Assembly: GCA_964036295.1 (NCBI GenBank)
Contig: OZ038467.1
Location: forward strand, 22,324,170-22,388,169
Direction of reading: 5' to 3'
DNA: 64,000 nucleotides
Origin: Plumapathes pennacea
Lineage: Eukaryota; Cnidaria; Anthozoa; Antipatharia; Myriopathidae
Both the position numbers and the translations under genes were made by a program. Each line of letters starts with the position of its first letter. Positions within the stretch are counted from its first letter, which is position 1. Shown piece by piece: positions 1-64,000 of this stretch. The notes beneath the pieces are model-generated. The model did not search any database. It was not told where the DNA came from and saw only the letters and a program-made list of their open reading frames with translations.

Positions 1-243
1 TTGAGATCAGGCGTAAAATGAGCACTTTTTCAAAAAAATGCAAAGATAGCCCATGCTTTTTTTTCTCAAAAAAAAAAAAAAAAAAAAAAAAAGGCCGATT
101 TTGACGAAAAAATTAAAATGTTCTAGGTAGGCGCAACGCCCTCTTGTTTTTTTGCTTTATGTTTACAAAGAGGGAGTTGGTTCAGCTGTAATTGATCAAT
201 GCAGTTCTTGTCGGTCCGTTCTACTTGGTTTCGCGGGCCCCTG
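1..243. other. Window edge: non-coding, with 25-bp A tract
   Basis: No gene is visible. A run of 25 A lies at about 68-92. Positions about 10-60 resemble 46510-46562, which lies roughly 300 bp downstream of the stop codon of the giant gene: both share a TAAAATGAGC core, a spaced AAAAAAATGCAAAG and then CCATGCTTTTTT. This could be the 3' flank of another upstream gene copy, or simply a dispersed repeat. The match is short and imperfect. Confidence 0.35.
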
Positions 244-540
244 GTTATGGTTGGCGCGAAGGACTGGAATTTTTGGTGGCCTGGCTACTTAGCTTGGTGC
301 TGAGCCTGGCTACTCAGCAGTTGTTTTGGAGTTGATGGAGTGAACAAGGATTTTTCATGTTAAAAATTTGTCTTCTTGTGGCACAAGTCTGGTTAAGGGA
401 TTATGCCAAGGTTAGTGTATGATTTTACCGATTCCAGGTTGTGTATCTTGGAACGTGAGAATTTTTCTCCTCATTTTTCGTGTGCATAGAAGACACAGTG
501 TTGTTGTTGTAACAATAGCAGTAAATTTAATGTACAGTAG

Positions 541-2370
541 AAGTAGCCATAGACACAATATATATTGCAACAGTTAGTAATATACACATGACACATGAAG
601 AACCAAAATTTTTTCAGGTTTTGGTATGGTTCTTTTTCGCTACTGTCAGGTTCTTAGTTTCAGGTTTCTGTCTGGGTCATTCACGCTCGTTTCGGGGTTA
701 AAATTATGGCCCGATTTTGGTTTCTGTCAGACTGTGGGTAGACACAGTATATATTGCAACAGTTGGTAATATACACATGACACATGTAACGTTACACGTC
801 TGATTTATACAAGAAAAGTTCAATACAGCACGTTTTATTGTTATGAGCTCTTTGGAGTGAAAACTGGGATGTGTTAAGGAATTATGTCACTTACTTTTGA
901 AGAGTGGCTGTACAAATTATAAAAGTTCAAAGTATTCTGAATTTTGGCTACAAAAAAGCATCGTCTCCATTATTCATTTACAGTAAAACCTATGTTAAAT
1001 GGACCCCCATTGAACACCCGCTTAGGTTCTGATATTTTCTTCACATAGTAAAACGAACCCATATTTAGTGGATACCTATATGAAGCATACAATTCAAGGA
1101 TGTACCTAACTATAGTGCCAATACTAAGGACTGCTGTTTAGCTTGTTGACAACAAAGATAAACATTGGAAACCTTGTAACAATAGAAATTGCTAACTGAC
1201 AGGAAATGACTAATTAATAATTAATCCATTGAACTGACTAAACTGAACAGAATAAATGCACAATGATGAAACTATTCAACTAAGAAATATATAGGATGCT
1301 AACACAGCAAAGCTGAGCAAATCAATTTGGATGAAACACTAGATAATAGAGCAAAGGTTTAAGTCAAACACAACTAAATAACACTGAGTTTGATACAACT
1401 TGAATTGAATTAGTGCTTATACAGAGTGAGTAATAGAATTGATTAAGGTGCTACTGAACTGGAAAATATGCAAATCAACTGAGCTAGAAACTGAACCTAA
1501 ACCTAATTGTAGTATGAAGCTAAATAGCAAGAGAGAATAAACGAAATTGAACCTTGTGCTTCAATGCTTAACAAATGTGCACAGATAATTGTCTGAGGAT
1601 ATTATCTGTTCCGAGAAGCGAACAGTTGCCCGAGAGCGAAGCTTGTGAGCTTCAAGGAACAGAAAATGTCCAAGAGACATTACCAGAAACATAGATACAA
1701 GAAAACTGCTTTTTAGTTCAACCTCACCTGGAATTCTTCTCCTGCCTATGGTCACTATACACAGCCAAACATCAGGCATTGATCTAAAATGTCCAAAGAC
1801 GAGCTACAAATTTATACTAAACTATCCACCACACAGAGTATCATTATTATTTAGATAGGCTCAAGTCCCTAAATCTGCTTCCCTAACTATTGTAATGCAA
1901 TACTGCAGGGAACTAAGCAATATGATTCTGCTGTACAAGTTTAAATCTGGCCTTATGCACATTTATTGTTATAAATATTTTATCCCAGCTACCTGTTACT
2001 GTGTAACCTGGAACCTGACTTTAAGAATGTTAGTTTAACCTCTCATTATAGGCAAAATTATTTTATGTCTTCTTACTTTCCAAGAGCCATTAAGTTATGG
2101 AACACCCTCCTCCCAACTGTAAAAGCTGTACAACTCTTCCATCTTTTAAAATGTAAACTACACAATTTTTAAAGCAACAAACTATCATCATATCAGCCGC
2201 TATAGCCTTTTATTGTTGTAGCTTTCCTATCTTTCCTATTCTTCCTGTTTCATTCTGTGATTTGATATATTTTTGTAGGGGTTATTTTTCTAAGGAACAG
2301 TTTTCACTCAGGACTGTCACATGCTTACATACTTTTTTCCATTTCTGTTTTTATCACTTTGTAGTTCTGC
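541..2370. other. Non-coding duplicated spacer
   Basis: No coding region is supportable here; the open frames are short and AT-rich. A motif of about 45 bp (TATATATTGCAACAGTT and following bases) occurs at about 553-597 and again at about 741-785. The equivalent stretch in copy 2 is about 18620-20660. Confidence 0.6.
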
Positions 2371-2380
2371 TTAGTGACAA

Positions 2381-2880
2381 ACTCAATAAACCTCCTATGC
2401 CCTGGCCCAACTGGAACATGAGCTGCTTTGGTGTTATTCCAAAAAAGAAGCAGCCTGGAAAATGACACTTGATCCTAGACCTGTCCAGTCCAGTAGGTGG
2501 CAGTGGAACAGTGGCATTCCAAAGGAGGAATTCTCAGTACAATACATGAAAGTGGATGACATTATTGCTGGCATTGTGGCACGGGGACAGGAATCCTTGA
2601 TAGCAAAATCATACAGAAGATTGACATCAGCTGCCGGGTATGAAATGGCACAATCAATATTTTGTTTACATAGTACTGTACTTCCCTTTGGCCTTCAATC
2701 AGCCACTGTCATTGTCTGCTATTGCAGACTTAGTAGAGTGATCCTAATCCACAACCACAGGGTGGAGGTTCTACTGTATTATGTGAGTAACTTTCACACC
2801 CTGAGCCCCCTAATTTTCCAGTGTATCAGGACCACTTGGATTTGTGCCTTGGAAAGTTCATGGATTGGGCCACCCAGAAG
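2381..2880 (+). pseudogene. Reverse-transcriptase fossil (DIRS/gypsy-like), copy 1
   Basis: Across three frames the translation carries pieces typical of retrotransposon reverse transcriptase: a GVIPKKKQPGK block, a LDLSSP block in another frame, the segment IPKEEFSVQYMKVDD, and later VLPFGLQSA. The tryptophan expected after QPGK is a stop codon, frames shift near 2510, and the place of the catalytic Y-x-D-D motif reads YVSN, so the enzyme is dead. The style of these motifs suggests a DIRS-type tyrosine-recombinase element, but no recombinase, RNase H or terminal repeat was seen. It is an old fragment copied with the duplicated segment; the partner is 20680-21165. Confidence 0.7.
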
Positions 2881-2890
2881 AAATAGAGCA

Positions 2891-2918
2891 TTTTTTTTTT
2901 TGGGGGGGGGGGGGGGGG
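2891..2918. repeat. T/G homopolymer run
   Basis: A T tract runs directly into a G tract inside the retroelement remnant. It is shorter in copy 2 (about 21174-21195), showing homopolymer-length variation between the copies. Confidence 0.8.
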
Positions 2919-3019
2919 TCACTGCTTTTCTGTAGTGTGGTCAGATCAGCAACTCCCCCTCTTAACTGTGTACAAAGACTATTCCCAATGATGATCATGC
3001 CTTTCCTTTGGCACTCCAA

Positions 3020-3301
3020 TAGCCTGCATAGCTGGCGGTCTCATTCGATGCGGTTGAACAGTGTTCACGGGCGCCATTTTGTGCTGATGGCGGATGGGAG
3101 ACTGAGGTCGAGTGACAAAATTACGGGGCGGGGGGAGGGGGGCGGGGGCGTGGGAAAAGACCACGCCCCACGCCCCCGCCCCCCTCCCCCCGCCCCGTAA
3201 TTTTGTCACTCGACCTCAGTCTCCCATCCGCCATCAGCACAAAATGGCGCCCGTGAACACTGTTCAACCGCATCGAATGAGACCGCCAGCTACGCAGGCT
3301 A
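3020..3301. mobile_element. 282-bp foldback MITE with 9-bp target duplication
   Basis: Two 135-nt arms (3020-3154 and 3167-3301) are near-perfect inverted complements around a 12-nt spacer; the only mismatch noticed is near the tips (TAGCCTGCATAG against TAGCCTGCGTAG). The element is flanked by GCACTCCAA at 3011-3019 and 3302-3310. Copy 2 has one uninterrupted GCACTCCAA at 21288-21296, which is the empty site. A 9-bp target duplication fits Mutator-like (MULE) elements best; with no transposase inside it is non-autonomous. The arms have a very G-rich/C-rich inner portion. It inserted into copy 1 after the duplication, or excised from copy 2 leaving one target copy. Confidence 0.92.
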
Positions 3302-3310
3302 GCACTCCAA

Positions 3311-3545
3311 GTAATAGGTATCTCCCCTTTGGGTCCCCCCCTTTGGAATTTTTTAGTAAGGGTCCCTTTGGATATTTTTAGTAAGGGTCCCTTTGGATCT
3401 TTTAGGTAAGGGTCCCCCCTTTGGATTTCTTTTTGTAAGGGTCCCCTCTTTGGATTTTTTAGTACAGGGTCCCCCCTTTGGATATTTTTAGTAAGGGTCT
3501 GCCCTAGAGATTTTTATAGTAAGGGTCCCCCCTTTGGATTACTTT
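3311..3545. repeat. Minisatellite, ~25-30 bp units (copy 1)
   Basis: Degenerate tandem units built on TAAGGGTCCC, a run of C/T, TTTGGAT and TTTTTAG. The copy 2 array (about 21297-21605) has additional units, so the array has changed length since duplication. Confidence 0.85.
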
Positions 3546-3929
3546 AAGTCATACTTAGAACGTTGGAAAAACAAACCTGTAAAGCCTATAGAGCCCTTGG
3601 ATCCTTTTGAACCCATGAAAGACTATGCCCCCTGTGGAGCCTATGTTTGTACGAGGGACTCTGGCTTTGCGCACAAAATGCCGAGAGAACGACGACTCCA
3701 TTGGACGTGTAGACTCCAGATTGCACTGTGTGACTTATATTCACAATGAGTAGGTCAATAGACATTGATGAGGTCTCTTATTTCTGCATATTGATCAATA
3801 ACCTGTTCAAAATCGTGTACATCAGCAGGTCTAGCGAGTTTTTGTTTTAACGGATGCCGGAAAGATTCGTTTACTTCGCTAGATTAACCGTGAAAGTAGA
3901 AATCGTCAAGTAAATTACTCACCTTATGG
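3546..3929. other. Non-coding duplicated spacer with small open frame
   Basis: An open frame of about 70 codons at 3534-3749 (LDPFEPMKDYAPCG core) persists in copy 2 at 21600-21821, differing by an inserted two-codon stretch. I do not recognise it and there are no convincing splice signals. It overlaps the end of the minisatellite and is most likely part of an old repeat. Confidence 0.3.
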
Positions 3930-3934
3930 TTTGA

Positions 3935-4145
3935 AAATGGTTGACCATAGGCAGGAGACATATCGTCTGACCCTAGTTGACCGTCGTCAGGAAACATGTC
4001 TGACCGTGGTCGAACATAGTGAGGAGACATATCTCACCAAGGTCGGGTATCATATCTGACCATGGTCAGAAAACATGTTTGACTAAGGTCGACCTTGGTC
4101 GTGTCAGAAAACATATTTGACCATAGTCAAGAATTGTGTCTGACC
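3935..4145. repeat. Degenerate GACC/GGTC repeat cluster (copy 1)
   Basis: About nine diverged units of about 20-25 bp, several centred on near-palindromes such as TGACCATGGTCA, alternating with AGGAGACATAT or AGAAAACATGT. The same cluster is present in copy 2 at about 22014-22220. It directly abuts the Harbinger-like element. Confidence 0.65.
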
Positions 4146-4148
4146 TTA

Positions 4149-4533
4149 GGTCCCGTCCACACTACGCCGGATAAATTTGAAAACGCAACTTTCACTCTGA
4201 AAACGCAAGAAATGTTTTCCGTCCACACTGGAAAACGGATAAAATGTTTCCGGACCCAAATGTATTGTTATTGCTCTACAAACGTCCCTGACAATCTTTG
4301 AAACCACTTGACGTGACCACGTGAGTCAGAGTTTTCGAAAAGTTCCGCTTTCAAAATGTTTTTCGTCCACACCAAAACGCAAAGCCGGCGTTTTCAAATT
4401 TATCCACTTTGAAGAGCGTTTTCGAAAAGTTCCGTTTTCGTGGACAATTTATCCGGATTAGTGTGGACGGTAGGCCTAACCGTAAGAATAAAGTTGCGTT
4501 TTCAAATTTATCCGGCGTAGTGTGGACGGGGCC
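4149..4533. mobile_element. PIF/Harbinger-like MITE, 385 bp (copy 1)
   Basis: The ends are inverted: GGTCCCGTCCACACTACGCC at the left and its complement (with GGCCCC) at the right, each followed inward by GGATAAATTTGAAAACGC or its complement. The direct flank is TTA on both sides (4146-4148 and 4534-4536), the 3-bp target duplication typical of PIF/Harbinger. Internal subrepeats of the same sequence occur. No transposase is encoded. Confidence 0.85.
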
Positions 4534-4683
4534 TTAGTCAGTCATGGTCGAGAAACATATCTGACCAAAGTGTATCATTCTTTAGCTAGTCAGACCTTTA
4601 ATGGAGAGCGACAGAACCTTTGGGAAACAGGATCAAATATTGCACTGTCGTTGTTTGTTAATGCCTCCTGCTTTTGTTTGCAG

Positions 4684-4894
4684 TTGACAACAGGTGCTCT
4701 GAGAGTGTGGAGTCTGCCTCAAGCCCAGTGTGTTCACTCACAGTCTGTCCAAGTACACAAAGATGAGACAGGTTCTAGCATGGGAGAGATTCTCCACGCT
4801 GCCTGTTATGAGAACGTGGGAAAAGTTGCTGATGACGTTTGTTCAGTACATTGTTCTGTATGATGTGGAAACATTGTGAAGACATATTAAGCAG
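4684..4894 (+). pseudogene. WD40-like exon fragment, copy 1
   Basis: Preceded by a good acceptor (TTTGTTTGCAG) and ending near a possible donor at 4895. The frame reads LTTGALRVWSLPQAQCVHSQ, a WD40 beta-propeller signature, then ...GEILHAACYENVGKVA. After about 4833 a frame change gives a plausible continuation, VQYIVLYDVETL, and then a stop. I cannot name the protein, and no neighbouring WD40 exon was found, so this is an isolated exon from a different gene caught in the duplicated block. The partner is 22768-22980. Confidence 0.4.
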
Positions 4895-5239
4895 GTACTG
4901 ACTGTATAAGAATGTCCACATATTTTGAATGCTAGTAGAGCATCTGCATTGCCTTTTGTTTAGTCGCCTTTTTCAGTGTAGGACAGGATTTCTTCTGTTC
5001 GTTTTTGTCTACACTTTTGAGTTTTCCTTTCCTCCTCAAAGCCTGATCCTCACTAATGCATAAGCATAGGCTGCATAAATACAAGAGAGAGAGTGTGTGT
5101 GTAGCGGCATAAGGATCAAACACGTCCGTTCCTGGCGGCTTATCCTTATGTCGCCTCTGTCTCTCTCTTGTGTTTATGTTTATGCTTATGTTTATGCACT
5201 AGTGAGGACCAGCCTTTATAGTACTGCTCCGCCTTTGAA

Positions 5240-5475
5240 GAATTAATTTGACGTGCCGACCGTGGGAAATACGTACTTCGTCACGCAATCGATTCTTTTT
5301 TCAACGCAAGAGTATAACACACACCATTCTTTTTGTCCTTCCTTTGCGTGTAGCACTTGAGTTCGAAGAAAAGATTGAGTCAACATTTCGGTAAAACAAA
5401 GGCTACTCTTGTTGGGAGTTACCAAAGTAAAAGTCCCATCAATGACAGAGTGAGGGGGTATCTGCGATTATCGTA
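5240..5475 (+). repeat. Dispersed repeat R1, copy 1 left
   Basis: About 235 bp containing TACGTACTTCGTCACGCAA, a CAACGCAAGAGTATAACAC stretch and TATCTGCGATTATCG. It is present as a near-perfect reverse complement at about 9995-10240, so within copy 1 the PKHD1L1-like exons lie between an inverted pair. Copy 2 has the same pair at about 23341-23582 and 28018-28265. Confidence 0.8.
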
Positions 5476-5481
5476 TTTCTA

Positions 5482-5487
5482 GTTATT

Positions 5488-5543
<56 letters not shown>
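5482..5543. repeat. (ATT)n microsatellite
   Basis: Nearly pure ATT triplets with one interruption. The matching run in copy 2 (about 23585-23627) is shorter. Confidence 0.9.
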
Positions 5544-5679
5544 CCTTAAGTCTATTGTTATTGTTGTTAATTTTGCTAGTGATAGCTTTAACAGGTGAAT
5601 AGCCACTATTTAGATACACTGTTAATAAACTTATTATTATTTATTAACACAGTCAGTGGGTTGCTGTTTCCTCTAACAG

Positions 5680-8600
5680 GCCCTTACCCAATACATTTTC
5701 ACATGAGCGATGACGTCACGGGATCGTACGTACGCGGCTGCGCAATTCACCACACATTCAACCGCGCTGTGACGATCCGCGGTGTGCGCGGGCTCATGGT
5801 CGAGCGAAAAGTGGCGTATCATGTGATGGGACATGCCTACTCTATCGAGGATGGATTAGAGACTGGCAACACAATTCAGTACAACCTGGGAGTATTCGTG
5901 CAGACGTCGAGTTTACTGCTGACGGTGGACGCAACCCCAGCTGCATTCTGGATCATGAATCCCAACAATACGGGTATGATGACTAACTTTCGTTGGTGAA
6001 TACCTTGTTGTAGAAACTAAACCACTGTGTACCCCAGGGTTGTTCCGTTTTTACAGACCATACGCTTAAAACGACTCCGCGGAAATGCATTTTCGAGTGA
6101 GAGGCGCAAAACTGTAGAAACCAGTGCCAACTGAAGTTTAGTTTTTGTTGATGTCATACCTCGCTTCTCACATACTCTGAAGTGAAAGAAACGAGTCTGT
6201 AAAGAAGGTGCAATTTAGGTTTGTTCTGTGAAAGAGACCTGGCGCCTTCTATGATGGTATTGTATACTAATGTTTACATTCCTGTCTTTATAGTTCGTGA
6301 TAACACTGCGGCCGGAGGAAGTCATTTTGGTTTGCTGGTACAACATGTCCGTTAACCCAGGAGGTCCTTCGTTCACTGAGTCCGTGTGCCCTCGTAAGAT
6401 CCCTCTTGGTGAATTCAGAAACAATACTGCACATTCTTTTGGACGATACGGCCTCTGGATCTTCCCCACTTACGTTCCCGCCGTTGGAGGGAGATGCTCT
6501 GGAAAGACTCCAGCGCCGGCGCAATTCCACTCTTTATTGGCTTACAGCAACTTAAAAGGATTTGAAGTTACCGAAGGAGGAGCTATTGAAGTGTTTAACT
6601 TCACCGTCTTGGACAACATTGAGGCTGGGCTCGAGTTCACTCTTGTGGATGCTGCCTGGGGACAGAATCAAGGTCCTCTGGTTAAGGACTCACTCATACT
6701 GGGCCATAGTGCTATTAGTGCTGGTGGCTGCACTCAGGGTGGGCTGGTGGCCCCTAAAGCCTCTTTCCTGAGTGTCTCCGGAGCGACGTTTGTCAACTTT
6801 GACGCACCTTCGTGTACTGCGGTCCGTTGCTGCTCGTTTTGTAAGAATCAACAGGGAGGTTTCACTACAAAGTTTGCGAATATCCAGTTCACCGGGTCAC
6901 CCAACAAGGCTGTGTTCCAGTGGGAACACGAATGTGTTCTCGAAGACCTCGATGGTTCTCTGACAGGTTAGGTAACATTTTGATGCATTGCCTTTTTCTA
7001 TTCAATTCCGCTCAAATCAGATATTTAGGGAAGGACGCCCAATCGTCCTGCATTAGCTAACACTTTCATGTTCCATATTTTGCTGTACAACTGTAGTTTT
7101 AGTGATAACTCTCTAAATAACACACTGAACACTGCTATTATTGAGAGCTTTCAAATGAGTGGTTACACGTTTACATATCATTTGACATTGAAGAAGTTAG
7201 AAGTGAACACTACTGTTTTGTCTTATTTTAAAAGCATTCCTGGAGGAAGCATCGTTCTATGGAATCGTAACCTTCCACCGAAACTTCCTGACCAACCTGT
7301 CTTACAGGTATGTTGGGATGTTAGTTCCTGTGACAAACCTGTCTTACAGGTTTATCGATATGCTAGTCCCTGATGAGAGATAAAATTTATAGTGCCAACA
7401 TGAGGTTTATGCTGATGATGCGGACGTTTTGAGCTTGAAGTTTTCGTCTGTTTAGTTTTGATTATTAAGTCGTACATGAATGTTGTTGTGCGCGCTGAGC
7501 CTTCGAACCAAAAAGGGAACCGTTTTCATATATTTTGCGTACAAGTAAAAGACAATTTGAGTACATATTGATACCCATTCGTTTTGTGCTTTTCCCCCAG
7601 CGGAACTTTCTACGAATTTGGTGAGCAAGACCATATTTGGATTACTCATCCCTTTGGTCAAAAACCGGGTATGTTCATCACAACCAGAAAAATTGTCAAC
7701 ATGTCCAGCGGTAAATGTGTCCAACGGAGACTGGTTTTTCAAGAACTTCACAAAAGAATTCACGTACATTGTGACTGGAAAGAGAGGACGAGGCCCTGTT
7801 AATCAGAACATCAAACTCCAGATGTGTACGTCGATAATACCTCTGGCATTAGGGGCAGAACATTATTTCACGTAACAGTTCAGGATTTTGAAATAAACAT
7901 TTCTAATAGTGTGCTATTGTGAGCTTTCATTTAAGAGGCCAAACCCTTAGGTTTCATTTGACAGTTGAGGAGATGGAAGTGAACAACTGAGTGGTCACAC
8001 TTGCTCTGTGTCAGGATGGATTTTGAATCGCTGTACCACTTATATTTACTATCTATCTTTTTATTCTTTCTTCACAGCTTCGTCGCTGTTAATTCAGGAA
8101 ATACATAAGGCCTGTCCCTCCCCCTCCCCCAGAGAAACGCCCACGCCTCTGTCTTACCTGGTCTGATCCAGAGGCCTGGTACGGCACCGAACTTGGTTAT
8201 GGTGGATACAACAAACAGCTCCCCCAAAACGGAAGTGACGTCATGATTAAAGAAGGTTAGGAGCAATGTTATATGATTGGAAGTGTTCTATTATTGTCAC
8301 GTGTAAAAGTTGCCAAATGACTGAGATTTTTACTTGTCTACAATGCGTTGTAAGTTATCACAATCTAGTCTACATTGTGACCTGTATGATGATGTTGTGT
8401 TGTCTGATAAATTGTCAATCTACAATGCAACAAGTCGACAATTTTCGTAAAGGAGATTGAAGTTAACTGGAAAGAAGTTTGTAAGCTTGCAACAGCAAAG
8501 CGTTGCAGGGTGAGGTCAGGTGCTTACAATTGTCATCGTAAACAGTATAAGAACAGTTTAAGCAACTTTTCCGTTGCGTGACAAATTATTGTCAAGACTC

Positions 8601-9683
8601 CCGTCGTTACATATACAATTCCTTCTATAATTCGCCTCACAGTTGCAGTGCCTTGTGTGTCAGTATAGGTCCACTCTACTGAGATTTTCTCTTGTTATCA
8701 GGGTGGTGGATGGTGGCGGACACAGACTTACCTAAAATGAGACAGCTGATAATCTACGGGACTCTCGAACTGGACCCGCACAGGGACTTTGTGCTCAGTG
8801 CAACATACATCATCGTTGGCGATCAAGGGAACTTAATCATTGGTTGGGAAGGCCAGCCAATGATTGGAAATGTCCTGATCTCCCTTAATGAGGATCGAAA
8901 CACACCCAACATCCCTATACAAGACGGCCCCAACCTTGGATCAAAGGCATTGGGTACGTTTAGTTAAAGAATGCTGCTTTCATACGTTGTTACTGTGATT
9001 TCGATGCATTTTAATATCCCGCCTACACAAATGAATGTTTATTTGTATAGGTAATCGCATGATTTCGAGTGCAATTTGGAATAAATTAGCACGAGTACAT
9101 TTTTCAAAGACCACAAAATTGCACGAGCGCCGCGTGAGTGGTGTTTGTTTTCTCGCAAACAGAATCGGAATCATCCTGAGGAATGAAAACACCCTTTTGT
9201 TTTGTTTCGCTTCGCAAATGCGCGCGCCTGTTGTCGGCAATTTTCAATTTCAAATTTCTGCACTGTTAATTTCACATTTCTGCACTGTTAATTACACATT
9301 TTTGCACTGTTTGGGATAAATTGACGTGCGCTCAGCCAATCAGAATGCAGAAATTATTGTATGCATGTTATTACGTATGTAACTTTAACATAAGATTTAT
9401 TTGAGAATTTAATAAGATTCATTTGAGATTTATTAGAAGGGATCTCTCCAATAAATGTAGGCGTCTATAGTTGTTCTTTCCATTTGGTATTTAACAGGGG
9501 TTTTCGGAAACGTAGAAATCCACGGCGTTAATCGTTCGGTGTACTGGACCAGACTGACGCGGACAAGCGAGCCTGGGGACAAGTTAATCAATCTGCAGGA
9601 GCCAGTGGACTGGAACCCAGGAGAGGAAGTTGTCATTGCAACGACAACATACGAACCATATCAAACAGAAATTCTAAGCATAG
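5680..9683 (+). pseudogene. PKHD1L1-like: PKHD1L1-like gene fragment, copy 1 (beta-helix end and second G8)
   Basis: Fibrocystin-L is a very large extracellular, membrane-anchored protein of IPT repeats, two G8 domains and parallel beta-helices. Exons seen: 5680-5973 (beta-helix; YPIHFHMSDDVTGSYVRGC), 6294-6966, a damaged one from about 7235, about 7601-7830, 8078-8255 (G8 start; WSDPEAWYG), 8702-8953 and 9498-9683 (G8 core; LIIYGTLELD). Phases agree between intact exons. Lesions: an extra G at 6334 shifts the frame; the acceptor at 7235 is moved one base by a G to A change; about 7275-7485 is replaced by unrelated DNA; a frame change lies within about 7700; a TAA stop lies at 8090-8092 where copy 2 has TAT. 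No upstream G8-1 or signal-peptide exons are present, so it is also 5'-truncated. It is either a decayed duplicate or one degraded further by assembly error. Confidence 0.85.
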
Positions 9684-11544
9684 GTAGGGCAACATTCCAG
9701 AGTTCATTTTGTTTTTCTTACTTTTAATATTATACTTTATTCTCCCAACCTGGAAACTGCATAAGGAGTTGCATCGGCGCTAATTTGATGATTAGGCGTG
9801 TGAAGGAGACGTTCCTAAATACAGAAATTCAAAAGAAACCCAATCACTAGTGCTTATTGCTATCGCCACTTGCTTTCTTTAGTGGGAAAGTCTCAATCAG
9901 GTTTTCTTTTGTGCCGATTGGCCGAGATTGCTATCAAACTTGTTTGGACTCGCGGCTTAAAATTGGAGTCGAAGCTTGTACTTAAATATATACTAGAAAT
10001 ACGATAATCGCAGATACCCCTCGCTCTGACATTGATGGGACTTTCACTTTGGTACTCCCAAGAAGAGTAGCCTTTGTTTTACCGAAATGTTGACTCAATC
10101 TTTTCTTCGAAGTCAAATGCTACACGCAAAGGAAGGAGAAAAATAATGGTGTGTGTTATACTTTTGCGTTGAAAAAAAGAATCGATTGCGTGACGAAGTA
10201 CGTATTTCCCACGTTCGGTCGGCACGACAAATTAATTTATACAGTCTGCCAAGCACGTTCTCAAAATCTAATACTCAAATTTTGAAGTTGGTCGGCCGTC
10301 GTAGTACGGGAAAAAGAAACACTGATTTTCCAATTTTGAATTCATAGGCAGTACAATTAAATAGGCTTCCTGTGCGATTTGTTTTTACTCTGGACTTGCA
10401 TGCACAAGACTCAGGCATGCATGTTTAATGAGCTGAAATTGTTTTATACGTGAACGCGCTCAAAACAGCATGATTTCTCCCAGAATCAAAGCAAAACTTG
10501 AACGGTTTACTTCAAAGTATACACGGCTTCAGACCTAGTCATACTTCTAAGGGCTTATGAACGATTCTCGCTGCAATCACCGCATGTCAAATTACAGTAT
10601 TTGTTACAGTTTTAGTCTTGAAAGAAATAATAAGACATCTGACTAAATCATTTAAGACTCCAAGTTCCGATTGCTCTGAGCCAATACGGTAGCCGAAACT
10701 GGCGACAGAAGCGTATTAAAAGAATACTTCGAGGGAAAATGATCAGCATACAGATTTTAATACATTCTTGAAGTGATCGAGTTACAAGATACGGGTAGAA
10801 TATATTTGTCACGGTGATTGTTCGCTTTCCACTGACTAAACTTTGTTGCTTGTCCTTTCTGAATAAGGATCTGAGTTTAACACAAGACGGTGTCTGAAGC
10901 TCCGATTTGCTTCCAAGCGCTGTTTCCTTTGCGGAGCCGTTTCTTCGGCACGCTTCCGTTGATGATGCTGTCGGTTATCAAATGTTTGTCGTCTTTTCTC
11001 TAGACGTATTTGGCGCTATTCGATTGTTTCACGATTTCGCCTCGCCCATGCTAGTTCCCTTTTCTTTTGCAGACGAGCTTTGCGAGACCTTGCTGTGTCA
11101 AGTTTTCCAGTTTTCAAATTCATTTTCGTGAACGCAGTTACGTACAGTTGTTGCTTCGTTCAAACCTTTGTTTGACCTCGCTTTGACGCTAATCGATAAT
11201 TATTATTACGTCATTGCCTTAGAGGTCGCCCTATGACAGACTGACTGACGAACATTAGATTTCGAGATGGCGACTCGCTTGGAGAATTTGCTGCATTAGC
11301 GCCGTGATTATTACCCTCGCTTCGCTCGGGGACTACAGTCGAACCGCGTTATTTCGAAGTCAAGCCAATCCCCTTGTATTTACCGTTATTTTACCAGTCA
11401 TTTACTATTGGCTATTTCGAACTCGAATTATAATAGAATACAGTAAAATACAATACATTCAAAGTATTGCCTCTTGTGGGGTCGTGTATCAGCATCTCTT
11501 CCAGCTTGCATGTTTGTTTGTTTGTTTGTTTGTTTTCTACACAG
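9684..11544. other. Intron-like spacer in copy 1; duplication break near 10412
   Basis: Holds repeat R1 in reverse orientation (about 9995-10240). Similarity to copy 2 stops near 10412. The rest, about 10413-11540, has short open frames with no recognisable product, and an ATT/TGTTTG-rich stretch just before the next exon. Confidence 0.6.
9995..10240 (-). repeat. Dispersed repeat R1, copy 1 right (inverted)
   Basis: Reverse complement of about 5240-5475, read from CTAGAAATACGATAATCGC onward. One further copy of this pair exists in copy 2. Confidence 0.8.
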
Positions 11545-11676
11545 CATCTGTTTCTGGAGACCGCAAAACTCTCCACCTGAACGACACTTTTCAGTTGAGA
11601 CATATTAGTGCAACTTACCGCACAGGAAACTGTAACTACTCCCTTGCGGCGGAAGTGGGATTGCTGACCAGAAACA
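11545..11676 (+). pseudogene. PKHD1L1-like: PKHD1L1-like exon directly downstream of second G8 (truncated)
   Basis: After the acceptor CTACACAG the frame joins in phase with the 9498-9683 exon and reads ...RHISATYRTGNC and LAAEVGLLTRN. That is the stretch that follows the G8 domain in G8 proteins, ahead of the beta-helix. No donor follows; similarity stops at about 11676 and the sequence runs straight into an IPT-region exon in another frame. Copy 2 has no equivalent exon, so the breakpoint is private to this side. Confidence 0.7.
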
Positions 11677-11698
11677 CCTTTTTCTATCGATCAACTTC

Positions 11699-12320
11699 AA
11701 AGTTTTGCGTTTACATCAGTGGTCGTGGGCAAGTGCTTTTCAAACTGATGTGACGTATGGCGTCCAACAGACACGTGATTCAACCGCCGCGGAGTATGAC
11801 GGGACAGGTTTTAAGAGCTTACGGAGCGGAAGTGGTTTGTTCACGTTTAGTTTCCAGGCTCCTGGGATTTATTACTACTCCAGTGATGCTGTAGATCCAT
11901 ACGGGGTTATAACTATGAAAGGCAGGGTGATTGTGAAAGGCCTGCATTCGACCTCCACACAAGTCAAGCTCAAAGTTGGACAATTTTCTGCTCTTTCTAA
12001 TGTATCAGACCATGGCCCTCATCAATCTGTGTCTTCAGGTTGCTCGCCTGGCATTACTACTAGCATACCAGGATGCTCTGCGGCAGATCCCCTGATGAGT
12101 ATTTTATCATCACAAAGCTTTGCATTCTGGGAGTATACACCGGAAGTAACGTCCATACGCCCAAATTTGGAAGTTAAATCGACTGTGCTGACAATTGAAG
12201 GGTTTGGACCTGCAGGCTGCCATAATGACGTCAGAGTTGGGCCATGTGACTGTGTGATTCTCACCAGCAGCAACAATAAGATCACGTGCCAAATTGCAGT
12301 AAACAGCAGCTTCCAAGCAG
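11699..12320 (+). pseudogene. PKHD1L1-like: Cupredoxin-like plus IPT/TIG exon of a PKHD1L1-like protein
   Basis: The frame reads QWSWASAFQTDVTYGVQ, then FTFSFQAPGIYYYSSDAVD and GVITMKGRVIV. This is the cupredoxin-like fold placed among IPT repeats in the N-terminal half of fibrocystin-family proteins. An IPT domain starts at PEVTSIRPNLEVKSTVLTIEG and the exon ends at 12320 before GTAGGG, phase 1. It has no acceptor at its left side, where it abuts the truncated post-G8 exon. In the normal protein this region lies far upstream of G8-2, so the local order is not collinear with copy 1. Confidence 0.75.
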
Positions 12321-12633
12321 GTAGGGACCACGTGCTTTTTGAAACAATTTTGATGCTGCATCGTTCTGTGAAAAAACGTGTAAATAAGTGTCTTTGCTCT
12401 GTAATCATACGAGTGATTACGACATCGCTCGACCGCGTTTCTACACTTTTATCAGTGTTTGCTTCATTACGCCCATCACATCACATTCCATACCTGATTA
12501 GCAATGGTTACTACCAGTGAAGTTATGTTTGTTGACATGCTTTAGAAATCGTTGTTACAACCCTTGTTACAATAGTTAACAAAACAATTATAATGCTTTT
12601 GTTTTTGTTTATTGGTTTCTCTTTTGTAACCAG

Positions 12634-13465
12634 GCGTTCTTTATGAAGTTGAGGTCCGTGTAAACAACAGAGCTTTAGCCGTGAAAAACATTGCTAACCG
12701 GCCAAACGGGACATTTACTTTGATACCCACTGTATTCACAATCTTACCTTCCAGCGGTTCTCTGATGGGAGGGGCAGAGATCGCAGTGACTGGAGAAGGA
12801 TTTCCACTTTCTCTTGAAGATGGTTCAATTCCATGAAAAACAACTTCTGTACTTTGCTCTCCTCTTCATACACTCAAATCAAGTGCCGTACGTTACCAAG
12901 TAAGGTTCCCAAGGCGTTTACTTTATCACTCCGCGTTGGAAACACGGAAAGTCTATGTCTTCTATCAGATGGGTGCAACTTCCTTTACGCGGATGAACAA
13001 ACACCAAGAGTTGATTCTGTCGTTCCTGACACAATCGTACACTACCATTTCTGACGTTAATGTAAAAGTCGGAAACTTCTCGTGCGCAGTGACGTCATCA
13101 TCGCAATACATGGTTGAGTGTCGCGCTGGTGCAGTTGTGGCGGGAAAACACGCAACAATCATTCATGTAAATTCCAAGGGATATGCTCTTTTTGGTGCAA
13201 GTGCCCCGAAGGAGATCAAAAGTGTTGCTTTAATATCAAACATTGCACCAACAGAGGGCAGCGTAATGGGAGGAACTGAAATAACCATTAACGGCAGCGG
13301 GTTTGATCTACGTCATACTCGAGTACAAATTAGCAAGAGCTACTGTGTCACTATCCGTGTGACGACATCTGAAGTCATTTGTCAGACTATAGCACACGCT
13401 GTAAAATCGTAAGGCTTGTGGGATGTAGCTTAATGACTATAGCACACGCTGCAGGATCGTTCGAG
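12634..13465 (+). pseudogene. PKHD1L1-like: IPT/TIG repeats, broken exon
   Basis: Starts in phase after TTTTGTAACCAG and reads VLYEVEVRVNNRALAVKN, then SSGSLMGGAEIAVTGEGF, then a stop at about 12832. The protein resumes in other frames (VPKAFTLSLRVGNTESLCL; VNVKVGNFSCAVTSSSQYMV; APTEGSVMGGTEITINGSGF). At least two to three frame breaks and missing strands are implied, and near the 3' end a segment of about 49 bp (ACTATAGCACACGCTG) is duplicated at 13385 and 13434. The donor after TCGAG at 13465 is intact and joins in phase to the next exon. Each IPT is an Ig-like extracellular fold. Confidence 0.7.
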
Positions 13466-13492
13466 GTGCGTATGTACTTAAGTTTATTATTT

Positions 13493-13700
13493 TCCTCGCC
13501 TTTTACTCCCAAGTTCAAAATGCAGATTCTCCCAACCTGTTAAGAGGAAATTATACGTCGAGTGATGTAGTGAGAATTGATAGTTTATCTGCTATCATCT
13601 GAGTAAATTATCAAAAGCCAAGTTTTCCTTTCTGTATGATATACTTGTGCTGCCGAAATTGAAGGAGAAAATTGATCACACTTGGGAGTGAAAAGGTTAA
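13493..13700 (+). mobile_element. TTAA-flanked MITE family M1
   Basis: About 205 bp from TTTTACTCCCAAGTTCAAA to GGGAGTGAAAAGGTTAA. This is one of at least six copies of one family in the window (also 16210-16291, 16370-16498, 29004-29205, 31105-31313, 36290-36420). The outer ends are inverted (AACCCTTTCACTCC and GGAGTGAAAGGGTT). Confidence 0.75.
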
Positions 13701-13907
13701 CCAAATAAATGAGAACAATTTACTTTTATCTGGATTATTCTGAAAAGTTTTGGCTCAGGCAGACTGACCTTAGTTCAGTTATGCGCACAACGAAAAAAGG
13801 GATAGCTTTTATCCTTTCCAGTACTGCAGCGATCCCATCAAGATTCCATAGATGTTCTAACCCTATTAACGTTTTCTTTCTTACTAAGAACTGTCTGTTA
13901 CTTGCAG

Positions 13908-14590
13908 GTTACCGTTACCACGGATACCCAGAAATTCCCAAGTCTACGATACGTGTACAGGCATTTTAGTACTCCCGTGATCAAGGCCGTTGCTCCATCC
14001 ATAGGTCAGGGAGACATCACAGTGACTATCAAAGGTTCTGGTTTTGATAAAGATCCCGCAAAAGTGGACGTTCGTGTTGCTAATACTTCTTGTACAGTGG
14101 AAACCTCCAGCGAAACTACAATTCAGTGTCGACTGACCGGTCACGCCGCGGGAAAGTATAATGTTGTTGTTCTTATACATGATAAAGGATTTGCTGCGTA
14201 CGAAGACTCCACGCCCGTTCGCTTCACTTACCAAATCCAAAATGAACAGTGTAAGTCCAAGAGAGAGTAGCTTTGGTGGAGGGAGGATTATTAAAGTCAC
14301 AGGAGAAGGTTTTGATTGGTCTACAGTCCTCAGTATCTGTGGAAAAACCTGTAATCTACAGTCGTGGACCTTTAAAGAGCTGAGGTGTGAAGTGCCCGCT
14401 TATACTGAATTCGTGAAATTGGATGAGGGAGACAATTCTTGCGACGCTATTGTGAGCGGAGGTAATGGTGTGGTGACATCTAAGTCAAACTTTTTCTTTT
14501 ACAATGTTTCCATGACGTCATATATTGATTCAGTCATGCCTCGACGTGGTGGAACTGGAGGTGGTGTGCTCCTTACAATCAAAGGCTCAG
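13908..14590 (+). pseudogene. PKHD1L1-like: IPT/TIG repeats exon with one frame break
   Basis: Acceptor CTTGCAG at 13907. The frame reads VTVTTDTQKFPSLRYVYRHF, an IPT (IKAVAPSIGQGDITVTIKGSG) and AAGKYNVVVLIHDKGF. Near 14250 a one-base shift leads to the next IPT (SVSPRESSFGGGRIIKVTGEG), then a third start (PRRGGTGGGVLLTIKGSG) at the donor GGTGAGT after 14590. The cysteine-containing loops expected of IPT domains are present. Only one lesion was seen, so this exon is better preserved than its neighbour. Confidence 0.75.
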
Positions 14591-14636
14591 GTGAGTCTGG
14601 TGTCAGCGTTTGCAATTCTGTACCTGCATATGACAT

Positions 14637-15130
14637 AACACACCACAGCACAACACAAAGTACAATATATGGTGGAGTAATGTATCCGTATAATAGGTAC
14701 ACGTGCGCTACAATATAAACTGTGCAACACAACACAAAGTACAATATATGGTGGAGTAATGTATCCGTATAATAGGTACACGTGCACTAAAATATAAACT
14801 GTGCAACACAACACAAAGTACAATATATGGTGGAGTAATGTATCCGTATAATAGGTACACGTGCGCTACAATATAAACTGTGCAACACAACACAAAGTAC
14901 AATATTTGGTGGAGTAATGTATCCGTATAATAGGTACACGTGCGCTACAATATAAACTGTGCAACACAACACAAAGTACAATATATGGTGGAGTAATGTA
15001 TCCGTATAATAGGTACACGTGCACTAAAATATAAACTGTGCAACACAACACAAAGTACAATATATGGTGGAGTAGTGTATCCGTATAATAGGTACACGTG
15101 CACTACAATATAAACTGTGCAACACAACAC
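14637..15130. repeat. 79-bp minisatellite, about six units
   Basis: Units repeat every 79 bp, with landmarks ACAATATATGGTGGAGTAATG, cut here at 20 bases or less in each unit, and AATAGGTACACGTGC. They differ by single bases (CGCTACAAT against CACTAAAAT). The period is not a multiple of three, so the minus-strand open frames across it are repeat artefacts. It lies in what would be an intron after the IPT exon. Confidence 0.95.
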
Positions 15131-15857
15131 AATGCGTAGGACATCATCTGTAGGTCCACTTACAGGTGCACAGCCCACCACACCACATCACTCCACACCA
15201 CAATATACACCATAGGCTTAGCATGCCATAACAACATAACATAACATAACATCGTACAGCATGTACACAATATGGTGTCCCACACATCATATGTATAATA
15301 TCTATATAAATCCCAGTCAGATAGGCACCTTTATCTCAGATGTCTTATTTTCTAATCACTCTGCAGTGAAACGAGAACAAATCATTTTGACACTAATTAC
15401 CATCAAACATACAAGAATCAGGAATGGGCATCTCGTTTATTGATAGCCAGGCTTACAATATAATGGGCAGTGAAACAGTAGCCAATTAACAATATATGAG
15501 GACTAATACAATATCAATTGATATCTGGCACACAATAGTAATTCTTAACAGGGGCAATAATGACTAACTTGCACACCGTAACAAAACTAAAGAAATTTGA
15601 CGGAAGGTAAACGAGAGATGCCGCCGAGTGACACTTGCTTGCGAAACAGGCCTTATATACCGTACCTTCTCACGAATAGTCATGCACACTTCACAACTAT
15701 GAACAGAGTGAATACCAACACGTCCGAGCTACCGCGACAAGCGTGAATTCCAAACGTGACAAAATACATTTTTCTAGGTTTCAGCTTAAGTCGCCATGGC
15801 AACAAGGTGTCCATCGGCGGAGTCAGGTGTAATATTACGCTCCATTCAACTACGGAG
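15131..15857. other. Non-coding, with (ACATA)n-like stretch
   Basis: Low-complexity ACATAACATA at about 15226-15255 and unremarkable AT-rich sequence. No gene supported. Confidence 0.6.
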
Positions 15858-16112
15858 ATATATTGCACGATGTGGTTTAAAACGTTTCTAAAATTATGTC
15901 ACATTTTGCCTCTATAATGCGGGTTCTCATCCCAATTTTAAGAATAGGCCTTTTTCTCAGGGTTCGTCTAGCTAACTCAAAGTGTTTTCATTTCTCAGGA
16001 ACCAATCCTCAGAGACTACGCCTAAGATTGCTGAAGTCTGATCCTTCACAAGTCCTTCGGTTAGCAATCTGGTATTCCACACCTCAACGCTTGGACGTTT
16101 ATCGTAAGGGAG
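15858..16112 (+). repeat. Short block homologous to 30066-30317
   Basis: About 250 bp, intron end plus exon start, match the downstream gene closely (shared AATTATGTCACATTTTGCC and onward). Similarity stops abruptly after GTTTATCGTAAGGG. It shows that copy 1 once extended, at least in part, to C-terminal exons. Confidence 0.85.
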
Positions 16113-16174
16113 TCTACATACAGCCAACTAACGCACAACTTAAGATGATTTACTTCGACGCATTTTCAGCCTGA
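15999..16174 (+). pseudogene. PKHD1L1-like: Stray PKHD1L1-like C-terminal exon, truncated
   Basis: After TTTCTCAG the frame reads TNPQRLRLRLLKSDPSQVLR and WYSTPQRLDVYRKG, matching the exon at 30203. From about 16112 the sequence is unrelated and reaches a stop at 16174. It is a fragment of the duplicated gene left beside the minisatellite. Confidence 0.8.
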
Positions 16175-16209
16175 GAACTACCTTGTCTCTTGTATGGTCG
16201 AATCCGTGG

Positions 16210-16291
16210 AATATTATGCCCTTACCATATTTCTGGTGAGAAACTGAAGTAGAAAATCGAAGTTGATCACTTTCGGGAGTGAAAGGGTTAA
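16210..16291 (+). mobile_element. MITE family M1, 3' half
   Basis: Ends with TTTCGGGAGTGAAAGGGTTAA. Only the right half of the family consensus is present. Confidence 0.65.
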
Positions 16292-16369
16292 CGCAATCTT
16301 CAAACTGTATTGCATACTTGTTATAGACGAAACGAAACATTCTAAGATTATTGAAAGCCGAATACTATA

Positions 16370-16498
16370 GTAAGGAGAACTTGGCTTTTGATGCCTTGCC
16401 CAGGTGATAGCTGATTGAACTATCAGTTCTCACTACATGACTCATACATTTAAAAGTTGGGAGAATCTGCAATTTGAACTTGGGAGTGAAAGGGTTAA
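16370..16498 (-). mobile_element. MITE family M1, reverse orientation, partial
   Basis: Reverse complement of the left part of the family, ending with GGGAGTGAAAGGGTTAAG. It lies about 80 bp from the partial forward copy. Confidence 0.65.
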
Positions 16499-16973
16499 GA
16501 TGATGAGCCAATATTATAACTAGAATATGTATTGGTAAATATTCTGTCATGGCTGTGATAATAAAACAGACAAACACGCTAAGCTCACAAAGAAAAGCAT
16601 TTACTTTGACCACTTCCGCTAAAAATAAATTTCACTTCCGGTCTGTATAGATTGCCATTTTAAAAGCATTTTTTATATTGTCAACCCAAAGTTTTTCTTC
16701 GAAACATGATACTTGCACGTTTTTATTGTTCCTATCTTTGATTGAAAGTGATTCAAATAATAAAAAAGATAGTTCAAATGTACGGTTCGGTCTATGTACT
16801 TTTACTTCCGGTCCAAGATGGCGGCCATTTTGAAAATACGCCTTAACTCGGAAACCCATCATTTTTTGTGGTGGCACTATATCCATAATTGATAGGCACA
16901 CTAAAACCTGTCTTTCTGCCAAATTTGATGCTTTTAACCGAAAGTGAACAATCCATGCACATATCCGCTCCAC
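16499..16973. other. Spacer before duplicated copy 2
   Basis: Non-coding. Contains CACTTCCGG and ACTTCCGGTCCAAGATGGCGG-type motifs of 20 bases or fewer (16632, 16804), common in animal promoters, but no adjoining first exon was found. Confidence 0.45.
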
Positions 16974-17262
16974 TATTATGGTTGGCGCGAAGGACTGGAT
17001 TTTTTGGTGGCCTGGCTACTCAGCTTGATGCTGAGCCTGGCTACTCAGCAGTTGTTTTGGAGTTGAAGGAAGTGAACAAGGATTTTGCATGTTAAAAATT
17101 TGTCTTCTTGTGGCAGAAGTCTGGTTAAGGGATTATGCCAAGGTTAGTGTATGATTTTACCGATCCCCGGTTGTGTATCTCGGAACGTGAGAATTTTTCT
17201 CCTCATTTTTCGTGTGCATAGAAGACACAGTGTTGTTGTTGTAACAATAGCAGTAAACTTAA

Positions 17263-18619
17263 GGTATCAGGATACCCTCCGGACTTTGCCAGATTGGAAA
17301 AAAAATTTTTTGGCTTAACGAAATTACTACATGTTTTACCTTGTGTTTCTGAAAACAAAATTTGGATACCTATTTTTTTCCCCGAGATATTTAAACGAAA
17401 GGATTTTATCTTTCTCTTTCTCGCCGGAAACTAGCTGTCAGCAGATCGTTAGTGTCACCCGTAACTGCGCAGCATGCGGCTTGCGCGTCAGTCGCGCAAA
17501 ACAATAAAGTACAAATTTTAGCCGCGCAACAGGTAACGCATGACTAACAGCAAATCTGCAAGAATAACGAAATACCGCAAGAAGTCTTTCCTTGTACGCC
17601 TTTGTGAACGCTTTTCTATGTTTACGCTGAAACAAATTAAATATAACCACGTGAGCGACGAAATGTCACAACGTGTGATTCTTGCACAATGCCGGTTTAT
17701 AAACCTAGAGCAGCGCGTGGACCATGCTCGATGATGGTGGCTCAAGAGCACTCCTGCTTTTCGCAGCTCTCTTTTTAGAACGAGTTTGTCGTTTGCTTGA
17801 ACTCATTCCGAATTCCAACTGTGGCTGCAAAAGGTTGAATTGGTGTTGAGTGGTGAGTGCAACTGTGAAGGGAAAATAGATGTTGCAAAACTTACCCCAA
17901 CGAAGCGTTGATGTCCGTAGTTATACACGGCGGTCTTTTGTGCTGCGTGTTTCAATTACCTACAAAGATGCCTGGAAAGTCTCTATGCGAAAGCACTAAC
18001 TGCGGTGTTTTGACAGATTGCTGACAGATGAGGCGATTATGTAAACAGGTTTCCGGCTCCCTGGTCAGAATCTTTTAAATGTGTTTTTCTCGGTGTTTTT
18101 AAAACGCGGAAAAGTGTTTCTTTCGGAAACCTGCATTTCAATGGATTTTAATCGATTGGCTTGAAACTTGGCAAATATGTGAATGAATATCAAAGCTACA
18201 AAAAGGTGTCTCCGATTTTATTTCTTTTTTTTCGTTCGGAAGATATGTCCGCTTTTGTCTTGCGCATAGCTAGAAATATGATCGGCCAACTTTAAAAGTC
18301 AATAACTTTGTATATGGACAAGATATCAAAATTCGGAGACACCTTTTTTTTCTTCATTGTGTCAACAGTAAGCTGAAACAATAAATAATCAAATCGGGTA
18401 AAATCCGAGTGACATTAGGCTTTTTTAATGAGGCAAGGTCAAAATTCACTCGGAAGCTGATAACTTTCTTTCTTTAGCAAATTCAAAAAATATAAAGCTT
18501 TAAACTAAATCTGTGATTGTTGAGCTTTCAGAAAATATATACTTTATTATTAGTTAAATGTAACGCTAGCGCGAAAAATGGGTTTGAACGCATGTCGTTC
18601 ACGAGGGTATCCTGATACC
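17263..18619. mobile_element. 1357-bp TTAA-target DNA transposon, non-autonomous
   Basis: Perfect 17-bp terminal inverted repeats, GGTATCAGGATACCCTC at 17263-17279 and its complement at 18603-18619, sit between TTAA target duplications (17259-17262 and 18620-18623). Copy 1 retains the uninterrupted site with a single TTAA at 527-530. The TIR tip is itself a palindrome (GGTATC, AG, GATACC). TTAA targeting and precise ends are the hallmark of piggyBac-type elements. No transposase-length frame is present; the largest frames (about 70-77 codons) are unrecognisable. It inserted after the duplication or excised precisely from copy 1. Confidence 0.92.
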
Positions 18620-18623
18620 TTAA

Positions 18624-20660
18624 TGTACAGTAGAACGTCACGAATTTCGCTACTGTTATGTTACGTTCCTGTCAGGCTCGTACACAGTATATATTGCAAC
18701 AGTTAGTAATATACACATGACACATGAAGAACGAAAAATTTTTCCGGTTTTTGTATGGTTCATTTTCGCTACTGTTATGTTACGTTCCTGTCAGGCTCGT
18801 GTCACGCTGTAGAACCAAAATCTTTTCAGGTTTTTGTATGGTTGTTTTTCGCCGCTGTCAGGTTCTTAGTTTCAGGTTTCTGTCTGGGTCATTCACGCTC
18901 GTTTCGGGGTCAAAATTAATGCCCGATTTTGGTTTCTGTCAGACTGTGAATTTTCGTACGGGTAGACACAGTATATATTGCAACAGTTGGTAATATACAC
19001 ATGACACACGTAACGTTACACGTCTAATTTATACAAGAACAATACAGCACGTTTTATTGTTATGAGCTCTTTGGAGTGAAAACTGGGATGTGTTAAGGAA
19101 TTATTTCACTTACTTTTGAAGAGTGGCTGTACAAATTATAAAAGTTCAAAGTATTCTGAATTTTGGCTACAAAAAGCATTCGTCTCCATTATTCATTTAC
19201 AGTAAAACCTATGTTAAATGGACCCTCATTGAACACCTGCTTAGGTTCTGATATTTTCTTCACATAGTAAAATGAATCCATATTTAGTGGATACCTATAT
19301 GAAGCATACAATTCAAGGATGTACCTAACTAAGTGCTAATACTAAGGACTGCTGTTTAGCTTGTTGACAACAAAGATAAACATTGAAAACCTTGTAAGAA
19401 TAGAAATTGCTAACTGACAGGAAATGACTAATTAATAATTAATCCATTGAACTGACTAAACTGAACAGAATAAATGCACAATGATGAAACTATTCAACTA
19501 AGAAATATATAGGATGCTAACACAGCAAAGCTGAGCAAATCAATTTGGATGAAATACTAGATAATAGAGCAAAGGTTTAAGTCAAACACAACTAAATAAC
19601 ACTGAGTTTGATACAACTTGAATTGAATTAGTGCTTATACAGAGTGAGTAATGGAATTGTTTGAGGTACTACTGAACTGGAAAATATGCAAATCAACTGA
19701 GCTAGAAACTGAACCTAAACCTAATTGTAGTATGAAGCTAAATAGCGAGAGAGAATAAACTAAATTGAACCTTGTGCTTCAATATACTTGCTTAACAAAT
19801 CATATAAACAATAAACTACTTTTGGTAAGGAAATATGCACAGATAATTGTCTGAGGATATTATCTGTTCCAAGAAGTGAACAGTTGCCCAAGAGCTAAGC
19901 TTGAGGGCAACTGTGAGCTTCAAGGAACAGAAAATGTCCAAGAGACATTACCAAAAACATAGATACAAGAAAACTGCTTTTTAGTTCAACCTCACCTGGA
20001 ATTCTTCTCCTGCCTATGGTCACCATACACAGCCAAACATCAGGCATTGATCTAAAACGTCCAAAGACGAGCTACAAATTTATACTAAACTATCCACCAC
20101 ACGAAGTATCATTATTATTTAGATAGGCTCAAGTCCCTAAATCTGCTTCCCTAAATATTGTAATGCAATACTGCAGGGAACTCAGCAATATGATTCTGCT
20201 GTACAAGTTTAAATCTGGCCTTATGCACATTTATTGTTATAAATATTTTATCCCAGCTACCTGTTACTGTGTAACCTGGAACCTGACTTTAAGAATGTTA
20301 GTTTAACCTCTCATTATAGGCAAAATTATTTTATTTCTTCTTACTTTCCAAGAGGCATTAAGTTATGGAACACTCCCCCCCCCCCCCTCAACTGTAAAAG
20401 CTGTACAACTCTTCCATCTTTTAAAATGTAAACTACACAATTTATAAAGCAACAAACTATCATCATATCAGCCACTATAGCCTTTTATTGTTGTAGCTTT
20501 CCTATTCTTCCTGTTTCATTCTGTGATTTGATATATTTTTGTAGGGGTTATTTTTCTAGGGAACAGTGGTCACTCAGGACTCTGCCTTGTTATTGTTTCT
20601 TGTCACATGCTTACTCACTTTTTTTCCATTTCTATTTTTTATCACTTTGTATTTTTACTT
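18624..20660. other. Non-coding duplicated spacer (copy 2)
   Basis: Equivalent of 531-2370 with small indels and an added stretch near 18640-18830 in which the AGGTTTTTGTATGGTT motif is repeated. No gene supported. Confidence 0.6.
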
Positions 20661-20679
20661 AGTGACAAACTCGATAAAC

Positions 20680-21165
20680 CTCCTATGCCCTGGCCCAACT
20701 GGAACATGAGCTGCTTTGGTGTTATTTCAAAAAAGAAGCAGCCTGGAAAATGACACTTGATCCTAGACCTGTCCAGTCCGGTAGGTGGCAGTGGAACAGT
20801 GGCATTACAAAGGAGGAATTCTCAGTACAATACATGAAAGTGGATGACATCACTGCTGGCATTTTGGCATGGGGACAGGAATCCTTGATGGAAAAATCAT
20901 ACAGAAGATTGACATCAGCTGCCGGGTATGAAATGGCACAATCAATATTTTGTTTACATAGTACTGTACTTCCCTTTGGCCTTCAATCAGCCACTGTCAT
21001 TGTCTGCTATTGCAGACTTAGTAGAGTGGATCCTAATCCACAACCACAGGGTGGAGGTTCTACTGTATTATCTGAATAAGTTTCACACCCTGAGCCCCCT
21101 AATTTTCCAGTGTATTAGGACCACTTGGATTTGTGCCTTGGAAAGTTCATGGAAGTTCATGAAGA
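20680..21165 (+). pseudogene. Reverse-transcriptase fossil, copy 2
   Basis: Same fragment as 2381-2880. Pieces VLPFGLQSA and AIADLVEWILIHN are legible in different frames. The catalytic motif position reads YLNK, so it is also inactive, through a different change from copy 1. The stop after QPGK is shared, so that lesion predates the duplication. Confidence 0.7.
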
Positions 21166-21296
21166 AATAGAGCACTTTTTTTGGGGGGGGGGGGGTCACT
21201 GCTTCTCTGTAGTGTGGTCAGATCAGCAACTCCCCCTCTTAACTGTGTACAAAGACTATTCCCAATGATGATCATGCCTTCCCTTTGGCACTCCAA

Positions 21297-21605
21297 GTAA
21301 TAGGTATCTCCCCTTTGGGTCCCCCCTTTGGAATTTTTTAGTAAGGGTCCCTTTGGATATTTTTAGTAAGGGTCCCTTTGGATATTTTTAGTAAGGGTCC
21401 CTTTGGATCTTTTAGGTAAGGGTCCCCCCTTTGGATTTCTTTTTGTAAGGGTCCCCCCTTTGGATTTTTTAGTACAGGGTCCCCCTTTGGATTTCTTTTT
21501 GTAAGGGTCCCCCCTTTGGATTTTTTAGTACAGGGTCCCCCCTTTGGATATTTTTAGTAAGGGTCTGCCCTAGAGATTTTTATAGTAAGGGTCCCCCCTT
21601 TGGAT
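21297..21605. repeat. Minisatellite, ~25-30 bp units (copy 2)
   Basis: Same family as 3311-3545, expanded by two or more units. The preceding GCACTCCAA (21288-21296) is the unoccupied target of the copy 1 foldback element. Confidence 0.85.
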
Positions 21606-22013
21606 TACTTTAAGCCATACTTAGAACATTGGAAAAACAAACCGGTAGAGCCTATAGAGCCCTTGGATCCTTTTGAACCCATGAAAGACTATGCCCCCTG
21701 TGGAGCCTATAGTAATGTTCGTACGAGGGACTCTGGCTTTGCGCACAAAATGCCGAGAGAACGACGACTCCATTGGACGTGTAGACTCCAGATTGCACTG
21801 TGTGACTTATATTCACAATGAGTAGGTCAATAGACGTTGATGAGGTCTCTTATTTCTGCATATTGATCAATAACCTGTTCAAAATCGTGTACATCAGCAG
21901 GTCTAGTGAGTTTTTGTTTTAACAGACGCCGGAAAGATTCGTTTACTTCGCTAGATTAACCGTGAAAGTAGAAATCGTCAAGTAAATTACTCACCTTTTT
22001 AATGGTTTGAAAA

Positions 22014-22220
22014 TGGTTGACCATAGGCAGGAGACATATCGTCTGACCCTAGTTGACCGTCGTCAGGAAACATGTCTGACCGTGGTCGACCATAGTGAGG
22101 AGACATATCTCACCAAGGTCGGGTATCATATCTGACCATGGTCAGAAAACATGTTTGACTAAGGTCGACCTTGGTCGTGTCAGAAAACATATTTGACCAT
22201 AGTCAAGAATTGTGCCTGAC
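22014..22220. repeat. Degenerate GACC/GGTC repeat cluster (copy 2)
   Basis: Equivalent of 3935-4145 with few substitutions; one unit has CGACCATAG where copy 1 has CGAACATAG. Confidence 0.65.
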
Positions 22221-22224
22221 CTTA

Positions 22225-22609
22225 GGTCCCGTCCACACTACGCCGGATAAATTTGAAAACGCAACTTTCACTCTGAAAATGCAAGAAATGTTTTCCGTCC
22301 TCACTGGAAAACGGATAAAATGTTTCCGGACCCAAATGTATTGTTATTGCTCTACAAACGTCCCTGACAATCTTTGAAACCACTTGACATGACCACGTGA
22401 GTCAGAGTTTTCGAAAAGTTACGTTTTCAAAATGTTTTTTGTCCACACCAAAACGCAAAGCCGGCGTTTTCAAATTTATCCACTTTGAAGAGCGTTTTCG
22501 AAAAGTTCCGTTTTCGTGGACAATTTATCCGGATTAGTGTGGACGGTAGGCCTAACCGTAAGGATAAAGTTGCGTTTTCAAATTTATCCGGCGTAGTGTG
22601 GACGGGGCC
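22225..22609. mobile_element. PIF/Harbinger-like MITE, 385 bp (copy 2)
   Basis: Same length as the copy 1 element and same TTA flanks (22222-22224 and 22610-22612), so it was inserted before the duplication. Confidence 0.85.
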
Positions 22610-22767
22610 TTAGTCAATCATGGTCGAGAAACATACAGGTGTATCTGACCAAAGTCTATCATTCTTTAGCTAGTCAGACCTTTAATGGAGAGCGACAGAA
22701 CCTTTGGGAAACAGGATCAAATATTGCACTGTCGTTGTTTGTTAATGCCTCCTGTTTTTGTTTGCAG

Positions 22768-22980
22768 TTGACAACAGGTACTCTGAGAGTGTGGAGTCTG
22801 CCTCAAGCCCAGTGTGTTCACTCACAGTCTGTCCAAGTACACAAAGATGAGACAGGTTCTAGCATGGGAGAGATTCTCCACGCTGCCTGTTATGAGAACG
22901 TGGGAAAAGTTGCTGATGACGTTTGATCAGTACATTGTTCTGTATGATCTGGAAACATTGTGAAGACATATTAAGCAGGT
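22768..22980 (+). pseudogene. WD40-like exon fragment, copy 2
   Basis: Same exon as 4684-4894, with TLRVWSLPQAQC. A TGA at about 22924 ends the first frame where copy 1 stays open, so the copies decay separately. No partner exons were seen. Confidence 0.4.
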
Positions 22981-23340
22981 ACTGACTGTATAAGAATGTC
23001 CACATATTTTGAATGCTAGTAGAGTATCTGCATTGCCTTTTGTTTAATCGCCTTTTTCAGTGTAGGACAGGATTTCTTCTGTTTGTTTTTGTCTACACTT
23101 TTGAGTTTTCCTTTCCTCCTCAAAGCCTGATCCTCACTAACACATAAGCATAGGCTGCATAAATACAAGAGAGAGAGAGAGAGAGAGTGTGTGTGTAGCG
23201 GCATAAGGATCAAACACGTCCGTTCCTGGTGGCTTATCCTTATGTCGCCACTGTCTCTCTCTTGTGTTTATGTTTATGCTTATGTTTATGCACTAGTGAG
23301 GACCAGGCTTAAACCTTTATAGTACTGCTCCGCCTTTGAA

Positions 23341-23582
23341 GAGTTAATTTGACGTGCCGACCGTGGGAAATACGTACATCGTCACGCAATCGATTCTTTT
23401 TTCAACGCAAAAGTATAACACACACCATTCTTTTTCTCCTTCCTTTGCGTGTAGCACTTGAGTTCGAAGTAAAGATTGAGTCAACATTTCGGTAAAACAA
23501 AGGCTACTCTTGTTGGGAGTTACCAAAGTAAAAGTCTCATCAATGGCAGGAGTGAAGGGGTATCTGCGATTATCGTATTTCT
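23341..23582 (+). repeat. Dispersed repeat R1, copy 2 left
   Basis: Equivalent of 5240-5475. The adjacent ATT microsatellite (23585-23627) starts immediately after it. Confidence 0.8.
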
Positions 23583-23583
23583 A

Positions 23584-23584
<1 letters not shown>

Positions 23585-23627
<43 letters not shown>
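23585..23627. repeat. (ATT)n microsatellite
   Basis: About 14 uninterrupted triplets, shorter than the copy 1 run. Confidence 0.9.
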
Positions 23628-23763
23628 CCTTAAGTCTATTGTTATTGTTGTTAATTCTGCTAGTGATAGCTTTAACAGGTGAATAGCCACTATTTAGATA
23701 CACTGTTAATAAACTTATTATTATTTATTAACACAGTCAGTGGGTTGCTGTTTCCTCTAACAG

Positions 23764-25048
23764 GTCGTTACCCAATACATTTTCACATGAGCGATGACGT
23801 CACGGGTTCGTACGTACGCGGCTGCGCAATTCACCACACGTTCAACCGCGCTGTGACGATCCATGTGTGCGCGGGTTCATGGTCGAGCGAAACGTGGCGT
23901 ATCATGTGATGGGACATGCCTACTTCATCGAGGATGGAATAGAGACTGGCAACACAATTCAGTACAACCTGGGAGTATTCGTACAGGCGTCGAGTTCTCT
24001 GCTGACGGTGGACGCAACCCCAGCTGCATTCTGGATCACGAATCCCAACAGTACGGGTATGATGACTAACTTTCGTTGATGAATACCTTGTTGTAGAAAC
24101 TAAACCACTATGTACCCCAGGGTTGTTCCGTTTTTACAGACCATACGCTTAAAACGACTCCGCGGAAATGCATTTTCGAGTGAGAGGCGCAAAACTGTAG
24201 AAACCAGTGCCAACTGAAGTTTAGTTTTTGTTGATGTCAGACCTCGTTTCTCACATACTCTGAAGTGAAAGAAACGAGTCTGTAAAGAAGGTGCAATTTA
24301 GATTTGTTCTGTGAAAGAGACCGGGCGCCTTCTATGGTGGTACTGTATACTAATGTTTACATTCTGGTCTTTCTAGTTCGTCATAACACTGCGGCCGGAG
24401 GACGTCATTTTGGTTTCTGGTACAACATGCCCGTTAACCCAGGAAGTCCTTCGTTCACTGAGTCCGTGTGCCCTCGTAAGATCCCTCTTGGTGAATTCAG
24501 AAACAATACTGCACATTCTTTTGGACGATACGGCCTCTGGATCTTCCCCACTTACGTTCCCGCCGTTGGAGGGAGATGCTCTGGAAAGACTCCAGCGCCG
24601 GCGCAATTCCACTCTTTATTGGCTTACAGCAACTTAAAAGGATTTGAAGTTACCGAAGGAGGAGCTATTCAAGTGTTTAACTTCACCGTCTTGGACAACA
24701 TTGAGGCTGGGCTCGAGTTCACTCTTGTGGATGCTGCCTGGGGACAGAATCAAGGTCCTCTGGTTAAGGACTCACTCATAGTGGGCCATAGTGCTATTAG
24801 TGCTGGTGGCTGCACTCAGGGTGGGCTGGTGGCCCCTAAGGCCTCTTTCCTGACTGTCTCCGGAGCGACGTTTGTCAACTTTGACGCACCTTCGTGTACT
24901 GCGGTCCGTTGCTGCTCGTTTTGTAAGAATCAACAGGGAGGTTTCACTACAAAGTTTGCGAATATCCAGTTCACCGGATCACCCAACAAGGCTGTGTTCC
25001 AGTGGGAACACGAATGTGTTCTCGAAGACCTCGATGGTTCTCTGACAG
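23764..25048 (+). CDS. PKHD1L1-like: Exons: beta-helix after G8-1 (copy 2)
   Basis: Two exons, 23764-24056 and 24377-25048, joined in phase through N-S-T-V-R. The first has HFHMSDDVTGSYVRGCAIHH and, in the second frame, VAYHVMGHAYFIEDGIETGN, a family signature. One base is missing at about 23863 relative to copy 1, so the first exon is frameshifted here. The second exon is intact (672 nt, against 673 in copy 1 with the extra base) and reads AAGGRHFGFWYNM through VLEDLDGSLTG. So each copy has an intact version of the exon that is broken in the other. Confidence 0.85.
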
Positions 25049-28000
25049 GTTAGGTAACATTTTGATGCATTGCCTTTTTCTATTCAATTCCGCTCAAATC
25101 AGATATTTAGGGAAGGACGCCCATTCGTCCTGCATTAGCTAACACTTTCATGTTCCATGTTTTGCTGTACAACTGTAGTTTTAGTTATAACTCTCTAAAT
25201 AACACACTGAATACTGCTATTATTGAGAGCTTTCAAATGAGTGGTTACACGTTTACATATCATTTGACATATAAGAAGTTAGAAGTGAACACTACTGTTT
25301 TGTCTTATTTTAAAGGCATTCCTGAAGGAAGCATCGTTCCATGGAATCGTAACCTTCCATCGAAACACTGCAGCTATTCACCAGTCTTTGGCAGCGCCGG
25401 CTCTGTTAAAGCAAGTGTGTGTGATGCTTCAGTTCAGTTTAGGCGCATGGAATGGAACCAAATCTAACCGGGATCTCTACGATACAAAGACGCGCTTCTG
25501 TCAACTGAATCTGGAACTAGGCGCGCTGAGCCTTTGAACGAAAAAGGGAACCGTTTTCATATATTTTGTGTACAAGTAAAAGACAATTTGAGTACATATT
25601 GATACCCATTCGTTTTGTGCTTTTCCCCCAGCGCAACTTTCTACGAATTTGGTGAGCAAAACCATATTTGGATTACTCATCCCTTTAGTCAAAAACCGGA
25701 TATGTTCATCACAACGAGAAAAATTGTCAACATGTCCATTAGGGGCAGAACATTATTTCACGTAACAGTTCAGGATTTTGAAATAAACATTTCTAATAGA
25801 GTGTGCTATTGTGAGCTTTCATTTAAGAGGCCAAAACCTTAGGTTTCATTTGACTGTTCAGGAGTTGGAAGTGAACAACTGAGTGGTCACACTTGTTCTC
25901 TGTCAGGATGGATTTTGAATCGCTGTACCACTTATATTTACTATCTATCTTTTTATTCTTTCTCCACAGCTTCGTCGCTGTTATTTCTGGAAATGCATAA
26001 GGCCTGTCCCTCCCCCTCCCCCAGAGAAACGCCCACGCCTTTATCTTACCTGGTCTGATCCAGAGGCCTGGTACGGCACCGAACTTGGTTATGGTGGATA
26101 CAACAAACAGCTCCCCCAAAACGGAAGTGACGTCATGATTAAAGAAGGTTAGGAGGAATGTTATATGATTGGAAGTGTTCTATTATTGTCACGTGCAAAA
26201 GTTGCCAAATAAGTGAGATGCTTACTTGTCTACAATGCGTTGTAAGTTATCACAATCTAGTCTACATTGTGACCTGTATGATGATGTTGTGTTGTCTGAT
26301 AAATTGTCAATCTACAATGTAACAAGTCGACAATTTTCGTAAAGGAGATTGAAGTTAACTGGAAAGAAGGTTGTAAGCTTGCAACAGCAAAGCATTGCAG
26401 GGTGAGGTCAGGTGCTTACAATTGTCATCGTAAACAGTATAAGAACAGTATAAGCAACTTTTCCGTTGCGTGACAAATTATTGTCAAGACCCCCGTCGTT
26501 ACATACACAATTCCTTCTATAATTCGCCTCACAGTTGCAGTGCCTTGTGCGTCAGTATAGGTCCACTCTACTGAGATTTTCTCTTGTTATCAGGGTGGTG
26601 GATGGTGGCGGACACAGACTTACCTAAAATGAGACAGCTGATAATCTACGGGACTCTCGAACTGGCTCCGCACGGGGACTCTGTGCTCAGTGCAACATAC
26701 ATCATCGTTGGCGATCAAGGGAACTTAATCATTGGCTGGGAAGGCCAGCCAATGATTGGAAATGTCCTGATCTCCCTTAATGGGGATCGAAACACACCCA
26801 ACATACCTATACAAGACGGCCCCAACCTTGGATCAAAGGCATTGGGTACGTTTAGTTAGAGAATGCTGCTTTCATACGTTGTTACTGTGATTTCGATGCA
26901 TTTTAATATCCCGCCTACACAAATGAATGTTTATTTGTATAGGTAATCGCATGATTTCGAGTGCAATTTGGAATAAATTAGCACGACTAAATTTTTCAAA
27001 GACCACAAAATTGCACGAGCGCCGCGCGAGTGCAATATGTGGTCTTTGAAAAATTTACGAGTGCTTATTCATTACAAAATTGCACGAGAAATAATGTGAT
27101 TACTTGTTAATAACATGTATACAATAATTTACTTCGCGCAGTTTTTTTTTTTCAATTTCGTTACAATTCACAAGTGTTTCTCAAGCACTTTGTTTTCTCG
27201 CAAACAGAATCGGAATCGTCCTGAGGAATGAAAACACCCTTTTGTTTTGTTTGGCTTCGCAAATGCGCGCGCCAGCTGTCGGCAATTTTCAATTTAAAAT
27301 TTCTGCACTGTTAATTACACATTTTTGCACTGTTTGGGATAAATTGACGTGCGCTTAGCCAATCCGAATGCAGAAATTATTGTATGCATGTTATTACGTA
27401 TGTAACTTTAACATAAGATTTATTTGAGAATTTAATAAGATTCATTTGAGATTTATTAGAAGGGATCTCTCCAATAAATGTAGGCGTCTATAGTTGTTCT
27501 TTCCAATTGGTATTTAACAGGGGTTTTCGGAAACGTAGAAATCCACGGCGTTAATCGTTCGGTGTACTGGACCAGACTGACCCGGACAAGCGAGCCTGGG
27601 GACAAGTTAATCCATCTTCAGGAGCCAGTGGACTGGAACCCAGGAGAGGAAGTTGTCATTGCAACGACAACATACGAACCATATCAAACAGATATTCTAA
27701 GCATAGGTAGGGCAACATTCCAGAGTTCATTCTGTTTTTCTTACTTTTAATATTATACTTTATTCTCTCAACCTGGACACTGCATAAGGCAGTTGCATCG
27801 GCGCTAATTTGATGATTAGGCGTGTGAAGGAGACGTTCCTAAATACAGAAATTCAAAAGAAACCCAATCACTAGTGCTTATCGCTATCGCCACTTGCTTT
27901 CTTTAGTGGGAAAGTCTCAATCAGGTTTTTTTTTTGTGCCGATTGGCCGAGATTGCTATCAAAGTTGTTTGGACTCGGGGCTTAAAATTGGAGTCGAAGC

Positions 28001-31000
28001 TTGTACTTAAATATATACTAGAAATACGATAATCGCAGATACCCCTCGCTCTGACATTGATGGGACTTTTACTTTGGTACTCCCAAGAAGAGCAGCCTTT
28101 GTTTTACCGAAATGTTGACTCAATCTTTTCTTCGAAGTCAAATGCTACACGCAAAGGAAGGAGAAAAAAAAATGGTGTGTGTTATACTTTTGCGTTGAAA
28201 AAAAGAATCGATTGCGTGACGAAGTACGTATTTCCCACGGTCGGTCGGCACGACAAATTAATGTATACAGTCTGCCAAGCACGTTCTCAAAATCTAATAC
28301 TCAAATTTTGAAGTTGGTCGGCCGTCGTAGTACGGGAAAAAAGAAACACTGATTTTCCAATTTTGAATTCATAGGCAGTACAATTAAATAGGCTTCCTGT
28401 GTAATTTGTTTTTACTCTGGACTGCATGCACAAGACACAAGACACCTCTCGCGTCATCGTTCAACACTCTGTAGTCGCTGATTGTAAAACAGGTACGTAC
28501 AATTAGCACACCTTGGTTTATGAGATTTACTAAATTACCAAGTATCCAACTCGGAAAATACACGTGTACTCACTCTATTGACTTTCCCGTCCTGTCACTG
28601 TTTCTGACCCAGGAATCCTATTTAATGTCTGGAAGTGTTGCTATTACTACGAATCCTGGCTCTGGTGATGCGTTCCACCCAGTTGAGATCAACGGCCTGA
28701 GACTGTTCAACGTCTCACTGACGGACCTTCTCTACATCAAGCCGCCTAACCTAGGTTTGGTTAATCCGAGTGACTGCGTCGACATGGACTGCGATGGAAA
28801 TAAGCACGTGCTCTTCAAGGATCTAGATGGCAGTCTGACGAGCTCTGCTGGTGGAAGCGTTATTGCCAAGGCCGAGTTTGAGTGGAATGGTGATCCTTGG
28901 AGAGAATTAGGTTGGTGAAGTTTTTTTTTGTTTACCAATACAATTAAGATTTGCATTGAATCCCAAATTAATTAAACACGCATGGAAATTGTATTTTTTG
29001 TTAACCCTTTTATTCCCAAGCTCAAAATGTAGATTCTCCAAACCTTTTAAGAGTAAAATTTATGAGTAATGTAGTGAGAATTGATAGTTTAATCAGCTAT
29101 CATCTGAGCAAGGTATCAAAAGCCAAGTTCGGCTTTATGATACATTTCTAGTGAGACACTGAAGGAGAAAATCGAAGTTGATCACTCTTGGGAATGAAAA
29201 GGTTAATTGTATACGTCATGCTCTCCGTCAGGTGATCACAGACTTCCTAAAGCGATGTTGATGACAGTGGACGGACAGCGTTTGAATTCCTCTTTAGTAG
29301 CGCCACATCACGGAATTGTACGCGGAACAAGAAGTCAGAACATGTGCGCATGGCAAGCGGACTGGAATGCCTACAAATGTCACTCAATGAGTGAGTAACT
29401 GAAGCATCCGACATACCTCCAGCATCGCATTAGTTTACTTCAAACGTTTCAGGTCCCGTTTACGTCACTAGCGCGAATTTATCCGGATTATGGCATTTGG
29501 TTCTAGAGTCGTTAAAACGTTTGTACTAGTTTTTGTGGAATCGGTGTCATTTTGGTGAATTAGGAGAGAAAGCGAATCCAGAAGTGTCATTGGACACTTT
29601 GAACTCGGATACTTTGTGTCCGAAATAGCTTTCAAGTCTAAAAAGGCGGGACTTCACTCACTTATATATTTGCAAAATGCTCAATTGTCACCGATGTCTT
29701 TGCCTTAAGTATTTTTGTCGTATAGCGAGGCACCACTGAAGGCAATGAATGTTCAAGGTTTCAAAACCTGGCTTTATACTTCGGTGCCAACTGTATTTTT
29801 TCCCTTTTCTTTCTGTACAAATAGATTATGAGATGCTCATCATCGAAAGCTTGGACGCTGACACAGTGGTTCGAAGGCTCTCTCCCGTAGCCCTGTCTGC
29901 TGAGGGCTTCACAGACTTGTTGAATGACCCCATGGATCAAGGCTGGTGTCATGGTTACACTTGTGAAGAAAGACTCTCCACTTTTTTTCTCAGTTGTGGC
30001 AACTGGTTTTAACTATACTCTTTACTTCACTGGTACGTACACGGTTTTACAGCAGCTGTATGTATTGCACGTTGTGGTTTAAAACAATTCTAAAATTATG
30101 TCACATTTTGCCTCTCTATAATGCGGGTTCTCATCCCAATATTAAGAATAGGCCTTTTTCTCAGGGTTCGTCTAGCTAACTCAAAGTGTTTTCATTTCTC
30201 AGGAACCAATCCTCAGAGACTACGTCTAAGATTGCTGAACTCTGATCCTTCACAAGTCCTTCGGTTAGCAATCTGGTACTCCACACCTCAACGCTTGGAC
30301 GTTTATCGTAAGGGGCAGTCATTCACTTACGTCAAGAACGATCCAAAACTTCCTGATGATCAGTGTGAGCCACCACTCAGCAGTGTCAGCGGTGCTAACT
30401 ATTTTGACCGGCGCAAGCAAATGTTGTTTGTGGTTTTGCGAGGGAATTCACCAGTTGATACCAGAACGATGCCGATTGTACAAATCAAACTAGGTACGGT
30501 CTTTCATGTTGAATTAAGTTTCTTGTTCTAATTCATTCTGTATTTTTCTCTGCTCAAATCTACTCTATGTTCGACCTCATCTTTTAGCCAAACGCTCTCC
30601 ACTACAACCTACTTGATTATCTGTACTAATATGCTGTGCATTCCCGTGGTACATTGCATTGTACAGTCGTATTGCACTCCTTCCGGTGTAATATCTCCTT
30701 TGTACTCTACTGAAATGCATTGTACTACACTACACTACGCATGCTGTACTGAACCAAACTCCATTGTGCCATAGTCTATCGCTCGCTTAGTTCTTGATTG
30801 TATAACCACGTTGCTATTTGGTATTCTCAGGGTGTAAGCCTGTTGACGTCAGTGAATTCTTTGAGAAGAATCTGGTAGAAAATCTGGCGGGACTACTCCA
30901 GATTGATAAATCCCGAATACGGATCGTGGAAATCGTAAGCGCTTTGAGGCCATCCAGAAGGCGCCGAGCGTTATCCGAAGAAAAGACGACAACCATACGG

Positions 31001-34000
31001 ATAGAAATCGGAGAAGCACCTTTTGCTAATGTTCCTTACACTCCTGACGAGAAGTTTAATCCAAATTATGAGTAAGTTTTTTTGTCGAATTCTTATCTAA
31101 ATAGTTAACCCTTTCACTCCCAAGCTCAAAGTACAGATTCTCTCAACCTTTTAAGAGGAAATTGTATGAGTGATGTAGTGAGAATTGATAGTTTAATAAG
31201 TTATCACCTGAGCAAGGTATCACAAGCCAAGTTCTTACTGTATGATATATTTGTGCTGCCAAAACTGAAGGAGAAAATTAAACTTGATTACTCTTCGGAG
31301 TGAAAGGGTTAAGGGGAATCTTTTGAATACTTCTACTTCTGACTATTTAACAAAGGTGATTACGGGATTTTTTTTATCAACAGACCAACCTCGCCTCCTT
31401 CAGTCTCACCATCAGTCACGCCCCTCCCAGAGGAAGACATGAAAGTTCTGTGCGACAAGTTGCAAGTGCTCGCGACAAAGACCGTGGAAGCAGCTCAAAC
31501 AGGTGCAATGGCGTCAGGTTTGAAACTTGACGTCGTGTTCATTAACGTTACAGATCCTGAGCCACCTAGAGTTGATCCGACAGGCGGGAATCTGGTGACT
31601 AACGGGACAGGTAAATATCTGTAATAATCAATCAATCAATCAATCAGTCAGTCAATAAATCAATAAATCAATAAGTCAATCAAAAAATGACGTTACACCC
31701 AGTAAATTCCTCTGTTGATAACGGCAAGCGTAATAAACGGAATAGCGTTTTTTCCAAATAGCTAGAATAGCCGGTAATCTTCGCTTCTATTTTGGCGGGA
31801 AAATATCCGTACCCAGACTTCCTCGGTCTCAGCAAGTCAACTTTTTGACACGTCGGCTATAATTGTGTTTTCAGAATAGCACGAAGTGTATTCCTTTAGA
31901 AATTGATATTCTCTGTACTCTGTTATTCTTAAACCGGAATAGGAATAGACAGAATATTCCCCAATAGAACGCGCCCTAAAATGTGTTTTTTTGAATGAGT
32001 CTGTCTGTATCTGTAACAGCAGGTGGGCCCTCAAATGGTACGTGGCGGTACGATCAAGTAAACGCTATGAAAGAGGGAAACAAGACAAGTCTTGAGCACG
32101 ACTATCGCGTCCCGGTCAGATTACTATTGATGGAGAGTCCCAATGGCGCAAATGAAAGAGTGTCATTCTCAGTCCAACCTTCTCTTGTCATGCTTGATGC
32201 TGGTGATAACATAATCCCCTTACTAAGCCATGGAGCCAGTGAACAATGGTAAGACACATTTTTCACACCAGGATTCTAGAATGACTGAGTCTGAACTAAT
32301 ATGTGTCGTTTATCCAAGGTATGTAACAGCTACCATCCGAAATGCCACTGGTGACCCAGAAGCTGTGCTTGGGGGAAATAGTTCAGTGCCTTTTACGAAG
32401 GGCACAGCGAACTTCATCAATCTCAGCGTAAGTCACAGTGGACGTGACTACATTCTGGATTTCAAGATCTCATACCCATCAAGAGCTAACTTCACGACGA
32501 TCAGTTCACAATCTTTTGACGTGCGGGAGCGAGTGTTATACTTTAGTTTGGCACAAGAGCCGTCCGACTCTAACGAAACTGTGCCGTTTGAACAGCAACC
32601 AAGGGTTGAAGTACGAGACGCGGCTGATGGCAGTTTAGTGACCAATACTGGGTGAAAGGGTCGACAGTGGATATGCCGGGCTAAGATTGCTGATCCAGAG
32701 AAGAATCAAGGTAAGACCATTACTTTGTCTATCAAGGAAAAGTTGCTCGAGTTACGATACAGGGGGCAAAATGTCTTCATTCTAACATCGGAGTTCACTT
32801 TCAACTCCTGGAATGTCAAATTAAAGCTGAAGGTGTCCACTCAAATTATAGTGTAAATAAGTACAGACTAAAGCAGTGTTCATGGGCCAGTTTAATAAAC
32901 ATTTACAAATGTATTTTACAAGTGCGATCATTATTATCCGTCGGCTTACACTACTAAAGGATTTTAAGCTATTGGCACTCCATATCGAGACTACTGCTGG
33001 TCAGAAATACTTAGCTGCAACAACATAATCGAAAACATAAGAGTAATAAATTAGTTGGGTCCATTCAGACCAGGAAGGGCTGCAGTGCTGCCGAGTTACG
33101 TCAAAGTACTCGAAATAAAATCGTGGAATGAGAAAACCAACAGCTATAGTCCAGCAGACGGGAATAAGTGTTTTTAACTTTCTGGTCGTTATTCTATGTC
33201 GGATGCTCAGTGGTTTCATAATTGCATGATAGCGCTCAAATGCGATGACAACCAAAGAAAATACAGAGGCATATGAGCCGGCCCAGGCCAAGTTTCCACG
33301 GCTGATAGTTTTACATAGAACATTGCCATATAGTCCTGTTGGATGAGTAAAAGTTCCTTTTAAAATGAAAGGTGGAATTGTAAAAGTTCCGACCATCAGA
33401 TCAGATCAGCTGCAGCTAAATTGAGTAGTAAGTAGTTGATCGGAGTCTTCATGGAGCGGCTCTTGAGTATGACGACGATGACCAGGGAATTGCCGAGTAC
33501 GTTCATAGTGACAAGTACCGAGTACAGATGTGCGAAGATCGGTTCGCCGCTATACATTGCTCTGAGCTGAAACACACAAAGATATAACAGTCAAAACTTG
33601 GAATGCGATATTCGCAGAAAACTCGATTAGATGTCGATCGGAATATACAACGCCCCGACTTGGTCAGAAATAGCGGACACGCATGCGCATTAGGGGGTGC
33701 AATTTTTTTGGCTTTCAGTGTAAACTAAACATGAGACTTTACTATGAAGATGGACACAAAAATCATCGTACCTTTGAACTAGAGACTAAATAGCAAGCTG
33801 TTCAACCGGATTCTCTTATAATACAAGGATACCGAAAATATTAACACAAAATCAATAGCTGTCCATTTGTACTTCTTGCGTTTTTCCAATGTAAAGATGC
33901 AAGACACGTCTAAGAGACAACAGTATGGCAGACGAGCTGAAAACGGCACACTGGATGAGAGTAGCTGACCGTTTTGCCTCCAAGTTGTTGAAATAACGAA

Positions 34001-37000
34001 GCTGTTCAATCGGTTCTTACTTCGAGAAAGGTCATTCTTCTGAACAAACTTATTGGTAACCCTCGGCACTTTGTATCTCTGGCGTTTTTGGATTATAACG
34101 ATGTGTTTTGTTGAATTTAGCCGCACAATCACTTGATACGCACGCTTAGTGAAGCAAGGTTCGATGCTACTCGCGATCGGTTCTAGCTCCCTCCGATCGG
34201 CCCCGGCGATCGACCAAGTTGTTCAAAAGAAACTGTGTAGCCTTGTGGGTAAACCATCCTGCAAAGTGAGTTCAGGATTTGTTTTGGGGATTTAATGGAG
34301 CTTTGAAAGAGACGTCGCGAATCGTGGCGCATAAATACGGTTGTTCAAGAACGGACAAGGAAACTCTGTCCAGCAAAGCAGGAACTGTTTTAATACCGCT
34401 AATTTGTAAGACTTGTTCATCCTTTCTTCTAACTTCAGCATAACATTTGCAATTAAGCTACGGCACCAAGTTTTACGAAACTGACCGTGCATGTCACCAG
34501 TCGCTTTGAAACATTTCAGCTTTTCTATTCGCGACATGCTGTTTCCAATAATCACTACGATCTCGGAACAGTTTTTCCCAGCAATCGCAGTGATCTTAGC
34601 AATCCAGCGGTCTCTGAACACTTTTCTGAGCGATCGCAGTAATTGATTGCAATGCGGCATACCTCAGCTAATTGTACGTTTGGTAAACAAACTGCTGCCC
34701 ACGATTTTGGGCGGGAAAAGCTGCCGCGGACGCAAATTGTGGCGGGAAATACCCGGCCCGCTGACAATGTTGCAGGCTCAGAATGTCCGCTATTTCTGGC
34801 CATGGAGAGCGTTTGGAACAAGAGGCCATAAACCCCGTCGTGTTTTTTTCTTCGTATTAGGTATTGTGGATAATATTCGCTAGACCTAATACTCACTGAA
34901 TTGGACTGAGTTGCTTGCAGTGTTCGATCTTCGCAAGAAAGTAGCAAGGTCTTCTGCTCGCAGCTGGTTGTCGCTCTTATGAACTAAATTAAATGTAAAA
35001 CCGTTTTTGTTGATTTTAACATCTTGTTTGTTTTATTCAAATATAAATAGAATATATGATATCGTTGCGCTCAGAGCTTCTTAGATCAGCTAAACACCAC
35101 AACTAACAGTGTCGAACAATATCTTTCAATAGCTTGGCCGACTTGTCTTCTCTTTACCGTAGTTCCTCTTACGGTCCCTTTAACCGGTCAGCACTGGTCA
35201 ACAATTTAATTAAGTTTCAAGTAGAAACCTGATATCCTGAACAATTAAGGGTTTTCGCCAAAGAAGGTTATCCGCAGTACATCTTTCAGATTAAACAAAA
35301 ACACACGGCACAATTTAAACATTCGGGACCGAATATACTTTGAATAATATAAGTTTACTTGCGAGAACACGGTATTTTATTTTCTGTTGTTTAGGTGGAT
35401 TTTATTAAAAAGTGAAACAGACGTTTATAAGTGCGGTTCCGTTGCACCCAAAGGTTGTTTACTTTTCACCAACCAACCCTTATAAAATAATCTTGCCAAA
35501 TACCAAAACCGTAACTAATAAATATATTTTTATATCATAAATTTATCACTTGGTTATATTTAAGAAATATATAACGCGTCACCGTGTAATATAGCCTCAT
35601 CTAAACACGCGGGAAGTTGGGAGAACACTCGAGTAGCGTAAGCAAACCACGAGGCCGCCGAGTGGTTTCCGGCGCTACTCGAGTGTTCTCCCAACTTTCC
35701 AAGTGTTTAGATGAGGCTATATTACACGGGAACACGTTATATATTTCTTTTATAAAATAATTAGTCAAGTAAAGAACATCGCGTATCGCGTCAGCGTGTA
35801 ATATACTCTCATTTAACACGGTTATTTAGCCAATCAGGGCGCGTGTAGTATCATAGTTATTTTATAAATATATATATTAAATGCGAACCGAAAAAAGACA
35901 AGGCACACAGAATATTTTTATTTTCGACCAGAGAATCCCACATTTAATAGTTGTCAGTGAAGGTGTAAATTAAGTGGTCATCGACTTCCGTTTAAATAAA
36001 TGTCAAGTCGAACGGATGCTTACTGAAGGCGTTTGATGGAAAAAAATTCGAGAGAATATGCAGTAAAAACATTTTTTAGCCAAGCCAACTAAGATTATAA
36101 CAGACAAGGTAATTTCTATCAAGTGTTGAACGTTTTACAATAATGCTAAGAACTCTTTGGATTCTTTGGATAGTGTTAATCAAAGCCTACAGTTTTGCCA
36201 TTTCCTTCTTTCTCTTTTTTTCTTATAAAGTTTTAGATTTGATATTTACGACATTAGGAGTAAAGAGAGGTTCAGTCATTGAAAAGTGTTAGTAGGGAGA
36301 ACTTGGCTTTTGATACCCTGCACAGATGAAAGCTGATTATTCAACTCTCACTACAACGCTTGAATATATGTTTTAGAAGGCCACGAGAATCTGTATTTTG
36401 AGCTTCGGAGTTAAAGGAATACTCTACTCATAACTAACAGTTTATTCCCTTTAATTTTTCAGGTCAACTCAACGGATTTTCCTCGATAACTTTCGTAGCA
36501 GGAGTTGCTGCATTCAATAACTTGTCCATTGATCATGAAGGGCAGAACTACGTGCTAGAGATGGAAGCTTTCACCAATCGTGCATCAACATACAACTTCT
36601 CTTCCAATACGTCATCCTTCAGATTGAAACAGAGACGTCTGGAATTGTTCATTACCCAGCAACCAGGTAAAGTGCATTGCTCAAGTTGTACTGACCCAAA
36701 CCGCTTGTATCTCAAACCGCTGTGAATGATTGTACCTGCCATTCGACACGACAAATATTATAATGATCTAAGATTGCATATAAAAGAAACTCTGATAATT
36801 TCTAATCAAAAAATTAACTTAAATAAATATTTGACAGCGTATCTTTAGTGGTGACATTATGCCTTGTACAGTGCACTAACCCAACAAAAACAATACAGTC
36901 AAATGTTAAACAAATTATTGCAACAAAAATGCTGTGTGCTGATGATTATTTTGCGAGTGTTTACCAGGAACTTCTTCAATATTTCAGGTGATTGTAATGA

Positions 37001-40000
37001 CACTGTTCCTCGTGAATTTCAACCAGTTCTCGAGATTCGCGATATCGCTACGAATCGCAATACTGGTAGCCTGGGTTGGCGCGGCGGGAAGTGGCGTATA
37101 CATGCTACAATTCAAGAGTCTGGAGCTGAATTGATGAACGGTAGTACCAAATCAGATATCCCTCCCTCTGGTCGCATAATATTCACGAATATTAGCTTCA
37201 GTGACGTTGCAATCGGTTATCAATTGAAATTTGAAGTGACTGTTCTCCCAGCATCTTCCTTGTACTCAGGAATGGCTGTTTCTTCCCAAAAATTTGATGT
37301 GCTTCCCAGAAAGTTTTATCTAGCGCTTGTAACTCAACCAGGCAATGTAAATCAATCAGTCGTGTTTGGAACGCAGCCAGTGGTTGAACTTAGGGATGTT
37401 GGGACTCGCCGCCGGGCAACTCCTCTCAAGTACAAGCCGTGGGTCTTCGTGAGCCTGGGTACTAATCCCAAGCCAGGCGAGGCTTTTCTCAATGGAACGC
37501 GTAATGTTTCAGTTGTTAAAGAAAGAGCGGAGTTCACCGATCTGCTCATCACTCGTTATGGAAGCGGGTTTGTATTGTTGCTTCAGTCCACGTACGGCCA
37601 GAGCGTTACGACGGCACCATTCGAGGTAAATATCAATTCACTATCAGTATTATCGACACTATCGTCATTATCATCACCAACACCACCACCACCGTCATCA
37701 TCATCATCATCATCATCATCGTTATCATCACTATCATCACTATCATCATCATCATCATCACCTTTCTTACAAGCACCACGATCGATCGTGTTCATTCTTT
37801 AGAGATGACAGCCCTGTTTTGTATTTCAGGGTCTTTAGTGAGCTTGTTATAGTCTACCCATGACCATCAGTCACCCAGCAACGCCCACTAGATTTTAAAT
37901 GTTACATTTTGATCTTTTCCCCAGGTGAATTACATCAATGATTACTCGCCGAAATTTCATCTTCCCAGTGGTTACAACGCATCAATCTCCGAAGGAGTAT
38001 TGATTGGAACGTTTGTTATTTTCATCAATGCTACGGACATGGACGAGGGAACCCAGGGACAAGTGTACTACTCCATTGTGTCGGGCGATGTCGGCAGCGA
38101 TTTTTCAATCGATAACGTCTCGGGTGTGGTGACCACTCATGCAAATCGGATCGGGAGAAGAAAGCTATATATGCCCTCTCTGTTCGAGCAAGTGACGGAG
38201 CCGTCCCGGACAAAGTTCGATATACCGACGTCACCGTAACTGTTAACGTTGGTGATATCAATGACAATTCTCCGGCCTTCGTCGAGGAATCTTTTGTTTC
38301 CCAAATAAGGGAGACCGCTCTCGCTGGTGACGTCATTGTTAGAGCTCAAGCAGTGGACTTTGACACCGGAAGTAATGCTGACTTATGCTACTCCATTACA
38401 ACCAGTAATGCACATGGGTACTTTGGAATTAGAGAAGACACCGGAGACATCGTCGTGAACAAATCCTTGGACCTGGAGGGACCCACGCCCCCAGTGTTAC
38501 ATTATATTTTAGGTAAGGTCGCTTATTTTAACTGTACCGATCTTCATCCGTGTTGGAATCAAAGAAAAATTTTGTACAAAGACATGCATGCAGCCCCAGT
38601 GTACCTTTACTGCAAGAAAACAATTAGTAACTGATTCCAACGGAACGGAATGGTGAAAATGTAACAAATTCAAAAGTGACTTCCAGAAATGCATGTCCTT
38701 GGTTTTGCCATACACGTACGCGAATAGGATATAGATTGTATTACGTAAAAGATTAGATCCCAAATTAGCGCTGGTGAAGTTTGACTTTAACCACAGTTCA
38801 CCCATCCCAACTCCAGCAACTTCAGCATCGAGGAAAACGTCCCTGTGCCTGGGGGACTGGTGCTGATTGATGTTAATGCTACAGACCGAGACTTTGGCTC
38901 CCAAGGTAAGTCGAGGTGTCTGGTGTTACATTTAACACTTAGAGGAATTCAGGAAAAGGTAACAGCATCTATGAAGCGCTGGTTCCGGCTGGAGATAAAA
39001 CTGAGAAACGAATATAAAAGTTTATTGAAAACTGACAAGCGCAAGTGACGAGAAAGAATAATGAATGGACAACTAGAAAGTAACTGAATTATTTACTGCC
39101 AACTGAAGTACAGAAATCAAGCCACTGTTCCGAAGTTCCCTTCTTATTATTGGCAGTCCGTTGTGTTCACTTTTTGCGCCTCGTATTCATTAGTTGCTAG
39201 TATCTTTAGGCTAGACCAATCACTGTTCATTTTTCTGATTTAGCCAATCAGAAAGCGCGGCGAGCGAAAAATGGAGAACATTACTTTGACAGTGTAACAA
39301 CTAAAGCTACACATTTATTGTTTCAACAGGACAGGTCTGGTATTCTATTGTGTCTGGTAATCAAGATGACAAGTTCAACATCACGTCTGTGGATGGTGTG
39401 ATTACATTACTTGCGTCTTTAGACTACTTCGCCTAACCACACGTTTGTTGTACGAGCTTCGGACAGTGGCTCTGCTGAGCACAGGCGCCACGCAGATTTT
39501 ACTTATATTGTAAACGTCGTGGACGTAAACGACAACACGCCGCAGTTTGTACAAGACGTGTTCCATGTGAATGTGTTGAAGACTTGTGTTCAAGGTTAGT
39601 GGGCGTTTCTTTGTTTACTCTTCCAAATACTCGTCACTGGCCATCTTGTTCCCAGTCCTGACCCTTCCCCCGACGAACAGCAAGCCTCCTCCTCCCCCCC
39701 CACCCCACCCTCACCCTCGCTTCCTTGTTCTTCAGCTTTCTAAGTGAGACCATTATATGCGCCAGCAGGATGTTATAGTAAACGTTATCAGGTAAATGTT
39801 TTCTTGGTCATCTTGTGCAAACTACATTTCTCCAGCCTTCTTCTACAGCTTACCATATTACCCTAGAAAGACGACAGCGAGGGAGAGAGAAGACGTATTA
39901 CGCAGTATAATGAATGTTCTTATGTAGCGCACTTATTGATGAGATGAGATCGGACGTCAGTTTAGCAGTAGTCACTGTTTACAAGAAAACATATCCACAG

Positions 40001-43000
40001 ACTGTCACCAAGTTTGTAAGCATCCCATTCTAAGATTTCCTTGTCATCAACAGGTGACATTGTCTGGAAGACTCCTGCAAGTGACGTAGATTCCGGTAAC
40101 AACGGAAAGGTGAGCTTGGAAATCTTATCTGGAAATGAAGAGGGCTTCTTCGCTTTAAACGCCGACACTGGAGAGATGACGCTGCAGAAGAGGCTTGACC
40201 TGGAGAAAGCACAACTGTTGCACTGGAATTTTACGATGGTTGTAAAGGCAACGGACAAAGGCAAACCTCCGTTGTCTAGCAACGCCACGCTCCAATTAAA
40301 GGCGCGTTTCAGTTTCGTTTTTCAAACTACTATTGTTTGAAAATTCACTGTCCTATTGGCTTGTTCATTCAGATATGTGTTGTCTCTGAACATTTTAAAG
40401 TATATTGAGGTTGAAACATGTGTCATTTCTAAGAAATCACGTATTTGTACATACTGTACATCAGGGCCGTTTCTGGTTGTTGTCTCCAGCTAAACGATGC
40501 TGCATTCATTATCTTACACTACACTTAACACAGCTTGGGCAGAACGAAAGTCTGGCATTAAATGCTATAGATTTTCTACCAAACACTTCACAATAATAGC
40601 CAACGTTGGATAATATTAATTACGAATAATGAAATATGTAATTTTTAGTAACAGAAGTTCTGTATAATGCAGGTGGTCAGTTAAAGTGAATTCCCGCCCA
40701 AGTTCACAGCAAGTGAGAAGACCACGACGATTCCTGAGGACACCACAGGGGACACCTGGTGTTGAACATGTCTGCCACAGATGCTGACTTTGGTACTGAT
40801 GGAAAAGTTAGGTAAGTCGTGCAAAAAGTTACTGTGCATATGTCTTAAAGCTAGTGGCACTGCGGAACCAAGTAAATAGAGCGGAACCTCCGTAAATGAC
40901 CACCTCCCGTAAAGGACTACTTACCAAATGACCGATTAGTCACTCAGTCAATTTCTTTTAGTGAAACCTCTCTTAGGCGACCGCGACCACCGTTGAGGCT
41001 CACCGTTTGAGTTTTTCTAAAGTTTTTTTTTTACCTCTGGTAAGCGACCACTCTATGCTCTCAAACAGCAAGTTTCTGAGCAAGGTCTAACTTCCTTGCA
41101 AAAACCGGACAAAACACTAACGTACGTAATGTAACGTGCAACAGGACGCGATGTTGATTTATCAAAAGACAAGTTGGTTTTGACTTACTAAAGCTGCATT
41201 ATTTGACACTGGTTGTGGCTCAAAGCTGGATCTCACTTAGGCCTGCTATTACTTTTGTTTGCAGCGAATTTAGAGGTGTCCCCTATGGGCCACTGTATGC
41301 TATGTAAGACATTCTCGTAAGAGACCACCTGTCATAAGCGACCACTTAAAGACAAACGAAGGGTGGTCGCTTACGGGAGGTTTCACTGTATCAGTTTTAA
41401 TTTACTTTGATGTCTTGTATGTCTTTTTCAGGTATTCAATAAGTCAAGGGAACGATGTAAGAAGCTTTCGAGTAAATCCAGATACTGGTGAGGTTTTTGT
41501 TCAGACGCCTTTGGATTGCGAAAAAGTCCCCGTCTATCATCTGAAGATTCAAGCCTCTGATAGGGCACTGCTTCCAGCTAATCAGCGCAGCTCTCACATT
41601 ACTGCAACAGTGATCCTGAAAGATATTTATTAAACGACAACAAACCAGAATTTGGCAACGCCTCATACTACACCAATGTCAAGGAAACTGCGAGCGTGGG
41701 TGAAGAAGTTTTAACTGTCCAAGCAGTGGACACGGATCAAGGTAGATATAAGTTATGTGGCTTGACTTATATTTTGGTAAATTTTATAGGAGTGTAAATG
41801 TTATACACGTGTTAACAAGCTCAAAAAATAGACTAGGGTGGATTAAGAATGCAATTGAATGTGATATTCGCTGTTACGAGGCAACATAAATGAAATCTAA
41901 ACTGTGCACCAATTTGGCTTGGTCCTTGGTAATCATGTTACGTCACTCACCTTGTATAGCTCCTCATGGATTGTAACCACTGAACAGTACCTTTTTTTTC
42001 AAACAGGAACGAATGGGGAAGTGCAATATTTTATAAGTTCAGGCAAAAGCCATGGGTTTTTCAGCATGGACGCTAACACTGGAACAATAAAGGTGAAACA
42101 GAGCCTCGATCTGGAGTCTCAGCAACACGTCAACGACTTGTTGTACATTTTTACTGTACAGGCAGGAGACAAAGGTCAACCCAGGTCACTTAGCAACGAC
42201 GTCCTCGTTACTATAGAGATAAAAAGCGTCAACGAGTTTACACCCAAGCTGGAGCATCCGGGTCGACTGTACATTAAGATCCCCGAGAGTACTCAAGTAG
42301 GAAGTGTTATAGTGATAGTCGATGCTACTGATGGCGACTTTGGAGCTGACGGCACTCTTACTTATTCTATAATCACCGGAAATGACGTAGGGTCGTTCAG
42401 CATTGACCATAGCAGTGGCTTAGTAAGTGTAGCAAGAGTGCTTGACTATGAAACCATAGTTCTTTATGTGCTGGTTGTGCAAGTAACTGACAGGGGAACA
42501 GTCATCAGTCAGCGGCGCTCATCCGTTGCTAAGGTGACCGTGCGCCTGAGCAATGTAAACGACAGCGGTGATGTGGACATTCAAGTTGATGGCGTTGCCA
42601 AGCGACTCACTCCATCTGGAGATCCTGCTGAGCACGTGGGCTTAAAGACCAGCAGCACGATCAGCATTTTAGTCTGCTGTATGAAAATGGTGAGTAATGG
42701 ACTAATCCTTATATACTCATGTGTTCAGCAAAAGCAATCGCAAATGACTCTCGCTTCTGATTGGTTGAAGGTTTTTCTTTACAGCTTTGTGATTGGTTGA
42801 AGGTGTTACCTTATAGCTTTTGTGATTGGTGTTGTAACTACTTTGGTTGTAGTTTTAAGAACGTCCTCTAAAAGCCGCTCTAATATGTTTAAGAATATGG
42901 ATTCCTTTCATTGCTTTGCACGAGGTCCTCATATGCGACCTGTTTTATATTCCGATATAAATCTAATACTAACAACCCAACGGTTATTAGAAATCAGACC

Positions 43001-46000
43001 TCCTTCAAATCCTAGAGTAATTCCATAATATTTACTAGCACAACTATTACACATAGTTAACGAGATGTTAAAAACATGTTCTGACCTGAAGCGTTTATTC
43101 CTCAGGAACTACTGAGAAACGTCCCCGTCACGACCCCCGAGTGTCTTACGATGACTCTTCGAAGTCACGTGGGTTGTTTACTGTTCTGAAAAGCACCGGC
43201 CTGATTCAAGTCAATCAAGCAGAACTTCTTGGCGAAGGAACTTTGATTGTAAGAGTCCACAATGTCTACAATGTGCGCGTACTCATTAAAGTAGTGGGTT
43301 ATTCTGCTTTGGAAGTCTGGGCCAGTCTTTATCCAGCTGTTCAGCCGACAAACCGTGTCTTAACTATAAAGCGCGTGGGTAGCGCAAATGGAAACTTTCA
43401 GCAAGCCACCCTCGGACTTAACCTCGTTCTGACGGACAACTCAACGTTTGACGTTTCTACAATGCAGATGACGTCATATCACCTCATCCAAAATAACGTC
43501 AGGGTTGAAGCTTCAATCGGGCCCGATCCGTTGAATTTGTTGCGCGTTTCTCAAGGGAGCGATTACGGAACTTTAAGCGTATGTGGTGAGTTTGCAAGAA
43601 AGAAATCCAGCAATCTTGATTTGCCCGTCTCCAAAGAAGTTGTTACCATGCAGAAAATCCTAAGTGCTCAGCTGAACGGTCTGGTAAACAAAACTCTTGT
43701 TGCTTTGGAGAATGAAGCTGTAGCTCAGATCCACGTTCACTTTCTGATGAGCGACAGTTCTTCTTTGGTGGTACGAAACTTTTCAATCTACTCTGGACTG
43801 GTAAACTTCAAAGTTGACCATCCGGAAATTGCGTCAGTGGATAACAATACAGGCTGTGTCATACTGCTCAAGGATTACCATGACGTCATTATTGTGATAG
43901 TAACAGCCAATGACAATTCAGAAGAAACTGTAACCGTGAGGTTTTTCTGTAATACTGAGCCTCCAATAGGAGGAGTTGACATAGGCCAGCGGTTTGGTCC
44001 TGCAATACCATACCTTACTGCGCATCAGAAGGTAGAGATACCTCTGCGAGTGAACGCAGGCGCTGCAAGGCTACTTGCTTTTGATGTCACAATCTCTTAT
44101 GATGCGAACAAAGCACTGTTTTTGGGTGTTACTGCCATACCACCACGAGGCGGGAATAGTCCACTTGGCCAACGTTATCAAACCAGATACCCTACACATA
44201 GGAAGAATTTCAACTTTGGCCTTTAAAGCGCAACAGCGCGGTGTCATAGGATTACAAGGTAAGACTAACATGCTTATTGACGACAAGTTTGGATTCATAG
44301 GCACCATTCCTCCTCCTAGTACCCCAACTTCCTGTACCCAGAGTCCTTTAGGAGATGTGAATATGGATTGCGTGTTTGACGTCATGGATGCGGGATACAC
44401 GTTGTTGTACAGTCTGGCAAGAGAGCGCAAGTTTCGTGGCAGCGCCGATCAAAAGTTGTTTACAGAAACAACTCCATATATGGTAAGTTGCTCGCACAAC
44501 AGTTCTTGGTATGTATCAGAAGCGATCTGACTTGAACAGAAAGAGTTAGACTAGTTTCTGTTTTGTTTGTAGTCCGCCTCTTTTAAACTTACACTGTTAC
44601 GAGGATAATTGCATTTTTGGGTTTTATTTCATTGATAGTTCAAGCTGTTATCGTGCCCTTATTAGGAGCTTTTATCAGAAACTGAACCTCTTCACTGGTA
44701 AGCGGGGTTTGACGAGGAAAACAACAAGAAAAAGAATCAACTTTGACGCCAGCTGACATGAAATTGACGCGCGTTATAATGCACGCAGCATTTTTCAGAA
44801 TGTACCAAACAGATTGCGCGTTCTATTTATCTTATCTTATAAGTAGTACTGAATACGCTCTATCGAAGGGTTATATGTTGTTTATCGTGTCTTTTTCTTT
44901 TCTACAGAAGCAGACTATGGACTTCAACGTGAATGGGTTTGTAGATCGTAATGACGCGTTTCTTCTGTCCCGAGCCACTTTCGACATGGTGCGATTTACA
45001 GAGCCCTTACAAGTAATTCTGCCAGACCACACGAACCAATCAACCGAGTGCGCTTTCAAGATTCACATGAAGCTGACTCTGAAGAACGGAGACCCAGCGA
45101 GCGAGGAGTCTACCCAAGTGTTTTTTGAAATGGCAAGCAACAACCCACTGTTGTATGAAAAACTGAAGAACACAGAGCTGGAAGGGGGAGCGGAAATGGT
45201 CGCATGGTACGACAGCCAAAACGAGCTCTTTGGCGGAATTTTTGAGGTAAAGCTTGGTTTAGATGGAAGAGTTGCCGTAGCGTCCAAAAACTCCCATCTG
45301 CAAATTCTTAATCTGGGCCTGTCGATGATTCAGGTTACTCATAATCCTCCTCTCCCCGCGTCTTTTGTCAGCCCGCTGTTTTCTTTTTCGCGGGACCCAG
45401 AATTCAATGCGACTTTAGACGTTCCTCTCACTGCAAACTCCCGCTTGCTGCCCAAAGAACACTCGCCGCAACTCCACATCAACATGACAGAGCCGACATC
45501 AAATTGTTTGGATCCATGGATAGCCAAGAATGTCCGATTGACCTTTGAGAATGACTTCAGCGCCGTGAAGGGAAATGAAAAGATCTTCACAGCTTCTTTA
45601 GTCGACGATCTAACACGACGGATCACACATACAAAGATCGAAAATGTGCGACTGCTGCCTGGAAGCATTCTGGCCTATTTTGATGTCCTAGCTCGCCAGT
45701 CACATATTGAGAATGTTTTAGGTTCCATCTGGGACCTGGTGAGATCAGGTTATACTTTAAACGCTGCTGTGATGAATTTTAAGGTGCGGAAATTGATGCA
45801 GGTCGACAACGCGGATTACTATGGCCCTGAAGGAACACCAGGACCGGAAGAAAAAGAAGTGACGTCATTTCCTTTGGCAGCTGTGGTGTCTGTATGTGTC
45901 GTCGCTGCAATCATCGCTTTTGCGCTAGTACTGTACTTTATTTGCAGAAAACGCGTCTTCCGCACTAAAAGAGGCTTCCGAGTTGAGAGATTTAGCCGAG

Positions 46001-46209
46001 TGGCGCTCCAGACACGAAAGTCGAGTGAGCAGCGGGTTGGGGTGGAACTCACCTCCATCGGTCACACCAACTACCCTGCCGAGTTCCAGGATAACGAGGT
46101 CTTGGTTACTCCACGACTTCCTCGTGCTGCGGGTCGGAGATCTGTATCCCCATTAATTGATCGACAGATGAAGAGAGTGGAGTCCGCTGCGTCTACACGT
46201 TGCTTTTAA
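23764..46209 (+). CDS. PKHD1L1-like: Giant PKHD1L1-like / cadherin / cohesin-dockerin-like membrane protein gene (multi-exon, broken frames)
   Basis: Exons: 23764-24056, 24377-25048, 25316-~25500, ~25632, 25970-26147, 26594-26845, 27521-27706, 28613-28910, 29232-29390, 29825-30032, 30203-30493, 30831-31071, 31384-31610, 32020-32248, 32319-32710, 36463-36666, 36988-37625, 37925-38512, 38797-38905, 39330-39594, 40054-~40300, 40681-40811, 41432-41741, 42007-42689, 43106-44482, 44908-46209. Most adjacent splice phases agree. Order of domains: beta-helix, G8, C-terminal fibrocystin-L region, Ig-like repeats, cadherins, BIG2/cohesin-like, dockerin-like, transmembrane helix, short tail. The N-terminus is not in a collinear position; the IPT exons at 11.7-14.6 kb may be its 5' part. 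A role in cell-surface adhesion is inferred. Frameshifts and a few stops mean it is either a pseudogene or carries consensus errors. Confidence 0.75.
25316..25842 (+). pseudogene. PKHD1L1-like: Exons after the beta-helix, damaged (copy 2)
   Basis: From 25316 the frame continues in phase with GIPEGSIVPWNRNLPSKHC and SVCDASVQFRRMEWNQ, then a TAA at 25465-25467. The same frame after the stop still reads PGSLRYKDALLSTES, so this looks like one nonsense change. The next exon starts at 25632 (FYEFGEQNHIWITHPF) but has lost about 144 bp that copy 1 keeps (which encode NGDWFFKNFTKEFTYIVTGK). The gene cannot make an uninterrupted chain through here as it stands. Confidence 0.7.
25970..27706 (+). CDS. 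PKHD1L1-like: Second G8 domain, three exons
   Basis: Exons 25970-26147, 26594-26845 and 27521-27706 join in phase, and all three are open. They begin with a proline-rich lead, then LTWSDPEAWYG and GSDVMIKEG, the start of a G8 domain, followed by DLPKMRQLIIYGTLEL, SATYIIVGDQGNLIIG, NVEIHGVNRSVYWTRL and the closing WNPGEEVVIATT. G8 is an all-beta extracellular domain named for its conserved glycines and found in PKHD1, PKHD1L1, TMEM2 and CEMIP. In copy 1 the first of these exons has a stop. Confidence 0.9.
26961..27085. repeat. Imperfect hairpin in G8 intron (copy 2)
   Basis: Inverted arms around GAGCGCCGCGCGAG: TTTTTCAAAGACCACA pairs with TGTGGTCTTTGAAAAA, and GTGCAATTT near 26961 with AAATTGCAC near 27085. 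Copy 1 (about 9050-9145) retains only the left arm. This is probably a foldback MITE relic. Confidence 0.75.
27707..28612. other. Intron with R1 inverted copy and duplication break
   Basis: R1 in reverse orientation lies at about 28018-28265. The duplicated block ends near 28438. Just after it, 28441-28492 reads DTSRVIVQHSVVADCKTG before a good donor (GTACGT). It may be a beta-helix exon, but its phase does not fit the next exon, so it is not called as coding. Confidence 0.5.
28613..32710 (+). CDS. PKHD1L1-like: Fibrocystin-L C-terminal region, nine exons
   Basis: Exons 28613-28910, 29232-29390, 29825-30032, 30203-30493, 30831-31071, 31384-31610, 32020-32248 and 32319-32710, joined in phase (eight clear; a ninth may be missing at the start). 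Diagnostic stretches: NPSDCVDMDCDGNKHVLFKD, VRRLSPVALSAEGF, DQGWCHGYTCEERLS, RLRLRLLNSDPS, NLVENLAGLLQIDKSRIRIV. These closely follow the known order in vertebrate PKHD1L1. Lesions: one extra T in the T7 run at about 29978-29984, and TGG to TGA at 32653-32655 inside an otherwise continuous frame. The acceptor at 32019/32022 is a tandem CAGCAG. Confidence 0.88.
29004..29205 (+). mobile_element. TTAA-flanked MITE family M1
   Basis: TTAACCCTTTTATTCCCAAG at the left and GGGAATGAAAAGGTTAA at the right, about 200 bp, in an intron of the giant gene. Confidence 0.8.
31105..31313 (+). mobile_element. TTAA-flanked MITE family M1
   Basis: Best-preserved copy: AGTTAACCCTTTCACTCCC at the left, GGAGTGAAAGGGTTAAG at the right. 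Intronic. Confidence 0.8.
31626..31685. repeat. (AATC)n / (AATA) short tandem repeat
   Basis: Runs of AATCAATCAATC and AATAAATCAAT directly after the donor of the 31384-31610 exon. Confidence 0.85.
33001..33557 (-). pseudogene. Truncated class A GPCR nested in intron
   Basis: Read on the minus strand from an ATG at 33557, just after an acceptor-like TTTCAG. TM1 includes VTMNVLGNSLVIVVIL (the GN motif), TM2 MKTPINYLLLNLAAADL, then a frame break at about 33396-33406 where a 5-base unit is tandemly repeated. The chain resumes in ECL1 with the conserved cysteine (GNVLCKTISRGN), then TM3 ending FERYHAIMKPL (the E/D-R-Y position is ERY), TM4 with VCWTIAVGF, and ECL2 with RQHC. A stop falls in TM5, so TM5-7 are missing. 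Ligand class is unknown. It lies antisense within the largest intron of the giant gene. Confidence 0.8.
33568..35559. other. Large intron, no gene supported
   Basis: Several minus-strand frames of about 110-130 codons exist, but their composition gives no recognisable domain. AT-rich sequence dominates after 34970. It may hold an upstream exon of the nested GPCR, but none can be identified. Confidence 0.5.
35560..35760. mobile_element. Foldback element, ~200 bp
   Basis: Inverted arms: GTGTAATATAGCCTCATCTA pairs with TAGATGAGGCTATATTACAC, and AAGTTGGGAGAACACTCGAG with its complement, around a short GC-rich centre. A third partial copy of the end sequence (GCGTGTAATATACTCTCAT) follows near 35792. 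It is a MITE-like relic; no clear target duplication was found. Confidence 0.75.
35761..36289. other. Intron sequence, nothing recognised
   Basis: AT-rich intronic DNA with a partial repeat of the foldback end near 35792-35870. No coding signal. Confidence 0.5.
36290..36420 (-). mobile_element. MITE family M1, reverse orientation, partial
   Basis: Contains GGGAGAACTTGGCTTTTGAT and GAGAATCTGTATTTTGAGC, the reverse complement of the family. It is the most diverged copy in the window. Confidence 0.65.
36463..37625 (+). CDS. Ig-like repeats linking PKHD1L1 region to cadherins
   Basis: Exons 36463-36666 and 36988-37625 join in phase to 32710 on the left and to the cadherin exon at 37925 on the right. 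At least three similar units were seen, each with a Q-P-x-V-E-x-R-D strand (FGTQPVVELRDVGTR; EFQPVLEIRDIATN) and a later FTNISFSD or FTDLLI strand; the preceding exon has one more (FEQQPRVEVRDAADG). The same kind of unit closes vertebrate PKHD1L1, so this is an extended version. Multiple N-x-S/T sites suggest glycosylation outside the cell. Both exons are open throughout. Confidence 0.8.
37645..37775. repeat. (TCA)n microsatellite
   Basis: ATCATC-type trinucleotide repeats in the intron after the 37625 donor. The aspartate-rich minus-strand frame and serine-rich plus-strand frame across it are artefacts. Confidence 0.9.
37925..42689 (+). CDS. About seven cadherin repeats, multi-exon
   Basis: Exons 37925-38512, 38797-38905, 39330-39594, 40054-~40300, 40681-40811, 41432-41741 and 42007-42689. 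Cadherin calcium-binding signatures recur: DINDNSPAF, VDVNDNTPQF, NDNKPEF, IEENVP, NATDRDFGSQG, DATDGDFGADG and LDYE/LDLE motifs. Cadherin repeats are calcium-stabilised adhesion domains. Frame breaks: about 38147 (one base missing), about 39432, about 40757 (one extra), 41626-41635 (a repeated TATT) and about 42656. No donor is evident at 40300. Between breaks the reading is clean, and the flanking splice sites are intact elsewhere. Confidence 0.85.
38513..38796. other. Intron, nothing recognised
   Basis: No coding signal; the minus-strand frame here is a shadow. Confidence 0.6.
39595..40053. other. Intron with C-rich tract
   Basis: A CCTCCCCCCCCACCCC-type tract lies near 39692. Nothing else recognised. 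Confidence 0.6.
40959..41389. mobile_element. MITE in cadherin intron, ~430 bp
   Basis: Inverted ends AGTGAAACCTCTCTTAGGCG and CTTACGGGAGGTTTCACT, with internal repeats of GCGACCAC. A related fragment (GGAACCTCCGTAAATGACC) lies just upstream at about 40880. The type is probably Harbinger-like, from the end sequence; the target duplication is unclear. Confidence 0.65.
43106..44482 (+). CDS. BIG2/cohesin-like region and first dockerin-like loop
   Basis: Joined in phase to the previous exon's alternate frame (LLYENG then TTEKRPRHDPR). The first part has bacterial-Ig-2-like sequence: ALEVWASLYPAV, IASVDNNTGCVILLKDYHDV. The next part has a cohesin-like pattern: KVEIPLRVNAGAARLLAFDV, TISYDANKALFLGV, then in a shifted frame (break at about 44138) IGRISTLAFKAQQRGVIGLQ. 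It ends with GDVNMDCVFDVMDAGYTLLY, resembling the first calcium loop of a type I dockerin. Combined BIG2 and cohesin-like domains have been described, as I recall, in the TMEM132 family, but the dockerin-like part is not part of that. The domain calls are from motif patterns only. Confidence 0.6.
44483..44907. other. Intron, nothing recognised
   Basis: Short intron between the two halves of the dockerin-like motif; GTAAGT donor and TCTACAG acceptor. Phase 0. Confidence 0.7.
44908..46209 (+). CDS. Last exon: second dockerin-like loop, ectodomain, TM helix, tail
   Basis: Open for 433 codons to TAA at 46207-46209. It starts MDFNVNGFVDRNDAFLLSRA, the second calcium-loop-like repeat, 12-residue spaced with D/N at the expected positions. 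Next comes about 290 residues of extracellular beta-rich sequence with N-glycosylation sites, and then a single transmembrane helix (PLAAVVSVCVVAAIIAFALV, followed by LYFICRKR). A basic cytoplasmic tail of about 90 residues follows (RKSSEQRVGVE; RRSVSPLIDRQMKRVES). The type I topology follows from the helix and the stop-transfer basic residues. This exon has no lesion. Confidence 0.85.
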   Translation, partial: KQTMDFNVNGFVDRNDAFLLSRATFDMVRFTEPLQVILPDHTNQSTECAFKIHMKLTLKNGDPASEESTQVFFEMASNNPLLYEKLKNTELEGGAEMVAWYDSQNELFGGIFEVKLGLDGRVAVASKNSHLQILNLGLSMIQVTHNPPLPASFVSPLFSFSRDPEFNATLDVPLTANSRLLPKEHSPQLHINMTEPTSNCLDPWIAKNVRLTFENDFSAVKGNEKIFTASLVDDLTRRITHTKIENVRLLPGSILAYFDVLARQSHIENVLGSIWDLVRSGYTLNAAVMNFKVRKLMQVDNADYYGPEGTPGPEEKEVTSFPLAAVVSVCVVAAIIAFALVLYFICRKRVFRTKRGFRVERFSRVALQTRKSSEQRVGVELTSIGHTNYPAEFQDNEVLVTPRLPRAAGRRSVSPLIDRQMKRVESAASTRCF

Positions 46210-46285
46210 AATTTGACCATGCATTTATCTGTACAACGTCCGCCAGCTGCATTCAAACTAACGCAGTAAATACAAGGATTTTTAC

Positions 46286-46291
46286 AATAAA
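46286..46291 (+). promoter_or_regulatory. Poly(A) signal AATAAA
   Basis: First canonical hexamer after the stop codon at 46209, about 80 nt downstream. It probably serves the giant gene. No transcript evidence. Confidence 0.5.
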
Positions 46292-46799
46292 ATATTCGTG
46301 CAGGTTCGGATAAACAAAATTACGCTGCGTCTCAGGTTTCCATAGAAGCGTGGACGGAGGGAAGTTTGACTCCCGACTTGAAAGAAAAGAGGATTAAATC
46401 CGGTCGCGCTACTCCATCCAGTTCCTCACCATTGCCATCGCCTATGGAAACCGTCGTCAGATTCCCAGGAACGTTTCCTGAAAGTTTCATGCGATGCTGG
46501 GATTAGCCCATAAAATGAGCGTTTACCGAAAAAAATGCAAAGGCATATGTCCATGCTTTTTTCAACTGTTAGTCTCACACAGACAATATAGACTTACAAT
46601 GCGTTCTATTGGCAAGACAATATTGAATAACCTTCTTTTCCTTTATAGACATGTGAGAGTTTGAACAACGGCAGCTTTAGGGGATTGAGTCCATCGAATG
46701 AAATACCAGATAAATGGGCCTGAGAGGATTGTAAATGGATCGGAACCTCAACAAACTTCAGCAGTGCCTTTGGAAATACAAGTCGCGGAACCATGTCTT

Positions 46800-46985
46800 T
46801 GGCATGTATGTATGTACAACTATGTTTGTATATATTTATTGTCAGTACGTGTATATATGCCGTATGACACGGTATATGGGATGCCAGTACCATGTATGCA
46901 TGTATGCACTATGTATGTATGTATGTATGTATGTATGTTATTGCTATAATATACATATATATGTATGTTTGTATGTATGTATGCT
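46800..46985. repeat. (ATGT)n-rich microsatellite
   Basis: Degenerate TATG/TATGTATG runs, pure at about 46906-46940. Long frames reading MYVCMYVC across it are artefacts. Confidence 0.9.
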
Positions 46986-47645
46986 TTACGTTATATTATT
47001 TATTGCTGGTGTTTGTTTTAGCGCATATCACGTGTGTCTTGTGGGAGCTGTGGTTTTGTGTGCTCAAAGTTTTGCACTTTCCGATATTGTTTTTAATTTT
47101 GTCGTGAACACAATCTCATAACCAGTAGGTTTACCTTTTACCAGTGTAAATTAGAATAAAGCTTGCTGTACAAATAAAGCTGCAGACAGATGGCACTACA
47201 ACAACAAAAAGCTCCTGCAACGCAAATTTACCGGCTCGTGACCAGAGCGAAAGTTTGTCAAAGCTGTACTATCACTACAGACATTTGGGACATTCGGACT
47301 GGAGAGAGAAGCATAGAAACAACATATTGATGGCCTCACAGCGGTAATTTGACAGGCAGTCGTTCAACCAGCCACGTTATGATTAAAATGATGCTGAAGT
47401 TCTGAAACCACACAATCTGCTTCACTTCGTTAATTATTAAATGACTGAACTCAGGAGACTAGAGAAAGAAACATGGATGCCGCGTGAACTACATCTCGCC
47501 ATTATGGGCTAGCATGGGAATAGAGCGAAGCAAGAACATGTTTCAAGGTACAATGTTTTAATTACTTAACGCTGTTCAGTGCGGAAACGGCTTTCGCGTT
47601 GTAGGTTAAAATCCCGAAGCTATTTGTTTTGGCACAAGCCATCTG

Positions 47646-48021
47646 CCTTCCCGGGGGGGGGGGGGGGGGGGTACTCAAAGGACTTTTGTATGGGGAGGCT
47701 CCGCCCGGACTGTCAACCCCTTACCCTTTAAAATACCATCCTGGGGGCAAAATCGGGACCCTTTTATATACCTTTGATGCGTCCGGCAGACGATTCCACG
47801 GTGGGATGATTCTCTCTTTTAACAAGGCGGAGTTTCCGGTCTTCCGCCTTTTTTTTCCCCCGGTTTTTCCTGGCGTTTTTCGTACCCCTTTAAAATACCT
47901 AAAAAACGTCATTTTCCTATACCCTTTTTTTATACCTCGATCGTAAAAATACACCCCTTTCAGGCGGAGCCTCCCCGTATAGCCGATCATAGGGAGTACC
48001 CCCCCCCCCCCCCCCCCCCCC
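47646..48021. mobile_element. Foldback element with poly-G / poly-C ends
   Basis: Left end is a G tract followed by GTACTCAAAGGAC and GGGGAGGCTCCGCC. Right end is GGCGGAGCCTCCCC and GGGAGTACC followed by a C tract. So the termini, including the homopolymers, are inverted repeats, about 375 bp in all. The interior has ATACC-rich sequence repeated in both directions (CCTTTAAAATACC). No target duplication is certain. Confidence 0.75.
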
Positions 48022-49729
48022 GGGCTGCCATCACAAGCTTGCATCAATTAAAGATCGCTTTGTAGTTTCTGTCAAACGAAACTCTACAGCTCGAGAAAAC
48101 TATTCAGTTTAATATTATCTTTTTATTTCTTCCTTAGCCACCATCTTTCTTTTTATTTGTCTTTTCCGTTTTACTATGTCTCCCTCCCTATTAGGCTATT
48201 GATTGTAAAAAAGTAAACTTTTTATATTTCAAAATTGTTACTATTGGAAAAGCTCCGTGTGTCTCCCTCTTCCTCGTTTCTCATTCCTCTTTTCTTAGAG
48301 GCGCGGACGCACGTTCTAGCCAGCGGTCTTGGAGAGCACGCGCAATGCGACTCCAGTTAAATCGCTTCTGATAAAATGTTGACAACGTGGGGCATGATTT
48401 AGGCGAAACGAGCAGGATTCTGAGTAAGAAATGGTACAAAGTCAACTCCTTAACCCCAGAGTGTATAAATAATACGTGTTTCATCTCCTGTAGGTATTCG
48501 AAGGAAGAGTGGAAGGAGATGTTTGGAATATGATTGTGAATTGGCTCCCACTGAAGGTGAGTGTTGTATTTGAAGTCATTACTAAAGCAAGCGATTCATT
48601 TCTCGCTGGAGTTCAGCATGCTTGTTAAAACGTTGACTTAGCAATACCTCATCACGCCACTTGAAATGTCAAACGTTTTGCATTTAATATATATTATCGA
48701 TGCGTTTGTACACCAAGTTCTTTGACCGTCTTGCCAATTAATTTTGGAGAATTTTGTTATGATCGAGTACATACGAATTCAGAAATATATTTGGAAGAAG
48801 AACCGCTGCAAGCGCTGCTAACAATAAATGTAGATTTCCAGACGGATACCATTTTTAAAGGTTGTTGATTTTTTCGTTAAATATTGTCATAACTAGCTAA
48901 CGAGGGACAATTTTGAACAACAAACAGTATTATAAATTATGTGTTACAAGTCATAATCTCAGAGAGTTAGACAGTAATCTAAAGTAATACATCTGATATC
49001 TCGGTATATAAAATAGAAATGGTCAGAGCTTAGTCTGCATTTAATATTTTCTTGTTGTGATCACTAAACATTCAGTGTGTCATTAATAATTTAAAAACCT
49101 GCTGGTCGAACAGGTTAAGAAAAGTTTGCTGTAAATCAGAATTTGTGTACCAGACATCATGATCTCACTATGCACACATGCCAATCATGTTCATTGATAT
49201 TAAATATACTTCAACATTTATATAATTATGTATGAGTGAAGCTCAGACTCCTGGCCTGAATCAGCCCCATATTTTAGTGTTGCGATGTCGAAATTTAACA
49301 GTTTGTTTTGTTTTTGCATCAGATGGCCTGAATGGTATACATTCAGCTGTGGGTTCGAAAGTAGAAGGTATAGAGGAATTGATAAAGCACACAAAATTTA
49401 CAAGACAAGAGCTTCAGAAAATGTACAGAGGGTTCAAGAACGTAAGTCCATTTCTTGTCTTTTACTTAATACAGTACAATACAAAAGCCTTTATTTAAAA
49501 ACATGACACGTCTAAACGCAGTACAGGTGCTGGTGTGGTTATGTAAGATAGTATTCACAAATTATTTTGTGCTGTCGTGTGCTGATTTTGTCTTTTCTAT
49601 CGCTTTCAAGTAAATATTATACTGTAGATTCTCCTGACTATAATAAAGAAGTTGAATAAATTACAGTATTGTGTACAAATTGACACAGGGTATTGCTAGT
49701 TGACAACACTTATTTGTCATCTGAGTCTT

Positions 49730-49960
49730 CCCTGGTGAAAATCCTTGCAGGGATCCTGGCAAGGATCCTTAAGGATCCTGGGTCAGGATCCTCAAGGATC
49801 CTTAAGGATCCTGTGACAGGATCCTTAAGGATCCTTGAGGATCCTTGCAGGATCCTTGTAGGATCCTTGTAAATTTCCTTGCAAGATCCTGGCAAATTTC
49901 CTTGCAGGATCTTGGCAAATTTCCTTGTAGGATCCTGGCAAATTTCCTTGCAGGATTTTT
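49730..49960. repeat. GGATCC-rich palindromic array
   Basis: About 230 bp in a KChIP intron, made of GGATCCTT, AAGGATCC, CAGGATCC and AAATTTCCTTGC segments. GGATCC or a near match occurs about 15 times, many separated by 8-12 bases. The unit is itself palindromic. Confidence 0.85.
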
Positions 49961-50809
49961 GTGCATGCCTTACATAAATCATTTCAATTTTCTGATGTAT
50001 CACACAAGTCATACATTGTAGGCCTGCACCCTTTGAATTCAAATTTTCACCTGCATGTATTCAATTCACAATATTGTTGTAATTCTGCACTGTATTTATA
50101 TGTATACGTAAAAAATGTGACCGGATATTTGGTATAGTAAACGTGAGTAAATTTTGAAAGTCTTAGACAACAACCTCAATAAATTAAGAGAAAAGACATG
50201 AATGGTAAAGTAAAAGACACAGACAGTTACATTAGCACTAAAGCAGTGCTGTTGTCTTTAATATTTGCCAAGCAGATAAAGTAATGGTATCAAGTCCAAG
50301 TGTTGCTGGTCACATATTGTATATGTTACATACAATATGGTCATTCAACTACTAGTGAAGCCAAGATTAAATGACATGTCCCTAAAATTTGTGCTATTTA
50401 TGTTAACTTATAACAATATTTTGTACTAACTGGAACAATTAAGTCAAGAAAATTCCTGTGGTGTAATTTCTAAATGTACATTCTTGGCTTATGAACTGGG
50501 TGAATGGTACTGCTTGACATTTATATAAAATAATTATTCTAATGAAAGGCTTTTTTTATTTATAGGAATGCATATCTGGAAGAGTGGACAGGGACATATT
50601 TAAGAAGATTTATGCACAGTTCTTTCCTTATGGAGGTGAGCAGGGCATCAAATGTAGCATGGTGTTTACTTCACTGGAAATGTAATTTTTAATTGTCTTT
50701 AATTAGGAATTTCCTGAGATGCCTTCAGTTGTTAAAAGTTCTGTTGGACCAGAATGGTTTTGAAACATTCTTATTGCATCCAGGGCTGTAGCTAGAAATT
50801 TTTGTCTGT

Positions 50810-50832
50810 AGGGGGGGGGGGGGGGGGGGGGA
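50810..50832. repeat. Poly-G tract in KChIP intron
   Basis: A G run of about 21 following TTTTTGTCTGTA. Low information; polymorphic length expected. Confidence 0.85.
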
Positions 50833-52140
50833 ACCCTGAAACACCACTGTCTCCTGATTCCTAAAAAAATTTGCCTTTTCCCGAAAATGTGTTTGTTACA
50901 GGCTGTACCGGTCATTTTATTTTCACCAAGTGCACCAATATTTTAAACTTTCAATGTCTTCTGTAGTTGTTATGATGTCTCATCTGTCATCCTTATATTA
51001 ATTTTATGTTCTCATATTCCTGCCAAACTATTCTGCATCACTGTGTACTTCTTTTCTTTGTTGATCTATTTGAAGTAATACAGTATCCTGATAAAAAAAA
51101 CAATATACTGCATGTGTGCCATAACCTTCAATACTGATTATAATCAGAGCAAGTATAGTTTCATGTTGCCATGCTGTGTCTTATTTAACACTGACTTCCA
51201 TTGCAGACTCAAGCCATTATGCAGACTTGTTGTTTAATGTTTTTGATGGCGATAAGGAATGGCAGTATTTCCTTTGAGGTAAGGTGAACAGGATTTAATG
51301 ATCTCTTAAATGAGTGTTTCACACAATATCTAAGTTATAAAACTGTATTCGTTCATGAGTTAGTACAGCACACTTCATGAATATTTTGTGTAATGTAGTA
51401 CTTGGCTGTATAAATAATTGAATCTAAACTAGTGCCTGTTGACCATTAAAATGTTATTTTATGCACCACAGGACTTTGTGTGCTCTTTGTCAGTTATCAC
51501 TTCATGGCAGCGCTGAAGACAAGATGAAGTGGGCATTCCAACTGTACAACTTGAATGGAGATGGAGTCATCACTAGGGAGGTACACTATTTCCCTCAGTC
51601 TACAGTAGAATAATTCTGTCACCGTTCTTAGCAGGATCCCGAACAATTAAGGTTCTGGAGGGATTTTAGTGCACCAAATATAACATTCCATGGCAATGAC
51701 TAGGTAGATATCAAACTCGGAATGTATATTACAGCAAGTGTCAAATTTGTTGATATACATTAGTTTATCGTTTTATGACCTTTAAAACTTTGACCTCGTA
51801 CCAAAAAGTTCATGTACTGTTTTACACAACCTGAGGTGTAAAAAGCCAAGCCATTTTGGGCGGAGCCTCCCAGTATAGTCTAACTCACTGTAGTGTGCCT
51901 CCCCCATCTGTGAAGTTTGGCTTTTCATCAAAGCAGAGGGGATTGTAGGTGAGGAACTGATGGAACAACTTACTCTGATTGCTTGTAGGAGCTGGCTACT
52001 GTTGTGCATTCGGTGCACTGCATGATGGGAATGGCTCTTGTTTCAGATGATGAAGCATCGGTTCAGACAAAAGTGCAAAGACTTTTCACGGTAATTATAA
52101 TAATGTTTATTAAAACTCAGTGTCCACTATAGTACAGTAG

Positions 52141-52708
52141 CAGTCTTGAGTTACGATTGCGTCCCAAACCGAAGCATCCCTTCAAATTGCACGGTTTCCC
52201 ACCGGAAATGGTCGCTGAGGAAGATGTGAATGCTTTAGTGTATGACTGTGGTGCTGGCATAGATATCCTCCAACTGATATTGTTAGGATACGTGCTTATA
52301 TTAGCCCTGGTCTCTACCTATTTTGCGTTCAAGGCCCGAACCCTTCCAGAAAATTTCAACGAGGCTAGATTCATCGGCTTTGCCATGTTTGCATTCTGTC
52401 TTTTCTGGATGTGTTTCGTGCCCGCCTTTCAAGATACCAGCGGAGCCACCAAGGCTTCAGTCTACTCCCTGACTGTCGTAGCATCCGGTTTTGCAATTAT
52501 TGTAGCAATCATGTACGCACCAAAACTAAACATGATGCTATGGCATCCACAACAGAACACTACTGAAGCATTTAGGATCAGAACCATGGCAGCCATGCAC
52601 GGCGACGTTTTGACTGCAGACCATCTGAGTCCGCGTGGCTCTTTTAGTCAAGTAGAAATGCCAAAGTCTTCGGTAGAAGAAATGCCTGATCGATCATTAC
52701 ATTGTTGA
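52141..52708 (+). CDS. Terminal exon of a metabotropic-glutamate-type class C GPCR
   Basis: Open for about 185 codons after an AG at 52139-52140, ending TGA at 52706-52708. It covers extracellular loop 2, TM5 (IDILQLILLGYVLILALVST), the loop YFAFKARTLPENFNEARF (the family signature KARxxPENFNEA), TM6 (GFAMFAFCLFWMCFVPAF), TM7 and the post-TM7 block IMYAPKLNMMLWHPQQN, then a cytoplasmic tail of about 55 residues. No other exon of this receptor (Venus-flytrap, cysteine-rich, TM1-4) was found in the window, so it is a stranded 3' exon. It has no lesion. It lies where the last KChIP exon is expected. Confidence 0.88.
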
Positions 52709-53001
52709 CTCGTTTGCATAGGCTTGACTCGACACATTGAAGAAATAGTTGTGAGATAAGCCAAGCCTAATGTTGTATAAGATATAGTTGTTCTAGATAG
52801 TCATTTCATAGTAAAGCAATTTGTAGTTTTGTCGGCTGAAATACTAGTTTGCTTGATGAACATGTGATTTGCCCAAAGTGTTTCAAACTTCTGTGTGTAT
52901 AGTGACAGACTAATCGGTGATGCTGTGTTGATATATATCACGATCAAGTGACATGGAGGAAACTTTACAAATAACATGATGTTCTTGAGACTACATGGTT
53001 G

Positions 53002-53002
<1 letters not shown>

Positions 53003-53050
<48 letters not shown>
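53003..53050. repeat. (ATT)n microsatellite
   Basis: Roughly 15 nearly perfect ATT triplets downstream of the GPCR exon. Confidence 0.9.
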
Positions 53051-53650
53051 GATTGTACTTGTCCTAGCTAAGTCTGCCTCGGATACTGGAGTGTAGTTGT
53101 TTGAGCCATGTGATGTTATGTGCTGAACGTCATAACCAGTAGAATGTTCCGGCTAAAGTTTTGAATATAGCAAGGATTATAGGGATTGCGTGAGAGAACT
53201 TGCTTGAGTTATAAAGACTGTGCGGCAGAATCAGAGATTGCGTGCTGGAATCTCAGAAATTGCGCACAGTTCTTTGACAGCAAAAGGAATTGCACTCAAT
53301 ACAAAAGCGATCTGCAACAACTCTGCCAAGGAAACTGTGCATCAGGAAAGCAAATTAGATACATGTGTCTCAGGACATAAAGCTGTCTATTTGAAAGTTA
53401 AAACAACATTTTAGAATGTTGTTTTACCTGACAGGGTATGCAGGAACCACACTTTCAAACTGTTAGTACTGTAGAGTTGGTCATCAAGTAAGCTGTGTAC
53501 TGACTTGGATCACAAAAGACTTTACAACCTTTGTTTAATCCTCATGTGGCACTATTGAGATCCGTGGAACAGTGGTCTTATTTTAGGTTTTTATAATGTT
53601 TTGATAAACTTTGAAAGGATTGAATACATATGTTGACAGCCCCTAACCAG

Positions 53651-53814
53651 ACTTACTGTACTGGCATTTTTCCAAAATAATGGCGAGCTAAACAAAGCAT
53701 CTGTCACTTCATTTGCAGAGCACCAACGACAATTTAACACAGTACAGTATGAGGCTGTTGTGGACCTTGGGAAGAACATGAAAAGTACCAAGGAGCAAGC
53801 AAGTCTTCAGCAAG
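53651..53814 (+). CDS. Possible orphan exon
   Basis: Between an acceptor (CCCTAACCAG) and a donor (AAG then GTTGGT) the frame stays open for 54 codons: LTVLAFFQNNGELNKASVTS, then FAEHQRQFNTVQYEAVVDLG. The composition looks like protein, but I do not recognise it and see no partner exon. Could be part of a gene with exons elsewhere, or a chance frame. Confidence 0.3.
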
Positions 53815-53819
53815 GTTGG

Positions 53820-54389
53820 TCTTGTTATCTTGTTTAATGTCCTAAAATAACAATGTTCAGGGTCTTACTGGACCCATTTGTTGATCAGAGATACATACAT
53901 ATAAACGTCATTCATTCATTCTCTCTTGACACAGCATAAGATGAGGGTGCAATAAGCGAGAAGATAAAGAAAGAAAGAAATCATTTCTAGTTTTGCTAGC
54001 CTTCAGTCAGCCCATGTTTGAACCAAAATAAGAGCAAATCATCTTCTTTGTGGCTTTTCAAGCACAGAGAGGTTCAAGCTATACAATTTTGTCTTCTGAT
54101 CTCTGTACAAATACAAGTTGGCAATTGAAATCTATAAATCATTCTATAGAACTATGTATGTTAGCTCTACACAGTGATTTACAGGTCAAACCGATGATTA
54201 TTTGCAGGGAAACCAGTGTGACAAGAAGGGGCATTAGACGCAAAATCGGCCATTTTTGAGGCTTAAAGTAGGCTATTGACTTTTTACCTTTCAAATTCGC
54301 TCTTCATTCTCATTACAACTTTGGGATTGTTAGAACACTTCAGGACAGCTTCCTTTTTTTATGAAGAATGTTTAGATTTGTTTTTGATT
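53820..54389. other. Intergenic, nothing recognised
   Basis: No coding signal. Confidence 0.5.
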
Positions 54390-57300
54390 TCATACAGCCG
54401 GGCCCGAGAGCAAGTGATTGACAAATTTTTCAAAGCTTTTTAAGCATAAATGGTTTGATCCTATGCGTTTTTGTCTTCTGATATCTCTACAAAGTTTTCA
54501 GTTGAAAGATTTTCGCAGGGCGCATTTTTAGGATCGATGAAAAGCTTGCTTGGCGTTTTCGATTTTATATCGGGCACTTTACGTCTAGTTGCATCTGAAT
54601 AATAGGACTTCTGACTAAACCCGTGTTTTTGCATGTTTTTTTTGTCACCTCAGGCCATTTGTCGTGGACCTGCAAGATGGAAAGACGTCTGCAAAAGGCT
54701 CCGAAGTTTAGGTAGGTACTTTAATTTACCGCGCGAGTACAGTTCGTAAAGAATAGATGTTTTTGTAGGTTTGATAACACTGCAACCTTTTGTAGAAGTA
54801 TCGTTATTAAGAAAGTTTTTTCTCGTGCAGATGAAATGAAGGACAATTGAAGCGAAGTCGGGAAGACTTCATGGCGGAGCAAGCGAAAGTCATCGCTTGT
54901 GGCTGATGGTGAAGCTGTGATGGCGACCTCGTTCACGGCGCAAGAAGGATGAACATGGACTATTGTATGTACGAACGCTCTTCTACATATTTATTTTGGT
55001 TTTGTAATTAAGGAATTACACCGGTCGAGTTTAAGTTTTCTTTCGCTCCGTGTCATGTTAGTGTGAATTTTCTTCGGAAGTCGAATATTTGCGAACCAGT
55101 TGTACGGACGAGATAATACTTATTACACCGGTCGAGTTTAAGTTTTCTTTCGCTCCGTGTCATGTTACTGTGAATTTTTTTCATAAGTCGATTATTTGCG
55201 AACCAGTTTTTACGGACGAGATAACGACGGGATGGTACTTGTTGGACAGAATAGGAGCGAAGCTTTATTATATCTGCGGGAAGATGTGCTTCATAATTTC
55301 TTTCCGTTCAAATCCTTGTGTGTCGTGTTTATCGTGAATTGTTTTCGGAAGTGGGACCTGATAAACAGAATAAGAGCGTGAACCACGGATTGGTTACTGG
55401 TATACCGATTTTTTTTTTTTGTTTTTTTGTTTTTTTGTTTTTTTTTCAGCAATAATGTGTACTGCACTTCGAATTACTTGCGTAGTTCCTTTTAAATGCT
55501 AGTCGTTGACGTTAGAAATTTTTTTTGGGGGGGGGGGGGGGTTTAAGAGTGAAGCCTATGTACTTTTTTTTAGTACGATTGTTATTTTACGATTTTATTA
55601 GTCGACTCCATTTAGTTTGTAACTTAAAAAAAAAGTACTAAGTTTTCCTGGAGTTGCGTTGTAATTTAGTGGCGACCCCGAAGGGCCTTAGAGTGAAGAA
55701 CAATTAAGGAAATGATGGAAAGAGGACACGCCGGCGGGGGAAATTGCCGACGAGCCTCGAACGGTTGAAATGTTTAGCTCGGATTGACATTGCTTGGTAG
55801 CTTTTGTTTATTTTATGTTGTCTTGGTTTGCATCGCCTTTTCGCGACTGTTTCTTTTTTTGCGTACGAAGTTTTCTGCAATTTATTTGAGAGGCCAAAGC
55901 GTATTTATTTGCTCGAACGGTTGAAATGTTTAGCTCGGTAGCTTTTGTTTATTTTATGTTGTCTTGGTTTGCATCGCCTTTTCGTGACTGTCTTTTTTTT
56001 TTTTTTTTTTTTTGCGCACGAAGTTTCCTGCAATTTATTTGCTCGAAGGGTTGAAATGTTTAGCTCGGATTGACATTGCTCGGCCATGCGATCGCATTCT
56101 GTTTTAGTCTGCGCTCGTTGGAGAAACCGGTGCAAATACAAGTTGTAAAACATCCAAATTTATCCAGAAACTTCAAACGAAGACTTGATACACCAGTGCT
56201 TGTTTTTTGTTTTTGTGCGTGTGGACCTTGCATGAATGCGATTCCAAATGCGTGCATTCTCTTGGTATATTGGTCTTGCATCTGCAATGATTAGTCTTTG
56301 ACCAATGAAAGGCTATTGTAAACCAGTTTTAATGAATATTTTGACACATATTTTGCTGCCGTGCAGATGCCCATTTCGTCAACTCGTAAGAGTGATCTTT
56401 TTGTTGTTGTTTTTAAGTGAGGGTCCCCCTTTTTGGTTTATTTTGAGAAGGTCCTCCTTTTGTTGTTTGAATAAGGGTCCCGTGACTGGGGTACTGGAAA
56501 CTGTCACCGTTATTGTACAACCAGTAGGAGAGGATTGTGAAGAAACACGCTCACTGAAGAGGTATGTAAGAGTCGCAGTTAGGTTTCTTTTTCACCGCGG
56601 AAATTAAACGTTTCGACTATGCGACTGCATTTTGTTTTAGTCAGCGCTCGTTGGAGAAACCGGTAGCAACAAATACAAGTTGTAAAACATCCAAATTTAT
56701 CCAGAAACTTCAAAAGAAGACTTGATACACCAGTGCTTGTTTTTTTTTGTGTGTGTGCGTGTGGACCTCGCATGAATGCGATTCCAAATGCGTGCATTCT
56801 CTTGTTATATTGGCATCTGTAAACCGGTTTTAATGCATATTTTGGCACATAGTTTGCTGCCGTGCACAGATGCCCAATTTGCATATATGTTTTCGTCGCC
56901 TCAGTCAGTTGCTTCCCGAATTGCGAGCAGAACGGACGGACGTGTTCGGACTCTAATTTTGAGGTAAGCGTGGTTTTATTTATGCTCAAAAAGAAGAGAT
57001 TAAATTTATTGCGCATAAAGAGAAGAAACGAAGCTCCAGTTTAGCTAGTTTGAAAACGCTGTAGACGTATTGGCTATGTAAACTGAACGTTTCGCGCTTG
57101 TGAAATTCTCGTTTAATGAGGACGTTCTTTTCTTGCTAGCAGGACAGTGGAGAGCCGAAGGCAGCGAAAGCAAGCGAAAGTCACCATTTCTCAATGGTAA
57201 GTATTCTTTTTTGGTAAAAGTTGCGACAAGAATCTAGCACGTGCCATTTTTGTTTCATACTTGTTTGGAACAGTCAAGCTTATGGCCAATACATGTTCTT

Positions 57301-57639
57301 TTCTCGCAGAGCTTGTCCGACCTGTTCGCAGCAAACGTGATTTGCAAGAAAGCTTCGCACATAATATGGAACATTTCTTGATGATGGCGACATCGTTCAC
57401 GGAAGGAGGATGAACATGGACTATGGTATGCATGAACACCGTTTCACATATTTATTTAAGATTACACTAGTCGAGTTTAGATTTTCATTCGCTCTGTGTC
57501 ATGTTACCGTGAATTTTCTTCGGAGGTTGATTATTTGCGAACCATTGTGACGGACGAGTAAACAAAGTGAAGCTTTCTTATGTCTGCGGGAAAATGAGCT
57601 TCAAAATTTCTTTACATTCAAATCTTTGTGTGTCATGTT

Positions 57640-58600
57640 TATCGTGAATTTTTTTTTTTTTTTAATTGGCGATGACATGTACTGCACTCCGATTTTTTTG
57701 CGTAGTTTCTTTTAAATGCTAGTCGTTTGTGTGTCATGTTACTGTGAATTTTCTTCGGAGGTCGATTATTTGCGAACCAGTGCGACGGACGAGTAAACGA
57801 AGTGAAGCTTTCTTATATCTGCGGGAAAATGAGCTTAAAAATTTCTTTACACCCAAATCTTTGTGTGTCATGTTTATCGTGAGTTTTTTTTTGGAAGTCG
57901 AACCTGATAAATAGAATAAGATCGTTTTTTTTTTTTAATTGGCGATGACATGTACTGCACTTCGATTGTTTTCCGTAGTTTCTTTTAAATGCTAGTCGTT
58001 TGCTTATCCTGAATTTTTTTTCGAAGTCGAACCTGATAAATAGAATAAGATCGTGGACTTTTTTTTTTTTTTAATCGGCGATGATAAGTTCTGCACTAAG
58101 TTTTTTTTTGCGTGGTTCCTTTTAAATGCTAGTCGTTCGTGTGGCATGTTTATTCTGATTTTTTTTTGGAAGTCGAACCTGATAAATAGAATAAGAGCGT
58201 GGACTTTTTTTTTTTTAATCGGCGATGATAAGTTCTGCACTAAGTTTTTTTTTGCGTGGTTCCTTTTAAATGCTAGTCGTTTGTGTGGCATGTTTATCCT
58301 GAATTTTTTTTGGAAGTCGAACCTGATAAATAGAATAAGATCGTGGACTTTTTTTTTTTTAATCGGCGATGATAAGTTCTGCACTAAGTTTTTTTTTCGT
58401 GGTTCCTTTTAAATGCTAGTCGTTTGTTTATCCTGAATTTTTTTTGGAAGTCGAACCTGATAAATAGAATAAGATCGTGGACTTTTTTTTTTTAATCGGC
58501 GATGATAAGTTCTGCACTAAGTTTTTTTTTCGTAATTCCTTTTAAAAGCTAGTCGTTGACGTTTAAAATTTTTGGGAGGTTTAAGAGTGAACTTTTTTAG
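57640..58600. repeat. Tandem repeat, units of about 130-145 bp
   Basis: Units contain a T tract, AATCGGCGATGATAAGTTCTG cut here at 20 bases (AATCGGCGATGATAAGTTCT), GTAGTTCCTTTTAAATGCT-type sequence and GAAGTCGAACCTGATAAAT. Copies recur near 57.66, 57.93, 58.08, 58.22, 58.36 and 58.50 kb. T-tract length varies between units. The frames reading FFFLIGDDKF are repeat artefacts. Confidence 0.85.
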
Positions 58601-59012
58601 TACGATATTTATTTTACGATTTCATTTTTTAGTTAGTAAGTTTAAGAAGAAGAAAAAAAAAAGAAGAAGTACCAACTTTTCCTTTTAGTTGCACTTTGAG
58701 TTGTTGGCGGCCCCGAAGGGCCTTAGAGAGAAGAACAATTAAAGAAATGATGGAACATTGAGGACATGCCGGAGGGGGGAAGCGCCGACAAGCCTCGAAC
58801 CATCAAACCTTCAATGTCTTAACACTGAGAGTAACCCGTTGAGCCATTGAGCTATTCTCGATAAGTACATGGAAAAATTGCTTAGATATAGGTTTGATGA
58901 ATAATTAGGATGTGAATGTATGCAAAGAATATGACGTAATCAAACAATAGGTCACATACTTTAGTGGTTCATGTGACCCCGGATCAACTGTGATTGGCGG
59001 ATTACTTATTCA

Positions 59013-59357
59013 TTGCATGTTGGTAGTTTTTGCTCGAACATGTGCGAGATGAGATTTGAGTTGACGATTCAAAGCAGAAAGGATAACGTGGCGGAGTTTG
59101 AAGCAAACGAAAGGTATTTTCTTGACTGTTTTGCACAGCAGTTAAGCGGAGATGTTAATTTAGTAATTCAGGAAAAAGCTGCTCTCGGGTGTGTAGTCAG
59201 CGTGCTTCGAAGATATGAAATGTTTGTTACGCGAAAATGCAGTTCTTCATTGCAAAGATGTCTCCTGTGTACATACATTTTATCATTTGTGCTTCGCTCA
59301 GAGAGTTTGCGTACACATTTTAATGAGTTTCTTATCCGGATAACAGTTGCGTTTTGA
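59013..59357 (+). CDS. Open frame of 114 codons, unrecognised
   Basis: Starts with ATG; reads MRFELTIQSRKDNVAEFEAN, then RYFLDCFAQQLSGDVNLVIQ. Composition is not obviously repeat-derived, and no counterpart on the right arm was noticed. No neighbouring exon, so it could be chance. Low confidence. Confidence 0.2.
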   Translation: MHVGSFCSNMCEMRFELTIQSRKDNVAEFEANERYFLDCFAQQLSGDVNLVIQEKAALGCVVSVLRRYEMFVTRKCSSSLQRCLLCTYILSFVLRSESLRTHFNEFLIRITVAF

Positions 59358-60347
59358 TTTTTTGAGCGTCAATCGTGTTCGTTTCGTTTTCGGGTCACGT
59401 TTGTAGGATTAGCACACGAGGTATGTGACTTTACTTTTGTTTAGAGAAATAAACTTCACTGGTGCAAGTCGTTTCTGTTCGATAATGCTCGTTAAGATGT
59501 TTAACTCTAATTGACGTTGTTGGGTAATCTTCGCTTAGTTATGGTTGTATTTTGAGTTCCGTTGAATGATTTCTTGGTCTGCTTCGCCATTTTCATGACT
59601 TGTTCTTTTGCATACGAAGTTTCCCGCAATATATTTGAGATACCAAAGCGCTCGAACAGTTGTATTTTAAGTTCGGTTGAATGATTTCTATGTCTGCATC
59701 ACTATTTTCGTTACTTGTTCTGTTGCGTACGAAGTTTCCTTCAATTTAGTTGAAATAGTAAAGCGCGTTTATGCGCTCGAACACTTAAAATGTTCAACTC
59801 AAAAGACGTTGGCTAGTTTTTGTTTATGTATTGTTGTATGTTGAGTTCACTTGAATATTGTCTTAGCCTATATCAGCATTTTAGTGACTTTTTCTTTTGC
59901 GTACGAAGTTTCCTACAATGCGTACACGTTGTCCTTCGTAGTTAAGTGTATGAATTCTCGATCACAGGAAGACGAAACACTTTGCGAAGATGGAGGGGAG
60001 CAAAGGAGAAAATAAAGAATTGGTTGTTGACAATGGCTGACTGATCAAGAGGAGACAGAATTTGAGCGCAGACTTTCTGCACATGGTTAAAAATAAAAAT
60101 GACCAACACGCCGAACAACACACACATACGCGCCATGTCTTATTATTTAGTAGACTAGCGCGACACTTACACAAAATAAAGATGAATGAAATCTCAAGCA
60201 AACACCTCACCCGACACCCCAAAGAGTTTATAGTTGAAATAAAAATGAACGACATGCCGAACAACACACACATACGCGCCATGTCTTGTTATTTAGTAGA
60301 CTAGCGCGACACTTGCACAAAATAAAGACGAATGAAATCTCAAGCAA

Positions 60348-60895
60348 ACACACCTCACCCCACCCCCCAGACTTTGACACCTCGCTCCACTCTCCAACTC
60401 CTCACCTCACCCACTCCCCCCAGACTTTGACTCCTCGCTCCACTCTCCAACTCCTCATCTCACCCACTCCCCCCAGACTTTGACACCTCGCTCCACTCTT
60501 CAACTCCTCACCCCACCCCCCAGACTTTGACACCTCGCTCCACTCTCCAACTCCTCATCTCACCCACTCCCCCCAGACTTTGACACCTCGCTCCACTCTT
60601 CAACTCCTCACCCCACCCCCCAGACTTTGACACCTCGCTCCACTCTCCAACTCCTCACCCCACCCCCCAGACTTTGACACCTCGCTCCACTCTCCAACTC
60701 CTCATCTCACCCACTCCCCCCAGACTTTGACTCCTTGCTCCACTCTCCAATTCCTCATCTCACCCCCCCCAGACTTTAACACCTCGCTCCACTCTCCAAC
60801 TCCTCACCTCACCCCACCCCCCCCAGACTTTGACACCTCGCTTCACTCTCCAAGTCCTCATCTCACCCCACCTCCCAGACTCTGACACCAAGTCC
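60348..60895. repeat. C-rich minisatellite, ~48-60 bp units
   Basis: Eight to ten units built on CAGACTTTGACACCTCGCTC and CACTCTCCAACTCCTCA, with C-rich spacers of varying length. Confidence 0.9.
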
Positions 60896-60993
60896 TATCT
60901 GACCCGTAAGAGTTTATCATCTGTACATCAAAGTAAACTAATAAAATGATAACAAAGTTTGCAAGTGTGATTTTATTGTAGTGTCCAACACGC

Positions 60994-61815
60994 TAAGTGT
61001 CACTTCTCAAAAAAAAAGTACTAAGTGTCACTTCTCAAAAAAAAAGTACTAAGTGTCACTTCTCAAAAAAAAAAGTACTAAGTGTCACTTCTCAAAAAAA
61101 AAGTACTAAGTGTCACTTCTCAAAAAAAAAGTACTAAGTGTCACTTCTCAAAAAAAAAGTACTAAGTGTCACTTCTCAAAAAAAAAGTACTAAGTGTCAC
61201 TTCTCAAAAAAAAAGTACTAAGTGTCACTTCTCAAAAAAAAAGTACTAAGTGTCACTTCTCAAAAAAAAAGTACTAAGTGTCACTTCTCAAAAAAAAAGT
61301 ACTAAGTGTCACTTCTCAAAAAAAAAGTACTAAGTGTCACTTCTCAAAAAAAAAGTACTAAGTGTCACTTCTCAAAAAAAAAGTACTAAGTGTCACTTCT
61401 CAAAAAAAAAGTACTAAGTGTCACTTCTCAAAAAAAAAGTACTAAGTGTCACTTCTCAAAAAAAAAGTACTAAGTGTCACTTCTCAAAAAAAAAGTACTA
61501 AGTGTCACTTCTCAAAAAAAAAGTACTAAGTGTCACTTCTCAAAAAAAAAGTACTAAGTGTCACTTCTCAAAAAAAAAGTACTAAGTGTCACTTCTCAAA
61601 AAAAAAGTACTAAGTGTCACTTCTCAAAAAAAAAGTACTAAGTGTCACTTCTCAAAAAAAAAGTACTAAGTGTCACTTCTCAAAAAAAAAGTACTAAGTG
61701 TCACTTCTCAAAAAAAAAGTACTAAGTGTCACTTCTCAAAAAAAAAGTACTAAGTGTCACTTCTCAAAAAAAAAGTACTAAGTGTCACTTCTCAAAAAAA
61801 GTACTAAGTGTCACT
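60994..61815. repeat. 28-bp satellite, about 29 units
   Basis: Each 28-bp unit has AAGTGTCACTTCTC, an A tract of 8-9, and GTACT. AAGTG-T-CACTT is a small palindrome and AGTACT another. Units are virtually identical except for A-tract length (9, occasionally 10 or shorter). No unique spacers lie between units. Such uniformity indicates recent or ongoing homogenisation. Confidence 0.97.
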
Positions 61816-61879
61816 CTAATTACTCTCTCAACCCCCCCAGTTTAAATTTTTCTCCCCAAAAACCCCCCCAATCTCAAAG

Positions 61880-62375
61880 GTGAGGTGTTGGGGTCTAGAG
61901 GGTGAGGTGAAGGGTTGGGTCTAGAAGGTGGGGTGAGGGGTTGGGTCTAGAGGTTGGGGTGAAGGGTTGGGGGTAAGGGGTTGGGGTCTAGAGGGTGGGG
62001 TGAGGGGTTGGGTCTAGAGGGTGGGGTTAGGGGTTGGGTCTAGAGGTTGGGGTGAAGGGTTGGGTCTAGAGGTTGGGGTGAAGGGTTGGGTCTAGAGGGT
62101 GGGGTGAAGGGTTGGGTCTAGAGGTTGGGGTGAAGGGTTGGGTCTAGAGGGTGGGGTGAAGGGTTGGGTCTAGAGGGTGGGGTCTAGAGGGTGGGGTCTA
62201 GAGGTTGGGGTCTAGAGGTTGGGGTGAGGGGTTGGGGTCTAGAGGTTGGGGTGAGGGGTTGGGGTCTAGAGGTTGGGGTGAGGGGTTGGGGTCTAGAGGT
62301 TGGGGTGAGGGGTTGGGTCTAGAGGTTGGGGTGAGGGGTTGGGGTCTAGAGGGTGGGGTGAGGGGTTGATGTCTT
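61880..62375. repeat. G-rich minisatellite
   Basis: Units of about 25-30 bp: GGTTGGGTCTAGAGG, GTTGGGGTGAGGGGTTGG. G-runs of 3-4 are frequent and closely spaced on the plus strand, so G-quadruplex folding is likely. It corresponds as reverse complement, loosely, to the C-rich array at 60348. Confidence 0.9.
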
Positions 62376-62704
62376 TGGAGTTTGGGGAAGAGTTGAAGTT
62401 TTTGGAGTATGGGGAAGAGTTGAAGTCTGTGGAGTTTGGGGAAGAGTTGAAGGTTTAGGACCTAATTACACGAGTCGGGCTAGGCCGGTGTTCTCAGTCT
62501 GCGAGTATTGCACCGTTATGTCCGAACACAGAGAAAAGATCAACTCGCGGTCGACCGAAATCCCGGTGGCTCAAGCCGGGTCCCAGCATGCGGGCTAAAC
62601 CAGTTCTCATGTAATCTCCCAAAACGGTACACTTATGGACTGAGAACACTGGTCAAGCCCCGCTTATGTAATAAGGCCCTTAGAGTAGGGGGACGAGTCG
62701 AAGT

Positions 62705-62730
62705 CTTTGGGGGGGGGGGGGGGGGGGAGA
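62705..62730. repeat. Poly-G tract
   Basis: Long G run before GAGAGAGGGAGAAGG. Confidence 0.85.
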
Positions 62731-62756
62731 GAGGGAGAAGGTGTTGGCAAGGCTTT

Positions 62757-64000
62757 CGGTCATCTTTATTTTGTGCAAGTGACGCGCTAGTCTACTAAAT
62801 AACAAGACATGGCGCGTATGTGTGTGTGTTGTTCGGCATGTCGTTCATTTTTATTTCAAGTATCTTTATAAACTCTTTGGGGTGGAGGGTGAGGTGTTTG
62901 CTTGGGATTTCAGTCATCTTTATTTTGTGCAAGTGTCGCGCTAGTCTACTAAATAACAAGACATGGCGCGTATGTGTGTGTTGTACGGCGTGTCGGTCAT
63001 TTTTATTTTTAACCATGTGCAGAAAGTCTTCGCGTTCCAATTCTGTATCCTCTTGTTCAGTCAGCCATCATCAACAAGAAAATCTTCAACTTCTCTTTTG
63101 CTCGGCTCCATCTTTGCGAAGTGTTTCGTCTTCCTGCGATTGAAAATTTATACACTTGACTACGAAGAACAACGTGTACGCATTGCAAACACTGTTCGAG
63201 CGTATAAATACGCTTTGGTCTCTAAAATTAATTGCAGGAAACTTCGTACGCAAAAGAACAAGTCACTAAAATGGCGATAAAGGCTAAGACAATATTCAAC
63301 TAAACTCAACACACAACAGTACATAAACAAAAACTAGCCAACAACTTTAATAGGCTGCACTCTTAAACCTTCTCAAATTTTCAAGCGTCAACAACTAGCA
63401 TTTAAAAGGAACTACGCGAAGAAATCGAAGCGCAGTAAAAATTATCGCTGATTAAAAAAATATCGAGATACAAAACCAAAATAAATATATGAAATGGCGT
63501 TCATACATACGGAAAAGAACACTTACCATTGAGAAACGATGACTTTCGCTTGCTTCGTTATGAAGTCCTCCCAGCTTCGCTTTAATTTACTCTTTCTTTT
63601 CATCTGTAAGGAGAAAACTTTCTTAATAACGACACTTCTACAAAGTTTGCAGTTATCAAACTGATCCGTTTCTCCTGTATTCGCACGGTAACTTAAACCA
63701 CCTACCTAAAATTTGGAGCCATTTTGCGTACATCTTTCTACCTTGCAAGTCCACAACAAATGACCTGAGATGAGAAAAAAAAAATTCAAATCGTGGCACA
63801 AAAAGCGTGAAAAATGCAATAACATGCAATGAATCAGAAGTCCTATTGTTTTAGATGCAAATACAAACAAACGCATGGACATTTAAACGTAACAACGTGC
63901 CCGATACCCATGGCGCACAAGTCAAAGCTCCCCAACACGCTAATCACGACTTCTCGCCAACCTTTCTCAGCACAAACCGTTGCAGTGCAACAATACATAT
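62757..64000. repeat. Right arm of large inverted-repeat block
   Basis: Reverse complement of the left arm in condensed form: a direct repeat (CAAGTGACGCGCTAGTCTAC and CAAGTGTCGCGCTAGTCTAC, then AACAAGACATGGCGCGTATG) at about 62776 and about 62932 matches the doubled region at 60120-60320. The match continues to at least 63830 (CAGAAGTCCTATTGTTTTAG against the left TAATAGGACTTCTGA). The arm runs off the window. Confidence 0.75.

Follow-up and report, generated by a model that had tools for sequence, protein, structure and literature searches.

Two partial copies in one window

The stretch analysed here (the window) comprises 64,000 nucleotides of the Plumapathes pennacea genome (C6:22324170-22388169) and very likely holds two partial, decayed duplicates of one gene, in other words pseudogenes; the gene encodes a giant membrane protein with a single span and is found in fused form on two other contigs, C12 and C1. 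The window exons were compared with the whole genome (290 Mb in 24 contigs) and then with their relatives within the same genome; sequence was obtained for the C1 and C12 loci and for two other loci on C6 (20.3 and 21.2 Mb), the remaining loci being represented by search matches. The reference for lesions is the C12 copy, which is colinear with most of the downstream window copy and 93-98% identical to it by piece.

The upstream copy (5522-16144, forward strand), delineated by blastn to C12, is a partial, rearranged and decayed duplicate. It begins with exons for beta-helix and G8, continues with IPT exons and ends with one later exon. Its blocks are scrambled, in that the IPT exons come behind those for beta-helix and G8, and match C12rc in the order 26126-31006, 21200-24362 and 34188-34473 (blastn). 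Within the window, the segments 0.2-10.4 kb and 17.0-28.4 kb match each other with 93-97% identity; in five pieces of this duplication, identity is 96-98% when gaps are left out of the count. At a coarser scale, the tandem partial copies extend over 0.2-17 kb and 17-31 kb, again with 93-97% identity.

The downstream copy, also on the forward strand, was given a start at 23764 in a preliminary description, a position that is mid-gene and opens a beta-helix exon (23764-24056, CEMIP_beta-hel) with a 1-bp deletion near 23863. A second beta-helix exon, which is open (24377-25048), is followed by two truncated exon remnants (25316-25520 and 25632-25738) with an in-frame TAA at 25465, by the exon that precedes the second G8 domain (25970-26147), and by the two exons of this domain itself, the first at 26594-26845 and the one containing its end at 27521-27706. 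Two exons that come next in C12 are lacking, and 28443-28912 retains an exon remnant (28443-28492) and a half-absent exon from 28613. The exons at 29231-29389, about 29821-30012 and 30203-30493 match C1 residues 3421-3652; the exon at 30831-31071 contains a convertase-type site, RRRR, in C12 and reads the same letters in the window; and two exons (31384-31610 and 32023-32248) lead to the Ig-like units. Unit 1 and the first half of unit 2 are encoded by 32319-32710, with an in-frame TGA at 32653, the second half of unit 2 by 36463-36666, and units 3 and 4 by 36988-37625. Nested in the 3.75-kb intron that splits unit 2 is a rhodopsin-type GPCR gene on the opposite strand (33001-33658), which is frameshifted and shortened here and open in C12 (C12rc 38000-38983; 7tm_1, 1.9e-48).

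The cadherin part begins with an exon that encodes repeat 1 and the start of repeat 2 (37925-38512); there is a frameshift near 38145, and the Pfam match of repeat 1 is divided between two frames, with positions 1-57 in the first and 60-92 in the second. In the next exon (38791-38905), the start of repeat 3 is preserved and the end of repeat 2 is deleted together with the exon acceptor; the losses of the copy include 89 bp of a cadherin exon. Repeat 3 continues at 39330-39594 (5-bp deletion near 39423) and repeat 4 lies at 40054-40301; the first part of repeat 5 is at 40673-40811 (three small indels at 40681-40748), repeats 5 and 6 at 41432-41741 (5-bp insertion near 41625), and repeats 6 and 7 at 42007-42689 (2-bp insertion near 42666). 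The exon of repeat 4 ends in a probable GC-AG donor, and the missing GT was considered as a lesion and rejected, given that C12 has the same GC donor. A BIG-like region, the cohesin and the first half of the dockerin follow at 43106-44482, with an 8-bp deletion near 44133, and the second half of the dockerin, the membrane-proximal region, the transmembrane helix and the start of the tail at 44908-46201. The reading frame runs into a 138-bp insertion (46195-46332) that is flanked by a 10-bp repeat and provides the terminal stop at 46209.

The two joins proposed in the preliminary description hold: donor 32710 (AAG/GTAAGA) pairs with acceptor 36463 in phase 1 and donor 37625 (GAG/GTAAAT) with acceptor 37925 in phase 0, as stated there, and the sites are canonical. 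Among the domains it named, Pfam recovers G8 (E 4.3e-17) and the CEMIP beta-helix (3.6e-15 and 1.4e-9) in the exons of 24-27 kb, and Cadherin repeats (up to 1.8e-31) in those of 37.9-42.6 kb. The dockerin-like motif remains below the Pfam cut-off (E 0.0034, 18.0 bits against 22.9), and a frameshift interrupts the cohesin-like domain (about 43.9-44.3 kb); on the split window exons, Pfam yields no cohesin and no match for the Ig-like units.

Two other elements of the window lie further downstream: an open exon at 52133-52708 that by eye resembles the 7TM end of a receptor of the metabotropic glutamate or GABA-B type, and a tandem repeat at 60993-61815 (28-bp unit, 29 copies, 99% match).

The fused genes on C1 and C12

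Two relatives of the window copies read through. The gene model at C12:98.7-133.9 kb has 39 exons and 5,672 residues, and that at C1:3.632-3.669 Mb has 29 exons and 6,073 residues; both are stop-free, and single open exons of C1 reach 1,107 codons. Because the models demand GT-AG sites and open frames, these properties are not independent evidence; what counts as such is the homology, together with the length of the open exons. Two skipped short exons of the C12 model join in phase, two of its exon ends were placed by hand, and the start codon is not established in either model.

Both genes encode, in this order, IPT repeats, G8, beta-helix, four Ig-like units, cadherin repeats, a BIG-like region, cohesin, dockerin, one transmembrane helix and a tail. 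In the C1 head, Pfam finds seven TIG stretches, PA14 (1.3e-5), two G8 stretches and CEMIP_beta-hel (4.2e-54), and in the stalk, which includes at least seven cadherin repeats, seven Cadherin stretches over the cut-off (4e-135). The C12 head is recognised by its G8 matches and its homology to C1; PA14 is seen on C1 only, and the C12 model starts past the PA14 place. C1 and C12 are joined by two blastp alignments: the first covers the greater part of the head with 43% identity, and the second (39%) extends from the end of the head across the Ig-like units, the cadherin repeats, the cohesin and the dockerin as far as the membrane region. Because these alignments span head and stalk, the fused architecture probably predates the split between C1 and C12 and appears to have been conserved since.

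The junction between head and stalk can be located precisely. A single C1 exon encodes both the final strand of Ig-like unit 4 and cadherin repeat 1, and the join is therefore independent of splicing. Two adjacent head-to-tail genes, one fibrocystin-L-like and the other for a coherin-like cadherin, could nevertheless be imagined to appear joined, given the 32.7-36.5 kb gap with its opposite-strand gene and the presence in the genome of a coherin-like gene in which no fibrocystin part was detected (C1:16.727-16.748 Mb). However, the gap divides one Ig-like unit that is uninterrupted in a single C1 exon, and the colinear order recurs in C1, in C12 and at the two other C6 loci for which sequence was fetched. 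Furthermore, the sole strong hydrophobic stretch of each spliced model comes after the dockerin, close to the C-terminus (residue 5883 of 6073 in C1 and 5371 of 5672 in C12), and no such stretch occurs at the end of the Ig units. On the single-exon junction of C1 and the recurrence at other loci, we reject two separate genes, a notion that we find hardly credible, and we are highly confident that the fusion of head and stalk is present in an intact gene. The proposal that one gene fuses a fibrocystin-L-like part to cadherin, cohesin and dockerin domains is thus borne out by the stop-free C1 and C12 genes and not by the window copy, for which it was made.

Both fused genes carry the convertase-type motif RRRR between head and stalk. 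The region around this motif has a SEA-like look by eye that found no match in Pfam and is not claimed here. At the other end, further tail exons join in phase. The tails of the two genes (C1:3631942-3632203 and downstream; C12rc 51179-52013) share a segment that is alike by eye, and both contain a MYND-type cysteine motif that scores 15.2 and 14.7 bits against a Pfam cut-off of 22.7 and would be unexpected for a fibrocystin or a cadherin. Cadherin_C, the catenin-binding cytoplasmic domain that marks a classical cadherin, found no match in the scanned parts of the tails, which comprise the C1 tail except for one exon and a portion of the C12 tail.

Duplication and decay

Close copies of the window exons are located on C6 at 20.3, 21.1-21.2, 21.7, 22.3 and 22.7-22.8 Mb and on C12, and a single distant copy, an old paralogue that is 39-43% identical to C12, is on C1. 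The C6 loci at 20.3 and 21.2 Mb show the same domain order with frames broken in several exons, and the search matches suggest breaks also at 21.67 Mb (a split beta-helix exon) and 22.82 Mb (a split last exon); remnants on C8 (0.099 and 18.15 Mb) are broken, with stops inside. Partial copies are clustered at C6:20.30-23.25 Mb, and C12 and C1 carry one gene each. The 28 G8 matches in the genome include two on C1 and two on C12, all in the fused genes, and 24 on C6; the whole genome has none outside these three contigs, and the C6 matches at unfetched loci, including one at 23.25 Mb that stands apart from the rest, may be unfused. No separate fibrocystin-L was found, a result that on C6 covers the fetched loci. 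Two scans of viral contigs revealed no relatives.

Compared to its read-through relative on C12, the window copy is disabled in many ways. It contains the two in-frame stops given above, the TAA in a truncated exon and the TGA in the exon that ends at 32710, along with frameshifting changes at seven places, several of which are single-base indels. Exons near 25.5 and 25.7 kb are truncated, and after the second G8 domain, two C12 exons are absent and two more are mostly or half absent. C12 has the 10-bp sequence that flanks the terminal insertion once, at the insertion place, and downstream of 46.4 kb, the window has no counterpart of the tail exons that follow in C12. The window exons accordingly do not form the one open frame that had been described, and the C-terminus read from them lacks the longer tail of C12 and C1. 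The insertion itself resembles a short mobile element, of which a second copy was not found within the window.

Several of these lesions being single-base indels, they might be ascribed to sequencing or assembly errors in an intact copy. The same assembly, however, contains cadherin frames that stay open for as many as 4,022 codons, as well as the two fused genes that read through, and the differences between the two window copies are mostly substitutions (125 mismatches and 10 indels in 4,700 aligned bases). Typical long-read error is not known to show such an excess of substitutions over indels. Moreover, changes between the window copies are spread about evenly over codon positions (15/13/19), whole exons and the 138-bp insertion differ from C12, and the nested GPCR is broken as well. 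The substitution/indel ratio, the loss of whole exons and the long open frames elsewhere speak against assembly error, which we consider very improbable, and the lesions look like decay rather than assembly noise.

The pattern of substitution points in the same direction. Between the window copy and C12, omega is 0.54 over 3,126 codons (bootstrap 0.41-0.71), with 0.44 for the head and 0.65 for the stalk, that is, the cadherin-coherin half. With C1 as the outgroup, 61 residue changes could be polarised, of which 49 are assigned to the window lineage and 12 to that of C12; another 74 differences are unpolarised. The polarised changes and omega indicate relaxed constraint on the window lineage; an omega of 0.54 fits one relaxed and one constrained branch, but a copy that stayed under constraint for a period would be compatible with it as well. 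Of 606 codons compared between the upstream and the downstream copy, 44 are changed, 31 of them nonsynonymously.

A gene that has decayed as a whole might still be of use through a shortened or chimeric product, such as a small receptor with cadherins and cohesin made from the 3' half, and the last exon, with 433 open codons and 96% identity to C12, as well as an omega below 1 would agree with this. But omega is higher in precisely that half, which also holds six of the seven frameshifted places, and the next tail exons of C12 have no matching sequence downstream. A useful product is therefore improbable, and the window copy is very probably a pseudogene.

Known relatives and possible function

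The assignment of the cohesin rests on fold: structure prediction and Foldseek yield a predicted cohesin fold for the C1 module, and the Pfam score is below the cut-off in C12 (17.6 of 24.1 bits), with no match listed for C1. The dockerin exceeds the Pfam cut-off in C1 (29.9 bits versus 22.9). Because the dockerin half is poorly predicted, Foldseek and VIA are uninformative on the dockerin. A phmmer search of the PDB with the window C-terminal protein returned no match, and a profile search with four related modules returned 16 weak matches (best E 0.0029), namely dockerins and dockerin-bearing proteins, one cohesin and one calmodulin.

Coherins are said to have been described by Nichols et al. 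in 2012 as cadherins with a cohesin domain. The fused gene, too, combines cadherin repeats and a cohesin, recognised by fold, in one protein. The coherin-like gene of this genome (C1:16726921-16748472) contains cadherin repeats, two cohesin-dockerin-type modules, with a cohesin score of 23.9 of 24.1 bits for a module, and TMEM132-type domains; no match to the fibrocystin head was found in the 25 kb examined. Given the existence of this head-less gene, a fusion between fibrocystin-L and a coherin-type stalk is the natural reading of the giant gene. In the published account (PMC6030884), coherins likewise unite cadherin repeats and cohesin in one membrane protein, with BIG-like domains beside the cohesin, and are reported with a TMEM132-type domain set. 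The fused gene differs from them by the fibrocystin-L head in front; its scanned parts gave no TMEM132-type match. In the TMEM132 family as presented in the same paper, the cohesin-homology domain also adjoins BIG domains but precedes three of them, and the five domains given include no cadherin repeats, dockerin or fibrocystin head (PMC6030884). Because coherins, as described there, are already known relatives of the stalk, the novelty lies in the combination and not in the stalk (PMC6030884). The suggestion of a new surface molecule can thus be upheld for the joining of head and stalk, whereas the stalk has known relatives and the window gene is not a working molecule.

The head leads to the fibrocystins. 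Vertebrate PKHD1L1 has PA14 and an Ig-like end, and C1 likewise has PA14 and an Ig-like region. Fibrocystin/polyductin (PKHD1) is not known to contain cadherin, cohesin or dockerin. In accounts of fibrocystin-L, a stereocilia coat protein, vertebrate PKHD1L1 resembles C1 in its IPT repeats, two G8 domains, beta-helix and single membrane span (PMC6707252, PMC11043200). In the fused gene, by contrast, four Ig-like units are followed by at least seven cadherin repeats and by the BIG-like, cohesin and dockerin domains, and the tail comprises well over 100 residues, compared to the 8-9 of vertebrate PKHD1L1; neither C1 nor C12 has the short end of that type, with a membrane helix soon after the Ig-like region. 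PKHD1 has a related ectodomain and is reported to undergo convertase cleavage between the ectodomain and the membrane part, which invites comparison with RRRR (PMC13424714); its tail differs from that of the fused gene. Finally, the predicted cohesin fold and the dockerin match are reminiscent of the bacterial cellulosome, with the difference that here both modules belong to one animal membrane protein and their pairing is putative.

The domain order, the hydrophobic span and the convertase-type motif, seen in two open copies, allow us to propose a mechanism. The head would bind carbohydrate of the matrix or of a neighbouring cell, and a proprotein convertase would cut at RRRR between head and stalk, so that the head might either stay attached, giving a two-chain receptor, or be released to form a coat. 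The cadherin rod, stiffened by calcium, would set the reach of the molecule and may bind in trans; close to the membrane, cohesin and dockerin domains of different molecules could pair, causing receptors to cluster, and the tail would signal. As a whole, this scheme of a carbohydrate-binding head, a convertase-processed rod, cohesin-dockerin clustering and a signalling tail is tentative, and we regard it as somewhat doubtful.

The fused genes bring together two adhesion systems, that of the fibrocystins and that of the cadherins, in a single molecule. They make an evolutionary connection of PKHD1L1 with coherins and TMEM132 open to testing and offer a defined junction that can be traced through animal and choanoflagellate genomes. 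A broader and rather unlikely reading is that the fused giant would be the ancestral animal form and vertebrate PKHD1L1 a truncated remnant of a coherin-type adhesion receptor that formerly had cadherin repeats, cohesin and dockerin as well, with the MYND-like tail serving in signalling, and that the fused gene is the only kind of fibrocystin-L in this genome, subject to a local burst of duplication and decay. For annotators, the locus calls for caution: all three C6 copies examined as sequence are broken, and the two copies that read through lie elsewhere.

A fibrocystin-L-cadherin fusion was not described among the matches listed in a search of the open-access literature, and it may well be present but unnamed in the automatic annotations of related genomes. 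The accession A0A3M6UHX3 is, we assume, that of a coral. The protein is named Fibrocystin-L and has a mass of 719 kDa (PMC12383311), which fits the size of the fused form, the C1 model, which lacks the start and the last exons of the tail, amounting to 657 kDa. A fibrocystin-like gene is among the differentially expressed genes in a wounding study of an anemone (PMC5288695). In the present genome, an additional dockerin-like match over the Pfam cut-off (23.2 bits) is located at C4:16393826-16393993 on the minus strand, on a contig without studied loci.
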